Assembly (NCBI GenBank): GCA_907163225.1
Contig: OU015322.1
Location: 1,223,501-1,287,500, forward strand
Source of the DNA: an uncultured Rhodocyclaceae bacterium
GTDB taxonomy: Bacteria > Pseudomonadota > Gammaproteobacteria > Burkholderiales > Rhodocyclaceae
Direction: 5' to 3'
Length of the DNA stretch: 64,000 bases
The number at the start of each line of letters is the position of its first letter. Position 1 is the stretch's first letter. The translations under genes and the position numbers were made by a program. Below the pieces are notes generated by a model. The model did not search any database. It had not been told where the DNA came from and saw only the letters and a list, made by a program, of their open reading frames with translations. This document shows positions 1-64,000 of this stretch, piece after piece.

Positions 1-1
1 T

Positions 2-1036
2 CTGCAAATGGCCTCCTCGCACGCCAGCTTGCAGAAACATGAAATCAGCGAATCGCTGAAAATGTGGGTCGGGCCACAACGTCCGAGGTTTGCTGGCGAG
101 GAGTCGCGCCCCCGCCCGGCCACCGACAGCGTCACCCTCTCTGACGCCGGCAAGGCGGCCAATGAAGCGAGTGCCAGCGAAGACGCCGTGGAAGCCGCCA
201 TCGATGCCGATCCCAAACTGAGTCTGATCCGCAGCATGCTGGAGTTTCTGACCGGGCGCCGCATCAAGCTTTTCGACGCCGGCGAACTTAAAGCCAAGGT
301 CGAACAACCCGCTCTGGAAGACCCCGCCACCTCGTCGAGCAACCCAGCACGGGCACAACCCGCAGGGTACGGCATTGAATACGAGCGCCACGAGTCTTAC
401 ACCGAGATCGAACAGACCAGTTTTGCCGCCAGCGGCACCGTCACCACCAGCGATGGCCGAGAAATCAGCTTCAACCTCGAACTCTCGATGTCGCGTGTGT
501 ATCACGAGGAAAGCAACGTCAGCCTGCGGCTGGGCGATGTCGCCCGCAAAACCGATCCGCTGGTTCTCAACTTTGCCGGCACCGCCGCGCAACTCACTGA
601 CCAGCGCTTCGCCTTCGATCTGGACAACGATGGCGACAAGGAACAGATCAACTTCGTCGCTCCCGGCAGCGGCTTCCTGGCCTTTGACCGCAACGCCGAT
701 GGCAAGATCAACAACGGCAGCGAACTGTTCGGCCCGAGCACCAACGACGGCTTTCAGGAACTGGCCGCCCTCGATGGTGACAACAACGGCTGGATCGACG
801 AAAACGATGCCGCTTTCAATCAATTGAAAATTTGGACGCGCGACGCTGCAGGCAAAGACAAGCTTCAGTCATTGAGCGCTGCCGGGGTCGGTGCAGTTGC
901 ACTAAGCCGCATCAACACGCCGTTTGACCTGAAAACGAATGCCAATGACACGCTTGGCCAAATTCGCACTTCTGGAATTTTTTTGCAGGAAAGTGGTACG
1001 GCTGGCACAATCCAGCAAATCGATCTAACTGCCTAG
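2..1036 (+). CDS. Calcium-binding-loop (EF-hand/dockerin-like) protein, 5' end outside window
   Basis: The frame is open to the left edge (codons CTG CAA precede the first ATG at 8), and residues read LQ-MASSHAS without a ribosome-binding site, so the true start probably lies upstream. The C-terminal half holds three acidic loops of the DxDxDG kind: FDLDNDGDKEQ, FDRNADGKINNGSELFG and LDGDNNGWIDENDAAF. Such loops bind Ca2+ in EF-hand, dockerin and VCBS-like proteins. No signal peptide or membrane segment is seen in the visible part. It ends 32 bases before the chemoreceptor start. Function is unknown; the calcium-binding call rests on the loops alone. Confidence 0.7.
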   Translation: MQMASSHASLQKHEISESLKMWVGPQRPRFAGEESRPRPATDSVTLSDAGKAANEASASEDAVEAAIDADPKLSLIRSMLEFLTGRRIKLFDAGELKAKVEQPALEDPATSSSNPARAQPAGYGIEYERHESYTEIEQTSFAASGTVTTSDGREISFNLELSMSRVYHEESNVSLRLGDVARKTDPLVLNFAGTAAQLTDQRFAFDLDNDGDKEQINFVAPGSGFLAFDRNADGKINNGSELFGPSTNDGFQELAALDGDNNGWIDENDAAFNQLKIWTRDAAGKDKLQSLSAAGVGAVALSRINTPFDLKTNANDTLGQIRTSGIFLQESGTAGTIQQIDLTA

Positions 1037-1068
1037 CCCGATAGTTGCTGCAGCTCCGAGGAAATATG

Positions 1069-2688
1069 ATGCCGCGCTTTGCCGATTTAAGAATTTGGAT
1101 ACGTCTGACCGCTGCCATCTGGGTTGTTCTGGCCATCATCTGGGCCGGCGCCATCGTGTGGACCACGCAGGTCAATCGGGACACCGCCATCCGCCAGGCC
1201 CAGGACTTTTCACAAAGCATCCACGAAATGACCATGGCCGGCCTGACCGGCATGATGATCACCGGCACCGTCGGCCAGCGCGAAGTCTTTCTCGACCAGA
1301 TCAAGCAGCTGTCGATCATCAAGGATTTGCATGTCGCACGCAGCGAAGCGGTGAGCAAACTCTACGGGCCGGACACCAAGAGCACGCGCCAACTGAGTGC
1401 GCTCGAAAATCAGGTGATGAGCACCGGCACTCCTTACATGTCGGTCGAATCAGCAAATGGCAGCGCTTTCCTCAACGTCATCAATCCAACCAAAGCGTCA
1501 AAAAACTACCTCGGCAAAGATTGCATCGCCTGCCATCAAGTACCCGAAGGCGCGGTACTCGGCGTCGTCAGCATGAAAGTTTCGCTGGATTCGGTCGAAG
1601 CAGAAGTCTCCGCCTTCCGCCTGAAGATCGCTGGAGTCGCCATCGTTGCGCTGGGCGCCCTGCTCGTCATCATCTACCTGATCACCAATCATTTCGTGAC
1701 GAGGCCACTCGACAACCTGCGCAAGGGCCTGAGCGATATCGCCCGCGGCGAAGGCGACCTGACGCGTCGCCTGCCGGTCAAAGGCCAGGATGAAGTTGGG
1801 CAGGCCGCCGGGGTTTTCAATGAAATGATGGAAAACTTCAACCAGCTCGTCCGTCAGGTTCGCGATTCAGCCAGCCAGGTTTCTGCCCGAGTCGCCGCGC
1901 TGTCTGATAGCGCCGATCGGGTGACGCAAAGCTCACAGCAACAGAACGAAAAATCAAATCAAGCTGCCACCGCGGTCGAACAGCTGGTTTCCAGCATTTC
2001 CTCGATTGCCCAAAGCGCAGAACACGTCCAGCACCAGTCGCAGGAAAGCCTGTCCCGCGCCAATGAAGGCAGCCGCAACCTCGACGTGCTGCTCGGCGAA
2101 ATGAATGTCGTCGAACGCGCCGTCAAGGAAATGGCCGATTCGGTCAATAACTTCGTGCGCAACACTGAATCCATCACGATGATGACGCGTGAAGTGAAAG
2201 ACATTGCCGAACAGACCAACCTGCTCGCCCTCAACGCAGCCATCGAAGCGGCACGCGCAGGCGAACAGGGACGCGGCTTTGCGGTGGTTGCCGACGAGGT
2301 GCGCAAACTGGCCGAAAAATCATCGCGCTCGGCCAGTGAAATCGACACCATCACCGCCAGCCTGAGCGCCCAATCGGTCGCTGTCCGGCGCAGCATTGAG
2401 GCCGGGCTGTCCCATCTCGAAACCAGCCAGACGGCCGTTGCCTCGGTATCCAGTATTCTGCAGGCGACGAATGGCTCGGTGGCCGAGGTAGGTCACGGTC
2501 TTGACGCCATCGCCGAGGCAACCGATCAGCAGCGCCGCTTCTCTGGCGATGTCGAAAGCAGTATCGAATCGATTGCCGGGATGGCGCGCGAAAACTCGGG
2601 AACGGTGGAGCAGACTGCCGGCGCGGCTCATGACCTCAAGCGCCTGGCCGAAGGGCTATCGACGCTGGTTGGCCGCTTTAAAGTGTAG
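1069..2688 (+). CDS. Methyl-accepting chemotaxis protein with periplasmic CxxCH haem motif
   Basis: Transmembrane chemoreceptor signalling to CheA/CheW. The protein has an N-terminal membrane helix (about residues 12-33), a periplasmic domain, a second helix (about 184-206), a HAMP domain (about 207-260) and a long cytoplasmic coiled coil. The conserved signalling tip is present ([20 protein letters not shown], then [15 protein letters not shown]). The periplasmic domain carries CIACH (bases 1522-1536, residues 152-156), the c-type haem attachment motif, so the input is probably redox, O2 or NO. I chose ATG 1069 because GAGGAA at 1058-1063 fits it best; TTG 1045 and ATG 1066 are in frame upstream. 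No che genes lie nearby. Confidence 0.93.
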
Positions 2689-2723
2689 CCCGGCGAACTC
2701 GTCCGGCAGGAAGCGCTATGCTA

Positions 2724-2780
2724 CGACCATGGAAACAACGGCTGGCCCTACGGTCAACCGGAAAAATTGCCCAATTTGAA
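2724..2780 (-). repeat. Dispersed GTTGACCG repeat, long form
   Basis: On the minus strand this reads TTCAAATTGGGC, a T-tract, then CCGGTTGACCGTAGGG and an extension GGCCAGCCGTTGTTTCC. The extension is shared with the copy at 32474-32527 (CCATRGARACAACGGCTGGCCCT on the plus strand in two parts). It lies between the chemoreceptor stop and the terminator hairpin. Confidence 0.8.
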
Positions 2781-2796
2781 TAACAGGGCATCAGCC

Positions 2797-2820
2797 AAAC
2801 CGCCTCAGCCGAGGCGGTTT
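2797..2820. terminator. Bidirectional terminator between chemoreceptor and kinase
   Basis: Perfect 10-bp stem AAACCGCCTC / GAGGCGGTTT with a 4-base loop AGCC, A-tract on one side and T-tract on the other. It sits between two convergent genes and can serve both. The kinase stop codon follows at once at 2821-2823. Confidence 0.8.
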
Positions 2821-4179
2821 TCACATCGGGGTCAGTGCCATATCCAGGCCGCCCGGCCGCGAACCGGGCGGGGCGTCGCTGGTACTCTGAACCGCCGGCG
2901 TCCCCTGAGCGGCGGCTATGCGATTGACCTCGCGCATGCGCTGGATCAGTCGGGACAACAGCCCGTTCCGCATGCGTTCCAGGAGCTCTTCGGAGGACAG
3001 GGCCAGCGCCGCGGCGTTGATTTCCAGGAAAAGCGTCGGCTCCAGCGTCACCACTGTCGAATGACGCTGATCACTGGCCGGATGCAGATAGGCAATTTCA
3101 CCGATGGGCTCGCTCGGGCCAAGGCGGCACAAGGCTCTGCCACCGATGGAGACTTCGACCGAACCAGTCAGGATGATGCCAAAAAATTTATTGTTGTCAC
3201 CTTGGCGAATCAAAGCCACGTTCGGCAAGACCTCGCGCCAGACTGACACCCGCAGGACTTCCCAAATCTCGATGTTCTCGAACTCGGTGAAGAAATCGAG
3301 TCGGCGCAGCGTCTCGAAATGGCTGGTGTCATTGACCGTTTCATCCTCATTGAAGATCTGGTAGCGCACCGCCGACAGATCCTTGGCGAACTCGGTACCA
3401 TTGCGGTAGCGGCTGTAGAGGTCTTTCTCCAGCGCCCGGCGCATGATGCCGTTGAGGCCTTCCGGCAGATTCGGGTTGAGCGCGGTCACCGCTGGCGCAT
3501 CGGTGTTGATGATGCGATAAACCAGCGTCGCCTGGTTGTTGGCACGGAAGGGCAGGCGGCCAGTCAGCAACTGGAACATCAGGACGCCGAGCGAATAAAG
3601 ATCAGTCTTCTGGTTGAGTGGATAACCCTTGATCTGCTCCGGCGACATGTAAGCCGGCGAACCAACGCCCATGATGAAGGTCGAGTCGCGATCCATGTCC
3701 TTGTTCATGTTCAAGGCCAAGCCGAAATCGGCGATTTTCGGTTCGTCGCCGGCTGAAATCATGATGTTGGCCGGCTTGATGTCGCGGTGAATGATGCCCT
3801 GCCGATAGGCTGCGTCGAGCGCCATGGCGCATTTGAAGATAATGCCGATGACCCGGTGCATGGGCAGCAACTTGTCGATGCGGCAACTTTCTTCGAGTGT
3901 GAAGCCGTTCACGTACTCCATCGCCAGATATGCAAAGTTATCCTCGACTACGGCTTCATAGACCTGAACGATATTCGGGTGATTGAGGCGCTTGGAAACC
4001 ATCCCTTCGTTCTGGAACAACTTGCGCATCCGACGCGACATGGCGGCGCAATCCTGCCCGAAGCTGATCACCTTGACGGCGACCTGGCGGTCGGCATCCG
4101 GGTCGTCGCACAGGTAAACCGTGGCCGTCGCACCCTTGCCCAGCTCCCGAACCACCCGATATTTGCCTATCTTTTCCAT
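2821..4179 (-). CDS. Serine/threonine protein kinase with C-terminal cyclic-nucleotide-binding-like domain
   Basis: Hanks-type kinase of 452 residues. The kinase domain covers about residues 6-270: glycine loop GKGATATVY, ATP lysine K36 in VAVKVI, catalytic HRDIKPAN (H131-R132-D133), DFG at 151-153 and the SPAYMSPEQ activation-segment end. A cNMP-binding-like beta-roll follows (about 290-410, with IRQGDNNKFFGIILTGSVEV and PIGEIAYL). No membrane helix is seen, so it should be cytosolic. I chose ATG 4179, where kinase homology begins; a longer open frame runs upstream through grpE promoter and coding DNA but makes no sense as protein. It diverges from grpE, which hints at a stress-signalling role but does not prove one. 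Confidence 0.9.
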   Translation of the reverse strand: MEKIGKYRVVRELGKGATATVYLCDDPDADRQVAVKVISFGQDCAAMSRRMRKLFQNEGMVSKRLNHPNIVQVYEAVVEDNFAYLAMEYVNGFTLEESCRIDKLLPMHRVIGIIFKCAMALDAAYRQGIIHRDIKPANIMISAGDEPKIADFGLALNMNKDMDRDSTFIMGVGSPAYMSPEQIKGYPLNQKTDLYSLGVLMFQLLTGRLPFRANNQATLVYRIINTDAPAVTALNPNLPEGLNGIMRRALEKDLYSRYRNGTEFAKDLSAVRYQIFNEDETVNDTSHFETLRRLDFFTEFENIEIWEVLRVSVWREVLPNVALIRQGDNNKFFGIILTGSVEVSIGGRALCRLGPSEPIGEIAYLHPASDQRHSTVVTLEPTLFLEINAAALALSSEELLERMRNGLLSRLIQRMREVNRIAAAQGTPAVQSTSDAPPGSRPGGLDMALTPM

Positions 4180-4348
4180 TAGGATTTGCAAAGAAAACTC
4201 ATGAAATGATCGTAGCACGCAGGGCGCCTGCGCGGCAGCAGTTTTGCCAATTCCAGTGCGTAGAAATGCTTCATGGTGGCGATCGTTAACGGCCAATTTC
4301 CCGAAAAGTTTAGCCCACGCAAAGGCGCAACTTTTTTGACACCGCCCC

Positions 4349-4380
4349 CTTGAAAGCAGGGGGAGCGCCCCCAGATATCT
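4349..4380 (+). promoter_or_regulatory. Sigma-32-type heat-shock promoter of grpE
   Basis: CCCCTTGAAA (CTTGAAA at 4349-4355) matches the sigma-32 -35 consensus, and CCCCCAGAT from 4368 resembles the CCCCAT -10 element, with a 12-base spacer. It lies 26 bases upstream of grpE. It should drive grpE and perhaps dnaK-dnaJ. Confidence 0.75.
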
Positions 4381-4405
4381 CTGCAGATTTTTCGGAGAAC
4401 CATGC

Positions 4406-4960
4406 ATGACGAACACTGAAAACACCCAGGAAGCAGTGCTGGGCAACGAGCCTGCAGCTGAACCGGCAATTGAACCGACCATCGAGGTGCACACGGATAC
4501 CCTGCCGAGCATCGAGGAACAATTCCGCGCCTTGGAATTGCAGGCAGCCGAGCACCACGATGCCTGGCTGCGCGCCAAGGCCGAGGGCGAAAACATCCGC
4601 CGCCGCGCCCAGGAAGATATTTCCAAGGCGCACAAGTTTGCCGTCGAGCGCTTTGCCGGCGAACTGCTGGCCGTCAAGGACAGCCTGGAAGCCGCGCTAG
4701 CCGTGCCGGAACAGACCGTCGACAGCTTCAAATCGGGCGTCGAACTGACCCTGAAGCAACTGTCCGCCGCCTTTGAAAAGAACGCGCTGAACGAAGTCAG
4801 CCCGGCTGGCGAGAAGTTCGATCCGCACAAGCATCAGGCCATCGGCATGGTGGAATCCGAGCAGGAAGCCAACACCGTCGTCACCGTACTGCAAAAGGGC
4901 TACACGATTGCCGACCGCGTGCTGCGTCCGGCTCTGGTCATGGTCGCCAAGGGCAAATAA
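4406..4960 (+). CDS. grpE: Nucleotide exchange factor GrpE
   Basis: GrpE releases ADP from DnaK and so restarts the chaperone cycle. The 184-residue protein has an acidic disordered N-terminus (to about 35), a long coiled-coil helix (about 36-100) and the C-terminal beta domain with the family signature ([19 protein letters not shown] and the end [19 protein letters not shown]). ATG 4406 is preceded by GGAG at 4394-4397; the earlier ATG at 4402 is out of frame and stops at once. It stands first in the heat-shock cluster, behind a sigma-32-type promoter. Confidence 0.97.
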
Positions 4961-4964
4961 CCGC

Positions 4965-5000
4965 TTTCAAATTTGGGCGTTTTTTCCGGTTGACCGCAGG
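4965..5000 (+). repeat. Dispersed GTTGACCG repeat, best-conserved copy
   Basis: TTTCAAATTTGGGCG, six T's and CCGGTTGACCGCAGG. It begins four bases after the grpE stop and lies in the 120-base gap before dnaK. I use it as the reference copy for the family. Confidence 0.85.
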
Positions 5001-5080
5001 AACTCCAATCCCGGCGGCTTGAAATCAGGACGAAAGCCCCCAACTCACGAACATCAGCAATTCACTTTAAGGAACGAATC

Positions 5081-7024
5081 ATGGGCAAGATCATCGGTAT
5101 CGACCTCGGCACGACCAACAGTTGCGTCGCCATCATGGAAGGCGGCCAGCCGAAGGTTATCGAAAACGCAGAAGGCGCGCGCACCACGCCGTCCGTCATC
5201 GGCTACACCGAAGATGGCGAGATCCTCTGTGGCGCCCCGGCCAAGCGCCAGGCCGTGACCAATCCGAAGAACACGCTGTACGCCGTCAAGCGCCTGATCG
5301 GCCGCCGCTTCGAAGAGAAGGAAGTGCAGAAGGACATCTCGCTGATGCCTTTCAAGATCGTCAAGGCCGACAACGGCGACGCCTGGGTTGAAGCGCGCGA
5401 CAAGAAAATCGCCCCGCCGCAGGTTTCCGCCGAAGTGCTGCGCAAGATGAAGAAGACCGCCGAAGACTACCTCGGCGAAGAAGTGACCGAAGCCGTCATC
5501 ACCGTGCCGGCCTACTTCAACGACAGCCAGCGTCAGGCGACCAAGGACGCCGGCCGCATCGCCGGTCTGGACGTCAAGCGCATCATCAACGAGCCGACCG
5601 CTGCTGCCCTCGCCTTCGGCATGGACAAGACCAGCAAGAGCGACCGCAAGATCGCCGTGTATGACCTTGGCGGCGGCACCTTCGACATCTCAATCATCGA
5701 AATCGCCAACGTCGACGGCGAAACGCAGTTTGAAGTGCTGGCCACCAACGGCGACACTTTCCTTGGCGGCGAAGACTTCGACCAGCGCCTGATCGACTAC
5801 ATCATCGACGAATTCAAGAAGGAATCCGGCGTCAACCTGAAGGCCGACGTGTTGGCCCTGCAGCGCCTGAAAGAAGCCGCTGAAAAGGCCAAGATCGAGC
5901 TGTCTTCCAGCCAGCAGACCGAAATCAACCTGCCCTACATCACTGCCGACGCTTCCGGTCCGAAGCACCTGGCGCTCAAGGTTACCCGCGCCAAATTTGA
6001 ATCCCTGGTCGACGAGCTGATCGAGCGCACCATGGCGCCTTGCGTCACCGCATTGAAGGACGCCGGCTGCAAGATCTCCGACATCGACGACATCATCCTG
6101 GTCGGCGGCCAGTCGCGCATGCCCAAGGTACAAGAGAAGGTCAAGGAAATCTTCGGCAAGGAACCGCGCAAGGACGTAAACCCGGACGAAGCCGTTGCCG
6201 TCGGCGCTGCCATCCAGGGCGGCGTGCTGCAGGGCGAAGTCAAGGACGTGCTGCTCCTCGACGTCACTCCGCTGTCGCTCGGTATCGAAACCCTGGGCGG
6301 CATCATGACCAAGCTGATTCAGAAGAACACGACGATCCCGACCAAGGCTTCGCAAGTCTTCTCGACCGCTGACGACAGCCAGTCCGCCGTGACCATCCAC
6401 GTGCTGCAGGGCGAGCGTGAAGTCGCTTCCGGCAACAAGAGCCTCGGCCAGTTCAACCTCGAAGGCATCCCGCCGGCTCCGCGCGGCACGCCGCAGATCG
6501 AAGTCACTTTCGACATCGACGCCAACGGCATCATGCACGTCACGGCCAAGGACAAGGCCACCGGCAAGGAAAACAAGATCACCATCAAGGCCAACTCTGG
6601 CTTGAGCGAGGCTGAAATCCAGGCCATGGTCAAGGATGCCGAGCTGCACGCCGAAGACGACAAGAAGGCGCACGAGCTGGCCGATGCCCGCAACCAGGCC
6701 GACGGCATGGTGCACATGGTCAAGAAGTCGCTGACCGAGTACGGCGACAAGCTGGACGCTGGCGAGAAAGAAGCCATCGAAGCCGCCATCAAGGATGTCG
6801 AGGACGTGCTGCGCGAAGGCGACAAGGACACCATCACCGCCAAGACCGAAGCCCTGTCGGCAGCCGCCCAGAAGCTGGGTGAAAAGATGTACGCCCAGCA
6901 ACAGGCTGCTGAAGGTGCCGCTGCTGGTGCAGCTGGCGCCGGTGCCCAGCCGCAGGGCGAGAAGACGGTTGAAGGCGATGTCGTCGATGCCGAATTCACG
7001 GAAGTGAACAAGGACAAGAAGTAA
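5081..7024 (+). CDS. dnaK: Molecular chaperone DnaK (Hsp70)
   Basis: ATP-driven chaperone that binds exposed hydrophobic segments, working with DnaJ and GrpE. The 647 residues have the usual layout: actin-like ATPase domain from [17 protein letters not shown], phosphate motif [13 protein letters not shown], then the interdomain linker with [18 protein letters not shown], the substrate-binding domain, and a helical lid with an Ala/Gly-rich tail ending in [17 protein letters not shown] precedes ATG 5081. A copy of the dispersed repeat separates it from grpE. Confidence 0.98.
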
Positions 7025-7098
7025 TCCCCTTTTCGCCTGCTAACGAAACGGGGGTGGCCTGCCATCCCCGTTGCCCGTTAACCCGACGCCGAAACTCC

Positions 7099-8241
7099 AT
7101 GCGCGCGAGCCTCCCCCTCCTCCTGGCGATCACCCTGCTCCCGGCCACTGCGGCCTGGGCCAAGGGTAGCGCCGACACGACCGGATACACCGACGATGTC
7201 GACGGTCGCTGCCAGGCATGGGCGCCGTCCATGCTCGGCCAGCGCGATTACGCGCTGCGCTATCACGGCGGCTGCAAGAACGGCCGGGCTGACGGCAAGG
7301 GCAAGGCCGAGTGGTTGTACCGTTACGCCGAGATGAAGGTCAAGGCAACTTGGGATGGCGAGTTCCGTAACGGTGTTTTCCTCGATGGACAGAAGATCAA
7401 GGGCAACGTCGAGCCGGTTCAGGGCGACCGCTACGTTGTTGACATGGGTTCGGTCAGTGGCGCTGACGTGCTGTTCATCAGCCGCAGCCCGCAGGATGGC
7501 CCGATGGAGCTGTGCAAGGTCGATCAGGTAGCGCTGACTCTCGGTGCCAAGGTCAATGCCGCCGATGACGACGCGGTCAAACGCATCATGACCGATGGAG
7601 CCACGCTTTACCGCAAGGCCTGCCCGAACGGCAAAAACCTGCGTGTCGGCGTATTTACCGAGCCGGTCAAGCCACGCCCGAACGGCATGCTGCCCAACCC
7701 AATGGCCAACGCCCGCGTCGATGATGAGACCGGCAACTTGTCCGGCTACTCGAACGACGCAGCGGCCAAGGCCAAGCAGGAACAGCAGAAGGCCGAGTTC
7801 GCCCAGAAGCAGGAAGAAGCTCGCAAGCGATTCAACGAATTCAGCCGCAAGCACAACCTTGCCGCCTGGGTCACCGCCCAGCAACTGGAAGAAAATCCTT
7901 TCCGCTGGGAAGGCAAGAACGTCGGCGTGGTCGTTCGCCTTGACCGCATGCTGACCAAGGATGCGGCACTGATACGCAGCGGCCTGCGCGACTGGGGCCC
8001 GAGCTTGCAACTGACCGGAATCACGCCCGATTTCCCCGAAAGCCGGCGCAGCGTGCTGCTCGCGGCCAAGGTCGGCAAGCGCGAACGACTGGCCGATAGT
8101 AACGAAAACGCTACCGCTACCTATTCCACCCTGACCCATCTAGACAGCCGGGTTTGCGAGCGGGATGGTTGCGGCGACTGGTTCTCCTGGGCGCGTGGCG
8201 ACCGGGAACTGGTCTGGGGCGAGCCCTTCACTACCCGCTAA
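7099..8241 (+). CDS. Secreted protein of unknown function between dnaK and dnaJ (weak MORN-like repeats)
   Basis: I do not recognise a named family. From ATG 7099 it has a clear signal peptide ([21 protein letters not shown]), so it should be periplasmic, unlike the chaperones around it. Residues of about 48-95 ([32 protein letters not shown]) resemble weak MORN-type repeats. A charged Gln/Lys/Glu-rich helix follows (about residues 220-250), then a C-terminal domain with two cysteines in CERDGCGDW. The ATG at 7054 would add a non-signal N-terminus and is less likely. The gap to dnaJ is 29 bases, so the gene is probably cotranscribed with the chaperones. Confidence 0.75.
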
Positions 8242-8270
8242 ACGGTGCGCGACATTCAAAGAAAGTGATC

Positions 8271-9398
8271 ATGAGCAAACGCGATTTTTACGAGATTCTT
8301 GGCGTCAACCGCGACGCCAGCGATGACGAGATCAAGAAGGCCTACCGCAAGATGGCCATGAAACATCACCCCGACCGCAATCCGGACAATCCGGCGGCCG
8401 AGGAGAAGTTCAAGGAAGCCAAGGAAGCCTACGAAATCTTGTCGGACGCCCAGAAACGTTCGGCCTACGACCAGTACGGCCATGCCGGCATTGAGCAGCA
8501 GGCCGGCATGGGCGGCGGCGGTGGTGGCGGTTTTGCCGATGCCTTCGGCGGTATTTTCGACGAGATTTTTGGCGGCCGAGGCGGCGGTGGAGGCGGTGGT
8601 CGCTCCAACATCTACCGTGGCGCCGACCTGCGCTACAACCTCGAAATCACACTGGAACAGGCTGCCCACGGCACGGAAACGAAGATCCGCATCCCGACCA
8701 TGGAAGTCTGCGAGCCGTGCAGCGGCTCTGGCGCGAAGGCCGGCACACAACCGAAGACCTGCCCGACTTGTGGCGGCTCCGGCCAGGTGCGCCTGCAGCA
8801 GGGTTTCTTCTCGATCCAGCAGACTTGCCACAAGTGCCACGGCACCGGCCGCTTCATCGCCGACCCCTGCAAGAGCTGTGATGGCGCCGGCCGCATCAAG
8901 CAGCACAAGACGCTGGCCGTCAAGATTCCGGCCGGGGTCGATGAGGGTGATCGCATTCGTTTGTCCGGCGAGGGCGAGCATGGCGTCAATGGCGGCCCGT
9001 CGGGCGACCTTTACGTACAGATTCACCTCAAGCAGCATGCCGTCTTTACCCGTGACCACAACGACCTGCATTGCGAAATGCCGATTTCATTTACCGCCGC
9101 AGCACTAGGCGGCGAGATCGAGATTCCGACACTGGACGGTGCTGCGGCGATCAAGATTCCGGCCGAAACCCAGTCCGGGCGTGTCTTCCGTCTGCGCGGG
9201 AAAGGTATCAAGGGCGTCCGCAGCCATACCCACGGCGACCTGATGTGCCATGTCGTCGTTGAAACGCCGGTGAATCTGACTGACCGCCAGAAGGAATTGC
9301 TGCGCGAACTGGAAGAATCCAGCCGCGACAACAATGCCAAGCACAACCCGCGCTCGAAGTCGTGGATGGACAAAGTGAAGGATTTCTTCGCCGAGTAA
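8271..9398 (+). CDS. dnaJ: Chaperone DnaJ (Hsp40)
   Basis: Co-chaperone that delivers substrates to DnaK and stimulates its ATPase. The 375 residues show the J domain with HPD at 33-35, a Gly/Phe-rich linker ([20 protein letters not shown]), four CxxCxGxG zinc motifs ([32 protein letters not shown]) and the C-terminal substrate domains. ATG 8271 is the usual family start ([12 protein letters not shown]); the open frame runs further upstream, inside the preceding gene. It ends the heat-shock cluster and is followed by a strong terminator. Confidence 0.97.
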
Positions 9399-9445
9399 AA
9401 CCCTGCGCTGGCGTTGATCGCGCCCCCTTGGCGGCGGGAAAAATG

Positions 9446-9482
9446 AAGCCCCGGTGAACCGAGTATGTCGGCACCGGGGCTT
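9446..9482 (+). terminator. Rho-independent terminator after dnaJ
   Basis: Stem AAGCCCCGGTG / CACCGGGGCTT (11 bp) with a 15-base loop and a short T-run (9481-9484). It lies 47 bases after the dnaJ stop. Confidence 0.8.
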
Positions 9483-9484
9483 TT

Positions 9485-9516
9485 CATATTTGGCCATTAT
9501 TTCGGGTTGACCGCAG
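9485..9516 (+). repeat. Dispersed GTTGACCG repeat, just after the dnaJ terminator
   Basis: CATATTTGGCCATTATTTC then GGGTTGACCGCAG. The left module is diverged but the right module is nearly intact. It starts within three bases of the terminator stem. Confidence 0.65.
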
Positions 9517-9608
9517 CGATCGCAAAGTTCCCGAAAAGGCCGAAATGTACCGTTCCAAGCCGTTTCTGGCTGCTAGAATAAATCCACCAAATCAAAAACG
9601 AGAGACAA

Positions 9609-10748
9609 ATGCGCGCCTTCAAGCAACTGGCAGTCATCGGTGCAATTTCCATTTCCACACTTTGCTGGGCAGAACCCGGCATCACAGCCAGCACCATCAC
9701 GCTCGGCATGTCGGCGCCCTTTTCCGGCCCAAATGGCGCCTATGGTCTGGATATGCGGCAAACCATCGAAGCCTATTTCGAGCAGGTAAACAAGGCCGGC
9801 GGCGTCAATGGGCGCAAACTCGAATTGGTTGCGCTGGACGACGGTTATGAAACCGAGCGGACCGTTGCCAACACCAAGACGCTGATCAAGGACAAAAATG
9901 CTTTCGCTCTGCTCGCCTACTATGGTTCCAGCCCGACCACCGAAGCGATGAATACCGTTTTCGGCCCGGCAAAAGTACCGCTGGTCGGCACTATTTCCGG
10001 CGCTGCCTCGCTGCGCGAGCCGCTCAGCAGCAACCCCAACTCACGCTACATGTTCAATGTCCGCGCCAGCTATGCCGACGAAACCGATGTAATCGTCGAC
10101 CAGATGGTGTCGCTTGGCCTCAAAAATATCGCTGTTTTCTACCAGAACGACGGCTTCGGCAAATCCGGTCTCGACGGCGTCACGACGGCGCTCAAAAAAC
10201 ACAAATTGGCACCGGCTGCCGTTGGCACGGTAGAACGCAACTCGCTGGATGTTGCCAAGGCCGTGGAAGCCATCGCCAAAACAACGCCGCAGGCCGTGGT
10301 CATGGTCACGCTGTACAAACCGACGGCCGCCTTTGTCAAGGCCATGAAAAAGGCTGGCCAGAACCCGATGCTGATGACTCTTTCGCCAGTCGGCGCCGGC
10401 AAACTGGCCGAAGAACTGGGCGCTGAATCGCGTGGCATCGGTATTTCCCAGGTAGTGCCCTACCCCTGGAACAACGTCACGCCAGTCGTTCGCGACTACC
10501 AGAAACTGTCACCGAAAGGGGGCAACAGCTACTATGGCATGGAGGCCTACCTGATGGCTCGCACCATGGTTGAAGGGCTGAAGCGCGCCGGCAAGGATCC
10601 CAGCCGCGAAAAGCTGGTAAGCGCGCTGGAAGGGCTGAACAACTCCGACCTGGGCGGCTATTACTTGAACTACGACAGCAACTCACGGCTAGGATCGCGC
10701 TTTGTCGAACTGACCGTTATTGGCGCTGGCGGCAAGGTCTTGCGGTAA
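9609..10748 (+). CDS. ABC transporter periplasmic substrate-binding protein, branched-chain amino acid type
   Basis: Type-1 periplasmic binding protein of the Leu/Ile/Val (LivK-like) family, 379 residues. A signal peptide ends at about residue 21 (SISTLCWA). The mature start ITLGMSAPFSGPNGAYG and later EQVNKAGGVNGRKLELVALDD are typical of the family. No permease or ATPase genes lie next to it, so it is an orphan here, and many such orphans in betaproteobacteria have unknown ligands. The ligand cannot be told from sequence. A terminator follows the stop. Confidence 0.9.
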   Translation: MRAFKQLAVIGAISISTLCWAEPGITASTITLGMSAPFSGPNGAYGLDMRQTIEAYFEQVNKAGGVNGRKLELVALDDGYETERTVANTKTLIKDKNAFALLAYYGSSPTTEAMNTVFGPAKVPLVGTISGAASLREPLSSNPNSRYMFNVRASYADETDVIVDQMVSLGLKNIAVFYQNDGFGKSGLDGVTTALKKHKLAPAAVGTVERNSLDVAKAVEAIAKTTPQAVVMVTLYKPTAAFVKAMKKAGQNPMLMTLSPVGAGKLAEELGAESRGIGISQVVPYPWNNVTPVVRDYQKLSPKGGNSYYGMEAYLMARTMVEGLKRAGKDPSREKLVSALEGLNNSDLGGYYLNYDSNSRLGSRFVELTVIGAGGKVLR

Positions 10749-10755
10749 GAAGCCG

Positions 10756-10778
10756 CCGGTCAACCAGAAAAAACGGCC
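10756..10778 (-). repeat. Dispersed GTTGACCG repeat merged with a terminator
   Basis: On the minus strand: GGCCGTTTTTTCTGGTTGACCGG. Its T-tract end is also the 5' arm of the terminator hairpin that follows, so repeat and terminator overlap. Confidence 0.6.
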
Positions 10779-10797
10779 TTTTTTCCGGGCCGTTTTT
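10770..10797. terminator. Bidirectional terminator between the binding protein and cysS
   Basis: Stem AAAACGGCC / GGCCGTTTT with a 9-base loop and T-runs on both strands, between convergent genes (stops at 10748 and 10815). Confidence 0.8.
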
Positions 10798-10814
10798 TGT
10801 TTGCTGTCGCTTGG

Positions 10815-12185
10815 TCAGGCGCGACGCCAAGTGGTTCCCTGAGCGCTGTCATCCAGCGCGATACCGGCCGCCTTCAGTTCGTCGCGGATACGGTCGGATT
10901 CGGCAAAATTTCTTGCTTTCTTGGCCGCAGCACGATCAGCGATCATCTGCTCGATAGCCGCTTCGTCCAAACCACCCACCCCTGCACCACCTTGCAGATA
11001 AGCCATCGGCTCGCGCTCCAGCAGGCCGATCAGGCCGCCCAGTGCTTTCAACAACCCGGACAGCTCGCCGCTCTTCTGGCGATTGGCCTCGGCGGCCAGT
11101 TCAAAGAGCACGGCAACGGCGCCGTGTGAATCGAAATCCTCATTCAGTGCCGCAGCGAAACGGGCAGCGAAATCGTTGTTCCAGTCGATTGCAACAACCG
11201 CCGGCGGCACATCGCGCAGCGTGAAATACAGGCTGTCGAGGCTGCGCTTGGCGTCATCCAGATGGGCGTCGGAATAATTCAGCGCACTGCGGTAATGGGC
11301 ACGCAGAATGAAATAGCGCACCACTTCGGCATCAAACTGCTCAAGCACGGTACGAATGGTGAAGAAATTACCCAGCGACTTCGACATTTTCTCGTTGTCG
11401 ACGCGAACAAAGCCGTTATGCATCCAGTAATTGACGTAACCGCAGCAATTGGCGCCTTCGGACTGGGCGATTTCGTTCTCATGGTGAGGAAACTGCAAAT
11501 CCTGGCCACCGCCGTGAATATCGAAATGCTTACCGAGAATCGTCGAACTCATCGCCGAACACTCGATATGCCAGCCCGGCCGGCCCTCGCCCCAAGGCGA
11601 TTGCCACGCCGGTTCGCCCGGTTTGGCGTGCTTCCACAGCACAAAATCGAGCGGATCCTGCTTGGCCGAATCAACCTCTACCCGCTCACCGGCCCGCAGA
11701 TCGTCGAGTGACTTGCCCGACAGCTTGCCGTAGCCGGGAAACTTGCGTACCGCATAATTGACGTCGCCATCGACCGCCTTGTAGGCCAGGCCGTTGGCTT
11801 CGAGCTTGCCGATCAAGGCCAGCATCTCAGGCACGTACTCGGTCGCCCGCGGCTCATGGTCGGGGCGCAAAACGCCCAGTGCATCGGCATCTTCGTGCAT
11901 GAAGGCAATGAAACGATTGGTCAGTTCCTGGATCGTTTCGCCATTCTCGATGGCCCGCTTGATGATCTTGTCGTCGATATCGGTAATGTTCCGGACATAG
12001 GTCACGTCATAGCCGCAAACCTTCAGCCAGCGATACACCATGTCAAAAACAACCATCACGCGGGCATGTCCGAGGTGACAGTAATCATAGACAGTCATCC
12101 CGCAAACATACATGCGAACCTTGTTCGACTCGATCGGGGTAAAAACCTGTTTTTCGCGCTTGAGGGAGTTGTATATCTTGAGCAT
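10815..12185 (-). CDS. cysS: Cysteinyl-tRNA synthetase
   Basis: Class I aminoacyl-tRNA synthetase that charges tRNA-Cys. The 456 residues start [15 protein letters not shown] as in the family. The HIGH-type motif is HLGH (in [13 protein letters not shown]), and the KMSKS motif is in [13 protein letters not shown]. Zinc ligands are visible at [10 protein letters not shown], the Cys of HIECSAMSS, and HHENE. ATG 12185 is chosen by this homology; the open frame upstream is not family-like. It diverges from the TPR gene, with 105 bases between them that must hold both promoters. Confidence 0.97.
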
Positions 12186-12290
12186 GCCGGGAGCAATTTT
12201 GGGCTGCGCCGGAGTGTGAATTCCTATGGAATCACCGGCGTTTTTGGTAGAATCGGAGGATTGTATAACCCTGAAAAGTATAGCATAGCG

Positions 12291-13445
12291 ATGACCTCTA
12301 TTTCCCTGCTCCAGCCCCGTTTTCAGCAGATCAAGACGTTGCGTGCACTGGCGATCGGCCTGGCCATCGGTTTTGGCGCACCCGCTTTTGCCGACAACCT
12401 GCCGGATGTACAGCGCCTGATCAAGCAAGGCCAGTACCCGCAAGCGCTAGAGAAAGTGGATGCCTACCTGAGTAGCCGCCCCAAGGACGCTCAGGGTCGC
12501 TTCCTCAAGGGATTGATCTATACCGAAATGAACAAGCCTGCGGATGCCATCGGCGTGTTCACCAAGCTCTCCGAAGACTATCCGGAACTGCCGGAACCTT
12601 ACAACAACCTGGCCGTGCTCTACGCCCAGCAAAAGCAGTACGACAAGGCCCGCACGGCGCTCGAAATGGCAATCAGGACCCACCCGTCCTATGCCATCGC
12701 CTACGAAAACCTGGGCGACGTTTACGCCAAGCTGGCCAGCCAAGCCTATGACCGGGCCCTGCAACTGGACAACGCAAACTCGGCGACCCAGAACAAGCTG
12801 GCGCTGATTCGCGACCTGATCACCACCTCCGGCAAAGGCAACGTCAAGCCGCAAGTAACGGCTGCCGCAGCGCCAGCAGCGATTGCGCCACCCCCGGCAG
12901 TTGCACCGGCGCCTATTGTCGCCAAGCCTGCGACGCCGGTTCCCCCGGCTACCGCCACCATTGTCGCAGCCACCCCTGGCGCCGCAGCCAACAGCATTCC
13001 ACCGGCAGCCAAGCCGGCGCCAGTTGTTGCCGCGGCCCCGACACCAGCGCCATCACCCTCGCCTGCCGCAGCAGCGCCCACGCCGGCACCAAGCAAGACA
13101 AGCACCGGCAGCGATGAAGTTGTCAAGGCCATGACCGGCTGGGCTGATGCCTGGTCGCGCAAGGACATGAAGAACTACCTGGGCGCCTACGCCAGCAATT
13201 TTGACACCCCGGGCGGCATCAGCCGTAAAAACTGGGAGCAGGAACGTGAGCAGCGCATCGCCGGCAAGGGGGGCAAGATTTCTGTCTCCTTCGACAACCC
13301 GCAAGTTACCGTCAATGGCGACCGCGCAACCGCCAAATTCCGCCAGCATTACAAGGCCCCCGGCCTGAGCAGTTCAACAACAAAAACCCTGGTTTTCGTT
13401 CGCTCGGGTAGCAAATGGCTGATCAAGGAAGAAAACGCTCGGTGA
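12291..13445 (+). CDS. Secreted TPR protein with C-terminal NTF2-like (Cds6-type) domain
   Basis: 384 residues. A signal peptide ends near residue 35 ([10 protein letters not shown]). TPR-type helices cover about 36-170 ([25 protein letters not shown]-like spacing), followed by a long Ala/Pro-rich linker (about 184-270) and an NTF2-fold domain (about 275-384, with [18 protein letters not shown] and [13 protein letters not shown]). The same terminal domain appears at the end of the next gene. Known relatives carry it in L,D-transpeptidase Cds6-family proteins. It overlaps the next gene by 4 bases (GTGA), so the two are translationally coupled; a cell-wall role is inferred. Confidence 0.85.
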
Positions 13446-14737
13446 AATTCAGCCGCAAACTAATCCTGCCCGGACTGGCGGTCTTGCTGGCCGCCGGAGC
13501 AGCAGCCCGTTTGTCAGAAAAGCCGACGTCAAGCCCCGTCACCGTCAACGAGCTATCGACGATTGCGCTCGCACGAACTGCGGCCGAACCAAGCGACAAC
13601 GGTTCCGCTTTTTCGGCGGTGGTTTCCGACTCCGGCCCGGAAGAAGTACTGGCTCGAATTTTCAAGGAAATCGAAGCCAATCGCCTGAGCAACGCACTCG
13701 CACTGACTGAAGCGCTACTGCGCCAGCACCCGAATTACCGGCTGGCCAACCTGATCAAGGGTGACCTGCTACTGGCCCGCAGGCAGCCGATCCAATCCTT
13801 CGGCGCGCTGAACGGTGCACCAGCAGAAAAAGTGGCTGACCTGCGCGCCGAAGCCATCGCTCGTCTGACTGCCTACCGCGAAAAGCCGCCAACCGATTTC
13901 GTTCCGCGCTACTTGCTGCAGATGCAGCCGGATCAACGCTTCGCCATTGTTGTCGACACCAAACGCTCCCGTCTTTACGTTTACGAAAATGACAAGAGCA
14001 ATGATGGTCGGCCGCGCTTCGTTGCTGATTACTACATCACCCAAGGCAAGCTGGGCGCTGAAAAGCTGGTTGAGGGTGACAAGAAGACGCCCGTTGGCGT
14101 TTATCACGTCACCGCCAACCTGCCCAAGCAGAAACTAGCCGACCTGTATGGCAGCGGTGCCTTCCCGCTCAATTACCCGAACGAGTGGGACAAGCGTCAG
14201 GGCCGCAACGGCAGCGGCATCTGGCTGCATGGCACGCCCTCCGACACCTTCGCCCGCCCGCCACGCGCCTCCGACGGCTGCGTCGTACTGACCAACCAGG
14301 ATCTCGACGTTGTTGCCAAGAACCTGCAGGTCGGCCTGACGCCCGTCATCATCAGCAACTCGGTCGAATGGCTCTCACTGGACGACTGGGCCAAGGAGCG
14401 CAGCGAACTGAACAAGTCCATCGACGGCTGGCGCGCCGACTGGGAAAGCCGCGACACCGAGCGTTACCTGCAGCACTACTCGAAGCGTTTCAAGGCAGGT
14501 GAACAGAATTTTGACGAATTTGCCGCCCAGAAAAAGCAGGTCAATGCCAGCAAGGAATGGATCAAGCTGAAGATCAACAACCTGTCCGTGTTCCGCAACC
14601 CGGGCAAGGATGAAGTTGTGGTCGTCACTTTCGACCAGGATTACCGCAGCAACAATCTGGAAAACCAGATGAAAAAACGCCAGTACTGGATGCGTGAAGG
14701 CAACCAGTGGAAAATCATTTACGAAGGAAGTGCCTGA
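13442..14737 (+). CDS. L,D-transpeptidase (YkuD) with C-terminal NTF2-like domain
   Basis: Periplasmic peptidoglycan-modifying enzyme. The YkuD domain (about residues 155-315) has [11 protein letters not shown] and the catalytic signature [10 protein letters not shown], in which the Cys is the nucleophile. The N-terminus [20 protein letters not shown] is a signal peptide or anchor. The C-terminal 110 residues ([20 protein letters not shown] to the end) are NTF2-like and match the end of the preceding protein. I chose GTG 13442: it overlaps the previous stop as GTGA and has AAGGAAG upstream; ATG 13415 is an in-frame alternative. The stop overlaps the next start as TGATG. Confidence 0.9.
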
Positions 14738-15309
14738 TGTTGAAAAAAGTCTCGACCCTTACCGTCGGCCTGCTCGCCGCGATGACCGTATGGGCTGCTC
14801 CGACGGTCGAATTCACGACCAATATGGGCAAAATCACCCTTGAGCTGTTTCCGGAAAAGGCGCCGAAAACGGTTGAAATGTTCCTCTACAACGCCAAGCA
14901 CGGTTTTTACGAGGCAACCATTTTCCATCGCGTTATCGACGGCTTCATGATCCAGGGCGGCGGCTTCAGCCGGGCCATGGAAGAGAAAAAAACGCTGACC
15001 CCGACGCTACAGAATGAAGCCACCAACGGCCTGACCAACGATCGCGGCACGGTCGCCATGGCCCGCACGCAAGACCCGCATTCAGCCCGCGTTCAGTTCT
15101 TCGTCAACCTGAAGAACAATGACTTCCTGAATCACAAATCCACCGGCGACCCGCGCGGCTGGGGCTACGCCGTCTTTGGCAAGGTTACCCAGGGCATGGA
15201 TGTCGTCGACAAGATTGCCAAGGTGCCGACCGGCAACGCTGGCTATTACGAAAACGTTCCGACGACGCCAGTCGTCATCCAGAACGTCAAAATCATCTCC
15301 GACAAATAA
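14737..15309 (+). CDS. ppiA: Periplasmic peptidyl-prolyl cis-trans isomerase (cyclophilin)
   Basis: Cyclophilin-type proline isomerase of 190 residues with a signal peptide ([20 protein letters not shown]), so it acts in the periplasm. The family core is clear: [40 protein letters not shown] and [20 protein letters not shown]. Start ATG 14737 shares one base with the L,D-transpeptidase stop (TGATG), which groups it with the envelope genes upstream. The long frame from 14707 is not needed. Confidence 0.93.
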
Positions 15310-15318
15310 GGATCCCCA

Positions 15319-15816
15319 ATGTCCAAAATCAAGCTCACCACCAACCACGGCGACATCACGCTCGAACTGAATGCAGAGAAGGCTCCAAAGACGGTTGCCA
15401 ACTTCCTCGCCTACGTCGAGGCCGGTCACTACAACAACACTGTTTTCCACCGCGTCATCAAGAATTTCATGATCCAGGGCGGCGGCATGGAGCCGGGCAT
15501 GAACCAGAAGCCGTGCAAGGACCCGGTCGAGAACGAGGCCGCCAATGGCCTCAAGAACAAGCGCGGCACCGTCGCCATGGCCCGTACCAACGATCCGCAT
15601 TCGGCCACCGCCCAGTTCTTCATCAACACCGTTGATAACGATTTCCTCGACTTCAAATCGCCGTCCGGCCAGGGCTGGGGCTACTGCGTGTTCGGTGAAG
15701 TCGTCGAAGGCCTCGATGTCGTCGACAAGATCCGCGCCGTCAAGACCGGCAACAAGGGCTTCCATCAGGACGTCCCGGCTGAAGACGTGATCATCGAGAA
15801 GGCCGAGATCGTTTGA
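15319..15816 (+). CDS. ppiB: Cytoplasmic peptidyl-prolyl cis-trans isomerase B
   Basis: Cyclophilin of 165 residues without a signal peptide, so cytosolic. It has [39 protein letters not shown] and [20 protein letters not shown]. It lies 9 bases after the periplasmic paralogue and probably arose by duplication. Its stop overlaps the TTG start of lpxH (TTGA). Confidence 0.95.
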
Positions 15817-16532
15817 TCTTCTTCATCTCTGATCTGCACCTGTCGCCCCGGTCACCCGGGGCGACTCGTTTGTTCCTGAGCTTTCTGGCCGGCCGCGCCC
15901 GCCAGGCCGAGGCGCTGTACATTCTCGGCGACCTTTTCGAAGTCTGGGTCGGCGACGACATCGACGATCCCTACGCAGCACAGATCACCGCCGCCCTGCG
16001 CGCCGCCAGCGATGCCGGGCTGAAAATCTGCTTCATGCACGGCAATCGCGACTTCGCTATCGGCGAGCAGTTCACCGCTGCCGCCGGCATGACGCTGCTG
16101 CCCGATCCTTATTTGCTGGTCCTGCCCGAGTGGTCCTTCGTGCTCTCGCACGGCGACGCGCTGTGCATCGACGACCACGCCTACATGGCCTATCGCGCCA
16201 AGGTGCGCGATCCGGAATGGCAGCGGAAGATGCGCGCCAAGCCGCGTTTCCTGCGCAGCCTGCTCGGCCGTTACATCCGCTGGCGCAGCGCCCGGCGCAA
16301 GCGCGACCATGCCTACGTTTACGCCGACCTCAACGGTCCGGCCACCGACGATTTCCTGCGCGAACACGGCTACGCCACCTTCATTCACGGCCACACCCAC
16401 CGGCCGGAAAAACACGACCACATCGTCGATGGTATCCACGTCGAACGCTGGGTACTGTCCGACTGGCACGAAGACAGGGGCGAAGCGCTGCTCTGGGACG
16501 GCGAAGCTTTGAGCCGCGAAGCCATCTTGTGA
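15813..16532 (+). CDS. lpxH: UDP-2,3-diacylglucosamine diphosphatase LpxH
   Basis: Fourth step of lipid A synthesis: hydrolyses UDP-2,3-diacylglucosamine to lipid X and UMP at the inner membrane. The 239 residues have the metallophosphatase motifs [32 protein letters not shown] and [10 protein letters not shown]. The start is TTG 15813, overlapping the ppiB stop as TTGA; there is no ATG that keeps the DLH motif. Order ppiB-lpxH is common in betaproteobacteria. Confidence 0.95.
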
Positions 16533-16553
16533 TTGCCCAAGCCCGCAGGAGCA

Positions 16554-16590
16554 TTTCAATTTTGACCCAAATTTCCGGTTGACCGTGGGA
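16554..16590 (+). repeat. Dispersed GTTGACCG repeat covering the recQ start
   Basis: TTTCAATTTTGACCCAAATTT in two parts, then CCGGTTGACCGTGGG. Both candidate recQ start codons (TTG 16579, GTG 16585) lie inside its right module, and the nearest ribosome-binding-like AGGAG (16547-16551) lies upstream of the repeat. Confidence 0.8.
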
Positions 16591-18405
16591 ACCACCTCCG
16601 CCCTCGCCATCCTGCGCGACGTCTTCGGCTATCCCGCCTTTCGCGGCGCCCAGGCCGAAATCATCGACCACATCGGCAACGGCGGCGATGCGCTCGTCCT
16701 CATGCCGACCGGCGGCGGCAAGAGCCTGTGCTACCAGATTCCCGCCCTGCTCCGCCCGGGCTGCGCCATTGTCGTCTCACCACTGATCGCGCTGATGCAG
16801 GATCAGGTCGATGCCCTGACCCAGCTTGGCGTCAAGGCTGCCTGCCTCAATTCGACGCTCGACTGGCGCGAGGCGCAGACCGTCGAGCAACAGATGTTCG
16901 CCGGCCAGATCGACCTCGTCTACATCGCGCCGGAACGCCTGCTCAACGAGCGCACGCTGTCGATGATCGACGCGCTCTACGACGCTGGCAAGCTCGCCCT
17001 CTTCGCCATCGACGAAGCGCATTGCGTCTCGCAATGGGGCCACGATTTCCGGCCAGAATACCTGCAGCTCTCAACACTGCACGAGCGCTACCCGAACGTT
17101 CCGCGCATCGCCCTGACCGCCACGGCCGACAAGGCGACGCAGAGCGAAATGCTGGTTCGCCTCGGCCTGACCTCAGCGCGCGTTTTCCTGTCCAGTTTCG
17201 ACCGCCCGAACATCCGCTACACCGTTGTCGAGAAGGACAACGCCAAGAAGCAGCTGCTCGGCTTCCTGGCCGGGCGCAAGGGCCAGGCCGGCATCGTCTA
17301 TTGCCTGTCGCGCAAGAAGGTCGAGGAAACGGCCGAATGGCTTTCGGCCCAGGGCTACCCGGCGCTGCCCTACCACGCCGGCCTGCCCGCCCCGACGCGC
17401 GCCGCCAACCAGCGCCGCTTCCTGCGCGAAGAAGGGCTGGTCATGTGTGCCACGATTGCCTTCGGCATGGGCATCGACAAGCCGGACGTGCGTTTTGTCG
17501 CCCACCTCGACCTGCCGAAAAGCATCGAAGCCTATTACCAGGAAACCGGCCGCGCCGGCCGCGATGGCGAACCGGCCGAAGCCTGGATGGCGTACGGCAT
17601 GCAGGACGTCGCCTTGCAGCACGCGCGCATCGCCGAATCTGGGGCCGGTGAAGGCCAGAAAATTCTCGAATCGCAACGCCTGACCGCCTTGCTCTCCTAC
17701 TGCGAAGCGCCGCGCTGTCGGCGTCAGGTACTACTCAATTATTTCGCCGAAGAACGCGAGCCCTGCGGCAACTGCGATGTCTGCATCGAGCCGCCGGAAT
17801 TGTGGGACGGCACGCAGGCAGCGCAAAAGGCGCTGTCCGCCATCTTCCGCACCGGCATGCGCTTCGGCGTCACGCACCTGACCGATGTGCTCCGCGGCAA
17901 GGCAACCGACAAGATCAAACAGTGGAACCACGACCAGCTACCCACCTTCGGTGTCGGCGCCGATCTCGACGACCACGGCTGGAAGAGCGTCTTCCGGCAG
18001 TTGGCTGCGGCCGGGCTGGTGCACGTCGAGATGGCTGAGCACGGTGCACTGCAACTGACCGACGCCGCCCGTGAGGTGCTCAAAGGCCAGCGTCAGGTCC
18101 AATTGCGCCGGCCGGCCAAACGCAAGGCCACGTCGTCGTCCTCACGAAGCAGCAGCTCCGTGGTTCACAGCGAACTGTCTTCGGCCGACGAGGCGCTGTT
18201 CCAGTTGCTGCGTAACTGGCGCAGCGATACGGCCAAGGAACAAGCAGTGCCGGCCTACGTTATTCTGCACGACAAGACATTGCGCGAGCTGGCCGAAGTC
18301 CGCCCGACCAGCCACGGCATGCTGGCCGGCATCACCGGCATGGGCAGCGCCAAGATCGAGCACTATGGAGCCGAACTGCTCGACCTGATCCGCAACGAGG
18401 GCTGA
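16579..18405 (+). CDS. recQ: ATP-dependent DNA helicase RecQ
   Basis: 3'-5' helicase of the RecF recombination and repair pathway, 608 residues. Helicase motifs are present: [17 protein letters not shown] (Walker A), [20 protein letters not shown] (DEAH box) and the [10 protein letters not shown] motif. The zinc-binding segment [22 protein letters not shown], a winged-helix region, and a C-terminal HRDC domain (about 530-608) follow. Serines and basic residues link the last two. The start is uncertain: TTG 16579 or GTG 16585, both inside a copy of the dispersed repeat, with no ribosome-binding site at normal distance. Confidence 0.95.
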
Positions 18406-18406
18406 T

Positions 18407-19024
18407 ATGGAAAACCGGAACCCGCTCAACGCCTCGCTCGCCGCCATAGTCATCGCAGCGCTGATCGTTTCCGGCATCGCCCCCTTCGACCGCGCAACAT
18501 GGATCATGGAAGTCGCGCCCGTGCTGATCGCCCTGCCGGTCATGGTCGCGACGCGCACGGCCTATCCGCTGACGACACTGCTCACCGTGCTGATCGCCGT
18601 CCACGCCCTCGTACTGATCGGCGGGGGCGCTTACACCTACGCCCGCGTGCCGCTCGGTTTCTGGATGCAGGACGTGCTCGGCACGGTGCGCAATCCTTAT
18701 GACAAGATCGGCCATTTCATGCAGGGCTTCGTGCCGGCCATGGTCGCCCGTGAGATTCTGATCCGCGGCAAGTACGTCGTCGGGCGCCGGATGACCGGCT
18801 TTCTGTGCATCAGCATCGCCATGGCCATCAGCGCCAGCTACGAGCTGATCGAATGGGCCGCGGCGCTCGGCATGGGCCAGGGCGCCGACGAATTCCTTGG
18901 CACGCAGGGCGACCAGTGGGATACCCAGTCGGACATGTTCATGGCACTCGTCGGTTCGAGTACGGCAATAGCCGTGCTCTCCGGCTGGCATGACCGACAG
19001 TTGGAAAAACTCTCCAGAATTTAG
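18407..19024 (+). CDS. DUF2238 (YjdF-like) inner-membrane protein
   Basis: 205 residues with five or six hydrophobic helices (for example 10-26, 31-46, 52-72 and a last one near 180-196). Motifs of the DUF2238/YjdF family are seen: NPYDKIGHFMQGFVPAM, ASYELIEWAAAL and GDQWDTQSDMFMALVGS. The molecular function of this family is not known. It starts two bases after the recQ stop, so the two are likely cotranscribed. A repeat copy begins at its stop codon. Confidence 0.85.
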   Translation: MENRNPLNASLAAIVIAALIVSGIAPFDRATWIMEVAPVLIALPVMVATRTAYPLTTLLTVLIAVHALVLIGGGAYTYARVPLGFWMQDVLGTVRNPYDKIGHFMQGFVPAMVAREILIRGKYVVGRRMTGFLCISIAMAISASYELIEWAAALGMGQGADEFLGTQGDQWDTQSDMFMALVGSSTAIAVLSGWHDRQLEKLSRI

Positions 19025-19046
19025 GCTTTTTTCCGGTTGACCGCGG
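19018..19046 (+). repeat. Dispersed GTTGACCG repeat at the end of the DUF2238 gene
   Basis: AATTTAGGC, a T-tract, then CCGGTTGACCGCGG. The stop codon of the DUF2238 gene (TAG, 19022-19024) lies within the left module. Confidence 0.75.
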
Positions 19047-19247
19047 AAACCGGCACCTCAAAGGCGGCATACCTGCGGGGCGCTTACAGGCGGAAAAGCC
19101 GCCCAGCAGCGGAGAGGCAAGTCCGCCGAAACTCCGTGACGAAATACCGCAAAGCCGTAAGAATCCTATGCTATACATGTTTTATGCCACGCTGGCATAA
19201 CCCAAACAATGACATCAGACAGCCCATCAGCGGCCAAGAGGGAACAC

Positions 19248-19502
19248 ATGCACAAATTTCGCCGAGCGGTAAATTGCTCACTCATATTTGCCGGGATGCT
19301 ACTCGCCGTATCCTGCTACGCCCAGGCAACCGCAACAACGCCGACAGCCAGTCCCCCAAAAGAAAGCCAAAATCACAACCACAAGCACCAGTTGCCGACC
19401 GAAGTTCCCATCCCGCATCGGCTGGAACCTGTTGCGACCCAGGCGCACCCGGAACAAGCCAAGCAGCGCCAGAAACGCGCTGAAACCTTGCCGCAAAAAT
19501 AA
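19248..19502 (+). CDS. Small secreted protein, His-rich segment, unknown function
   Basis: 84 residues from ATG 19248 with AAGAGGGAA upstream. A signal peptide is likely (about residues 1-24, CSLIFAGMLLAVSCYA). The remainder is hydrophilic, Gln/Pro/Lys-rich and contains a HNHKH cluster that could bind metal. No family recognised. It is 36 bases upstream of the putative deacetylase and may be in its operon. An upstream ATG at 19209 is in frame, but lacks a signal-like start. Confidence 0.5.
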   Translation: MHKFRRAVNCSLIFAGMLLAVSCYAQATATTPTASPPKESQNHNHKHQLPTEVPIPHRLEPVATQAHPEQAKQRQKRAETLPQK

Positions 19503-19538
19503 ACATCGCCCCATCGTCCTGAACCCAAGAATTTTGCC

Positions 19539-21668
19539 ATGACCTCCACTCCCTTCCGTATTACCCGCTTGCTCGCCTGCACGATGGCCACCCTGGGCCT
19601 TGGCTGGAGCACCGCCAGCCAGGCCCTGCCTGGCGGCGCCGAAATTGAAATGAAAGTGCTGATCCTTACCTCGCAGGTCGACGACCCTGCACAGATCGGC
19701 GACGCCCCCCAGCTTGAAGCTGCGAAAGCGATGTTCGACAACATCGGAATGCCCTACGAGATCTATCTGTATGACGATGCCAATCCCAGCCTGCCGGTGC
19801 TGGAAAGCGGAATCGTTGCCAAATATCAGGGCATCCTTCTCCCCATCAGCGACTCGCGCCTGCTCAACCCGTTCGCCGGCAATCCACTGGCCCAGACGCT
19901 GGCCAGATACCAGTTCAAATACGGCGTGCGCGTCGCCAGCCTTTACGGCTGGCCAGACGACGGCGCCTGCCTGAGCGCCGTCGGCTACCGCGACACCACC
20001 GAGAGCCCGCTCAACGCCACGTTGACCACCACCGGCAAGGCTACCTTCCCGTACCTGCGTGCCGGCAGCGCCAGCACCACCCCGCTGCCAATCAACGGCG
20101 CCTGGACCTATTTCGCCAATGCCGCCGCACCGCTACCAAGCGGCACCACCGTGACGCCGCTGTTGCGTGCCAAGGCCAGCGACGGCCAGACGCACACACT
20201 GATCGCCACCTGCAAATTCAACAACACCGCGCCGCTAACAGGCGACAACGCCAACCGGGAAATCCTGATGGCGACTTTCGACAACAATCCCTACCTGATG
20301 CACACGGTAACGCTCTCCCACGGCCTGCTTAACTGGCTGACCAAAGGCATCATGCTCGGTCAGCGCCGCGTTTACATTGACCCCCAGGTCGACGACCTCG
20401 GACTGCCCAACGACCGCTTCCCATACGACTCAACCCGCGGCACCTGGCATGATGCCAGCACGACGCCGTGGACCGAACTGGGTGAATGCCCGCTTGGCGG
20501 CACGGGTGCCACGACCGGCATCACGCCCTGCACCTACCGCACCACCGGCAGCGATCTCGACAAGGTCGTGGCCTGGCAGAACAAAGTGCGCACCAACACC
20601 CTCAACGCCAGCGCCTTTCGCCTCTCCATGGCCTACAACGGCGCCGGATTCTGGAAATCCTATGGCGGCAACGGCGAATACCCCGCCGACAAGGCGTCGA
20701 CGCAGCAGACCAACGAGAACAAGCTGTACGACACGCTGACCCCGCGCGTCGTCGCCCTCAAGGACAATTTCAAGTGGATCAGTCACACCTACGACCATGC
20801 GGGCATGGACGAGATGGACTACAACCAGGCGCTGAACGGCGAAATGATCGCCAACCACAACGTCCGAAACAGCATGAACCTGCCCAACTATGACAAGGCG
20901 GCGATGGTCACGCCGGTCATTTCCGGTCTCTACAACGCCAATGTTCTCGCGGCACTGGAAACATTCGGCTTGCAGTATCTGGTCTCTGACACGTCGCGCC
21001 CGACCCCGCCAGTCGGCGCCGCCTGCGAGCCGGGCAACTGGCCGCTGCCGGCACACAACAGCGGCAAGGCCAACTGCGTCAATCCGGCCATCTACGAAGT
21101 GCCCCGCCACCCGACTGCGCTCTACTACAACGTGTCGACACCGGGCGAATGGGTTGCCGAATACAACCATTTCTACGGCCCGAACGGCATCCTCGGCAAT
21201 CCCTGGGGCAAGGATTTGACCTATGCCGAAATTCTCGACAAATCCTCGGACGTCCTGGCCGCCAACCTGCTGACCTACGACGCCCGGCCGCTGATGTTCC
21301 ACGGCGCCAACCTGCGCGCCTACGACGGCACGCACTCGCTGCTCGGCGACCTGATGGATGCCACGCTGGCCAAGTACAACAAGTACTACAAGAACCTGCC
21401 GATTCGCAGCCCGGGCCTCAAGGAAACCGGTGATCTGATGAAGCGTCGCCAGGTTTACAACGAGTCCGGGGTAACGGGTGTGTTGAAGCCAGGCACAGGC
21501 ATTGTGCTGACAGCCACGCAGACCGATGGTGATGCCGTCGTTGTGCCGCTGACCGGCCTGACTTTCGGCTCAAGCACGGAAACCTATGGCGGGCAGGTCA
21601 CGTCGTACATCACGTTGAACCCGGCCAATGGCTACCGCGTCAATGTGAACAGCGCCCCGGCCTGGTAA
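19539..21668 (+). CDS. Putative secreted polysaccharide deacetylase, Agd3-like (CE18/CBM87-type)
   Basis: 709 residues with a signal peptide (to about residue 31, STASQALPGG). The N-terminal part (about 35-270) looks like a sugar-binding region, and the second part carries two deacetylase-type metal motifs: VDDLGLPNDRF (D285-D286) and SHTYDHAGMD (H416-x3-H420), matching NodB motif 1 (DD) and motif 2 (HTxxH). MFHGANLRAYDGTHSL near residue 587 may be a further active-site segment. The layout recalls fungal Agd3, which deacetylates galactosaminogalactan, and its bacterial relatives; substrate here is unknown. It is convergent with the end of the MSHA pilus locus, so a role in biofilm matrix is possible. 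Confidence 0.65.
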   Translation: MTSTPFRITRLLACTMATLGLGWSTASQALPGGAEIEMKVLILTSQVDDPAQIGDAPQLEAAKAMFDNIGMPYEIYLYDDANPSLPVLESGIVAKYQGILLPISDSRLLNPFAGNPLAQTLARYQFKYGVRVASLYGWPDDGACLSAVGYRDTTESPLNATLTTTGKATFPYLRAGSASTTPLPINGAWTYFANAAAPLPSGTTVTPLLRAKASDGQTHTLIATCKFNNTAPLTGDNANREILMATFDNNPYLMHTVTLSHGLLNWLTKGIMLGQRRVYIDPQVDDLGLPNDRFPYDSTRGTWHDASTTPWTELGECPLGGTGATTGITPCTYRTTGSDLDKVVAWQNKVRTNTLNASAFRLSMAYNGAGFWKSYGGNGEYPADKASTQQTNENKLYDTLTPRVVALKDNFKWISHTYDHAGMDEMDYNQALNGEMIANHNVRNSMNLPNYDKAAMVTPVISGLYNANVLAALETFGLQYLVSDTSRPTPPVGAACEPGNWPLPAHNSGKANCVNPAIYEVPRHPTALYYNVSTPGEWVAEYNHFYGPNGILGNPWGKDLTYAEILDKSSDVLAANLLTYDARPLMFHGANLRAYDGTHSLLGDLMDATLAKYNKYYKNLPIRSPGLKETGDLMKRRQVYNESGVTGVLKPGTGIVLTATQTDGDAVVVPLTGLTFGSSTETYGGQVTSYITLNPANGYRVNVNSAPAW

Positions 21669-21670
21669 AA

Positions 21671-21685
21671 GCGGGCGCCGCCCGC
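21671..21685. terminator. Possible weak terminator hairpin between deacetylase and mshN
   Basis: GCGGGC-GCC-GCCCGC just after the deacetylase stop. There is no T-run, so factor-independent termination is doubtful. A looser inverted repeat (CGTGGCTGG / CCAGTCACG) follows at about 21703-21731, also between these convergent genes. Confidence 0.35.
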
Positions 21686-21734
21686 ATCTGACAAACCGTG
21701 GCTGGCCGAGCAAGCGCAAGCCAGTCACGGAAAG

Positions 21735-22811
21735 TCAGTGCAGATGCTGCTCGGCCACCGCGGCCAGATCAGCCGACAGCGTTGAAGTAGCGATGCTGCG
21801 CCGCAAGGCATCCTTGGCCTCGGGCAGGCGACCATCGGCCTCCAGCGCCAGGCCCAGCCCCAACCACCAGCGTCCCTCAGCGGGCGCAAGGCGAGCCGCC
21901 CGTTGGTAATGGTTCACCGCTTGACGATGCGCCCCAAGACGCGATTTCAGATGGCCCTGAAACCCGGCATAGTCGGCGCTGGCCTCGGCATAGGCCTGCG
22001 AACGGGCCAGCGTGCGGTCAGCCGCCGCCAAATCGTTGTGCTCCAGTTGCAGGCGAGCCAGCGACATGGCCCAACCGGTCTGCGCCGGCTGGAGATCGAT
22101 GCCGTCATGGAGAACCTGCATCGCATCTTCCGTCTTGCGCACCTCGAGCAACTGACGCAGCAACATCTGCCGCGCCTGGACATAAACGGGGTCCAGTTTC
22201 AACGCGGCCTTGAATCCCTCAATCGCTTCAGCACTGCGGCCAGCCGTCATGGCATTTTCGGCCTTGCGATATTCGGCTTCGGCACGGTCACGCGGCGTGG
22301 CCAGCACTGCGCTTTTCTCGATTCTGACCGGGCCGGGTTGGATCACCGGCGCTGGCTTCGCGACTTCGGCGACAACGGGCGATGGCGGCGGAGGCGCAAC
22401 CGGGTCGGGCACCGATAAAACTGGCGCAGCGGGCGTGGGCAGCGCCGCCAGACTTGGGGCCAGACGCAAATCACTGTCTGAAATTGGCTCGTTTTTCGGG
22501 TTGACCGCAGGAGACACCGCGGGGTCCGTGCTCGCAACAACCAGTGGCACCGGGGCCGGAACGGGAGCGCCGACAAGCGGCGTTTCAAGCGGTGCCGCGT
22601 CAATGCCAAGCAGCGGCAACAACAGCCCGTTGGCATGTAACGCAGCCGCCCCCGCCAACGGCAGGCCAATCAGCACCAAGAGCCGAAGGCGCCAGCCTTG
22701 CCCGGACGGCGTTGCCGGCAGCGAACGAATTTCGCGTTGCAAGCTCTGCCGGGACGGATCATCGGGACGCTTGGCCTCGATATTGCGCAGCATGTCGTTG
22801 ATCAGGCTCAT
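21735..22811 (-). CDS. mshN: MSHA biogenesis protein MshN (TPR)
   Basis: Bitopic inner-membrane protein of the MSHA pilus machine, 358 residues. The start MSLINDMLRNIEAKRPDD is typical of MshN. A membrane helix follows (about 42-66), then a long Pro/Val/Ala-rich periplasmic linker (about 70-170) and C-terminal TPR helices (about 180-358). ATG 22811 is one base past the mshM stop. Inside the linker a copy of the dispersed repeat is read in frame as PAVNPKNEPIS, so the linker has tolerated an insertion. Confidence 0.9.
   Translation of the reverse strand: MSLINDMLRNIEAKRPDDPSRQSLQREIRSLPATPSGQGWRLRLLVLIGLPLAGAAALHANGLLLPLLGIDAAPLETPLVGAPVPAPVPLVVASTDPAVSPAVNPKNEPISDSDLRLAPSLAALPTPAAPVLSVPDPVAPPPPSPVVAEVAKPAPVIQPGPVRIEKSAVLATPRDRAEAEYRKAENAMTAGRSAEAIEGFKAALKLDPVYVQARQMLLRQLLEVRKTEDAMQVLHDGIDLQPAQTGWAMSLARLQLEHNDLAAADRTLARSQAYAEASADYAGFQGHLKSRLGAHRQAVNHYQRAARLAPAEGRWWLGLGLALEADGRLPEAKDALRRSIATSTLSADLAAVAEQHLH
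22477..22511 (+). repeat. Dispersed GTTGACCG repeat inside mshN
   Basis: TCTGAAATTGGCTCG, a T-tract, then CGGGTTGACCGCAGG. It lies within the coding strand of mshN (antisense orientation) and encodes PAVNPKNEPIS in the flexible linker. Confidence 0.75.
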
Positions 22812-22812
22812 T

Positions 22813-23640
22813 TCACCACCATCCGGCCGAAGCCGCACCTTCAGTATCAGCCGCCGCCCGGCGAACATTGGCGGGACGCACCGCGTGCTTGCCTTCGCCA
22901 TAAACCGCCAGCAACGATTTATGGGCCAGGATGTTCAACAATCGCGGCGTGCCGCGGCTGGCGCGATGCAGACAGCGCACGGCCCGCGGCCCGAATACGA
23001 CGTCGCCCCGGTAGCCGGCTACGCGCAGGCGATGCGCCAGATAATTGGCAATTTCTTCGCGCGCCAGCCCGGCCAGGCGGTAGTGAAAAGCGATCCTTTG
23101 CAGCAGCTGACGGACGGACGGTTCGGCCAGTTTGCGGTCGAGTTCCGGTTGGCCGAACAACACGATCTGCAGCAGTTTGCGTTTTTCAGTTTCCAGATTG
23201 GAGAGCAAACGCAGCGACTCCAGCGTTTCCAATGGCATGGCCTGCGCCTCGTCGATGCAGACAACGACCTGACGATCTGCCGCGGCATGGGCTAGCAAAG
23301 CCCGATTGACGCTCTGCAAAAGGTGGTAATCATCGCTGTCGACACTGACCTCCACGCCCAGTTCTTCGGCCAGCGCCAGCAACAAGGTACGCGGGGCGAG
23401 GTAAGGGTTGGGCAGATAGGCAGAAACACTGCCTTCAGGCAGCGCCTGCAGCAGGCGGCGGCAGAGCAATGTCTTGCCGGTACCCACTTCGCCGGTAATC
23501 TTGATGAAGCCTTCGCCGCTGTTGAGCGCGACCAGCAGCGTATTGAGCGCCTCCTGGTGGCTACGCGTGATGACCGTGTAGCTGGTATCCGGCGTGATGC
23601 CAAAGGGCAGTTCGGTCAGGCCGAAGTGGTCGAGATACAA
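22813..23640 (-). CDS. mshM: MSHA biogenesis ATPase MshM (ExeA/GspA-like AAA protein)
   Basis: Predicted cytoplasmic AAA ATPase, 275 residues, related to ExeA/GspA, which help assemble secretins through the cell wall. Walker A is GEVGTGKTLL (about 44-53), Walker B is VVCIDEAQAM, and the N-terminus MYLDHFGLTELPFGITPDTS is characteristic. It is located between mshL (the secretin) and mshN, as in Vibrio. Confidence 0.93.
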   Translation of the reverse strand: MYLDHFGLTELPFGITPDTSYTVITRSHQEALNTLLVALNSGEGFIKITGEVGTGKTLLCRRLLQALPEGSVSAYLPNPYLAPRTLLLALAEELGVEVSVDSDDYHLLQSVNRALLAHAAADRQVVVCIDEAQAMPLETLESLRLLSNLETEKRKLLQIVLFGQPELDRKLAEPSVRQLLQRIAFHYRLAGLAREEIANYLAHRLRVAGYRGDVVFGPRAVRCLHRASRGTPRLLNILAHKSLLAVYGEGKHAVRPANVRRAAADTEGAASAGWW

Positions 23641-23656
23641 GGCGGTTCGCTACCCG

Positions 23657-25390
23657 TCACTGCCATTCGAGGTGGCGTTGCTGGCGCGGGTCCAGCCCCT
23701 GCACACGGTCCTGGGCTTCAGCAGAAGCATTCCGCCATGAATTTTCGTCGCGAATGATCGTTGACCGCATCAGGATGACCAGCTCACGTTTTTTATTGGA
23801 AACACTCTTCTGGCCAAACAGGGCGCCCACCCCCGGCAGCCCACTGACACCCGGCAATCCGTAGCGGCTGGTGTTCTGCTCCTGGCTCATCAGACCGCCG
23901 ATGGCAACGATGCTGCCGTCCTGGACGCGAACGATGCTGTCAGTTTCGTTGATGCTGCTCGATGCCAACGGCAGCGTAAAGGTACCGAGGTCGCCTAGAT
24001 TCACATTCTTGGTCTTTTCCTCGACAACGCTGACCGAAGGATGCACGTGCAGGATGATGTTGCCCTCGTCGTCGATCTGCGGCGTGACATCAAGTGCAAT
24101 GCCCGAGAAGAAGGGCTGCAGCGTGATGTTCGGCGTGACAACGTTGCCGCTGGCGCTGGTGGTCGTGTTGGTGCTGATACCGGTCACGAAAAAGTCGTCC
24201 GTGCCGACCTTGAGCACGGCTTTCTGGTTGTTCGTCGTCGCGATGCGCGGGCTGGACAGCACCTGCACATCACCCTGCCCTTCGAGGAAGGAAAGCAGGG
24301 CCGCAAAATTCTGCGACTGGAAGGCCAGCCCAAAGAAGCCACGCCCGGCTGTCGTCGTGGCGATGGCACCATTTGTTCCCGGGTTCGCCGCAACCAGCGA
24401 ACCTGTCGCGATACCGCTGGCTTGACCGCCAAGCGTTGCTGCGCCGCTCAAGGTCGCGCCCGGTGCCATGGCACCAAGCGCAAAGCCGCCACCGAGCAAA
24501 CCACCGAATTTGCTCCAGTTGATGCCCGTCTGGTAAGAATCGTTCAGCGAAACCTCAATGATCTTGGCTTCCAACATCACCTGGCGCTCAACCACCAGCT
24601 GTGTCGCCTTCAAATATTCATCCACCGACCGCAACTCGACGGGCGACGCCTTGACCAGCACGACACCGGAGCCGGCATTGACGATGACATTTCGCCCCTC
24701 CTGATTGCCCACAATGGAATTCAAGGCCAAGCCGAGATCTTTCCAGAAATCGTAATCAGAGGTCGTCTGCACGCGCGCACTGTCATTTGCCCTCTGCGGC
24801 TGTGTGCTGTTCGTTCCACCCGAAGTGCCCGGCTGGCCGGCATTCGAACTACCGGTGCCTGGAGCCGAAGCGGTCGGCGAACTGCCGGTCACGCGCATTT
24901 CACTCATGCCCTGCCGACGATTCGCCAGATAGTTGATCTTGAAAATTCGCGTCTGAATGGAATTCGGCTGCACGTAAATCCGGTTGCCCTGCATCCGGTA
25001 CTCGTAACCGTAAACCTCACGCAAGGTATCCAGCGCCTCGCGCACGGTGGTGTTTTTCAAATTCAGGCTAACCGTACCCGCCAGTTCCGGCGAGAAAAGC
25101 ATGCTGTAAGGCGTGCCGGAGACCAGCGCATTCAGCACCTGGCTGACGGGTGCGTTATTCACCGCCAGATTGAAACGAGGTTCAAGCTTGGCGGCGACCG
25201 GCTGATCAAACTGCAACGGTGGCACCATGGCCTGTCCCAGCACATCGCCCGCGGGCCGGTTTGCCTTGCTGGCAGCGGCGTCGCCAAGCGCCTTGTCGGC
25301 ACGGTCGAAGGCATCGCCCCGGCGCGTATGCTGATTGCTGCATGCGGTCAACACCAGCGCCGACAAGGCGACCATCCATATTTTGCTCAT
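23657..25390 (-). CDS. mshL: MSHA pilus secretin MshL (lipoprotein)
   Basis: Outer-membrane secretin through which the pilus passes, 577 residues. The signal peptide ends in a lipobox (ALVLTAC, Cys about residue 17). An STN-like domain follows (about 70-135, FNLAVNNAPVSQVLNALV), then N domains and the secretin core with VLSSPRIATTNNQKAVLKVG and the closing VPGLGD-type segment GLPGVSGLPGVGALFGQK. A Gly/Ser/Thr-rich stretch near 165-195 is a flexible loop. Its start overlaps the mshK stop by 4 bases. Confidence 0.95.
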   Translation of the reverse strand: MSKIWMVALSALVLTACSNQHTRRGDAFDRADKALGDAAASKANRPAGDVLGQAMVPPLQFDQPVAAKLEPRFNLAVNNAPVSQVLNALVSGTPYSMLFSPELAGTVSLNLKNTTVREALDTLREVYGYEYRMQGNRIYVQPNSIQTRIFKINYLANRRQGMSEMRVTGSSPTASAPGTGSSNAGQPGTSGGTNSTQPQRANDSARVQTTSDYDFWKDLGLALNSIVGNQEGRNVIVNAGSGVVLVKASPVELRSVDEYLKATQLVVERQVMLEAKIIEVSLNDSYQTGINWSKFGGLLGGGFALGAMAPGATLSGAATLGGQASGIATGSLVAANPGTNGAIATTTAGRGFFGLAFQSQNFAALLSFLEGQGDVQVLSSPRIATTNNQKAVLKVGTDDFFVTGISTNTTTSASGNVVTPNITLQPFFSGIALDVTPQIDDEGNIILHVHPSVSVVEEKTKNVNLGDLGTFTLPLASSSINETDSIVRVQDGSIVAIGGLMSQEQNTSRYGLPGVSGLPGVGALFGQKSVSNKKRELVILMRSTIIRDENSWRNASAEAQDRVQGLDPRQQRHLEWQ

Positions 25391-25776
25391 GGCAGACCCT
25401 TTACTTGTCCGGCTTTCCCCGTTTTTCGAGGTGCGGACGTATCAATCATTTGTTTTTCAACATTTGGAGTCAGGTAAAGATGCGTCACTCCGTCGGCCCC
25501 CTGCAAAACTGCTTCGCGTTCGTTCAGACGCACCAGCTTCGCCCCGCCAACGCGGCCGCCCAGCGAAACCGTTTTACCGCCAATCACGGCTACCGGCTGC
25601 CCTCCCTGGCGCATCAGCACAGACTGCAAGCGCAAGCCACCAGTGGTTGCAGCGCCTGCTTGAGACTCAGCCCCCTGAGCCGGCACCAGCCAGGCAGCCG
25701 GCGGGCGTGTCGGATCTGCCGTCTGGGCGAGAGCCGGGGCAGCAAATGCAACAAAGGCAAGCACGATCAGCCTCAT
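25387..25776 (-). CDS. mshK: MSHA biogenesis protein MshK
   Basis: Small periplasmic protein, 129 residues from ATG 25776, with the signal peptide MRLIVLAFVAFAAPALA and the typical MshK start of the mature part, DPTRPP. The rest (LRLQSVLMRQGGQPVAVIGG, ATVGD-like GGRVGGAKLVRLNEREAVL) resembles PilP/GspC-type HR domains that contact the secretin. ATG 25776 overlaps the mshJ stop as ATGA; ATG 25788 is an alternative that adds four residues. Confidence 0.85.
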   Translation of the reverse strand: MRLIVLAFVAFAAPALAQTADPTRPPAAWLVPAQGAESQAGAATTGGLRLQSVLMRQGGQPVAVIGGKTVSLGGRVGGAKLVRLNEREAVLQGADGVTHLYLTPNVEKQMIDTSAPRKTGKAGQVKGLP

Positions 25777-26453
25777 AAGGTCAGCCATGTCTTGTCCGGA
25801 CTCAAGGTATAAACGGTCAGGGTCATTTCCGAGCGAGGGTACTCAATGACGCGATAGTTGAGCTGGCCCCACAGCAAGCGCTGGGGCAGCCTTTCCAGCT
25901 GGGTCAGATAGGCCTGCAACTGGCCAAAATTTCCTTCCAGACGAACTTCAACGCCATGCCGATAGAGATCAAAGGCACGCTCCATCGGCTTGCCTTCAGC
26001 GTCCTTGGTTGCCTCGGCATGACTCGAAACGCTCTGCGGCGGCAGCGTCTTCAGGCTAACCAGGCGCAGGCCGCCATGCCGTGCGAGCAGGCGATCCAGC
26101 AGACCGTTCATATCTTCAGGCCGAACCAGTGCAGTGCCAAATTGCCGTATTTGCTCGTCCAGCTTGTCACGCTCGGCACTCAAGGCCGCCAGCTCGGATT
26201 TCCGCCCGGCATCCGGGTCGATCTGCAGCTGTTGTTGAAGCGCTGAAACCTGGGTCTGCAGGCTTTCCAGCGCTGCGCTCTCGGTCGCAATCGTGTTTTG
26301 CATCCCCTTGGCCTGCGTCTGCTGCGGTTCAAGCAACAAAGCATTGCCAATCAAAAATGGACCAAGAACCAGACCCAATGCCACCAGAATGCGTTCACGC
26401 CGGGAAAGAGCCGCGTAGCGGCTGGAAAGCTGCTTCCAGGACAGGGCGCTCAT
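25773..26453 (-). CDS. mshJ: MSHA biogenesis protein MshJ (PilO/GspM-like)
   Basis: Inner-membrane platform protein, 226 residues: short cytoplasmic start, one membrane helix (about 23-42, ILVALGLVLGPFLIGNALLL), a coiled coil (about 48-105) and a ferredoxin-like periplasmic domain (EVRLEGNFGQLQAYLTQLER). It is expected to pair with the PilN-like protein encoded just upstream. Both flanking junctions are 4-base overlaps, so the genes form one operon. Confidence 0.9.
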   Translation of the reverse strand: MSALSWKQLSSRYAALSRRERILVALGLVLGPFLIGNALLLEPQQTQAKGMQNTIATESAALESLQTQVSALQQQLQIDPDAGRKSELAALSAERDKLDEQIRQFGTALVRPEDMNGLLDRLLARHGGLRLVSLKTLPPQSVSSHAEATKDAEGKPMERAFDLYRHGVEVRLEGNFGQLQAYLTQLERLPQRLLWGQLNYRVIEYPRSEMTLTVYTLSPDKTWLTL

Positions 26454-27109
26454 CGTGCCTTCTCCAGCCCGGCAGGCAATTCGGTGCGCAGCACAAATTC
26501 GGTATAGCGTGCCGGCGCGCGCGCTCTGGCCACCTCGGCAGAATCCGTGCGCTTCTCTTCACTCGGCTCAACCGTCGTCATGTCAAGGGCGGCAAAGCGG
26601 CGACCGGCAAATGCCGGCTCATTGTTCAAGCGATTGATATACGTCGGCAGCAAGGCTGGATCGGTCAAGCGACCACGCATTTCGATATTTTTTTCGGCAA
26701 AGCCAAAGCCCTGCAACCAGACGCCATCAACAATCTGGCGGGAAAATCCCAACAGCAAGCCGGAATATGCATTGCCCCGGGCCACATCGCCCTGCGCAAT
26801 CAGACTGAGCACTTCCTGCCGTTGCGTGACAGCCTGGCGGGCTGTTGAAATCTGGCGATCCAGCGTCGCGTCTCCCTGGCGAGCGCCCAGCGCCTGACCA
26901 AGCGATTGAATTTGTTGCTGGGCAGCCAACACCTGATTCCGGATTTCTGTCTCATTGGCCCGGAGCTTGCCCGACTGCATGGTGCCGAACACTGCCAGCC
27001 CCCCCAGCAGCAATAGCCCAGCCAATGCCGCACCAACAACGACCGGCAAGGCCAGCCAGTCGAAACGCGGCCGCAAGGCCGGTAGCAACAGGTTGATTTG
27101 CTGGCTCAT
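26450..27109 (-). CDS. PilN-like assembly protein of the MSHA locus
   Basis: 219 residues: short cytoplasmic tail MSQQINLLLPALRPRF (the PilN-type motif that binds PilM), one membrane helix (about 21-43), a coiled coil and a periplasmic domain. It corresponds to the C-terminal half of longer MshI proteins or to a separate MshI2. It overlaps mshI and mshJ by 4 bases each. Confidence 0.85.
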   Translation of the reverse strand: MSQQINLLLPALRPRFDWLALPVVVGAALAGLLLLGGLAVFGTMQSGKLRANETEIRNQVLAAQQQIQSLGQALGARQGDATLDRQISTARQAVTQRQEVLSLIAQGDVARGNAYSGLLLGFSRQIVDGVWLQGFGFAEKNIEMRGRLTDPALLPTYINRLNNEPAFAGRRFAALDMTTVEPSEEKRTDSAEVARARAPARYTEFVLRTELPAGLEKAR

Positions 27110-28032
27110 GCGTCTATCCTCAACGCGGCGCCGATTGCGAGGAGGCTTTGGGCCTGCCGCTCGGCTGAGCGCAATTCAGGCAGGGCGGCAAATTCGAGAA
27201 CGGCGCCCAAATCAGCAGCCTGAACCGGCAAGTAGAGATTTTGTCCGAGCGCGGCGGTCGTTCCGGCACAATCAAACTCAGACGCAACCAGCAAACGCGA
27301 CACGGAAATGAAACCGTATTGCCGGTCAAAGTTATCAAGCGTGCGCTGCAACTCCAGCGCCAGGCGCTCCAGCATTTGCCCACGCCGTTCATCGTCAGCC
27401 TGCGCCAAAGCATCCGAAGCGATTTCTATGCGGCGCGACAAATAGAGTTCGCCACGATAGGTAATGGTCAGCAGCCCATCCCCCTGGGTCAAAGCGAGAA
27501 AGGCAAGGCCGCGATTCGCTTCCTCGAAAAGCACTGCGACATTGCGCACCGCCATTTCTGGAATATCAATGACTTCCAGCGGCACCTTCTTTTCGTGAAA
27601 GAGCGCCATACGCTCGCCGATCACGGTGGCCGGCGCCACGACGGCAAAAACACTGGCCTGACGTCCCCCTTCCGTGGGAATGTCGACCACGTCAATCGCC
27701 GCCCCATCTACCGAAAAATCAACGACATCTTTCAGGCGCCAGCGCAAAGCCTGGACGCGCTCTTCGGGCGGCACGGAAGGCGCCTCCAGTTGAACCAGCC
27801 GGTATTCGTTCTCATCAAGCAGCGCCGCACAGCGATAGCGCCTCAGCCCACGGCTCTGGCCGAGGCGGAACAGGGCATCGGCTTCATTTTTTTCGACGCG
27901 AAACGATTCGCAAAGGCGAATCTCAGGGCGCTTACCAGGCATGCGAATGACATGGGCAAGGTCGATGCGATCGCCGTGCCGGACAACCGACATCCACCCC
28001 GCCTCAAATTTCACCCCAAAATTCGGCCACAT
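27106..28032 (-). CDS. mshI: MSHA biogenesis protein MshI (PilM-like)
   Basis: Cytoplasmic actin-like assembly protein, 308 residues, related to PilM/GspL. It shows the PilM-type segments LRWRLKDVVDFSVDGAAIDV and MALFHEKKVPLEVIDIPEMA, with ALTQGDGLLTITYRGELYLSR in the core. It is expected to bind the N-terminal tail of the PilN-like protein. A 70-base A/T-rich gap separates it from mshQ. Confidence 0.85.
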   Translation of the reverse strand: MWPNFGVKFEAGWMSVVRHGDRIDLAHVIRMPGKRPEIRLCESFRVEKNEADALFRLGQSRGLRRYRCAALLDENEYRLVQLEAPSVPPEERVQALRWRLKDVVDFSVDGAAIDVVDIPTEGGRQASVFAVVAPATVIGERMALFHEKKVPLEVIDIPEMAVRNVAVLFEEANRGLAFLALTQGDGLLTITYRGELYLSRRIEIASDALAQADDERRGQMLERLALELQRTLDNFDRQYGFISVSRLLVASEFDCAGTTAALGQNLYLPVQAADLGAVLEFAALPELRSAERQAQSLLAIGAALRIDA

Positions 28033-28089
28033 CGTCCCTACACCTTAAGCGTTTTCAGAAGGATAGCCAGCAACGCATTATTTTTCAAT

Positions 28090-28153
28090 GGTTTTTTCAA
28101 TTTCAATAGTTTTCCCGGAAATAGATTACCGGGGAGCGTGGACCGCAGGAACC
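28090..28153 (+). repeat. Degenerate dispersed repeat at the end of mshQ
   Basis: TTTCAATTTCAATAG, TTTTCCCGG, then about 20 bases of other sequence and GTGGACCGCAGGAACC. Both modules are recognisable but separated. It encodes the last residues of MshQ (PRSPVIYFRENY) and its stop. Confidence 0.4.
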
Positions 28154-31069
28154 GAAGCAGGCGCGGGCGCCAGGAGCCGACAAAGTCAGCCAGGTATTTG
28201 CGCCACGCAGGATTGTGCCGGATACATCGACCAGTCCGGCATTGCCAGCTCCAGGTGCGGACAGATTCAGCTTTGGCAACCCGGCAGCCATCGGCGAAAC
28301 CAATGTGGCCGTTGTTCTTGTCTTAAGCGTATTGGTCAGGCCGCCATTTGCATTGCTTGGAACCACCAAGGCGGTACAGCTATCCGCAGCATTCGTCGTC
28401 CACCCGTTTGAACTCCAATACTGCGTCTTTGCCGGCACTGCAAGCGGCAACAGTTCGCTGCCATAAGCATTGCTCAACCACAGGCGCCCACTGCGTTCCG
28501 TTGTCGTACCTTCCACTGTCGTTGCCGGCGCTGTCTGCAGCGAGGTCACATTGTCGGCATCGGTAGCCCGAACTCTGATCACCGTTGGTGTCGTGCTAGC
28601 CGAAACAAAGGCATAGGCAGGCGCAGTCGATGTTGCAATGCCCTGCAAAAACAGTGACGCAGCGATGTTGTTTGTCGTCGCCACGAATGCACCCGGGCCG
28701 GGGTTGTTGGCCGTATCGGCAGAATCACGCGCAATCAGGGTTGTTGCCTTCGAAAAGACCGTTCCCGACCCATGGTAATTTTTCGTCGTTCCACCACTTG
28801 CATTCCGGGCGGTCACGGTGACGCTAAACGGTTGCCCAGAATAGGTAAATGCGCCTGTGGCGCAGGCTTGGGCAACTGCGGTATCAAAGTGATCCGGCAC
28901 AAAACGACCGAAATAATTGCTGGCTGCCGTATTGCCAAATTTGCAGCCCACCTTGCCGGCGCTGTCTGCGGTATTGGAAAAATCATTGGGTGACGTATTG
29001 ATGCAAACCGTGTCCGAGCCGTCCTGATACGCACTAGTGAAACTCGCATCAAACACCCCTTGCGGCTTGAAGCGAAAATAGCCGACCTCTCCATAGGTGA
29101 ACGCCGCACCACTGGCACCGTTGCCTGTGGCTGCGCTGGCAGCCGTCGAAAATGAGCCAGCCAAGCTGCCCACCTGCACCGGCATGCCGATCCACTCGAT
29201 CAGCGTCGGCGCCACCCCCGGCGTACCGGCATAACCTGGCGTACCCGTATTGGCCTCCAGCGAAAAGGCTGCGCCGGCTTTGACCACCGGACTGGCCGAG
29301 GTACTGGTGCCGGTCGAATCTGCGTTTGCATTGGCTGAAGTGATTGCGCTGAACGCAGCCGGACGGATGGCAAAGCGATCGTTCGAGCAAAGCGCGCCAT
29401 TGCTCTGGTTAAAGCGCACCCAGACATTTTGGTAGGCACTCGTATTTTGGCCTGCCGGCACGGTAAAACTGGTGGCCGATGCAGGGCGCCCGGCTGTGAA
29501 CGTAACGGTCTGGGCGGTGACACCGCTGACCGTTGCAGGCGCGGTTGTCGGACAGCGATTGACCCCTACCGCCGTGGCACTGCTACTCACCAGATCAACA
29601 CTGACAGGATTCCCCACGCCGCTATTGAAGGTGCTATCAACAGTCTTGGGCGCCCCCTTGAGTGCGACCAGGTCAAAACTCATCGCCTGGCCTGCCACCT
29701 TGGTGTACAGACGGTTGCCGGTAGCACCACAACGTGCCGGGGCGCCGCTCAGGTTGCTGCAGGCATCGAGATCGGCGGCAAAACAGCCGACATTGGGCAA
29801 GGTCATGGTGCAGGTAGCGCTACTGCCATTCCAGCACTTCACGCCATTGAGTGGAATCGAACTCAGGCCGCTCGCCCCAAGGGTGATGCTGCCACCGGGA
29901 GCCGCGGGCTGCCCGACCAAGGTGGTAGATGGCGAACCAGACGTAATGGTAAAGCCAGCCGAAGGTGTCCAGGTCATTCCGCTGCCGCTTGCCGTCAAGG
30001 TGCCCGTCAGATTGGCATTCAGCTCACTTCCCGCCGGACACGGAACGGTGCTGGAGAGGCAGCCCTTGACGCTTACATTCATGGGACAAAGGTTGCTCCC
30101 AGCGGTGTACTGGATTTCGAGATGATCAAAGGGCGGCACTGCCGGCGAACCAATGACCAGATCATAGGAAAAGGAATAGGTACCTGCCGCGGTAAAGTCG
30201 TACTCAATAGCCACCCCCGTGTCCTGATAGGTCGTACTGACCGTGCTTGGCAAACCGCTTGGACTGAGGAGTGCACAGGCGCTGTACGGGCTGGTTAGAT
30301 CCCAGAAAGTTGAATACTCGTTCGTGCAATATCGAGAAAACGTCAGCCCGCTGCGCTCCCGGAAAGATTCGACAATCGAGACGCCAGTCGGAATGCTAGT
30401 GCTGGACGGGCAGGAGGTTCCGGAAGCCGGTGGGTAGGTACCAACCACACGCTTCCCCGCCGTATCGATGTACGTGACCCCACAGCCGTTGTCGCTTCCA
30501 CCCAGAAAGGTATCGACGGCGTGATAGTAACGAACCGGGTTGGCGGCGCTGACTGCATAGCCCGAGGGAATGACCAGCGTCACGACCATGGTCACGAAAT
30601 CGTAAGGTCGTGTGTAACGATATTCGACGCTGATCTGCGGACCATTGGCAATACCGTAAAGTGCCGATGCTACCTGCACGGTACCGTTGGTAATCGGGTT
30701 GGCAGGTGTCGGCCCGGTGATCGTACGCGTGCTGTAATTGTTGGCAAGAATGAAATCCGGATTCCCAACCACATGCGATGGTCCATAAAGCCTTCCATCG
30801 GCCTGCAGAAAAATACCATTGTCAAGGCGACTACTGTTCGAAACTGGCGTCTCGATCGAATCAAACAACTGACCAGTACTGGTACCAGAGGCATTGCGGC
30901 GGATCACCTGCATTTTCGACGTATCTTCTACGTAGACTTGGAGGCCATCGGTCGTACTGGTTCCGCCCGTCGAATTCAGCTGAACGACCACGGCATTGGC
31001 GACCCCGGCAGACAATGCTGCGATACACGCGCAATACCGCAGAAAACGTGTCATTCGCTTCGTGCTCAT
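28103..31069 (-). CDS. mshQ: MshQ-like protein (DUF6701), large secreted pilus-locus protein
   Basis: 988 residues with a signal peptide (to about residue 26, LSAGVANA). The central part is rich in Ser/Thr/Gly and many Cys; the C-terminal half matches the DUF6701 domain of MshQ proteins (GVNRCPTTAPATVSGVT, VWVRFNQSNGALCSNDRFAI, FGRFVPDHFDTAV). MshQ is thought to be a pilus-tip or surface adhesin-like component, but its role is unproved. ATG 31069 has GAGGGTTGAGA in front; TTG 31075 is possible. The C-terminus reads through a degenerate repeat. Confidence 0.88.
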   Translation of the reverse strand: MSTKRMTRFLRYCACIAALSAGVANAVVVQLNSTGGTSTTDGLQVYVEDTSKMQVIRRNASGTSTGQLFDSIETPVSNSSRLDNGIFLQADGRLYGPSHVVGNPDFILANNYSTRTITGPTPANPITNGTVQVASALYGIANGPQISVEYRYTRPYDFVTMVVTLVIPSGYAVSAANPVRYYHAVDTFLGGSDNGCGVTYIDTAGKRVVGTYPPASGTSCPSSTSIPTGVSIVESFRERSGLTFSRYCTNEYSTFWDLTSPYSACALLSPSGLPSTVSTTYQDTGVAIEYDFTAAGTYSFSYDLVIGSPAVPPFDHLEIQYTAGSNLCPMNVSVKGCLSSTVPCPAGSELNANLTGTLTASGSGMTWTPSAGFTITSGSPSTTLVGQPAAPGGSITLGASGLSSIPLNGVKCWNGSSATCTMTLPNVGCFAADLDACSNLSGAPARCGATGNRLYTKVAGQAMSFDLVALKGAPKTVDSTFNSGVGNPVSVDLVSSSATAVGVNRCPTTAPATVSGVTAQTVTFTAGRPASATSFTVPAGQNTSAYQNVWVRFNQSNGALCSNDRFAIRPAAFSAITSANANADSTGTSTSASPVVKAGAAFSLEANTGTPGYAGTPGVAPTLIEWIGMPVQVGSLAGSFSTAASAATGNGASGAAFTYGEVGYFRFKPQGVFDASFTSAYQDGSDTVCINTSPNDFSNTADSAGKVGCKFGNTAASNYFGRFVPDHFDTAVAQACATGAFTYSGQPFSVTVTARNASGGTTKNYHGSGTVFSKATTLIARDSADTANNPGPGAFVATTNNIAASLFLQGIATSTAPAYAFVSASTTPTVIRVRATDADNVTSLQTAPATTVEGTTTERSGRLWLSNAYGSELLPLAVPAKTQYWSSNGWTTNAADSCTALVVPSNANGGLTNTLKTRTTATLVSPMAAGLPKLNLSAPGAGNAGLVDVSGTILRGANTWLTLSAPGARACFGSCGPRSPVIYFRENY

Positions 31070-31099
31070 TCTCAACCCTCTTTTCGGCGCCCAATAAAA

Positions 31100-31642
31100 T
31101 CAACAGCCATAAGGCGCGCTCGTAATCGTGGCATCCCGGCACTTCTCCAACGTCACTTCAACCCGGCGTTCGATCCCTGGCGCCTTGACACCAGTGGCTG
31201 TTGCAAGCGAAGCGATGCGGTAAACGCGAATCTGCCGCGCCCCTTCGGTGTAATCGTTGCTCGTGCAAGCAACAAGCAAGGTATGGCCCGGGATGGTCGG
31301 CGCGCCATTGACACAAGCCGGCAAACCGGCGTTCTGGGCATTCGGATCGAGCTGGAACATCCCCCATTCCGCCCCCGTCCGCGCTGCCTGATAGGCCCGT
31401 GCGCCGCCGATGTCGGCCGCCTGATTCACATGGGCTGTTGAAACAATATTGGCAATCGCGGCTGCCAGCACGGCCATCAACAGCAACAGGAAAATGCCGG
31501 TAATGATTGAAACGCCGCGCTGCTGCCCGGGAGGGGCTATCCCGAAATTCCGCACCCGCAAAGTACGTCCTGCGCCGCAAAGAAGGCACCCGGAGGGAAC
31601 TGGCCGCGGTCGACCGGAAAAAACGGGCAAATTTGAAATCAT
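31100..31642 (-). CDS. mshP: MSHA minor component MshP with repeat-encoded N-terminal extension
   Basis: 180 residues. The family core begins at RG-VSIITGIFLLLLMAVLAA (residues 42-61), a pilin-like hydrophobic helix. The 42 residues before it are unusual: about the first 14 (MISNLPVFSGRPRP) are encoded by a copy of the dispersed repeat. ATG 31642 overlaps the mshO stop as ATGA, which supports this start and shows that the repeat sits directly after the start codon. Such a long, Pro/Cys-containing leader is not normal for this family; a later non-ATG start cannot be excluded. Confidence 0.85.
   Translation of the reverse strand: MISNLPVFSGRPRPVPSGCLLCGAGRTLRVRNFGIAPPGQQRGVSIITGIFLLLLMAVLAAAIANIVSTAHVNQAADIGGARAYQAARTGAEWGMFQLDPNAQNAGLPACVNGAPTIPGHTLLVACTSNDYTEGARQIRVYRIASLATATGVKAPGIERRVEVTLEKCRDATITSAPYGC
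31605..31641 (-). repeat. Dispersed GTTGACCG repeat at the start of mshP
   Basis: On the minus strand: GATTTCAAATTTGCCCG, a T-tract, then CCGGTCGACCGCGG. It begins one base after the A of the mshP start codon and is translated as the protein's N-terminus. Confidence 0.8.
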
Positions 31643-32544
31643 GGCGTGTTCAGTACAGCGACCTGATGGAGCAATTCAACTGTCTCGCCATTTTTGCTCA
31701 GTGACAGACGCAGGACGACGAGCCCATTTCGCTGCAAAACTGCTGGGGTGTAGGAAAAAGTGCAATTGGTGACGTTCTCTGCCAGCACGGAAACACTGCC
31801 ACCCAACGCAGCGAAACTGATCGGCTGTGCAGGCTGGAATCCATATCCCGAGCGCCGCAACAAGCGGTTGCCCGAACATTCGTAAGTCACCGGTGTGCCG
31901 ACAATCTGAAAGCGATTACTCGGAGAGGCCAGCGGAAACTGGGTTCCGCCCGGCGCAAAGGTGACCGTACTCAGGCCCGCACCGGCCGTCACTGCCCGAC
32001 GACTGGAGGCTGCCTCATAGACATCGGAACCCGGCTGCCCCAGGTTGAAGATGACCAGTTGATCGCCGGCCACTACCGTCACGGCGGGGCCAAGCACATC
32101 GAAGCTGCTGTCGGCGCTGCTGCCAAAATCCAGCACGTTCCCCGTACCGGTCGAGCTGAGTTCTGCGCGGTAGCGGCCTGCATCGTGTATCGGCACAAAC
32201 TCTAGCAAGCTGGCGGATGCATTTCGCACGCTGTTGGGCAAGGCCGATTGCAGGTCGCGCGCAATCCGCCGCAAGGCCGTATCGGCAGCATCGGACAACT
32301 CGGCACGGTTGCTGACATCGATGTAGGCGTTCACCTGATTGCGCCCGAACATGGCCATCATGGAAACGACAATGCCCGTGATCACAATCGAAATGATCAT
32401 TTCGATCAGCGTGAACCCGCGGCCATGGCGGCTACAGGATGTGCCACGGCCATAGAGACAACGGTTGACCCCACGACCATAGAGACAACGGCTGGCCCTA
32501 GGGTCAACCGGGAAAATCGGGGAAAAATCAGTAGCGCGGCGCAT
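31639..32544 (-). CDS. mshO: MSHA minor pilin MshO with 43-residue repeat-bearing leader
   Basis: Prepilin-type protein, 301 residues. The cleavage motif is G43 before FTLIEMIISIVITGIVVSM, the methylated N-terminal helix of a pilin. Type IV prepilin leaders are usually 5-20 residues, but here it is 43 long and contains CLYGRG twice plus CSRHGRG, from tandem repeat DNA. ATG 32544 lies within the 3' end of mshD and has no ribosome-binding site; I see no better in-frame start before the cleavage site. Downstream it is a normal PulJ/MshO-like pseudopilin. Confidence 0.88.
   Translation of the reverse strand: MRRATDFSPIFPVDPRASRCLYGRGVNRCLYGRGTSCSRHGRGFTLIEMIISIVITGIVVSMMAMFGRNQVNAYIDVSNRAELSDAADTALRRIARDLQSALPNSVRNASASLLEFVPIHDAGRYRAELSSTGTGNVLDFGSSADSSFDVLGPAVTVVAGDQLVIFNLGQPGSDVYEAASSRRAVTAGAGLSTVTFAPGGTQFPLASPSNRFQIVGTPVTYECSGNRLLRRSGYGFQPAQPISFAALGGSVSVLAENVTNCTFSYTPAVLQRNGLVVLRLSLSKNGETVELLHQVAVLNTP
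32448..32527 (-). repeat. Dispersed GTTGACCG repeat, long form with tandem partial units
   Basis: Two units CACGRCCATAGAGACAACGG in tandem (32445-32471 and 32472-32497), the second followed by CTGGCCCTAGGGTCAACCGG and an A-tract. The extension matches the copy at 2724-2780. The DNA is translated within the MshO leader; a third, weaker unit overlaps the prepilin cleavage site. Confidence 0.8.
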
Positions 32545-33106
32545 AGCGGAATCGATAGCCCGTCAGGGCAAATGAATCACGACCGGCGCAAGCCGCCGAC
32601 GGTGCAACGGACCGACAGACCGTCACGGTAATAGCCACGGCTGCATCGCTGGCCAAAGTAAAACTCGCCCCCACCTCGACGATCGCCACCTCGGCACGAT
32701 AGCCGGCAATGAGACTGGTGCCGTTGGGATCGGCAATACTCTCCGTCACAAAGCCGCCATAGTCCCGGACATTGTCGAAAAATTGGCCCGTGCTCCCATT
32801 CCTGGTCTCGGTATTCGGCGTCGGGCCGCTGCTGTTTTGCGGATTGCTGGCGCAACCGGCATACGACAAGGCCGTCGCGGCATTGGCATCTTCAGGATCG
32901 CACCAGGTAAACGGCTGATGCTCAATTTCATTGAGCAGCGATTCAGCAATCGCCACGAACTGCTTGGTGACCATCGGATCGGCGCTGGATCGGATCGACG
33001 GATTCATCACTGAAACCAGTCCGATCACGCCAACACTGACAATGACGATGAACATGATCTGTTCAATCAGCGTAATGCCACTTTGCCGGAGCGGACTAAT
33101 GGACAT
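32528..33106 (-). CDS. mshD: MSHA minor pilin MshD
   Basis: Prepilin-like protein, 192 residues, with leader MSISPLRQSG and hydrophobic helix ITLIEQIMFIVIVSVGVIG; note I instead of F after the cleavage Gly. Several Cys pairs lie in the C-terminal part (CDPEDANAATALSYAGC and CRSVAPSAAC). ATG 33106 overlaps the end of mshC by 11 bases. A longer open frame upstream lies within mshC and is not used. Confidence 0.88.
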   Translation of the reverse strand: MSISPLRQSGITLIEQIMFIVIVSVGVIGLVSVMNPSIRSSADPMVTKQFVAIAESLLNEIEHQPFTWCDPEDANAATALSYAGCASNPQNSSGPTPNTETRNGSTGQFFDNVRDYGGFVTESIADPNGTSLIAGYRAEVAIVEVGASFTLASDAAVAITVTVCRSVAPSAACAGRDSFALTGYRFRYAPRY

Positions 33107-33566
33107 AACCGGTTTCCGCTTCGAGCGTGATGGCCAGCGCGGCAGGCAGGCCGGAAACATTGATCGTCGTGCCACTGCCCGGCCGTCCGGCAGCATCGAA
33201 AATGATGCTGGCTGGCAAGGTAGCAAAGCTGGTGCCGCCCGTCGCCGTCACCACCAGCGCATTTGAGTTCGGCCCGATCAAGGTACTGCCAGCCGTGCAA
33301 TCCGCAGCGCCATTGACGTTTGAGATGCGAAACGACACCTGCGCCGGCGGCGTCGAAAAACTGGCACAAACCGTGCGTCGACTAGCAATGGCGGATTTTT
33401 GTGCATAGCGCAATCCAGCCACTACCTGATCGCGAAAACCGCGCTCGTCGAAACCGGAACTACCGTTCCATTTCGGGATGATGACGACGGCCAGAATACC
33501 GATCAACAGCATCGTGACGACAAGCTCGATCAGGGTAAAACCGCTGATCTTGACGCCATAAGGCAA
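33096..33566 (-). CDS. mshC: MSHA minor pilin MshC
   Basis: GspH/FimT-like prepilin. The cleavage site is SG before FTLIELVVTMLLIGILAVVI. I place the start at TTG 33566, which gives a short leader (LPYGVKISG) and has GAGG seven bases upstream; that GAGG lies inside the hairpin that ends mshA. The longer version from GTG 33617 would start inside mshA, lacks a ribosome-binding site, and would translate through the hairpin. A Cys pair lies in the C-terminal part. Confidence 0.8.
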   Translation of the reverse strand: MPYGVKISGFTLIELVVTMLLIGILAVVIIPKWNGSSGFDERGFRDQVVAGLRYAQKSAIASRRTVCASFSTPPAQVSFRISNVNGAADCTAGSTLIGPNSNALVVTATGGTSFATLPASIIFDAAGRPGSGTTINVSGLPAALAITLEAETGYVH

Positions 33567-33591
33567 AAACCCGCCTCGTGGCGGGTTTTTT
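33565..33591 (-). terminator. Terminator/attenuator hairpin between mshA and mshC
   Basis: Minus strand: AAAAAACCCGCC-ACGA-GGCGGGTTTTT, an 11-bp stem with a 4-base loop and T-run, directly after the mshA stop (33607). Downstream pilus genes must be read past it, so it likely works as a partial terminator that gives more mshA than mshC-Q mRNA. It also contains the likely mshC ribosome-binding site. Confidence 0.75.
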
Positions 33592-33606
33592 CGGAATGGG
33601 CCAAGC

Positions 33607-34014
33607 TTATTGGGCACAAATAACAGTGGCCGATGCCGCGGTTCCCTTGGTCGGGGTCACGGTACAGGTTGCAGCAGAGCCATCATTCAAGACAACGGAA
33701 CAGTCCATCACGCCGCTCTGGGCAAACGTGTAGCCAGTGGCTGGCAACGGCGTCTGCATGATCTTGTTCAGTTCAGTCAAGGTGCAAGGCGTTGCCGAAG
33801 TATATGCAACGCCCTTGGCGGAATTTGCCTTCCTTGCAGCGTAGTTTATCGAGGCAGCCGAGGAAATCCCACCGGCGACCCCGGCGGCGGCAGCGGTACT
33901 TGCTTCAGAGGTCAAATCAACAAACTTTGGCAAAGCCGTCGCCGCCAGAATGCCGAGAATGACAATGACAACGACCAGTTCGATCAGCGTAAAACCCTTT
34001 TGCATAGCCTTCAT
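33607..34014 (-). CDS. mshA: MSHA-type major pilin candidate
   Basis: Type IVa pilin, 135 residues, with short leader MKAMQKG and helix FTLIELVVVIVILGILAATALPKF; the +5 Glu is present. The C-terminal region holds the disulfide-type Cys (TPCTLTEL and DCSVVLND, plus CTVTPT and VICAQ). ATG 34014 follows AGGAG by 7 bases, a strong site. Its position before a partial terminator and its small size suggest that it is the main subunit. It is next to a second, larger pilin gene. Confidence 0.9.
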   Translation of the reverse strand: MKAMQKGFTLIELVVVIVILGILAATALPKFVDLTSEASTAAAAGVAGGISSAASINYAARKANSAKGVAYTSATPCTLTELNKIMQTPLPATGYTFAQSGVMDCSVVLNDGSAATCTVTPTKGTAASATVICAQ

Positions 34015-34038
34015 AGCAAACTCCTAAAAATTAAAAAA

Positions 34039-34644
34039 TCAACATCCATCTGTGGACAATCCGCTGATCGTTGCTGCCTGATTGGCAACCGGCGGTTGGG
34101 TATAAGTAAAGAAACAAGTAGCTGGCGTTGTTGCACCAATCACACCAAACCTGGCCACGCCGCCGGCGACCGTGTAGGTATAACCTTCAGCCTGCAAATC
34201 GGCGGCCGAGGGGTTGAAAATACCGGTGAGGCCGGCCATCGATAGAATGCCGGCCGTTCCGACTGCGGTGACTGCGGGGTAGGCAAAAACCATATTAACC
34301 AGCCCGCTCTCGGTACAAACCGTTCCAAGTGCCCCGGTTACGTTATCCGCCGTGCCGCCGCCGGCACAGGCAGCCGTATCGGCAATGCCGGCCCGCGAAA
34401 ATGCCGTGGCATGAACCAGCGCCGAAGCCGCAGAAACGCTGCCACGCGCTGCCTGCAATTTCGCGATACGTGCGTCACGCTGCAGATTGACAAAGCGGGG
34501 CAAGGCCACGGCGGCCAGGATCCCGAGAATGATGATAACAACGATCAGCTCGATCAAAGTAAAACCGAGCTGGCCGCGTCTGTCGAAAATGGATTTTTTG
34601 TTCATATCTTCAATATCGGCTGAGAATTTTAATACTTTAGACAT
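34039..34644 (-). CDS. mshB: MSHA-type pilin, MshB-like, with 27-residue leader
   Basis: Prepilin of 201 residues. The helix FTLIELIVVIIILGILAAVALPRF follows a Gly at about residue 27. I chose ATG 34644 because AGAAGGAGG stands at the right distance; it gives the leader MSKVLKFSADIEDMNKKSIF-DRRGQLG, long for a type IVa pilin. The internal ATG 34605 (MNKKSIF) gives a more usual leader but lacks a good site. The mature part has Cys in TAACAGGG, TVCTESG and CFFTY. Confidence 0.88.
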   Translation of the reverse strand: MSKVLKFSADIEDMNKKSIFDRRGQLGFTLIELIVVIIILGILAAVALPRFVNLQRDARIAKLQAARGSVSAASALVHATAFSRAGIADTAACAGGGTADNVTGALGTVCTESGLVNMVFAYPAVTAVGTAGILSMAGLTGIFNPSAADLQAEGYTYTVAGGVARFGVIGATTPATCFFTYTQPPVANQAATISGLSTDGC

Positions 34645-34665
34645 ATCAACCCTCCTTCTCAAGTT

Positions 34666-35094
34666 TTATTTTTGCTGATCTTCAAGTCGCAACAGGCCAA
34701 CCCCTGCAACGACTGCTCGTTGGCTATCAACATTGACGTCTCTACTCAGGCGGAATCTCGCGCGATGCCCATCGCGAAACACGTAAACCAAGGTTCTGGT
34801 CTGGCGGTCGAAATACCAGACAGTCTTTTGTTCGGGCGCCCGATTCAGTTCGCCCACATAGCTTGCCGGCCGATTCGCCACCCAATCGATCGGGTTTTCG
34901 CTCTTCGGCAGCACCCCGCCAAAGGCTTCGCGATGCGCCACAACCTCGATCAAGCCCATCCGTATCGCCGCGACATCACCCTGAAACGCAGCTTCTTCCA
35001 GTTGACCGCGGATCCCATCCAGCGCCCGTAGCAGCACCAGACCGAGAACACTGATCAGGACGACAGCAACTGCAAATTCGAAATAGCGCCGCAT
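34666..35094 (-). CDS. mshF: MshF-like pilus assembly protein
   Basis: 142 residues with one N-terminal hydrophobic helix (YFEFAVAVVLISVLGLVLLRAL) resembling a pilin helix without the Gly-Phe cleavage motif. The rest is soluble and periplasmic, with WVANRPASYVGEL and KTVWYFDRQTRTLVYVF. Position between mshG and the pilin genes matches mshF of Vibrio. Function in the family is unknown. Confidence 0.75.
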   Translation of the reverse strand: MRRYFEFAVAVVLISVLGLVLLRALDGIRGQLEEAAFQGDVAAIRMGLIEVVAHREAFGGVLPKSENPIDWVANRPASYVGELNRAPEQKTVWYFDRQTRTLVYVFRDGHRARFRLSRDVNVDSQRAVVAGVGLLRLEDQQK

Positions 35095-35101
35095 GGCCGC
35101 G

Positions 35102-36325
35102 TTATCGCTTGACGGCGACTTTGCCCAAATCCCACATCGGCAGGAATATTCCCAGCGCCAACACCAGGACGAGTGCGCCGAGGCAAATGATCAGAATTGG
35201 CTCGATCTGCTGGCCCAGCGTCTTCAGCTCGTATTCGACTTCGCGCTGATACATTTGACCGACTTCTTCCAGCATGTCATCCAGCGCCCCCGATTCCTCA
35301 CCGACTGAAATCATCTGCAGCACGACCGGCGAGAAAAACCCGGAAGCAATGGCGGAGCGCACCACGCTTTCGCCGCGCTCCACCGTATCGCGCATCCCCT
35401 CGATCTTGGCGGCGATGTAGCTGTTGTCCACGGTTTGCGACGAGTTGGTCAGCGCCTGCATGACTGGCACGCCGCTACGCATGCCCAGCGCGAAGCTGCG
35501 CGCGAAACGGGCCATCGCGGCCTTGCGGACAATTTTTCCGGCAATCGGAAAGCGCAGCAAACTCGCCTCCCATTGCATGCGCCCGGCCGCGGTTCCCACC
35601 CAGGTACGAAATGCCAATACGGCAACGATGGCGCCAACCAGCATGGCTGGCCACCAGGCCACCATGAAATTGGAAAAGCCGAGCAGAATCCTCGTCATCA
35701 GCGGCAATTCGGCGCCAAAGCCCTGAAATACCTTGGCGAACGCCGGAATGACGAACAGATTGACCACCACGATGGCTGCCGCCATCGCCATCACCACAAA
35801 CATCGGGTAGCGCAGGGCCGATTTGACCTGCTCGCGCATGAAACGCTCGAATTCAAGGTGATCGAACAGACGCAGGAATATCTCGTCGAGCAGTCCGGTT
35901 GCTTCGCCGACCCGAACCATGGAAATGTAGAAGGGGTTGAACACCTTGGGATGACGCGCCAGCGAAACCGACAATTCGCGCCCGGCCTCCAGGCTCTCGC
36001 GCACATCGCGAATCACTTCCTTCATGGCCGGATTGGTCGCCGACTCCTGCAGGCCGGTCAGAGCGCGCATGATCGGCACCCCTGCCTTGAGCAAGGTGTG
36101 AATCTGCCGCGAAAAAAGCAGGATATCGACGTGCTCGACCTTGGGTTTGAACAGCGTCAAGCCGACATCGCCAGACTTTGCCTTCGCCGCCGTCTCGGTG
36201 ATTGAGATCGGCGTAATGCCACGTCCGAACAGGGCATCGGCCACGCCGCCCGACGATGCGCCTTCCAGCACGCCCTCGATCAGGTTGCCGCCACCATCCC
36301 GTCCCTTGTAGGCAAAATTGGCCAC
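35102..36325 (-). CDS. mshG: MSHA biogenesis inner-membrane platform protein MshG (PilC/GspF-like)
   Basis: 407 residues with two GspF domains (about 70-190 and 270-395) and three membrane helices (about 170-190, 220-240, 375-395). Signature segments: DILLFSRQIHTLLKAGVPIM and FARSFALGMRSGVPVMQAL, and the end ALVLVLALGIFLPMWDLGKV. It couples the MshE ATPase to pilin insertion. The gap to mshE is 6 bases. Confidence 0.95.
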   Translation of the reverse strand: MANFAYKGRDGGGNLIEGVLEGASSGGVADALFGRGITPISITETAAKAKSGDVGLTLFKPKVEHVDILLFSRQIHTLLKAGVPIMRALTGLQESATNPAMKEVIRDVRESLEAGRELSVSLARHPKVFNPFYISMVRVGEATGLLDEIFLRLFDHLEFERFMREQVKSALRYPMFVVMAMAAAIVVVNLFVIPAFAKVFQGFGAELPLMTRILLGFSNFMVAWWPAMLVGAIVAVLAFRTWVGTAAGRMQWEASLLRFPIAGKIVRKAAMARFARSFALGMRSGVPVMQALTNSSQTVDNSYIAAKIEGMRDTVERGESVVRSAIASGFFSPVVLQMISVGEESGALDDMLEEVGQMYQREVEYELKTLGQQIEPILIICLGALVLVLALGIFLPMWDLGKVAVKR

Positions 36326-36331
36326 CCTGGC

Positions 36332-38041
36332 TTATTCCTCGAACTGGTTGCTGATGCGCATGGCTTCCGACACCGTCGTTCTGCCGGCCAGCACCAGACG
36401 AACCGCATCGCGGCGCAGGGTCTCGCCGGCCATCTGCTGGCGGGCAACGCGCATGAACTCACCCGGATCTTCATGATTGATGGCTTCGACCACCAAGTCG
36501 CTCATTTCCAGAAATTCGTAAACACCGGTCCGGCCTTGATAGCCGGTGTTGGCGCAATGGGCGCAACCACGGCCGTGATGAAAGGTGTGCCGGTCGATCT
36601 GGTCGCCCAGCTCGTAGCGCAGCCACTCGTGTTCGCTCGGCGTCAGCGCGTAGGGCTCGCGGCAATTGCTGCAAATGACGCGAACCAGCCGCTGGGCGAT
36701 GACCATATGCACCGACAGCGCCACCATGTAGCGCGGCACGCCCATGTCGAGCAGGCGGATCGGCGTCGATACGGCATCGTTGGTGTGCAGGGTCGACAAC
36801 ACCAAGTGGCCGGTCATCGCGGCGCGCATGCCGATTTCAGCCGTTTCCTGGTCGCGCATTTCGCCGATCAGGACAATATCCGGATCCTGACGCAGCACGG
36901 TACGCAGCACGCGAGAGAAGGAGAGATCGATTTTTTCATGCACCTGCACCTGATTCAGGCCGGGCAAGCGGTATTCGACCGGATCCTCGACGGTAATGAC
37001 CTTCTTTTCGGTGCTGTTCAGCTCGTTGAGCGCAGCATAGAGCGTCGTCGTCTTGCCGGAACCGGTCGGGCCGGTAACCAGCACCATGCCGCTCGGTCGT
37101 TTCAGCGCATGGCGAAGGCGCTCCAGGACACGCGGCGGCATGCCAACCTTGTCCATCCCCAGCAGGCCGGTATTCTGGCTGAGCAGACGCATCACCACCG
37201 ATTCGCCGAACTGGGTCGGCAGTGTCGAGATCCGCACATCGACTGGATTGGCCCGCACTTTGATGTTGAAACGACCGTCCTGCGGCAGGCGCTTTTCGGA
37301 AATATCGAGGCCTGACATCAACTTGAGTCGGAGCGCAACCGCCGACGAAATCTTGGCGTCAGCCTCAGTCTGGATGTGCAGCAGGCCGTCAATACGGAAG
37401 CGGATGCGCAGCGATTTTTCCTGCGGCTCGAAATGGATGTCGGAAGCGCGCAGACGCATTGCCTCCTCGAACACCGTCTGCAGCAGCTTGACGACCGGGG
37501 CATCTTCGGCGCCCGGATTGAGGCCGAGCAGGTCGCCGAATTCGACCGGCACATCGCCCAGCTCGGCGGTCAGTTCCTTGGCCAGACCGGTGATCTGCTC
37601 GCCGCGGTGATAAACACGGTCGACCATGGCCAGCAACTGGCTTTCGGTGACGACGGCGAGGTCGATTTCGCGGCGAACCAGTCGGGTGATTTCGTCGTAA
37701 GCCTGCAAATCGGTCGGGTCGGCCATGCCAATCTGCAGGCGACCACCCGGCAATTGCTCAAGTACCAGCGCACGAAAACGACGCGCCGGCGACTCGGGCA
37801 GCAACTTGATCAGTTCCGGCTTGGGGGTGAAACTATGGAGGTCGACAAAGGGAATCCGCAACTGCCGGGCCAGTGCCTGCGAGATACCTTCCTCGGTGAC
37901 GTAGCCGCTCTCGACAAACACCCGCCCAAGCTTGCGCCCGGTGCGTTTTTGCTCGTCGAGCGCCATTTTCAGTTGCTCTTCGGTCAGCAGGCCTTGCTGA
38001 ATCAGCAGGTCGCCGAGGCGGACTTTTTGCGGGGGGGGCAT
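36332..38041 (-). CDS. mshE: MSHA pilus extension ATPase MshE
   Basis: Hexameric GspE/PilB-type ATPase, 569 residues. The N-terminus has two MshEN motifs (RLGDLLIQQGLLTEEQL and KLGRVFVESGYVTEEGI, each RLGxxL-like plus Leu spacing), known to bind c-di-GMP in Vibrio MshE, so pilus extension is probably c-di-GMP-controlled. Walker A is TGPTGSGKTTTLYAAL; the Asp box, Walker B (ILIGEMRDQETAEIG) and a CxxC zinc pair (CSNCREPY, CAHC) follow. ATG 38041 has GGAGG five bases upstream. The second to fourth codons are CCC CCC CCG: a run of eight C's. Confidence 0.95.
   Translation of the reverse strand: MPPPQKVRLGDLLIQQGLLTEEQLKMALDEQKRTGRKLGRVFVESGYVTEEGISQALARQLRIPFVDLHSFTPKPELIKLLPESPARRFRALVLEQLPGGRLQIGMADPTDLQAYDEITRLVRREIDLAVVTESQLLAMVDRVYHRGEQITGLAKELTAELGDVPVEFGDLLGLNPGAEDAPVVKLLQTVFEEAMRLRASDIHFEPQEKSLRIRFRIDGLLHIQTEADAKISSAVALRLKLMSGLDISEKRLPQDGRFNIKVRANPVDVRISTLPTQFGESVVMRLLSQNTGLLGMDKVGMPPRVLERLRHALKRPSGMVLVTGPTGSGKTTTLYAALNELNSTEKKVITVEDPVEYRLPGLNQVQVHEKIDLSFSRVLRTVLRQDPDIVLIGEMRDQETAEIGMRAAMTGHLVLSTLHTNDAVSTPIRLLDMGVPRYMVALSVHMVIAQRLVRVICSNCREPYALTPSEHEWLRYELGDQIDRHTFHHGRGCAHCANTGYQGRTGVYEFLEMSDLVVEAINHEDPGEFMRVARQQMAGETLRRDAVRLVLAGRTTVSEAMRISNQFEE
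38032..38039 (-). repeat. C8 homopolymer right after the mshE start codon
   Basis: Eight G's on the plus strand at about 38031-38038 (eight C's on the coding strand), beginning directly after ATG. Loss or gain of one base would shift the frame of mshE from codon 4 on. Position may be off by one base. Confidence 0.7.
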
Positions 38042-38169
38042 CCCGACCTCCAAAACACCTTAAGAAAATACGTTAACAATATGAAGTAACGGATTAAGTT
38101 TCCACAGTAGACGTTTTTTGATGCCCCGACAAGCCGCCACCGGGCGACCTGTCAGTAAACTGCCGAAAA

Positions 38170-39441
38170 TCAGCGGTGCCGGCTCCCCGTGCGGTGTTGC
38201 TGCGGTCCACCCGGATTTTGGCCGGATTTTGGCGTTTGCGGACGCCCCTGCTGCGGCTTGCGCGGACCACGCGGCGGCTGAACCGGACGTGGCGCGGCGT
38301 GAGCGGATTGCTCGAAACCAGGAATGACGACCCGTTCCAGCGTGCGTTTGATCAGTTTTTCGATGTCTTTCAGCTCGCCACGTTCTTCGTGGCAAACCAG
38401 CGAAATCGCCTCGCCTTCCATGCCAGCCCGGCCGGTACGGCCGATGCGGTGCACGTAGTCCTCGGCGATATTCGGCAGTTCGTAGTTGATCACGTAGGGC
38501 AGCGCATCAATGTCGATACCACGCGCGGCGATATCGGTGGCGACCAGCGCAACGAGCTTGCCTTCCTTGAAATCGGTCAGGGCGCGCGTCCGGGCCCCCT
38601 GTGATTTGTCGCCGTGGATGGCGGCCGACTTGATGCCAGCCTTGTCCAGCGTTTTGGACAACGCATCGGCACCGTGCTTGGTCCGTGCAAAAACCAGCAC
38701 CTGATGCCAGCCCCGTGTTTGAAACAGGTGGCAAAGGAGTTCTTTTTTCTTCTCGCGATCCGTTTCGATGATCCGCTGGGTCACCGTCTCGGCGGCGGTA
38801 TTGCGCGCGGCAACATCGACCGAAGCGGGGTTATTGAGCAGGCCGGCGGCCAGCTCACGGATATCCGGCGAGAAAGTGGCCGAGAACATCAGGTTCTGGC
38901 GCTGCTTAGGCAGCAGGGCGATGACTTTGCGAATGTCGCGGATGAAACCCATGTCGAGCATGCGGTCCGCTTCGTCGAGAACGAAAATCTCGATTTTCGA
39001 CAGGTCGACCGTGCGTTGCTGGACGTGATCGAGCAGACGGCCCGGGGTGGCGACCAGGACATCGACGCCACGGCGCAGGTTGGCGATCTGCGGGTTGATG
39101 CCGACCCCGCCAAAAACAGCCAGCGACGTGACCGGCAGGTGCTTGCCGTAGGTGCGCACGCTTTCCTCGACCTGGATGGCCAGTTCGCGGGTCGGCGTCA
39201 GAACCAGCACGCGCGGCGTCCTGGATACACGCGCCAGGCGCTCGCCGCTGAACAAGCGGTGCAGGATGGGCAGCGTGAAGCCGGCCGTCTTGCCGGTGCC
39301 GGTCTGCGCCGTGGCCATCAGGTCGCGGCCAGTCATCACGGCCGGAATGGCCTGTTGCTGGATGGGGGTCGGTGTGTCGTAACCTTGGTCGGCAACGGCG
39401 CGCAAAAGTTCGGCCTTGAGGCCGAGATCGGAAAAATGCAT
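38170..39441 (-). CDS. rhlE: DEAD-box ATP-dependent RNA helicase RhlE
   Basis: Cold- and ribosome-related RNA helicase, 423 residues. Motifs: MHFSDLGL and Q-motif [23 protein letters not shown] (Walker A), [13 protein letters not shown] (DEAD), SATF (SAT variant) and [10 protein letters not shown]. The C-terminal 50 residues are basic, Pro/Gln/Arg-rich and likely disordered. It ends 129 bases before the mshE start and stands downstream of a 177-base gap that holds two repeat cores. Confidence 0.95.
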
Positions 39442-39507
39442 GGGAATCCCTGGGTAAAGCCTGACCGGAAAGGTCAGGGAGCGACAGCGAGGGTCAGGAG
39501 GAACCGG

Positions 39508-39571
39508 ATTTCAAATTCAGGCATTTTTTCCGGTTGACCGCAGCAAGCCCGGTTGACCGTAAAAAAGCCTG
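39508..39571 (+). repeat. Dispersed GTTGACCG repeat with two tandem cores and flanking inverted arms
   Basis: GATTTCAAATTCAGGCA, T-tract, CCGGTTGACCGCAG, then a second CCGGTTGACCG 19 bases on (39549-39559). The outer arms CAGGC..TTTTTT (39518-39529) and AAAAAAGCCTG (39561-39571) are complementary, so the element can form a hairpin around the two cores. It lies between metZ and rhlE. Confidence 0.8.
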
Positions 39572-39618
39572 ATCCAGCTTTGCGCCTCCTCGCGGTCGGC
39601 GCGTAAATATTCAGACGT

Positions 39619-40800
39619 TCAGATCAGGCTCAAACCCCGTTCGAGGTCGGCCTGCAGATCCTCCACCGCTTCGAGGCCGACCGCGATGCGCAGCAGCCCT
39701 TCGTTGATGCCGGCCGCCGCCCGGGCTTCCGGGGAAATGCGGCCATGGGTGGTGGAGGCAGGATGGGTGATGGTGGTCTTGGTGTCGCCGAGATTGGCCG
39801 TGATGGACAGCAGGCGACAATGGTCGACGACCGTCCAGGCTTGTTCTCGGGCGCCCTTGACCTCGAAGGCGACGATGGCGCCACCCGATTTTTGCTGGGC
39901 CTTGGCCAGTTCGTGTTGCGGATGCGACGGCAGGCCGGGATAGAACACGCGGCCGACTTTCGGATGGGCTTCCAGCCACTGCGCCAGCTGCAGTGCATTG
40001 GCCGACTGCGCCTCGACACGCAGCTTCAGGGTCTCCAGACCCTTGAGCAGCACCCAGGCATTGAAGGCAGACAGCGTCGGGCCGGCCGTGCGCAGGTATT
40101 TGAAGACTTCCTCGGTCAGCTTCTTCGGCCCGCAGACCGCACCGCCCAGCACGCGGCCCTGGCCGTCGAGGAACTTGGTCGCCGAATGGATGACCAGGTC
40201 GGCCCCCATGTCGAGCGGGCGTTGCAGGACGGGCGTGCAGAAACAGTTGTCGACGGCGACCAGGATGCCCCTGGCGTGGGCGATGGCGGTCAACGCTGAA
40301 ATGTCGGCAATTTCAGTCAGCGGGTTGGACGGCGTTTCGAGGAAAAACAGCTTGGTTTCCGGCCGAATCGCCGCTTCCCATGCCGCCGGATCGGTATGCG
40401 AAACGAAGGTCGTCGTGATACCGGTACGCGACAGGATGTTGTTGAACAACTGCACGGTAGCGCCGAACAGGCTGTTCGAGGCGACGATGTGATCGCCCTG
40501 CTTCAGATGTGCCAGCACGGCGGCCATGATCGCCGACATGCCGCTGGCCGTGGCAACGCAATCCTCGGCGCCTTCGAGCGCGGCAAGGCGCTCCTCGAAC
40601 ATGGTTACGGTCGGGTTCGTGAAGCGGGCGTAGACATTGCCCTCTTCCTCGCCGGAGAACCGTTTGGCCGCCTGTGCGGCGCTCGGAAAGACAAAGCTGG
40701 AGGTCAGGTAGAGCGCTTCGGAATGCTCGCCGAACTGGCTGCGCTCCTGCCCGGCGCGAACGGCCAGGGTTTCCAGACGGTAATTCGGCAACTCGGACAT
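39619..40800 (-). CDS. metZ: O-succinylhomoserine sulfhydrylase
   Basis: PLP enzyme (Cys/Met metabolism family) that makes homocysteine from O-succinylhomoserine and sulfide. 393 residues from ATG 40800 (MSELPNYRLETLAVRAGQ). The PLP lysine is in IHSATKFLDGQGRVLGGAV, and YARFTNPTV and the DNCFCTP loop are typical of MetZ. The start overlaps the purF stop by one base (TGATG). The longer open frame upstream is within purF. Cystathionine gamma-synthase is the other possible assignment, less likely given the purF neighbour. Confidence 0.93.
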   Translation of the reverse strand: MSELPNYRLETLAVRAGQERSQFGEHSEALYLTSSFVFPSAAQAAKRFSGEEEGNVYARFTNPTVTMFEERLAALEGAEDCVATASGMSAIMAAVLAHLKQGDHIVASNSLFGATVQLFNNILSRTGITTTFVSHTDPAAWEAAIRPETKLFFLETPSNPLTEIADISALTAIAHARGILVAVDNCFCTPVLQRPLDMGADLVIHSATKFLDGQGRVLGGAVCGPKKLTEEVFKYLRTAGPTLSAFNAWVLLKGLETLKLRVEAQSANALQLAQWLEAHPKVGRVFYPGLPSHPQHELAKAQQKSGGAIVAFEVKGAREQAWTVVDHCRLLSITANLGDTKTTITHPASTTHGRISPEARAAAGINEGLLRIAVGLEAVEDLQADLERGLSLI

Positions 40801-42338
40801 CACTCCTGCCCGCCGTTCGACAGGCCCAGCACCATCTGCTGCGAAGCCCGGCCATCGCCATCGTCGTCGTTCTTGGCCGGCTTGCCGCCGCGCTTGCCCT
40901 CGACAGCGTCGAGATAATAATCGTCGATGTCGCCGGTGATGTAGCAACCGTCGAAACAGGACGCATCGAACACGGTCAGGTCGGAACGCAGGTTGGTAAT
41001 CGACTGCTTGAGCGCCTCGATGTCCTGATAAACCAGCGCGTCAGCCCCGATCTCAGCAGCAATTTCAACATCGGTGCGGCCCGTGGCGATCAGCTCGGCA
41101 CGGGTCGGCATGTCGATGCCGTACACGTTCGGGAAGCGCACCGGTGGCGCGGCGGAGGCGAAATAGACCTTGACCGCACCGGCAGCCCGGGCCATTTCAA
41201 CGATTTCGTGGCTGGTCGTGCCGCGCACGATGGAATCATCGACCAGCAAGACCCGCTTGCCCTTGAATTCCTGGCCGACGGTGTTGAGCTTCTGGCGCAC
41301 CGACTTCTTGCGCATGGCCTGCCCCGGCATGATGAAGGTGCGGCCGACATAACGGTTCTTGACGAAGCCTTCGCGGAACGGAATGTTGAGCGCCTGCGCC
41401 AGCTGCATGGCCGACGGACGGCTGGAATCGGGGATGGGAATGACGACGTCTATTTCCTCGATCGGAATCTGCTTCTTGACCTTCTCGGCCAGCAGTTCGC
41501 CCATCGCGAGGCGCGCTTCATAGACCGACACGCCGTCGATCACCGTGTCCGGCCGGGCCAGATAGACGTATTCGAAAATGCACGGCGCGTACATCGGCTG
41601 CTGCGCGCACTGGCGGCTGTGCAACTGGTGATTGAAGTCGACGAAGATCGCCTCGCCCGGCTCGATGTCGCGCACGACCTTGAAGCCGAGCGTATCGAGT
41701 GCCACGGACTCGGAGGAAACCAGATATTCCATGCCCTCCGGCGTCTCGTTCTGGCCATAGACCAGCGGACGGATGCCATGCGGGTCGCGGAAAGCGAGCA
41801 GGCCGTAGCCGGCAATCAGGACGACCACGGCGTAGGCGCCACGGCAGCGGCGATGCACGCCACCGACCGCCTGGAAAATCGCATCGACGTCGAGTTCGTA
41901 GCCGTGCGAAGCCGATTGCAACTCATGCGCCAGCACGTTGAGCAGGACTTCGGAATCGGAATTGGTATTGATGTGCCGGCGGTCGAGGCGGAACATCTCG
42001 CCCTTCAACTGCTCGGCATTGGTCAGGTTGCCGTTGTGGCCGAGCACGATGCCGAACGGCGAATTAACGTAGAAAGGCTGCGCCTCGGCGAAGTTGTAGG
42101 CCGAACCGGCCGTCGGGTAGCGGACATGGCCGATGCCGCAATTGCCCGGCAGCGCGCGCATGTTGCGGGTGCGAAAAACGTCGCGCACCAGCCCCGGCCC
42201 CTTGTGCAGGTGGAAGGTATTGCCCTCGGCCGTGGCGATACCCGCTGCATCCTGGCCACGGTGCTGTAGCACCATCAGGCCGTCGTAGAGCAGCTGATTA
42301 ACCGGCGTTGTCGCCATTACACCCAGAATCCCGCACAT
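40800..42338 (-). CDS. purF: Amidophosphoribosyltransferase PurF
   Basis: First step of purine synthesis: PRPP plus glutamine to phosphoribosylamine. 512 residues with catalytic Cys after the start Met (MCGILGVMATT), the N-terminal glutaminase domain (LQHRGQDAAGI, GHVRYPT) and the C-terminal PRTase domain with the PRPP motif VLLVDDSIVRGTTSHEI. It follows cvpA by 12 bases, as in many proteobacteria. Confidence 0.98.
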   Translation of the reverse strand: MCGILGVMATTPVNQLLYDGLMVLQHRGQDAAGIATAEGNTFHLHKGPGLVRDVFRTRNMRALPGNCGIGHVRYPTAGSAYNFAEAQPFYVNSPFGIVLGHNGNLTNAEQLKGEMFRLDRRHINTNSDSEVLLNVLAHELQSASHGYELDVDAIFQAVGGVHRRCRGAYAVVVLIAGYGLLAFRDPHGIRPLVYGQNETPEGMEYLVSSESVALDTLGFKVVRDIEPGEAIFVDFNHQLHSRQCAQQPMYAPCIFEYVYLARPDTVIDGVSVYEARLAMGELLAEKVKKQIPIEEIDVVIPIPDSSRPSAMQLAQALNIPFREGFVKNRYVGRTFIMPGQAMRKKSVRQKLNTVGQEFKGKRVLLVDDSIVRGTTSHEIVEMARAAGAVKVYFASAAPPVRFPNVYGIDMPTRAELIATGRTDVEIAAEIGADALVYQDIEALKQSITNLRSDLTVFDASCFDGCYITGDIDDYYLDAVEGKRGGKPAKNDDDGDGRASQQMVLGLSNGGQE

Positions 42339-42350
42339 ATTTTTTCCTGC

Positions 42351-42842
42351 CTAGCTAAATCGAATTCGTTTTGCCAAATCGTCCGGCAACCAAGGCTTGA
42401 CTGCCGTAACGACGGTTTCCATCGGTGCCGCCAATGTGGCGTCTTTCCACCATGACTGCGTAGGCGCCGAGGTCATCCCCCCCAGACCGACCAAAACCAT
42501 GCAGACCAGCACACCACGCACCAGCCCGAAGATCATGCCGAGAATGCGATCCGACACTGATAGCCCCAAGGCCTTGACCATGCTGCGCACCACCATGTTC
42601 AACAAGGCCATCGTGATCAATACACCGACAAATATCACGACACAGCCCGCCAACGTACTGAGTGCCGGGTCATTCAGACCGGCAAACACCGCGCGTCCGA
42701 CTGGCGTCCCCCATTCCACGGCGGCAAAGATGGCCACGACCCAGGCCACCAAAGAAATCACCTCGCCAACCACGCCGCGCCACAACCCAAAGAGCAGCGA
42801 CAGACCGACAATGCCGACAACAACGTAGTCAAAACCGGTCAT
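42351..42842 (-). CDS. cvpA: CvpA family inner-membrane protein
   Basis: 163 residues with four hydrophobic helices (about 5-22, 28-45, 63-86, 99-122). The start TGFDYVVVGIVGLSLLFGLWRG and SVSDRILGMIFGLVRGVLV are typical. E. coli CvpA is named for colicin V production; its molecular role is unclear, and its place before purF is conserved. It overlaps the SPOR gene stop as ATGA. Confidence 0.93.
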   Translation of the reverse strand: MTGFDYVVVGIVGLSLLFGLWRGVVGEVISLVAWVVAIFAAVEWGTPVGRAVFAGLNDPALSTLAGCVVIFVGVLITMALLNMVVRSMVKALGLSVSDRILGMIFGLVRGVLVCMVLVGLGGMTSAPTQSWWKDATLAAPMETVVTAVKPWLPDDLAKRIRFS

Positions 42843-43588
42843 GGCTTGGCTGACACAACTCCGGAAATACCGATGCGCTTCATCTTCTCGAGCGCCTTTT
42901 CGGCAGCCTCGCGACTAGCGAAAGGCCCGGCACGAACCCGCGTTTTTTTGCCCTGCGGGGTATCAAGAGGTTCGCTGAAGGTCTTGATGCCCTGCTCGGT
43001 CAGCTTTGACTTCAGCGTTTTGACGTTTGCCTCATTGGAGAACGCGCCGATCAGAACCAGATACTCTCCGCCCTTTGCAGCCGGCTTGGCCTCTGCTGCC
43101 TGCCCGGCCAGAATGGCGGCGGCGCGCTTGGCATCGTCTGCCTTGGGCTTATCAGCCGCCTTCTCTGCGATTTTTTCGGCAGGCTTGGCGAGGGGCTTTT
43201 CGGGCGCCTTTTCCGGAGATTTTTCGGGCTTCGCTGCAGGCTTGTCAGCCACTTTTTCGGCCGGCGGCTCAACTGCTTTGTTGTCCTTGATCGTCTCAAG
43301 GATGCGTGCCGTTGGTTTTACGGCCGGCTCAGCAACCGTCCTGGCTTCTGGCTCGACGAGCACTGGCTTTGCGACGGATTTCTCCGTTGGCGCCCCAGCA
43401 AATTTGGGTGCGAATGGCTTTTCATCTTGCCCCGGGATGCGGATTTCAACATCCTGCACAGTTTGGCGCGGCTCGTGATCCATCACCATGGGCAGCACGA
43501 CGGCAACCACGGAAACAAAGAAAACAGCCCCGACCAAGCGGCGGCGGGCACGTTTTTTAAGGGGCAACTGAGCGTCGTTGTCGTCCAT
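42839..43588 (-). CDS. SPOR-domain cell-division-type protein (DedD-like)
   Basis: 249 residues: short cytoplasmic end, one membrane helix (about 15-33, LVGAVFFVSVVAVVLPMVM), a long Lys/Pro/Ala/Glu-rich linker (about 70-165) and a C-terminal SPOR domain (about 172-249: YLVLIGAFSNEANVKTLKSK, TRVRAGPFASREAAEKAL). SPOR domains bind denuded septal peptidoglycan. Order folC-dedD-cvpA-purF is conserved in proteobacteria. Confidence 0.9.
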   Translation of the reverse strand: MDDNDAQLPLKKRARRRLVGAVFFVSVVAVVLPMVMDHEPRQTVQDVEIRIPGQDEKPFAPKFAGAPTEKSVAKPVLVEPEARTVAEPAVKPTARILETIKDNKAVEPPAEKVADKPAAKPEKSPEKAPEKPLAKPAEKIAEKAADKPKADDAKRAAAILAGQAAEAKPAAKGGEYLVLIGAFSNEANVKTLKSKLTEQGIKTFSEPLDTPQGKKTRVRAGPFASREAAEKALEKMKRIGISGVVSAKP

Positions 43589-43590
43589 GA

Positions 43591-44901
43591 CTAGGGCTTT
43601 TTGCGAAGCGCTTCGAGCGCACCGGCTACCGTGTAGAAGGAACCAAAGGCGAGGATTCTATCACTTTCAGCCGCCCTTCCCTTGGCCGCATGCATGGCTT
43701 CAGCCGGAGACGCGTGCTTCACGATCTCGCCACCCAAGCCGGAATCGCGAATGATGTCAGCCAGCGTTTCAGCCGGGGTGCCACGAAGTCCAGCCAGTGT
43801 CGCCACATGCCAATGATCGACCTTGCCTTTCAACGGCGCCAGGGCGCCGACGATATCCTTGTCGTTCAACATGCCGACTACGGCATAGGTCTGGTCGAAA
43901 AAACCCATGCTCGACAGGTTGTCGGCAAGCACCCGAATCGCCTGCGGATTGTGACCAACATCGAGCACGATAGCCGGTTTGCCGGGCACCACCTGAAAAC
44001 GACCGGACAGTTCGGTTTCGATCAGGCCGGGACGGATTGCCTGCATGGTCACTGGCAATTTGTTACCCAGCGCGTCGAGCGCAGCGAGCGCAACGGCTGC
44101 GTTGTAAAGCTGCGTCGGGCCGCGCAGGCCGGGATAGGCCAGCGCCCGCTTGATCAATTGCTCGCCTGAGCGGCACCACCAGCGCCATTGCAGGCGATTT
44201 TCATTGGTTTCAGCACTCGGCCGCTCGAAGCCGAAATCTCGGCCAATCAGGCGCAGATCGGCACCGATGGCGGCGGCGTGGTCAAGAAGTTTTTGTGGCG
44301 GCTGAGGATCGGCGCACAGGACGGGTTTGCCTGCGCGGAAAATTCCCGCTTTCTCAAAGCCGATACTTTCGCGATCCGGCCCCAGCCAATCCGTGTGGTC
44401 GAGCGCAACGGTGGTGACAATGGAAACATCCGGTTCGTAGGCGTTGACCGCATCAAGCCGTCCACCAAGGCCAACTTCGAGGATCGCTGCCTCGACACCC
44501 TCGGCAGCAAAGACTTCCCAGGCTGCCAACGTGCCAAATTCGAAATAGGTCAACGCGATGTCGCCAGCTCGCTGCCGGGCTGATTCAACGCGAGCAAACG
44601 CAGCGCATAGAAGGCCGTCTTCAACCGACCGTCCGTTCAGGCGTATCCGCTCGTTATAAGCCAGCAGGTGCGGGGATGTGTAGCAGCCGACCTTGTAGCC
44701 GGCCCGGTCGATGATGTTTTCCAGATAGGCGCAGGTCGAGCCTTTGCCATTGGTTCCACCGACGATGATGACCGGACAATGTTGCGTCTGGCCGAGCACA
44801 TCTTTGACCAGGCGGATTCGATCGAGGCCTAACTCAATCCCGGCTTGCCCTTTGGGGTGCAAGCCTTCGAGGTGGGCCAGCCAGCCTTCAAGCGTCTTCA
44901 A
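43591..44901 (-). CDS. folC: Bifunctional folylpolyglutamate/dihydrofolate synthase
   Basis: Adds glutamates to folates. 436 residues with a Mur-ligase fold: ATP loop [15 protein letters not shown] (about 45-59), [27 protein letters not shown] and the C-terminal [10 protein letters not shown]. It overlaps accD by 4 bases (ATGA). Confidence 0.96.
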
Positions 44902-45767
44902 GCGGATGCCGGCAATTTTTGCAGAAGGGCAAGGGTACGCGCGACTTGATCGCGCAGTTCGCGACGATCGACGATCATGTCGATCGCCCCCTTTTCCAGG
45001 ATGAATTCGGAGCGCTGGAAGCCTTCCGGCAGGGTTTCGCGTACAGTCTGCTCAATGACGCGCGGCCCGGCAAAACCGATAAGGGCCTTGGGTTCGGCAA
45101 TCACCACATCGCCGACAAAGGCGAACGAAGCCGAAACGCCCCCCATGGTCGGGTCAGTCAGGATGGAGATGAAGGGCTGACCGGCTTCAGAGAGCTTGGT
45201 CAGGGACGCGGTCGTCTTGGCCATCTGCATCAGCGAGAACAGACCTTCCTGCATGCGCGCGCCGCCGGAAGAGGTGATGCAAATAAAGGGCATTTTTTGT
45301 TCGACGGCAGTTTGAACGCCGCGCACGAAGCGCTCGCCCAGCACGGACCCCATCGAGCCGCCCATGAATTCAAACTCGAATGCCGCGGCGACGACCGGCA
45401 TGGTCTTGATAGCGCCCTGCAGCACCACGAGTGAATCGGTCTCGCCGGTTGCCTCGTTGGCCGCCATCAGGCGATCCGGGTAGCGCTTGGAATCCTTGAA
45501 TTTCAGGCTATCGACCGGCACCACTTCGGCGCCGATTTCGAAACGCCCTTCGGCGTCGAGCAGAACATCGAGACGCTGGCGGGAATTCAGCCGATTGTGG
45601 TGGCCGCACTTGGGGCAAACCTGCAGATTGTTTTCCAGATCGGTCGCGTACAGCACCGCCTCGCAGGAGGGACACTTGCTCCACAGACCTTCCGGCAAAC
45701 TGCCGCGGCGCTGAGGGCCCTGTTCGCGCTTGATCTTGGGGGGCAGCAGTTTGGTTAGCCAGCTCAT
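44898..45767 (-). CDS. accD: Acetyl-CoA carboxylase carboxyltransferase subunit beta
   Basis: Beta subunit of the carboxyltransferase that makes malonyl-CoA. 289 residues with the N-terminal zinc ribbon ([10 protein letters not shown] and [10 protein letters not shown]), and the crotonase-like core with [20 protein letters not shown] and [20 protein letters not shown]. It overlaps trpA by 4 bases; trpA-accD-folC is the usual betaproteobacterial order. Confidence 0.98.
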
Positions 45768-46570
45768 TTTTTCACCTCATCCACACCGCGACGAATGTCT
45801 GCCACCAGTATTTTTACGTTGGCGCAGGCAGTTTCAGCGGTCGATTTTTCAATTTCTTCAATAATCCGGCTGCCAACGACAACCGCGTCGGCAATGCCGG
45901 CGATGCGTGCTGCGGTCGACGCGTCACGAATGCCAAAACCGACACCGACCGGCAGGCCGGTCTTTTCGCGAATCAGCGGCAGGCGCTCGGCGACCGCCTC
46001 GACATTCAGCGCCCCGGAGCCGGTAACGCCGGCCAGCGAGACGTAATAGACGTAACCGCTGGCGATTTCGGCAACCTGTTCGATGCGCGCCGCGGTTGAC
46101 GTCGGTGCGAGCAGAAAGATCGGATCCATGCCTTGCGCCTTCAGCGTCGCGCCAAAATTGGCAGCCTCTTCCGGTGGATAATCGACGACCAGAACCCCGT
46201 CAACGCCGGCTTGTGCCGCGGTGGCAGCAAATTTCTCCAGGCCCATGGCCTCGATCGGATTGGCGTAACCCATGAGCACGACAGGCGTCTTGCTGTCGGT
46301 CTTGCGGAATTCGACGACCAGCGCCAGCACCTTGCGCAACGTCATACCCTTGGCCAGCGCGCGCTCAGAGGCGCGCTGAATGGTCGGGCCATCAGCCATT
46401 GGGTCGGAGAACGGCACACCGAGCTCGATGACGTCGGCGCCGGCTTCAACCAGTGCGTGCATCAGCGGCAGAGTCAGTGCGGCATCGGGGTCACCGGCGG
46501 TAATGAATGGGATCAGCGCCTTGCGGCCTTCGGCGTTCAGCCGGTCAAAAGCAGACTTGATGCGCGACAT
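45764..46570 (-). CDS. trpA: Tryptophan synthase alpha chain
   Basis: Cleaves indole-3-glycerol phosphate to indole and glyceraldehyde 3-phosphate. 268 residues; catalytic Glu and Asp lie in [19 protein letters not shown]; phosphate-binding GFGIRDAST is present. The start shares one base with the trpB stop (TGATG). Confidence 0.98.
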
Positions 46571-47769
46571 CAGAAGACAATCCCGGATTTTTCAGCCACG
46601 GTGTGCATGTCCTTGTCACCCCGGCCGGAGAGGTTGACCAGCAAAATCTTGTCCTTGCTCATGGTCGGCGCCAGCTTGGAGGCATAGGCCAGTGCGTGGC
46701 TGGATTCGAGCGCGGGGATGATGCCTTCGATTCGGCAAAGTGTATGAAAGGCAGCCAGCGCATCGCTATCGGTGACCGGCTGATATTCAGCACGCCCCAG
46801 ATCCTTCAGCCAGGCGTGCTCCGGGCCGACGCCGGGGTAATCCAGACCGGCCGACACCGAGTGTGTCTCGATGATTTGACCGTCTTCGTCCTGCAGCAGA
46901 TAGGTGCGGTTGCCATGCAGCACACCCGGCACGCCGGCAGTCAGCGAGGCCGAGTGACGACCGGTTTCCATGCCGTCACCGGCTGCTTCGACGCCGATCA
47001 GGCGAACGCCCTCGACGTTGATGTACGGATAAAAAATACCCATCGCATTGGAACCGCCACCGACGCAGGCAATTACGGCATCCGGTTGGCGCCCGGTCAT
47101 TTCCGGCATCTGCGTCAGACATTCTTCGCCGATAATTTTCTGAAAATCCCTGACCAGCATGGGGTAAGGGTGCGGACCGGCCACCGTGCCGATGATGTAG
47201 AAGGTGTTGTGGATGTTGGTCACCCAGTCGCGCATTGCTTCGTTGAGCGCATCCTTCAGCGTCTTCGAGCCGGATTCGACCGGCACGACGGTGGCACCGA
47301 GCAGCTTCATCCGATAGACGTTGGCGGCCTGACGCTTGACGTCCTCGCTACCCATGTACACCACGCATTCCATTCCGTAGCGCGCGGCGACCGTGGCGGT
47401 AGCGACACCGTGCTGGCCTGCGCCGGTTTCTGCAATGACGCGCGGCTTGCCCATGCGCTTGGCGAGCATGGCCTGGCCGATACAGTTGTTAACCTTGTGG
47501 GCGCCGGTGTGGTTGAGGTCTTCACGCTTCAGGTAAATCTGCGCACCGCCGAGCATTTCCGACCAGCGCTTGGCGTGGTAGATCGGCGACGGACGGCCGA
47601 CAAAGTGCTTCAACTCGTATTCATACTCAGCGCGAAATGCGGGATCGACCTGCGCTGCAGCATAGGCCGCCTTCAGCTCATCGAGCGCGCCAAACAGCGT
47701 CTCGGCCACGAAGACGCCACCGTAGGGACCGAAATGGCCCTTGGCGTCGGGGAAGTTATATTGACTCAT
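46570..47769 (-). CDS. trpB: Tryptophan synthase beta chain
   Basis: PLP enzyme that joins indole and serine. 399 residues; the PLP lysine is in [17 protein letters not shown]; the Gly/Ser phosphate loop is [10 protein letters not shown]. It overlaps trpF by 14 bases and pairs with TrpA as the alpha2-beta2 complex. Confidence 0.98.
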
Positions 47770-48382
47770 CGGCTTTCCGTACAGCCGCCACGAAGGCAGC
47801 GATTTTTTGGTGATCCTTGATACCCTTGCTCATTTCCACACCCGAAGAGACATCGACTGCCATCGGACGAACGCGTTCAATGGCATCGCCAACGTTGTCG
47901 GCAGTCAAGCCGCCGGAAAGCACCAGAAAGCCGGGCAGGTTGGGCGGGATCAGTGTCCAGTCGAAAACATGGCCACCACCGCCGTAACCTTCAACGAAGG
48001 CATCCAGCAACAGCCCCCGGGAACCGGGAAACGAGCCGGCGAATTCTACCAGATCGAGGCCGGGCCTCACCCGTGCAGCTCGCAGATAGGGCCTTGAAAA
48101 CTGGCGGCAATAGGCCTCGTCTTCATCGCCGTGAAACTGAAGAACATTGATCGGCAAGGCCGCGCATGCAGCACGAACGATCTCCGGCGACTCGTTTACA
48201 AACAGCCCGACAACATCGACGAACGGCGGAATTCGCTTGGCGAGTTCCGCCGCCCGTTGTGGCGTGACATAGCGAGGGCTGGGCGGGTAGAAGACGAAGC
48301 CGATCGCGTCGGCACCTGAAGCGATGGCCGCATCGACATCGGTTTCGCGGGTCAGGCCACAAATTTTGATGCGCGTTTTCAT
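47756..48382 (-). CDS. trpF: Phosphoribosylanthranilate isomerase
   Basis: Third step from anthranilate in Trp synthesis. 208 residues of a TIM barrel; the catalytic Cys is in [10 protein letters not shown], and the Asp at the DWTLIP end is present; [11 protein letters not shown] and VSSGVE form the phosphate site. The gap to truA (82 bases) contains a repeat copy. Confidence 0.97.
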
Positions 48383-48395
48383 AAATCCGCCTGTG

Positions 48396-48428
48396 CTACG
48401 GTCAACCGCAAAAAATGGCCAAAATCGA
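48396..48428 (-). repeat. Dispersed GTTGACCG repeat between truA and trpF
   Basis: On the minus strand: TCGATTTTGGCCA, T-tract, GCGGTTGACCGTAG. It fills half of the truA-trpF gap, 14 bases upstream of the trpF start on the transcript. Confidence 0.75.
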
Positions 48429-48464
48429 GTTTCCCGGACGACGACACAATTTCGCCCGTCCCTG

Positions 48465-49253
48465 TCATTTCATCAAACCGTCGAGAAAATCGTCTTCGGT
48501 ATCCGGCAAGTTCCAGTGTGACTCATAAACCGGTCCGCGAAAATACAAACCATCCGGCGAAAACGTCGGTGCAGCCTCCCTGCGGTCTTTCGCCAGCAAG
48601 AGCGCATCTATCCACGTCGCCGATTGCCCTCCTTTGCCGATGGCAACCAGCGTACCCACCAGATTGCGCACCATGTGATGTAAAAATGCGCTGGCCTCAA
48701 AATCGAAAACAAACATATTCCCGCACTGACGCACCGACGCTGAAGACATTGTCTTGATTGGCGATTTCGCCTGGCACTGGGCCGCCCGAAATGCCGAGAA
48801 ATCGTGCTCACCAATTAGCCGGGCGCAGGCATCCTGCATCGCCACCAGATCGAGCGGCCAATGGAACCAGCCGACCCGGCCCTGCCAGAGCCCTGGCCGC
48901 TGCGGGCGGTTCAGCAACAAATAGCGATAGCGCCGGCCACGGGCGCTAAACCGGGCATGAAACTCGTCGCTTACAGGCTGCGCCCAGCGTACTGCAACCC
49001 CCGCCGGCAAATTCGAATTGACGCCGCGAACCCAGGCGGTCAGCGGCCGCTCAATCGCGGCATCGAAATGGACGACCTGATGTGTCGCATGCACGCCGGC
49101 ATCCGTCCGTCCGGCACACATGACGCCAAGCGGCGCACCGGCGATTTCGCGCAGCGCAGCCTCCAGCGCATCCTGCACGGTGCCGCCACCGGCCTGACTT
49201 TGCCAACCATGAAAGGCTGTGCCGCAATACTCGACCCCCAACGCAATCCTCAA
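48465..49253 (-). CDS. truA: tRNA pseudouridine(38-40) synthase
   Basis: Makes pseudouridine in the tRNA anticodon arm. About 262 residues. The catalytic Asp is in CAGRTDAGVHATHQVVHF, and FLHHMVRNLVGTLVAIG is typical. I place the start at TTG 49253, which gives LRIALGVEYCGTAFHGWQ, overlaps the upstream gene's stop as TTGA and has GGGAGTGG upstream. The longer open frame to 49499 is within the upstream gene. Confidence 0.93.
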   Translation of the reverse strand: MRIALGVEYCGTAFHGWQSQAGGGTVQDALEAALREIAGAPLGVMCAGRTDAGVHATHQVVHFDAAIERPLTAWVRGVNSNLPAGVAVRWAQPVSDEFHARFSARGRRYRYLLLNRPQRPGLWQGRVGWFHWPLDLVAMQDACARLIGEHDFSAFRAAQCQAKSPIKTMSSASVRQCGNMFVFDFEASAFLHHMVRNLVGTLVAIGKGGQSATWIDALLLAKDRREAAPTFSPDGLYFRGPVYESHWNLPDTEDDFLDGLMK

Positions 49254-49843
49254 AGCAGCGCCACTCCCATCAACCCGATCGCCGAAACCGCCACCAACAA
49301 CGTGTCCTGAAGCGCCCAGGGAATTAAACTCAAATGCAGTATTTCCCGTCCGCCAACAACGGCATGGCTCGCCGCAAGCATCCGCTTCCACTCGCCTTCG
49401 GCGAGTGGCGTTTCGAGGTTTTCGAGAACCAAGGAAAGCCGGACAACAAGACGTTCGACTTCCAGACCCACACCGCGAAGCGGATGCAGCAGCCCCCACA
49501 AACCTGCGACCATGCCATCATGGCCAAGGCGGACATACACCCAGGCCAGACAAGCCAGAATTGCCAGCAAGCGCGCAGCCTGCAAATTGGCCTCAGCGAT
49601 ACCTTCGTGGGTTGGCGCCCAGGCAAGGTCAAGAAAAGCCTCACCCGGGGTGTTGAACGCAAGTATCAGCCACAAGGTCAGCAACAACCAGCGGGCACGG
49701 CGGGCATAACCCAGCCAACGCGCTGCCGCAGCCGGCGCCCGCACGAGGACAACGGCGCAAAGCAGCGCCAACCCGGCGTAACCCATAAACTGGACACCAA
49801 GTACGGCAGCTAGCCAGATAATCAAGGCGCTAGAAGGATGCAA
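49250..49843 (-). CDS. Membrane protein, possibly ECF-transporter T-component-like (CbiQ family)
   Basis: 197 residues with about five hydrophobic segments (7-35, 47-62, 84-101, 107-120, 175-195). The layout and the segment ARRARWLLLTLWLILAFNTP recall CbiQ-type T components, but I see no clear coupling-helix motif and no ATPase or S component next to it. It overlaps truA by 4 bases and so is coupled to it. The ECF assignment is a guess from layout. Confidence 0.6.
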   Translation of the reverse strand: MHPSSALIIWLAAVLGVQFMGYAGLALLCAVVLVRAPAAAARWLGYARRARWLLLTLWLILAFNTPGEAFLDLAWAPTHEGIAEANLQAARLLAILACLAWVYVRLGHDGMVAGLWGLLHPLRGVGLEVERLVVRLSLVLENLETPLAEGEWKRMLAASHAVVGGREILHLSLIPWALQDTLLVAVSAIGLMGVALL

Positions 49844-49905
49844 ACCAGACTCTCAAAATGCACACAGCCCCTTGCGGGGCCATGTGCCGATCACAAGCCA
49901 GGATT

Positions 49906-52900
49906 CTACTCGCCTATGCGGCCAAGTATCGTACGAGCCTGCTCGACCAGATCCACCGGACCATCGCCAAGCACCTCCTGAAGCAACTCGCGCGCCCCTT
50001 CCAGGTCGCCCATTTCTTCATAGGCCTTGGCCAGATCCAGTTTGGTATTGACCTCTTCCCACTGCTCATTCTTGACCGGAGCCGAAGTAGGCAAAGACGC
50101 CATCATGGGCTCGTCCAATGACGGCGCAGCCGCATGAACAAGGGTTTCCTCACCAAAAGAAGCCGCCGCGGGCGGTGTCGCCAGATCAAGATTAATGGAT
50201 CCGATATCGAATTCCGGCGTCCCCATTGGTTGCCCGAGGAACATTGAATCGGTCAACTTGACATCGAACTCCAAGGCGTCAGTGTCAACCACGCCAGCAT
50301 TCACAACGGTATCCGAGAACTTAGAGTCATCGGCATTTTCGCCAAAACTCATGACATTGGTACTGACCTGGGTATCGACGCCAGCCAGATGGTCAATGAC
50401 GGTGTCCGTCAACGGCAAGCCGCGATCCTCAGTCTGTTCGGGCAAAGCAGGCGCTTCGTCCAAAGAGTGCATGGGCGCATCATCACCGCCCACCCAAGTA
50501 CCCAGACCAACATCAATATCTTCGGACTCATCGGAAGACGGCAAAACCAAGGTTCCATCCGGAGAGAAATCGGGACTCGCTCCACTCGATTTCTCAAGCA
50601 GCGCGCTATCTGCAACGTCCAGATCGAAATCAAGCCCGTCATTCGGCAAGTTTTCTTCAACAGGAGAAACAACGGCTACAGCAACCGGGGAAGTATCATG
50701 CCCAAAATCGAAATCGAGCGCATTGGCGTTGTCAGCCGTAACAACGGTATCAATATATTCCTCGTCCTCAACAACCACCGGCTCCGGCTCTGTCATGAAA
50801 TCGGGCGCAATCGTTTCCGCGCCAAGGTCGAAGTCAAGCGTCATCGCATCGGACTCAAGATCTGGCTCTTTCGCCGAAGCCTCGACAACTGCAGCCTCGG
50901 CGGGAGACTCAGCTTCCTTCGGGAGAATTACAGTATCCCGCTCAAACGCTTGAGTAGCCCCCAGTGCAGAGAGACCAACTGCCGCGGCCACAGCCTTGGT
51001 AACGGACTCCTGAACCGCGACCACTGGCACGGCATCCGGATTTTTTTCTGCAACAACAGGCTTCGCGACATCCGGCGACTCCGATGCACGCGAAGCCGAA
51101 TATAGTGGGTTATGTGGATCAAGTGTGAGGCCCAGCGCAGCGGCCTTCTCCCAGTCCGGCCCAACGCCGGCTGATTGCGCATACAACTCGCCAGCAAGCG
51201 TTTCGAACTGCTTGACGCTGCGCCGATTCGCGTAAATCTCAAGTAGCTTGGCATGAATCGCCGTACGCTGAGGATCCTTCTGCAACGCCTCAAGAAGAAT
51301 TTCCTCTGCTTGGGTATCACGGCCATAAGCCATGTAAACATCGGCTTCTGCGACCGGATCAACCTCATCGGTATCGATTGTACCGGGGCCAGTCTGACTG
51401 AAATCCCCAGTGTGCGGCGCTACGTTACCGGTATCGATACTCTGACCACCCGTCATGCGAAATACGGAATTTGGCCCGAGACTCGAAGGCACTGGCAGCG
51501 CTGTTGTTTCAACAGACGCGTTCTGGCTGCGACGACGCTTGAGTAGAAAGTAGCCGGCCAGCAAAGCCAATATTCCGGCTCCACCAGCCACAGGAAGCGG
51601 ATCTTCAAACAGCGAGTCAACGAAGTCCGGCTCAGGTGGCGGCGGTGGCGGTGGGACAACCACTTTTGGCAGCTCCGGCTTCGGCTGAACGGGAGGCTTG
51701 ACCTCGGCAGGTGTCGGCGCGACAACCTGAGGCGCTTCGACGGCTTTCGGCGCATCTACAATTTTCGGTTCAGGAGGTTTCGGTGCCTCAACAGGCTTTG
51801 GCGGCTCAACAGGCTTCACTGCCTCGAGCGCCTTCGGCTCGTCCTTCTTGGTCGGTGCCTGCTGAAGTTCAGCCAGTTTCTGACTCTTCAGATCGAGAAG
51901 CTTCTGAAGCTCATTAACATTCTTCTCGAGGGACAAAAGACGATCCTGCGCGTCCTTGAGGGCCTTGTCCTTGGCCACCTGATCAGCAGTTTCAGCCGCT
52001 TTGCTCGCAGCAGCCCCCTTGGCAGCTGAATCGGTGCGAGCAACCTTGAGCTGATCCTTGCCCTGCTCCGCCGGCGCAGTTTTTTCTTCGACCTTGGCCG
52101 TTATTTTGCCTGCGGAGGACTGAGCAGCGTTTGCTTCATCCTTGGCGTGAACCTTGGCAGTGGAAGCGGCCAGTTTTTGCCGGTAGGCATTCCAATCGCT
52201 CGCCTGAGCGACATACACCTTTTTCGCCTCGGCCGACGAAACGGCCTCTACTGCGCTCTTTTCCGGCATGTTCAGAATGGCACCCGCCTTCAGGCGGTTT
52301 ACATTCTTTGCAATAAAGGCATCCGGATTATTCTGGAACAAGCCAACAAGCATTTGCTCCAGAGAGACACCCTCGTACTGATTCTCTGCGGCAATCTTGC
52401 GCAAGGTTTCACCCTGCTTGACGAGACGCCCGCCGCTCGTATCAGGCTTTTGTTTCGGCTCCCCGGCAACTTTCGGTGCCGGCGCTACGCGAGGCGTCGA
52501 ACGAGCGGCCGCCCTGACCGGAGCTGGCTTGAATTCACCACCGCTTCCGCCACCTCGCACCGTATCAACAATGCGCGCCTCGGCGACCGGGCGTGATGAC
52601 TGGGTGGCGGCAATTTCGGGTGGATCAAGCAGGAATGTATATTCCCTAACCAGGCGGCCCGCAGGCCAATTCAGCTCAACCAGGAAATCAAGGAATGGTT
52701 CATTGATTGGTTTGGAGGATGTCACTTTGACAACCGATTGACCATTCGGGCGTTTTTCAACCGCAAAGCGAAGATCCAACAAAACCGAGGCGAAATCAAC
52801 GCCAGCCTGCTTGAACGCATCTTGCGGAGCAAGGCGGGCTGTCATTCCCGCAATTTCTTCTTTGGCTGCACCGATGTCGAGCTCGGCTCGCAACGGCTGT

Positions 52901-53031
52901 CCAAGGCCGGACAATACGGTGAGTTTCCCAAGACCAGCGGCCTCAACAACCCACGGAGAAAAAGATAGACAAGAGGCTACAGCAAGTGCTGCTGCACGTT
53001 TCTTGAACTTGGAATTTCCAGTTTCGTTCAC
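49906..53031 (-). CDS. fimV: FimV/HubP-type polar peptidoglycan-binding protein
   Basis: 1041 residues. N-terminal signal peptide (about 1-32), FimV N-domain (GLGKLTVLSGLGQPLRAELD), LysM domain (about 200-255, VKQGETLRKIAAENQYEG), coiled coil (about 360-400), Pro-rich part, membrane helix (about 490-508, GGAGILALLAGYFLLKRRR), long acidic region rich in Asp/Val/Ala, and the C-terminal FimV motif (LDLAKAYEEMGDLEGARELL). FimV/HubP proteins organise the cell pole, type IV pili and flagella, in keeping with the msh locus. The start is GTG 53031. Placement between asd and truA is classic in proteobacteria. Confidence 0.95.
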   Translation of the reverse strand: MNETGNSKFKKRAAALAVASCLSFSPWVVEAAGLGKLTVLSGLGQPLRAELDIGAAKEEIAGMTARLAPQDAFKQAGVDFASVLLDLRFAVEKRPNGQSVVKVTSSKPINEPFLDFLVELNWPAGRLVREYTFLLDPPEIAATQSSRPVAEARIVDTVRGGGSGGEFKPAPVRAAARSTPRVAPAPKVAGEPKQKPDTSGGRLVKQGETLRKIAAENQYEGVSLEQMLVGLFQNNPDAFIAKNVNRLKAGAILNMPEKSAVEAVSSAEAKKVYVAQASDWNAYRQKLAASTAKVHAKDEANAAQSSAGKITAKVEEKTAPAEQGKDQLKVARTDSAAKGAAASKAAETADQVAKDKALKDAQDRLLSLEKNVNELQKLLDLKSQKLAELQQAPTKKDEPKALEAVKPVEPPKPVEAPKPPEPKIVDAPKAVEAPQVVAPTPAEVKPPVQPKPELPKVVVPPPPPPPEPDFVDSLFEDPLPVAGGAGILALLAGYFLLKRRRSQNASVETTALPVPSSLGPNSVFRMTGGQSIDTGNVAPHTGDFSQTGPGTIDTDEVDPVAEADVYMAYGRDTQAEEILLEALQKDPQRTAIHAKLLEIYANRRSVKQFETLAGELYAQSAGVGPDWEKAAALGLTLDPHNPLYSASRASESPDVAKPVVAEKNPDAVPVVAVQESVTKAVAAAVGLSALGATQAFERDTVILPKEAESPAEAAVVEASAKEPDLESDAMTLDFDLGAETIAPDFMTEPEPVVVEDEEYIDTVVTADNANALDFDFGHDTSPVAVAVVSPVEENLPNDGLDFDLDVADSALLEKSSGASPDFSPDGTLVLPSSDESEDIDVGLGTWVGGDDAPMHSLDEAPALPEQTEDRGLPLTDTVIDHLAGVDTQVSTNVMSFGENADDSKFSDTVVNAGVVDTDALEFDVKLTDSMFLGQPMGTPEFDIGSINLDLATPPAAASFGEETLVHAAAPSLDEPMMASLPTSAPVKNEQWEEVNTKLDLAKAYEEMGDLEGARELLQEVLGDGPVDLVEQARTILGRIGE

Positions 53032-53141
53032 GGCGAAACCCTGAGCGTCAAATTTGGGAGTTTCAAATTAACATCATGTACTTAGCAATGCAAGCTAAAC
53101 CCTCTTCTCATACCGCGGCTTTTGCAAATCTCCAACAAATA

Positions 53142-53170
53142 AAAAAACCGGGGAAAATCCCCGGTTTTTT
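53142..53170. terminator. Terminator after asd
   Basis: AAAAAACCGGGG / CCCCGGTTTTTT (12-bp stem, loop AAAAT). It lies 18 bases after the asd stop (53188) on the minus strand and separates asd from fimV, so fimV needs its own promoter in 53032-53141. Confidence 0.85.
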
Positions 53171-53187
53171 GCGAAAAACAACTCAAA

Positions 53188-54321
53188 TCAAGCTTCGAGC
53201 AAAATGCGCAGCATACGGCGTAGCGGCTCGGCAGCCCCCCACAGCAACTGGTCGCCACAGGTAAAGGCAGCCAGATACTCCGGACCCATGGCCATCTTGT
53301 GCAGACGGCCAACCGGCACCGTCAGTGTACCGGTCACGGCGGCCGGGGTCAGTTCGCGCTCGGAGATCTCGCGATCGTTCGGCACGACCTTGGCCCACGG
53401 ATTGGCCTTGGCCAGCATGTCGCTGATTTCGTCGAGCGGCACATCCTTCTTCAATTTGATGGTCAGCGCCTGGCTGTGGCAGCGCATGGCGCCGATACGA
53501 ACGCACAGACCATCGATGGGGATGGAGCCTGAAGAACGGAAAGCAGGACGACCGAGGATCTTGTTGCATTCGGCGCCGCCCTTCCATTCTTCCTTGGTCT
53601 GCCCATTCTCATAAGGCACGTCGATCCACGGGATCAGGGAGCCAGCCAACGGCGTGTTGCGAAAGTTCTTCTTCGGGAAGGCATCCGAACGAATGGTCTC
53701 GGCGACCTTGCGATCGATGTCGAGAATGGCCGAGGCCGGATCAGCCAACAGATCAGCGACTGACGAGTGGATGGCACCCATTTGCGAAATCAGCTCGCGC
53801 ATGTTTTGCGCACCGGCGCCGGAGGCCGCCTGATAGGTCATCGATGATGCCCATTCGATCAGGTCATTCTGGAACAGGCCGCCGAGACCCATCAACATCA
53901 GGGAAACCGTGCAGTTGCCACCGATCCAGTTCTTGCCACCCTTGGTCAGCGCATCCTTGATAACGTGCATGTTGACCGGGTCGAGCACGATCACTGCATC
54001 GCCAGCCATGCGCAGTGAGGAGGCAGCATCAATCCAGTGACCGTTCCAGCCAGTTGCGCGCAATTTGGCAAAGACTTCCTTTGTGTAGTCGCCCCCCTGG
54101 CAGGTGATGATGATTTCACAAGCCTTCAGCGCATCGATATTGGATGCATCCTGCAGCGGTAGCGAGGCTTCCTTGCCGCCGAAGACCGGGGCCTTGCCGC
54201 CCGCCGCCGAAGTGGAGAAATACACCGGATCGATATGGGCAAAATCGCCCTCTTCAACCATACGCTGCATCAGCACGGAACCAACCATGCCACGCCAACC
54301 GACCAGACCAACCTTCTTCAT
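53188..54321 (-). CDS. asd: Aspartate-semialdehyde dehydrogenase
   Basis: Second step of the aspartate pathway, feeding Met, Thr, Lys and cell-wall DAP. 377 residues; NADP loop [15 protein letters not shown], catalytic Cys in [15 protein letters not shown], and the His in [12 protein letters not shown]. It follows leuB by 27 bases, and a strong terminator follows. Confidence 0.98.
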
Positions 54322-54348
54322 TTCATCACTCTCCGTGAAAAATCTTTT

Positions 54349-55401
54349 TTAAAGCGCCGCCAGCACGGCGTCGCCCATTTCCTTCGTGCCCACCTTGTTT
54401 GTACCGCGTTCGTAAATGTCGCCGGTGCGATAGCCTTGAGCCAAGACTTTTTTGACCGCATTTTCGACGCGTAGTGCCTGAGCTTCCAAGCTAAAAGTGT
54501 AACGCAGCAACATCGCCGCCGACAGGATGGTGGCAAGCGGATTGGCGATGCCCTTGCCGGCGATATCCGGCGCAGAGCCATGCGAAGGTTCGTAGAGCCC
54601 CTTGTTCTTTTCATCGAGCGAGGCCGACGGCAGCATGCCGATCGAGCCGGTCAGCATCGAGGCTTCGTCGGACAGGATGTCGCCGAACATGTTGCCGGTA
54701 ACCATCACATCGAACTGCTTGGGCGCCTTGACCAGTTGCATAGCGGCGTTATCGACCAGCATGTGGCTCAATTCCACATCCGGGTAATCGCGAGAGATCT
54801 CGATCATCACGTCGCGCCAGAGCTGGGTGCTTTCCAGCACGTTCATCTTGTCGACCGAGCACAGGCGTTTGTCGCGCTTCTGCGCGGCCTGGAAGGCGAC
54901 ATGGCCGATGCGGCGGATTTCCGATTCGCTGTAAACCATTGTGTTGAAGCCGACGCGCTCTCCGTTTTCCTCGCGAATACCGCGCGGCTGTCCAAAGTAG
55001 ATATCGCCGGTCAGTTCGCGGATGATCAGGATATCCAGCCCGGCGACCACTTCGGGCTTCAGCGTCGACGCGTTGGCCAGTTCCGGATACAGAATGGCCG
55101 GACGCAGATTGGCAAAAAGGTTCAGATCCTTGCGGATACCGAGCAGTCCGCGCTCCGGGCGCTGTTCGCGCGGCAGGCTGTCCCATTTCGGGCCGCCCAC
55201 AGCGCCGAGCAGAATGGCATCTGCAGCACGCGCCAGCTTCTGGGTCGCTTCAGGATAGGGTACGCCGGTGGCATCGACCGCAGCGCCACCGAGCAGACCT
55301 TCTTCCATCTCGAACTTGAGGTCGAGTGCCTTCAACACACGCACCGCTTCAGCGGTAATTTCGGGGCCAATGCCGTCACCCGGCAGAACACAAATCTTCA
55401 T
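54349..55401 (-). CDS. leuB: 3-isopropylmalate dehydrogenase
   Basis: Oxidative decarboxylation step of Leu synthesis. 350 residues; start [20 protein letters not shown], substrate helix [17 protein letters not shown], metal site [20 protein letters not shown] site [15 protein letters not shown]. It follows leuD by 12 bases. Confidence 0.98.
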
Positions 55402-55413
55402 GGTTTTTCCTTG

Positions 55414-56052
55414 TTACGCAAACAGCCAGGGCTGGTTGATACGACGTTTCTCTTCGAATTCACGGATTTTTTCGGCGTGACGCAGGGTCAGGCCGATGTC
55501 GTCCCAGCCGTTGATCAGGCATTCCTTGCGGAAGGCATCGATCTGGAATGGAATGCCATAGCCGTCGGGGCGAATCACGGCCTGCGCCTGCAGGTCGACG
55601 ACCAGTTTGTAACCAGGCGTGGATTCGACCTGTTTGAACAAGGCTTCGACTTCAGCCGCAGGCAAGACGATGGGCACGATGCCGTTCTTGTAGCAGTTGT
55701 TGAAGAAGATGTCGGCAAAGGATTCGGCGATGATGGCCTTGAAACCGAAATCGAGCAGCGCCCACGGGGCGTGTTCGCGCGAACTGCCGCAGCCAAAGTT
55801 GGCCCGAGTGAGCAACACTTCGGCACCCTGATAGCGCGGCTGATTCAGTACGAAATTCGGATTCTTCGGGCGACCGGAATTGTCCTGCCCGGGTTGGCCG
55901 ATATCCATGTAGCGCCATTCATCAAAGGCATTCGGGCCAAAGCCTGAACGCTTGATCGACTTGAGAAACTGCTTCGGGATGATCGCATCGGTATCGACGT
56001 TATTGCGGTCGAGCGGCGCCACCAAGCCTTCCAGACGAACGAATCTTTCCAT
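55414..56052 (-). CDS. leuD: 3-isopropylmalate dehydratase small subunit
   Basis: Small subunit of isopropylmalate isomerase. 212 residues from ATG 56052 ([20 protein letters not shown]), with [19 protein letters not shown], the swivel-domain signature. The start overlaps the stop of the entericidin-like gene (TAATG). The longer open frame lies inside that gene. Confidence 0.97.
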
Positions 56053-56267
56053 TACTCCACCGCTTTCTGCACGGCCTCGCCACTCTTCTTGAGGGCACCG
56101 CCAACGGCTTCTCCCCCCTTTTGCACGGCGTGCTCGACAGCTTCGCCACCTCTCTGGATAGCCTCCCCGGTCTTTTCTGCGCCGATTGCTACGTCTTTCT
56201 TGACCCCCTGTGCGGTGTTGCACGCAGCCAGGCAAACCACAGCGATGAGTACCAGCAAATTCTTCAT
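56052..56267 (-). CDS. Entericidin-like small lipoprotein
   Basis: 71 residues: signal peptide [16 protein letters not shown] with lipobox LAAC, then a hydrophilic region with repeated GEA(V/I)..GG units ([20 protein letters not shown]). Entericidins are small envelope lipoproteins, EcnB being a toxin and EcnA its antidote, but most family members have no proved role. ATG 56267 follows AGGAG; GTG 56276 is in frame. It is inserted between leuC and leuD, coupled to leuD by TAATG, and so must be translated with Leu enzymes. Confidence 0.88.
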
Positions 56268-56282
56268 GACTATCACTCCTAC

Positions 56283-57689
56283 TTACAGAACGTCACGCAC
56301 ATCGGCAAAGCGGCCGGCAATAGCCGCTGCCGCCGCCATCGCCGGACTAACCAGATGGGTACGCCCACCTGGGCCCTGACGGCCTTCGAAATTGCGGTTG
56401 GATGTCGAGGCACAACGCTCGCCCGGCTCCAGACGGTCGGCATTCATGGCCAGGCACATCGAACAGCCAGGCTCGCGCCACTCGAAACCGGCGGCGATGA
56501 AAACCTTGTCCAAGCCTTCGGCTTCGGCCTTACGCTTGACCAGGCCGGAACCCGGCACGGCCAGCGCCAGCTTGACGGTCGCCGCAACATGGCGCCCCTT
56601 GAGCACGCCAGCCGCTTCACGCAAATCCTCGATGCGCGAATTGGTACACGAGCCGATGAAGACCTTGTCGATGGCGATCTGGTTGATTGGGGTGTTCGGA
56701 TTCAGACCCATGTATTGCAGGGCGCGTTCCATGCCTTCGCGTTTGACCGGATCGGTCTGCTTGGCAGGATCGGGTACAACAGCGTCGATGGCGACGACCA
56801 TTTCCGGCGAGGTACCCCAGGTCACCTGCGGACGGATATCTTCGGCCTTCAGCGTGACGATTCGATCAAACTGCGCGCCGGCATCGGAATGCAGCGTACG
56901 CCAGTAGGCAACAGCCCGATCCCAGATTTCGCCCTTCGGCGAGAACGGACGATCTTTCAAATAATCGACAGTTTTATCGTCGACCGCAACAAAACCCATC
57001 CGCGCGCCGCCTTCGATGGCCATGTTACACAGGGTCATGCGCCCTTCCATGCTGAGGCCGCGAATGGCGCTGCCGCCGAACTCGATGGCGTAGCCGGTGC
57101 CGCCGGCCGTGCCGATGGTGCCGATAATGGCCAGCGCCACATCCTTGGCGGTGACGCCCTTGCCGAGCCTGCCTTCGACGGCGACCAGCATGGTCTTCGA
57201 TTTTTTCTGCAGCAGACACTGGGTGGCCAGCACATGCTCGACCTCCGAGGTGCCGATGCCATGCGCCAGGCAGGCGAAGGCGCCATGTGTCGAGGTATGG
57301 GAATCGCCGCAGACGACGGTCATGCCGGGCAGCGTGGCGCCATTTTCCGGACCGACGACATGGAGAATGCCCATGCGCGGATCCTTGAACGGAAAGTAGG
57401 CGAGAGCACCGACTTCGCGGATATTGGCGTCCAGCGTTTCAACCTGCTGACGGGAGACGGGATCCTTGATGCCTTCATCCCAGTGATCGGTCGGCGTGTT
57501 GTGATCCGGCGTCGAGACGATGGACGAAACCCGCCACGGCTTGCGGCCGGCCAGCTTCAGGCCTTCGAAAGCCTGCGGGCTGGTGACTTCGTGAACGAGG
57601 TGGCGATCGATGTAGAGAAGGGCCGTGCCATCAGCTTCCTGATGAACGACATGATTCTCCCAAAGCTTGTCGTAAAGGGTCTTCGACAT
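56283..57689 (-). CDS. leuC: 3-isopropylmalate dehydratase large subunit
   Basis: Large [4Fe-4S] subunit of isopropylmalate isomerase, 468 residues, aconitase family. Cluster cysteines are in [14 protein letters not shown] and [30 protein letters not shown] is the aconitase signature. It starts the leuC-ecn-leuD-leuB-asd group. The 30-base gap to the upstream MFS gene holds no clear promoter. Confidence 0.98.
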
Positions 57690-57719
57690 GGTGCGTAATG
57701 TGGGCTGTAAAGCGCTTAA

Positions 57720-58907
57720 TTATTGCACAGGATCTTTAGTTTTTGGCCCGTTTTCCCGGTTGACCGCAGCATTCGCGCCGACCCAGCCCCACACCAGAAC
57801 AAAGCCGACCAGCGCGAACAGCGAACCTAGGGAAAAGGTCCAACCCGAGCCCAACGATTCCCAGGTTCTGCCGCTGATCAGCGCACCGAGCAAACCGCCG
57901 GCGCCGAAGGAAAGGCTGGAGTACAGCGCCTGTCCTCTGCCCTGCGCCCGCCCAGGAAACCACTGGTTGACCGCAGCAATCGAAGCCGCGTGATAAGCGC
58001 CGAACGTCAGCCCGTGCAAGAGTTGAACGAAAATCATGATGCCAGCCGACTCGACGCCCCAGCCCATGAGCAGAAAGCGAATTACTGCTGCGGCAAAGCT
58101 GGCAAGCAGGATGGCGCGTAGCGAAAACTGCCGCGACAGCCGCGCCATGAACATAAAGACGACGATTTCCGCTACGACGCCGAGCGACCAAAGCAAGCCA
58201 ACTTCAGTCTTCGAGTAGCCGTGCGCATCAAGGTGGATCGAGTAGAAAACATAGAAGGCACCGTGCGCCGCCGACATGGCGAAGCAAGCAGTCATCAGCG
58301 CGATCACTTTCGGCTGACGCAGGATTTCGCCGATCGGCTGTCCGTCGCGAGCATGGGGAACCGGCGGCGCTTCCGGCAAGGTCAGTGCGTAGAGCAGAAT
58401 TCCCGCCAGGATTAGCCAGCAGACCCAGAGCACACCAGCCGGCGGTGCCATGTCGAGCAGCGCGCCTGTTCCCATCACGGCCACGATGAACCCAATCGAT
58501 CCCCAGAGGCGAATTCGGCTGTAGCGACCGCGCTCTTCGCGCAGATGATCGAAAGTCAGGGTCTCAACCAGCGGTAGTGCAGCACTCCAGAAGAAAGCTA
58601 GCACCGCCATCGCCAGCAGCATGCCGGGCAGTTTGTCGAGCCAGAAAAATGCGGTGAATCCGGCCAGCCCAATCCCGGCGGCCAGACGGATGATCGCCAT
58701 GCGCCGACCAAAGCGGTCAGCCAGCCAGCCCCAAAGATTCGGGCCAAAAAGGCGCATCAACTGCATCTGGGACATCAGCAGCCCGATGTCCCAAGCAGAA
58801 AAACTCAGGGATTGGAGATAGAGCCCGAAGTAGGGCGAGAAGGCGCCAATGAAGGCGAAATAAAAAAAATAGTAGCCCGAGAGGCGCCAGTAGGGCAAAG
58901 CATGCAT
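57720..58907 (-). CDS. MFS transporter (phenylpropionate/HcaT-like MFS_1-like family)
   Basis: 395 residues with 12 predicted helices. The start MHALPYWRLSGYYFFYFAFI and the pattern FSPYFGLYLQSLSFSAWDIG, GPNLWGWLADRFGRR fit the MFS_1-like/HcaT family. The substrate is unknown. The last about 14 residues (AAVNRENGPKTKDPVQ) are encoded by a copy of the dispersed repeat, replacing or extending the original C-terminal tail. It lies upstream of leuC in the same direction. Confidence 0.88.
   Translation of the reverse strand: MHALPYWRLSGYYFFYFAFIGAFSPYFGLYLQSLSFSAWDIGLLMSQMQLMRLFGPNLWGWLADRFGRRMAIIRLAAGIGLAGFTAFFWLDKLPGMLLAMAVLAFFWSAALPLVETLTFDHLREERGRYSRIRLWGSIGFIVAVMGTGALLDMAPPAGVLWVCWLILAGILLYALTLPEAPPVPHARDGQPIGEILRQPKVIALMTACFAMSAAHGAFYVFYSIHLDAHGYSKTEVGLLWSLGVVAEIVVFMFMARLSRQFSLRAILLASFAAAVIRFLLMGWGVESAGIMIFVQLLHGLTFGAYHAASIAAVNQWFPGRAQGRGQALYSSLSFGAGGLLGALISGRTWESLGSGWTFSLGSLFALVGFVLVWGWVGANAAVNRENGPKTKDPVQ
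57741..57770 (+). repeat. Dispersed GTTGACCG repeat at the 3' end of the MFS gene
   Basis: TTTTGGCCCG, then TTTTCCCGGTTGACCGCAGC. It is translated (antisense orientation) as AAVNRENGPK near the C-terminus of the transporter. Confidence 0.75.
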
Positions 58908-58947
58908 CCGGCTATTTTACCGGATGCACTGTCGGGCAAAGGGCCGA

Positions 58948-59214
58948 TCAGGCCTTGGCAGTTTGCTGGCCGGCGCGGAAGGCCAACATCATGTGATACA
59001 GCTCGTCCTTCAACTTGATGCGCTGCTTCTTCATGTCTTCGATAGTGAAATCGGCAACCGGCATGTCGTGCTCTTCCAGATCCTCAACCTTGCCTGTCAG
59101 ACGGTGATAGCTGTCGAACAACTTGGCAAAATGCGCGTTGCCAGTCTTCAGCGTGTGAATCGCGTCATTGAATTCCGGAAAATCGTGATGGAGATCGTGG
59201 TGATCGACTTGCAT
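58948..59214 (-). CDS. YdcH/DUF465 family small protein
   Basis: 88 residues, mostly helical, cytosolic. The start MQVDHHDLHHDFPEFND and the part FAKLFDSYHRLTGKVEDLEE, KKQRIKLKDELYHML-like end match the YdcH (DUF465) family. Its function is unknown. It stands alone between aroC and the MFS gene. Confidence 0.85.
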   Translation of the reverse strand: MQVDHHDLHHDFPEFNDAIHTLKTGNAHFAKLFDSYHRLTGKVEDLEEHDMPVADFTIEDMKKQRIKLKDELYHMMLAFRAGQQTAKA

Positions 59215-59268
59215 ACTTCCCCCTGTAACAACAAATTCGCTCTATGAGCGGCAAAAAAGCTAAAGATT

Positions 59269-60369
59269 TTACGCGATTTTTCCCGGAATGCGTGGCGTTT
59301 GGCAGTCAACATCACCGCACTGTGCCCGGTGACGCAAGGCGTGATCAATCAAAACCAAGGCCAGCATGGCTTCGGCTATCGGCGTCGCGCGGATTCCGAC
59401 ACAGGGATCGTGCCGGCCCTCAGTGGCCACCTCGATGGCATTTCCATGAAGATCGATTGAGCGGCGCGACTGGGCAATGGATGAGGTCGGCTTGATCGCC
59501 ATATTCACAACAATTTCCTGCCCCGTCGATATCCCACCCAGCACGCCACCAGCATGATTGGTGGCAAAACCCTGCGGCGTCATTTCGTCACCGTGCTCAC
59601 TGCCCTTCTGGGCCACGGAACCAAAACCGGTGCCGATTTCGACGCCCTTGACGGCATTGATCCCCATCATCGCGTAGGCGATTTCGGCATCCAGACGATC
59701 ATAAACCGGCTCACCCCAGCCCGGCGGAACGCCGGTGGCGGTCACGGTAATTTTGGCACCGACCGAATCCAGCGACTTGCGCAGGCTGTCCATGTAGCGC
59801 TCAAGTTCTGGAACCAATGCGGCATTCGGCGCGAAGAAAGCGTTTTCGCGGATGTCATCCGCCGACACGAAGGGAATTTCGATCGGCCCAAGCGCGCTCA
59901 TCCAGCCACAGATACTGACACCGTAACGTTCGTTCAACCACTTGCGGGCAATCGCCCCGGCTGCGACGCGAACCGCGGTTTCGCGGGCCGATGAACGGCC
60001 GCCGCCACGGTAGTCCCGGAATCCGTATTTCTGCGTATAGGTATAGTCAGCATGGCCAGGACGGAAAGTTTCGGCAATGTTGCCGTAATCCTTGCTGCGC
60101 TGATCCTGATTGCGGATCAGCAGAGCGATTGGAGTGCCTGTCGTTTTGCCCTCAAAGACACCGGAGAGAATCTCGACGGTATCCGGTTCGCGACGCTGCG
60201 TCACATGACGGGATGTACCCGGTTTGCGACGATCCAGTTCGGCCTGGATGTCAGCTTCGCTGAGACTCAGCCCCGGCGGGCAGCCGTCGACCACGCAGCC
60301 AATAGCTGGGCCGTGCGATTCACCAAAGGACGTAACAGTAAACAAGGTGCCAAAAGTATTGCCGGACAT
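59269..60369 (-). CDS. aroC: Chorismate synthase
   Basis: Last step of the shikimate pathway, FMN-dependent. 366 residues from ATG 60369: [20 protein letters not shown], then [39 protein letters not shown], and the end signature [20 protein letters not shown]. The longer open frame to 60540 lacks homology. The 244-base gap upstream holds its promoter and the CBS-gene terminator; nothing else was recognised there. Confidence 0.97.
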
Positions 60370-60572
60370 GGAAGGTACGAATGAAGATGGAAAGCGGAGT
60401 TTACCATGCCGATCAAAAAGCCCCTCCCGTACCGTCGACCGTAGCAATAGCCTGCGCCCGTACCGCCCCGGCGCAGGAGCAAGGCAACTACCCTGCCCAA
60501 CAAGCGCAAGCCGGCAAATTTCGCCAGACGAACAACTCAAACCTGACGCAAGATCGCTTTTGCCTGTGAACG

Positions 60573-60600
60573 AAAAATGGCAGCCGAAGCTGCCATTTTT
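60573..60600. terminator. Terminator between the CBS-domain gene and aroC
   Basis: AAAAATGGCAGC / GCTGCCATTTTT (12-bp stem, loop CGAA), 13 bases after the CBS stop on the minus strand. Confidence 0.85.
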
Positions 60601-60613
60601 CGTTGCCTCAAAC

Positions 60614-60990
60614 TCAGGCCTGCGGCTCGCTCGGCCAGTTTTTGATGTAGCTCTTCAGCATCTTGTTCTCAAAACCCTGCTCTTCGAGAACAGCCTTGGC
60701 GACATCAAGAAAAGAAATCACGCCCATCAGCGTGTCACCATCCAGCACAGGCAGATAACGCGAACGCTTTTCAATCATCAGGCGGCGCAATTCGTTGGCC
60801 TCCAGTGCCGGATACGCCGTTACCGGGTTCCTCACCATCACATCACCAACGGTAAGAGTTTCGGCGGCTGCCACCTTGCCCTTGAGTGCCAGCAGCACCT
60901 CACGGAAACTCAGCATGCCCACCATCTTGCCGCCATCCATAACGACCAACGAACCGACATCGAGATCAGCCATGGTATCAATGGCACAAT
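60614..60990 (-). pseudogene. CBS-domain protein, 5' end cut off by anomalous DNA
   Basis: The frame encodes two CBS motifs (MADLDVGSLVVMDGGKMVGM; LTVGDVMVRNPVTAYPALEA..YLPVLDGDTLMGVISFLDV), an AMP/ATP-sensing module. From ATG 60973 it is 119 residues, but proteins of this type are about 140-145 and begin about 30 residues earlier. Family-like sequence (AIDT before MADLDVG) continues upstream of that ATG to about 60990, and then turns into unrelated C-poor DNA. I therefore think that the gene is truncated at its 5' end. It could still be translated from ATG 60973. Confidence 0.7.
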
Positions 60991-61735
60991 TGTACTCTCT
61001 TCTGTGTGCTCGTCAGTCTGCTGCGCGTGACGTTTCTGGGGCGCCGTGGGGAGTAGGAACGCGTCAGGCGTCCGATCGGCGCTGCGGTCGAGCGCCCGGG
61101 CGCCTGCGGCCTAACGCAAAACAAAACCTTTTTGTCCCTCATGCTCTCTTTCTTGCTAGTTCTACCCCCCGTTTTAAAAGAAGAAGGATGTTACACTAGG
61201 GACATTCTGTGATGTTTGGTATTGGTGTAAAGCGGTTTATACGGTTCTAGGGAGCTCAAGCAGAGTAAGTGGAGCGAGAGGCTGGTGGGTAGCGATATAT
61301 GGCGGTCAGAGCTCGGCTGAGGGGGGCCGTCGAGACTCTTGCTTCATGTGTGAGTTGTTAGGTGGATATAGGAACGGTTAGGTTCACGCTGTCGTTACTG
61401 AGCGCTTGGGATATGAGCATTAGTATGGAGTATGGTAGATCTGCTATCACGAATCGTGGGTATATTAGGAGGCTAAAGTCAGGATCTCTTTCTCTGTAGT
61501 TAGTGATAAAGATCGTGCGTGAGAGTGACAGGCGGGGACAGAGAGAAGGAGTGTGACAATGAACGGGATGAGAAATATATTGGAAAGTTATTGTGAGTGT
61601 ACCGTAGAAATGGTCTAAAAATATGAGACACTTAGATTTATAGGTATAAGCTAGGAGGATTGGTAGAACTATTGTACCTAGAGTATGGAGATTGGAGCAG
61701 GCTAACTGTTAAAAAAATCGCGAAGGATAGACGCA
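60991..61735. other. Anomalous non-coding segment of about 0.74 kb
   Basis: No gene is seen on either strand. From about 61200 the DNA is C-poor and purine-rich on the plus strand (6 C in the 60 bases 61501-61560, 8 in 61381-61440), full of stops, and unlike the GC-rich surroundings. The first part (61000-61150) is GC-rich but also non-coding. The genes on both sides lose their 5' ends at its borders. It may be a poor-quality assembly join or a foreign insertion. No repeat, hairpin or insertion-sequence ends were recognised. The right border is an estimate. Confidence 0.6.
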
Positions 61736-61994
61736 AGCGAATCAGTCGCGCTCGGCCGAACAAGAAACAATTCTTGTCCCACCCGAGGCGGGAACCCATG
61801 CGTCACCCAAGAGCGGCCGTAACATGCCGAAGCCCGTCCGTGAATTGCTGCGCCTGGTGCATGTTGAACAAGTCGACATCAAGAACATCAAGCGTGAAGA
61901 CATGGACGTGGTCGACTACCTCAAGGCTCAGGAACCGGAACTGTTCAAGTCCTTGAAGAAGTCGGCTCGTAGCCACGCAAAAAAAGCCGCTTGA
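61736..61994 (+). pseudogene. C-terminal fragment of an unrecognised protein
   Basis: An ATG at 61824 opens 56 residues (MPKPVRELLRLVHVEQVDIK and NIKREDMDVVDYLKAQEPEL, then a basic end KKSARSHAKKAA). The same frame is open upstream to a TAG near 61733 and codon use there also looks native, so the piece is probably the 3' end of a longer gene cut by the anomalous segment. There is no good ribosome-binding site for ATG 61824. The family is not recognised. Confidence 0.5.
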
Positions 61995-62009
61995 TTTTCA
62001 CCCCGAAAG

Positions 62010-62030
62010 GGGCGTTGACCGCAACAACGG
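62010..62030 (+). repeat. Possible short core of the dispersed repeat
   Basis: GGGGCGTTGACCGCAACAACGG: only part of the right module, no left module. It lies between the fragment stop and the radical SAM stop. Confidence 0.35.
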
Positions 62031-62033
62031 GCA

Positions 62034-62870
62034 TTACGGGGAAACAACCACCCGGATGCCCGTTTCTTTTGTGATCAACGCGGCGAAATCATCCAGATCC
62101 TTAGCTACCAGGGCATTCAGACGAAATGCTGCTGGCTGTAGCGAAGGTCTCGCCAGTCCATACAAGTGCACACCAGCCAGTTTACTGGACAGCGGACGTA
62201 GCAAATCGCAATACGCCATTTTCGATTCAGCCGTAGGCGGTATTCCATCTAGCGCGAACCAGCAGGTTTGAACCCAAGTCGGCACCAAGGCAGCGCAAAT
62301 TTTTAGATTTTTTGCCATTTTTTCCGGTTGACCGGGGATGCCGTTTATCGCGGCGATCTCGCTTTCAGTCGCACGATCAATCTTGAACCATACTTCGCCA
62401 CCTATTTCCGCCAAGCGCTGGACGCCCAACTGAACATTAGGCCGATGCATCAAACTGCCATTGGTAATCAGGCGAACAAGCAAGCTTCCCTTTTGCTCAA
62501 AGCGTCCCAGAACCGATCCAACGCATGCCACGGCATCGGCAAACTCCGGCGCACTTGTCGGCTCACCATTCCCTGAAAAAGCCACGTCCACCAACCGCTG
62601 GGCATCCGGGGGTACGTGTTGCCGCATAAAATTCCCGTGTAGCACCTGTTCCAGAAAGCCGCTGAATTCCCTTTCCAGGCAATCCAGATCAATCGGCGGC
62701 GGACCGCCACGCGTCAGATTGTCAACCTGACAATAAACGCACGCCCAATTGCAAGCATTATTGGGATTGAGGTTAATGCCTATGGATACCCCGCCGGAAC
62801 GGCGTGAAATTACGGGATAAACATAACGCAGGCCGGCACTATCCCGGCGGTGATCATCTGTGGTGAGCAT
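62034..62870 (-). CDS. Radical SAM protein (COG0731-like, wyosine-synthase-related group)
   Basis: 278 residues with the CxxxCxxC iron-sulfur motif ACNWACVYCQ and SAM-binding parts (FSGNGEPTSAPEF, LITNGSLMHRP). The pattern NPNNACNWACVYCQVDNLTR is typical of the COG0731-like group, not of QueE. Substrate unknown. ATG 62870 (MLTTDDHRRDSAG) starts 43 bases from queD, divergent. A copy of the dispersed repeat is read in frame in the middle as IPGQPEKMAKNLKI (about residues 178-191). Confidence 0.85.
   Translation of the reverse strand: MLTTDDHRRDSAGLRYVYPVISRRSGGVSIGINLNPNNACNWACVYCQVDNLTRGGPPPIDLDCLEREFSGFLEQVLHGNFMRQHVPPDAQRLVDVAFSGNGEPTSAPEFADAVACVGSVLGRFEQKGSLLVRLITNGSLMHRPNVQLGVQRLAEIGGEVWFKIDRATESEIAAINGIPGQPEKMAKNLKICAALVPTWVQTCWFALDGIPPTAESKMAYCDLLRPLSSKLAGVHLYGLARPSLQPAAFRLNALVAKDLDDFAALITKETGIRVVVSP
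62296..62337 (+). repeat. Dispersed GTTGACCG repeat inside the radical SAM gene
   Basis: CAAATTTTTAGATTTTTTG, CCA, a T-tract and CCGGTTGACCGGGG. It is antisense to the gene and encodes IPGQPEKMAKNLKI. Confidence 0.8.
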
Positions 62871-62879
62871 GGCGCATTG

Positions 62880-62885
62880 TATAAT
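62880..62885 (+). promoter_or_regulatory. Possible -10 box for queD
   Basis: TATAAT (perfect match) 28 bases before the queD ATG, in the 43-base divergent gap. I see no convincing -35 at 17 bases. Confidence 0.45.
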
Positions 62886-62913
62886 CCGCGACCGTCTTGT
62901 CGAGCAAAACACC

Positions 62914-63357
62914 ATGTTGATTACCCGCCGTCTGGAGTTCGATGCCGGGCACCGCATCCCCGACCACAAAAGTCAGTGCCGTCACTTGCACGGGCACCGC
63001 TACGCCATCGAAATCACGCTGTCGGGGAATGTCATCGACAAGGCTGGTGATGCGGAGAATGGCATGGTCATGGATTTTTCGCAGGTCAAGGAGCTGGCCA
63101 ACGCTCATCTGGTGCAGGAATGGGACCATGCATTCCTTGCCTTTTCTGGCGACAAGGCCATCGTCGACTTTCTGAACAGCCTCCCCAACCACAAGACAGT
63201 GATCCTCGATCGCGTTCCAACTGCCGAGAATCTGGCACGAATCGCCTTTGAGCGTCTTGATGCGGTCTACCGAGACATCTACGGCAATAACCTGCAGCTA
63301 GAGCAAGTCCGTCTTTACGAAACGCCGAACTGCTGGGCAGACGCACGACGAGCCTAG
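62914..63357 (+). CDS. queD: 6-carboxytetrahydropterin synthase QueD (PTPS family)
   Basis: Makes 6-carboxytetrahydropterin from dihydroneopterin triphosphate for queuosine/7-deazaguanine synthesis. 147 residues from ATG 62914: zinc His and catalytic Cys in FDAGHRIPDH and QCRHLHGHRY, then GMVMDFSQVK, EWDHAFL and PTAENLARIAF. The frame is open further upstream, but without the family's N-terminus. No queC or queE lies beside it. The next gene has its own promoter. Confidence 0.95.
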   Translation: MLITRRLEFDAGHRIPDHKSQCRHLHGHRYAIEITLSGNVIDKAGDAENGMVMDFSQVKELANAHLVQEWDHAFLAFSGDKAIVDFLNSLPNHKTVILDRVPTAENLARIAFERLDAVYRDIYGNNLQLEQVRLYETPNCWADARRA

Positions 63358-63362
63358 CTGAA

Positions 63363-63391
63363 TTGAGCGAAAAATTTTATCCCCCTATACT
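63363..63391 (+). promoter_or_regulatory. Sigma-70-type promoter upstream of the leader ORF and patatin gene
   Basis: TTGAGC (63363-63368), 17-base spacer, TATACT (63386-63391), then 45 bases to the leader ORF ATG. It starts 5 bases after the queD stop. Confidence 0.6.
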
Positions 63392-63436
63392 TCGGCAACA
63401 TGGCTAAAGCCAAAAAAGCAAAATCAGGAGGGGGAA

Positions 63437-63502
63437 ATGAAAGAACAAAACACCAGCACCTCCAGGCTCGCAACTCTCAAATCAACTGGTGAACTAACAT
63501 GA
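63437..63502 (+). CDS. 21-residue leader ORF coupled to the patatin gene
   Basis: ATG 63437 follows CAGGAGGGGGAA, the strongest ribosome-binding site in this part of the window. The peptide is MKEQNTSTSRLATLKSTGEL plus T, hydrophilic, with five Thr and three Ser, and no hydrophobic segment. Its TGA overlaps the patatin ATG as ATGA, so it probably drives translation of the patatin gene by coupling. The patatin start itself has no site. No known family; it may act only as a leader. Confidence 0.55.
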   Translation: MKEQNTSTSRLATLKSTGELT

Positions 63503-64000
63503 ACCAGCCTTCGGCAAAGGCGCCTAAAACCGCCCTGGTCCTGACCGGCGGCGGCGCACGAGCCGCTTATCAAGTTGGCGTGCTGCTTGCTGTTGCAAAG
63601 CTCTCCCAGCATCGCCGACAAAACCCCTTCCCGATTTTGTGCGGCACTTCCGCCGGTGCCATCAATGCTGCCAGCATCGCCTGCCTGGCCGACAATTTCA
63701 GCAAAGCGGTTGCCGTACTAGCAAACTTTTGGCGCAACATGCACGCCAGTCAAATCTATCGTTCCGACCCGCTCGGTATCACCAAGTCAGGGGCACACTG
63801 GATAAGCATGCTAACGCTGGGCTGGTTGATTCGTAGCCGACCTCGCTCGCTACTCGACAATTCCCCTTTGCGCGAAGTGTTGAGTAAACACTTCGATTTT
63901 GGCGGCATAGCGCGTTCCATCGACAATGGTGCTCTGCATGCCCTGAGCATCTCCGCCTCCGGCTATGAATCGGGTGACAACATCAATTTTTTTCAGGGCC
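63499..64000 (+). CDS. Patatin-like phospholipase, 3' end outside window
   Basis: At least 167 residues. The oxyanion loop is LTGGGARAAYQVGVLLAV and the nucleophile Ser is in GTSAGAINAAS (GxSxG), the two signatures of patatin-like lipases that use a Ser-Asp dyad. The Asp (DG/A motif) would lie outside. It acts on membrane lipids or lipid esters; the precise substrate is unknown. ATG 63499 overlaps the leader ORF stop; no signal peptide is visible. Confidence 0.9.
   Translation, partial: MNQPSAKAPKTALVLTGGGARAAYQVGVLLAVAKLSQHRRQNPFPILCGTSAGAINAASIACLADNFSKAVAVLANFWRNMHASQIYRSDPLGITKSGAHWISMLTLGWLIRSRPRSLLDNSPLREVLSKHFDFGGIARSIDNGALHALSISASGYESGDNINFFQG

Follow-up and report, generated by a model that had tools for sequence, protein, structure and literature searches.

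The repeat in the window and in the genome

The window (the whole stretch of DNA analysed, 64 kb in length) contains multiple copies of a dispersed repeat, whose 38-bp consensus word is ATTTCAATTTTGGCCnTTTTTTCCGGTTGACCGCAGCA and whose information content is approximately 30 bits. The copies are located between genes, across gene ends and starts, within coding regions, and in a cluster of type IV minor-pilin genes (Table 1). The names grpE-like and dnaK-like (genes flanking the copy at 4964..5001), trpF-like (downstream of 48394..48431), and PilC-like and PilB-like (35102..38053) are presumptive.

Table 1. Copies of the repeat, its extensions and pilus genes in the window (T relatives, relatives with the T dialect, defined below).
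Position	Strand	Bits	Feature	Relatives
2723..2750	-		Extension of copy with core at 2751	Not in relatives compared
2746..2783	-	39.7	Copy, T dialect; bears extension	Own-specific
4964..5001	+	50.2	Copy between presumed grpE-like and dnaK-like genes	
9481..9518	+	47.3	Copy directly past terminator-like hairpin	7/7 T relatives tested
10752..10789	-	20.6	Weak copy, overlaps terminator-like T-run	
16553..16590	+	45.9	Copy across start of RecQ-domain gene	
19011..19048	+	37.5	Copy at gene end	Copies near equivalent gene end in 5
22475..22512	+	40.8	Copy within TPR-protein gene (site 22499)	1/6 T relatives (G197)
31100..34662	-		Type IV minor-pilin genes incl. GspH/FimT-like (33096-33617); candidate receptor region	
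31602..31639	-	45.1	Copy, core CGGTCGACCG, in minor-pilin gene cluster	6/6 T relatives
32446..32500	-		Extension of copy with core at 32501, two rounds	
32496..32533	-	33.1	Copy in minor-pilin cluster, core at 32501	
35102..38053	-		Presumed PilC-like and PilB-like genes	
39508..39545	+	49.7	Copy	Decayed copies in G112 and G194
48394..48431	-	46.9	Copy upstream of presumed trpF-like gene	6/6 T relatives
56954..56991	+	27.3	Weaker intragenic copy	
57734..57771	+	45.1	Copy within 3' end of MFS transporter gene	4/4 T relatives
62302..62339	+	36.5	Copy	Read in own genome

With a 40-column weight matrix, 22 sites in the window reach 12 bits, 16 of them scoring at least 20 bits and 12 at least 30 bits. 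The preliminary description of this DNA had listed 13 places, and the repeat or its extension was found at all of them: 2724 and 32448 proved to be the starts of extensions, with matching cores at 2751 and 32501, but the copy at 10756 (core TGGTTGACCG) is weak. Application of the matrix to 464 kb of the same genome (the window together with 20 further stretches, each 20 kb long) yielded 194 sites of at least 12 bits, with none in the reversed sequence or in one Markov-1 simulation; the site density in the 20 stretches is inflated, since these were chosen around exact matches. An earlier matrix with a looser cut-off (at least 9 bits) gave 221 sites, compared to 7 in the reversed control. In the whole genome, exact searches detected 108 copies of CGGTTGACCGCAG (reversed control, 1), 241 of TTTCCGGTTGACCG (0) and 344 of CCGGTTGACCG (23). 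Scaling of these 344 matches by the sites-to-exact ratio of the 464-kb sample (80 exact) gave an estimate, for the 3.46-Mb genome, of approximately 834 sites of at least 12 bits and 533 of at least 30 bits (summarised as 530-830). The corresponding density, about 150-240 per Mb, is lower than that of the uptake sequences of Haemophilus and Neisseria. These results confirmed that the repeat is real, and the earlier expectation of several hundred copies per genome held; hundreds of copies are present in this genome and in several relatives.

Anatomy, orientation and origin of the copies

In each copy of typical layout, an A/T tract (positions -18..-14) is followed by a T tract (-7..-3) and then by the core. 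The two A/T tracts of the T dialect sit about one helical turn apart and both are phased to the core, as is the first tract in G160, a genome with the C dialect. The core CGGT-TG-ACCG, previously presented as an inverted repeat, is indeed a near-palindrome, but a single copy forms no hairpin, folding no better than shuffled sequences (the z-score was +1.2 for the consensus and +0.65 for a copy from the window). Stronger folding was predicted for two places in the window: the stretch 32430-32520 (z -3.5, as DNA) and the copy at 39508..39545 taken together with a second core at 39550, which form a hairpin (z -3.8).

Genes were delimited with a home-made gene caller, which placed 112 of the 194 sampled sites within genes, 54 on the gene strand and 58 on the opposite strand; copies occur in both orientations and within genes, as had been described. 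Intergenic sites are enriched between convergent genes (20 per 11.9 kb, compared to 7 per 16.1 kb between divergent genes). This enrichment, together with the terminator-like hairpins that precede some copies and one inverted pair that folds, might point to transcription terminators or RNA elements. However, the consensus copy has no stable stem, no Rfam match at gathering scores was obtained in the window, and over half of the sampled copies are intragenic in both orientations, which makes this explanation very improbable.

The copies show no orientation preference with respect to the replichores (57 of 100; 61 with the best rotation), as judged from 100 of the 108 exact places with the origin assumed at base 1, nor are the sites evenly spaced (gap CV 1.0). 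A Chi-like recombination or repair signal, read on one strand, could account for hundreds of copies in conserved gene neighbourhoods, but the lack of orientation bias with replication and the length of the repeat, which greatly exceeds that of known Chi sites, leave this origin highly doubtful.

The mode of origin was examined on coding DNA, in the manner applied to USS in PMC1626085. No motif-sized insertion relative to congeners was observed at coding sites 57758, 56978 and 45913. At 57734..57771, G194 lacks the motif and the length is unchanged; at 56954..56991, four of four T relatives score 23-24 bits, G169 and G160 reach 18-19 bits, and the scores of G112 and G194 are negative, with zero length change in all relatives compared. 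Similarly, at L021:8084, G112 has GATCCGCTATTCGACCATTTCTATCGC where G196 has GATTTCATTTTTGGCCATTTTTTCCGG, of equal length. Since motif-less congeners show no matching gap, the motif arose by substitution at the compared coding sites, a handful in the window and L021. At 16553..16590, across a gene start, six T relatives and the motif-less G112 and G169 are within 1 bp of each other in length, and the own genome is 18-19 bp longer than all of these.

MITEs are characterised by terminal inverted repeats, target duplications and empty sites. Empty sites in relatives had been suggested as a check: at the coding sites compared there was no motif-sized gap, but length differences of 50-86 bp accompany some intergenic copies, among them those at 4988 and 48399, the spacer at 48394..48431 being empty and 86 bp shorter in G112, G194, G169 and G160. 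The extension said to be shared by two copies is also real, following the core at 8 loci within the 464 kb sampled. The two examples in the window are part of approximately 80-105 bp missing from T-dialect relatives (at 32496..32533, six of these carry the motif without the extension), and these two copies do look like insertions, an exception to the main family.

Such observations, as well as the high copy number, would fit mobility of the REP/MITE kind, with a Y1 (RAYT) or another transposase acting in trans. REP elements with RAYT (TnpA-REP) are short, dispersed, of high copy number and sometimes paired, features which the repeat shares; their hallmarks are a hairpin palindrome, a flanked cognate TnpA-REP gene and a mainly extragenic location. 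A Y1_Tnp search of the own genome revealed one full-length Y1 transposase gene and a second, partial match at C1:317765. The full-length gene is flanked by a different, unrelated repeat and was rejected as a link between RAYT and the main family; this search thus yielded no cognate Y1 transposase of the IS200/RAYT-like kind that had been envisaged. Because single copies lack a hairpin, the full-length Y1 gene is accompanied by another repeat and 112 of 194 sampled copies are intragenic (not mainly extragenic), the main family is probably not of the REP/MITE type. The substitution origin at coding sites, with no motif-sized insertion there, and positions common to several species likewise argue against mobility, which we consider improbable.

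Conservation, dialects and loss across the genus

Comparison of 10 strong sites of the window showed that 8 persist in all T-dialect relatives that could be reached, although the DNA has diverged by 18-19%; the unshared sites are those at 2751 (0/6 T relatives) and 22499 (1/6). Over 44 site-genome pairs (9 of the 10 sites, with the relative having the motif), core identity is 98.7%, a figure raised by leaving out pairs in which the relative scored below 20 bits. The first A/T tract shows 83% identity, no better than the aligned flanks (82-83%, gaps left out).

Exact-word counts in 76 genomes were used to define dialects, because profile counts were limited by the number of candidates scored per genome (88, 150 or 28). 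At least 150 copies of CCGGTTGACCG (T dialect) are present in 11 genomes, own included, and at least 60 copies of CGGTCGACCGCA (C dialect) in 20. For the latter, patterns were used because iterating a weight matrix ended in codon periodicity, both for G199, G160, G176 and G184 and when six genomes were pooled. In G160, 87 of 94 matches have AAAT 13-15 bases from GGTCGACCGCA (6-22 allowed), a tally of this genome only, with lengths copied by hand. Congeners thus combine a similar A/T-tract plan with other cores, namely the C core and probably a third one, GGC[C/T]GACCGTAG: of the strong sites inspected, GGC[C/T]GACCG was present in 8 of 13 from G198 and G216 and in one of 7 from loci of G190, so this type is based on few loci, whereas the T and C cores were counted in 76 genomes. 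At the place of the copy 4964..5001, the T form is found in eight relatives (G161, G196, G172, G182, G197, G192, G175 and G169) and a variant core in three (G147, G160 and G205).

In a 15-kb tree, the T-dialect genomes group together, with one motif-poor member inside, and the C genomes need 5 changes; this tree superseded a single-gene dnaK tree, which requires 5 changes for the T genomes and sets G192 apart from them. The motif is nearly absent from some congeners. G112 and G194 hold decayed copies and also some good ones, and were thus rejected as clean non-bearers. The congeners have at least two dialects, and in some species the motif has decayed or been lost. In 28.7 kb of a foreign island in G182 there is no site of at least 15 bits, where about 6 would be expected, since 60 kb of G182 sequence contain 12.

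A T-dialect profile, run with strict filters on 239 family genomes, matched all 7 listed same-genus genomes and, among the matches listed, 6 genomes outside the genus with 1-2 matches each; 80 loci from named records outside the genus (DnaK at most 85% identical) gave no match in 1.49 Mb.

Shared positions, a conserved core, dialects and substitution origin could also be explained by the site of a chromosomal protein (a nucleoid, segregation or recombination factor), kept by selection and with the protein coevolving; the near-palindromic core would fit a dimer. However, such proteins are not known to require so much information: the 38-bp word carries about 30 bits and occurs at hundreds of sites, over half of the sampled ones intragenic. 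Neither replichore orientation nor even spacing was seen, and the motif is dispensable, since some congeners have almost none. We therefore regard such a site as rather unlikely.

A putative uptake sequence

According to a 2025 paper (PMC12616744), motif-based surface choice of homologous DNA is known only from Neisseriaceae and Pasteurellaceae. The USS of the latter, of the Hin-type AAGTGCGGT and the Apl-type ACAAGCGGT, consist of a core and two A/T-rich segments (PMC1626085 and PMC12616744). The repeat resembles these USS, as portrayed there, in (i) a core with two A/T-rich segments approximately 11-12 positions apart, (ii) many copies, originating by substitution and not insertion, and (iii) subclade-specific variants, with broken competence genes in some species. 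Unlike USS, it is a 38-bp word with A/T tracts further from GCGGT and a near-palindromic core, CGGTYGACCG; GCGG, the inner core of nearly every USS copy, occurs here only in copies that continue with CAG or similar and is absent from those ending TGG or TAG. It also occurs in a betaproteobacterial genus, where its role in uptake is presumed.

With Neisseriaceae DUS, as described in PMC3630211 and PMC2397512, it shares dialects that follow phylogeny and a word with a stop codon in one of its frames. DUS are moreover absent from recently acquired genes; the one island compared here had no site. DUS differ in being continuous words that lack A/T tracts and do not exceed about 13 nt (PMC12616744 and PMC1626085), and the two have no sequence similarity. 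Inverted USS/DUS pairs are described as frequent, not required (PMC12616744); here, such neighbours are scarce, with 2 inverted pairs spaced by no more than 60 bp in the set of 194 sites (counting partners of at least 12 bits), and frequent pairs used as terminators were not seen. A literature search, with most subscription journals and bioRxiv outside its range, found no such motif in Rhodocyclaceae among the papers listed.

Genes for minor pilins, presumed PilB/PilC-like proteins and ComEC were all detected. The DUS receptor, ComP, is known; for the repeat there is a candidate minor-pilin region, and no receptor was identified: within the genus, presence of the motif follows neither an intact comEC nor the minor-pilin cluster. 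comEC was rejected as a discriminator: in motif-poor species it occupies two frames (G169), is short (G157) or is split (G203), and in motif-rich genomes it is likewise split (G182) or lies in pieces on two contigs (G206 and G160). The minor-pilin cluster was also rejected: it is missing at its locus in motif-poor G169, present in all five other motif-poor genomes reached (G150, G173, G157, G203 and G220), and present in G112 and G194. Only 7 of the 20 stretches compared count, since 13 had none of the genes sought.

Taken together, the evidence favours one of the two readings offered in the preliminary description, a signal with a cellular role, of which uptake is the putative form; the REP/MITE reading is unsupported for the main family, extension copies excepted. 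The repeat is probably a third, independent uptake-sequence (USS/DUS-type) family. We infer that a type IV pilus/ComEC competence system would bind DNA bearing the 38-bp word, with its near-palindromic core and its pair of A/T tracts spaced by about one helical turn. Motif-bearing DNA would be preferentially taken up, and its recombination could spread and repair the word at homologous places, within genes too. We are also inclined, on balance, to view this as a third independent uptake system with at least two well-counted dialects, a likely third, a kept A/T scaffold, repeated loss and a plan convergent with Haemophilus USS.

Should uptake prove not to be responsible, some other new explanation would be required for conserved 38-bp words that occur in the hundreds and whose cores change. 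The hosts seem, from their kinship, to be environmental bacteria. If the uptake reading is true, the third family, with its many congeners, its several losses and a number of dialects above one, would permit a receptor hunt by coevolution and would provide a comparative series on how uptake specificity starts, changes and dies.

Anatomy, abundance and genomic position of the motif

The repeat is present at all 13 places listed in the preliminary description, and its consensus, ATTTCAATTTTGGCCnTTTTTTCCGGTTGACCGCAGCA, was derived from 62 source-genome copies chosen among the 86 scoring at least 36 bits. The informative positions, with an information content of about 30 bits in all, comprise an A/T tract at −18 to −14, a T tract at −7 to −3, the core GGTTGACCG and a trailing CAGCA. 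The source genome is one contig of 3,463,890 bases. When searched with a protein that we take to be DnaK, the best named relatives were Propionivibrio and Accumulibacter (84–85% protein identity; the search may omit records very near the source). This places the source organism among Rhodocyclaceae-type bacteria; by elimination, its genus may be Azonexus/Dechloromonas.

Exact-word searches of the whole source genome gave 108, 241 and 344 matches for three words; read in reverse, these words matched 1, 0 and 23 times, respectively. The weight matrix detected 194 sites scoring 12 bits or more in a 464-kb sample, which includes 20 source-genome stretches selected around motif matches, and no sites in either of the two controls. 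The resulting estimate of approximately 530–830 copies per genome agrees with the several hundred predicted earlier.

According to gene positions obtained with a home-made gene caller, 112 of the 194 sites fall inside genes, of which 54 share the strand of the gene and 58 lie on the other; 75 of these 112 copies use one reading frame. Intergenic sites occupy tandem (37), convergent (20) or divergent (7) spacers, while the remainder lie over gene 3′ ends (11), over 5′ ends (3) or at edges (4). Site density per kb of space is highest in convergent spacers and lowest in coding DNA. The gaps between sites are random-like (CV 1.0), and no link of motif orientation to replichores was detected (57/100).

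Conservation and comparison of orthologous sites

Of the 12 window sites that score 30 bits or more, 10 were compared with relatives along stretches of conserved gene order reaching 60 kb at most; identity to the nine nearest genomes is 80–82%. Eight of these 10 sites are kept in all of the T-dialect relatives (congeners rich in the T variant of the core) that could be reached, 4 to 7 per site. Site 22499 was found in only one of six T relatives and site 2751 in none of six. Of the two sites outside this set of 10, 19035 has copies close to the same gene end in five relatives, and 62326 had no relative to compare. Over the 44 site-genome pairs bearing the motif, identity is 98.7% in the core, 89.5% in the T tract, 83% in the first A/T tract and 82–83% in the aligned flanks (gaps excluded). 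Decayed copies were identified in congeners G112 and G194 at 39532 and at L021:16786 (L numbers denote fetched genome stretches). At the latter site both genomes have the core GGTTGGCCG, which may have decayed before the two diverged or may be a variant of the motif.

The preliminary description, which considered spread by an unlinked transposase, proposed a search of relatives for empty sites. An insertion test of this kind is described for the Haemophilus USS (PMC1626085), and the same test was used here on a handful of coding sites. At 57758, inside an MFS gene, the motif is present in the source genome, G161, G196, G172 and G197; G194 lacks it with unchanged length, and G169 lacks it and is 12 bp longer. 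The regions of 56978 and 45913 are of equal length in all genomes compared, with G112 and G194 negative at both; T relatives score 23–24 bits at the former and −7 to 16 at the latter, where the source copy is also weak (18.6). At L021:8084, approximately 440 bases inside a 3.07-kb gene, G161, G196 and G197 (50–53 bits) are equal in length to G112, G195 and G169, which lack the motif; the source genome has a copy of 49 bits there, and its stretch exceeds that of all six relatives by 27 bp. At 16577, the lengths in six T relatives, G112 and G169 agree to within one base, and the source genome is 18–19 bp longer. At the coding sites compared the motif is thus not an insertion, since genomes lacking it show no matching gap. 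Intergenic copies 4988 and 48399, however, coincide with length differences of 50–86 bp, so insertion is possible at each such site.

Extension copies and other local features

The extension following the core, noticed earlier in two copies, was confirmed at eight loci of the 464-kb sample (approximately GTAGGGCCAGCCGTTGTTTCTATGGTCGCAG).

Loci with the extension immediately following the core
Stretch	Position
Window	2723–2750
Window	32446–32500
L014	4806
L014	5177
L019	9536
L023	11771
L027	2246
L027	8513

Both window copies resemble insertions, as they sit in approximately 80–105 bp absent from T relatives, and GTAG occurs near both ends of some extension copies. Predicted DNA folding is strong at 32430–32520 (z −3.5) and not at 2700–2770 (z +0.5). 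Copies with the extension may represent a genuine small mobile element containing or joining the motif, possibly a REP-like element carrying it. A search of the source genome for Y1 transposases did not find the suggested IS200/RAYT-like transposase with matching ends: the only full-length gene detected (L009:1130–1930) is flanked by a GGGGACAGACCACGG-type inverted repeat unrelated to the motif.

At the place orthologous to window 10741–10819, G161, G196 and G208 (L032, L033, L035) contain approximately 520–600 bp of extra DNA whose similar ends are inverted relative to each other and which itself holds a motif copy; similar text occurs in the source genome near L019:17564. Two similar genes approximately 3.5 kb apart (L018:4179–5282 and 7707–8807) each contain the same motif copy within identical surrounding sequence. 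The place orthologous to window 9391–9614 (L031, L036, L041, L044) spans approximately 1.5–1.7 kb in G112, G194, G150 and G195, and approximately 0.1–0.4 kb in most other relatives.

Dialects, competence genes and the uptake reading

Among 76 genomes, 11 (including the source genome) contain at least 150 copies of CCGGTTGACCG (T core) and 20 contain at least 60 copies of CGGTCGACCGCA (C core). The T-dialect profile, whose counts are lower bounds, also matched genomes poor in both. Within the fetched loci, GGC[C/T]GACCG was read in 4/7 strong sites (at least 40 bits) of G198, 4/6 of G216 and 1/7 of G190, and CGGGTTGACCGCAG in 3/6 of G171; since these loci were the best T-profile matches, other cores may in fact be more frequent than this. 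Two more G190 sites in 20 kb have the cores GGGCGACCG and GGCTGACCG. The A/T scaffold looks the same across core types; in G160, the spacing of AAAT to GGTCGACCGCA is 13–15 in 87 of 94 sites.

A tree built from 15 kb of 32 genomes unites the T-dialect genomes in a single clade, within which lies the motif-poor G169. G112, G194 and G195 are sister to this clade, and G175 (97 T, 78 C) and the motif-poor G150 branch next. A dnaK tree (70 rows) gave a noisier picture.

The competence side of the source genome includes minor pilins, among which one contains a GspH/FimT domain, alongside proteins that are presumably PilB/PilC-like. ComEC was found in 71 of 76 congeners. In G169, the minor-pilin/FimT cluster is absent from the locus syntenic to window 28088–33916 (L139), where 577 bp separate the flanks, and comEC lies in two frames. 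Other motif-poor genomes retain the cluster together with an uninterrupted comEC reading frame, and in some motif-rich genomes comEC is interrupted. Comparison of comEC and the minor-pilin cluster across congeners tied no single gene to the motif.

In G182, comEC is interrupted by approximately 33.7 kb (C33:109609–143310; L211/L212). Genes in the two stretches read from this insert specify a large serine recombinase, a type ISP restriction-modification enzyme and a B-type DNA polymerase, as well as proteins of the CHAT-domain and D5/VapE-like kinds. comEC of G203 is split at the same profile region by approximately 32.5 kb, and the splitting DNA may be an integrative element targeting comEC.

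The A/T tracts of the motif fit the pattern of Haemophilus uptake sequences, for which A/T-tract shape is associated with stronger uptake (PMC7811141). For ComN, an analysis of orthogroup-to-dialect coevolution is reported in PMC12616744. The features of the motif fit known families, and although the motif tracks no single gene, a candidate uptake signal is its best explanation from sequence. In known uptake-sequence families, enrichment is attributed to biased uptake combined with recombination (PMC2397512, PMC12616744), and the same two processes would enrich the motif here.
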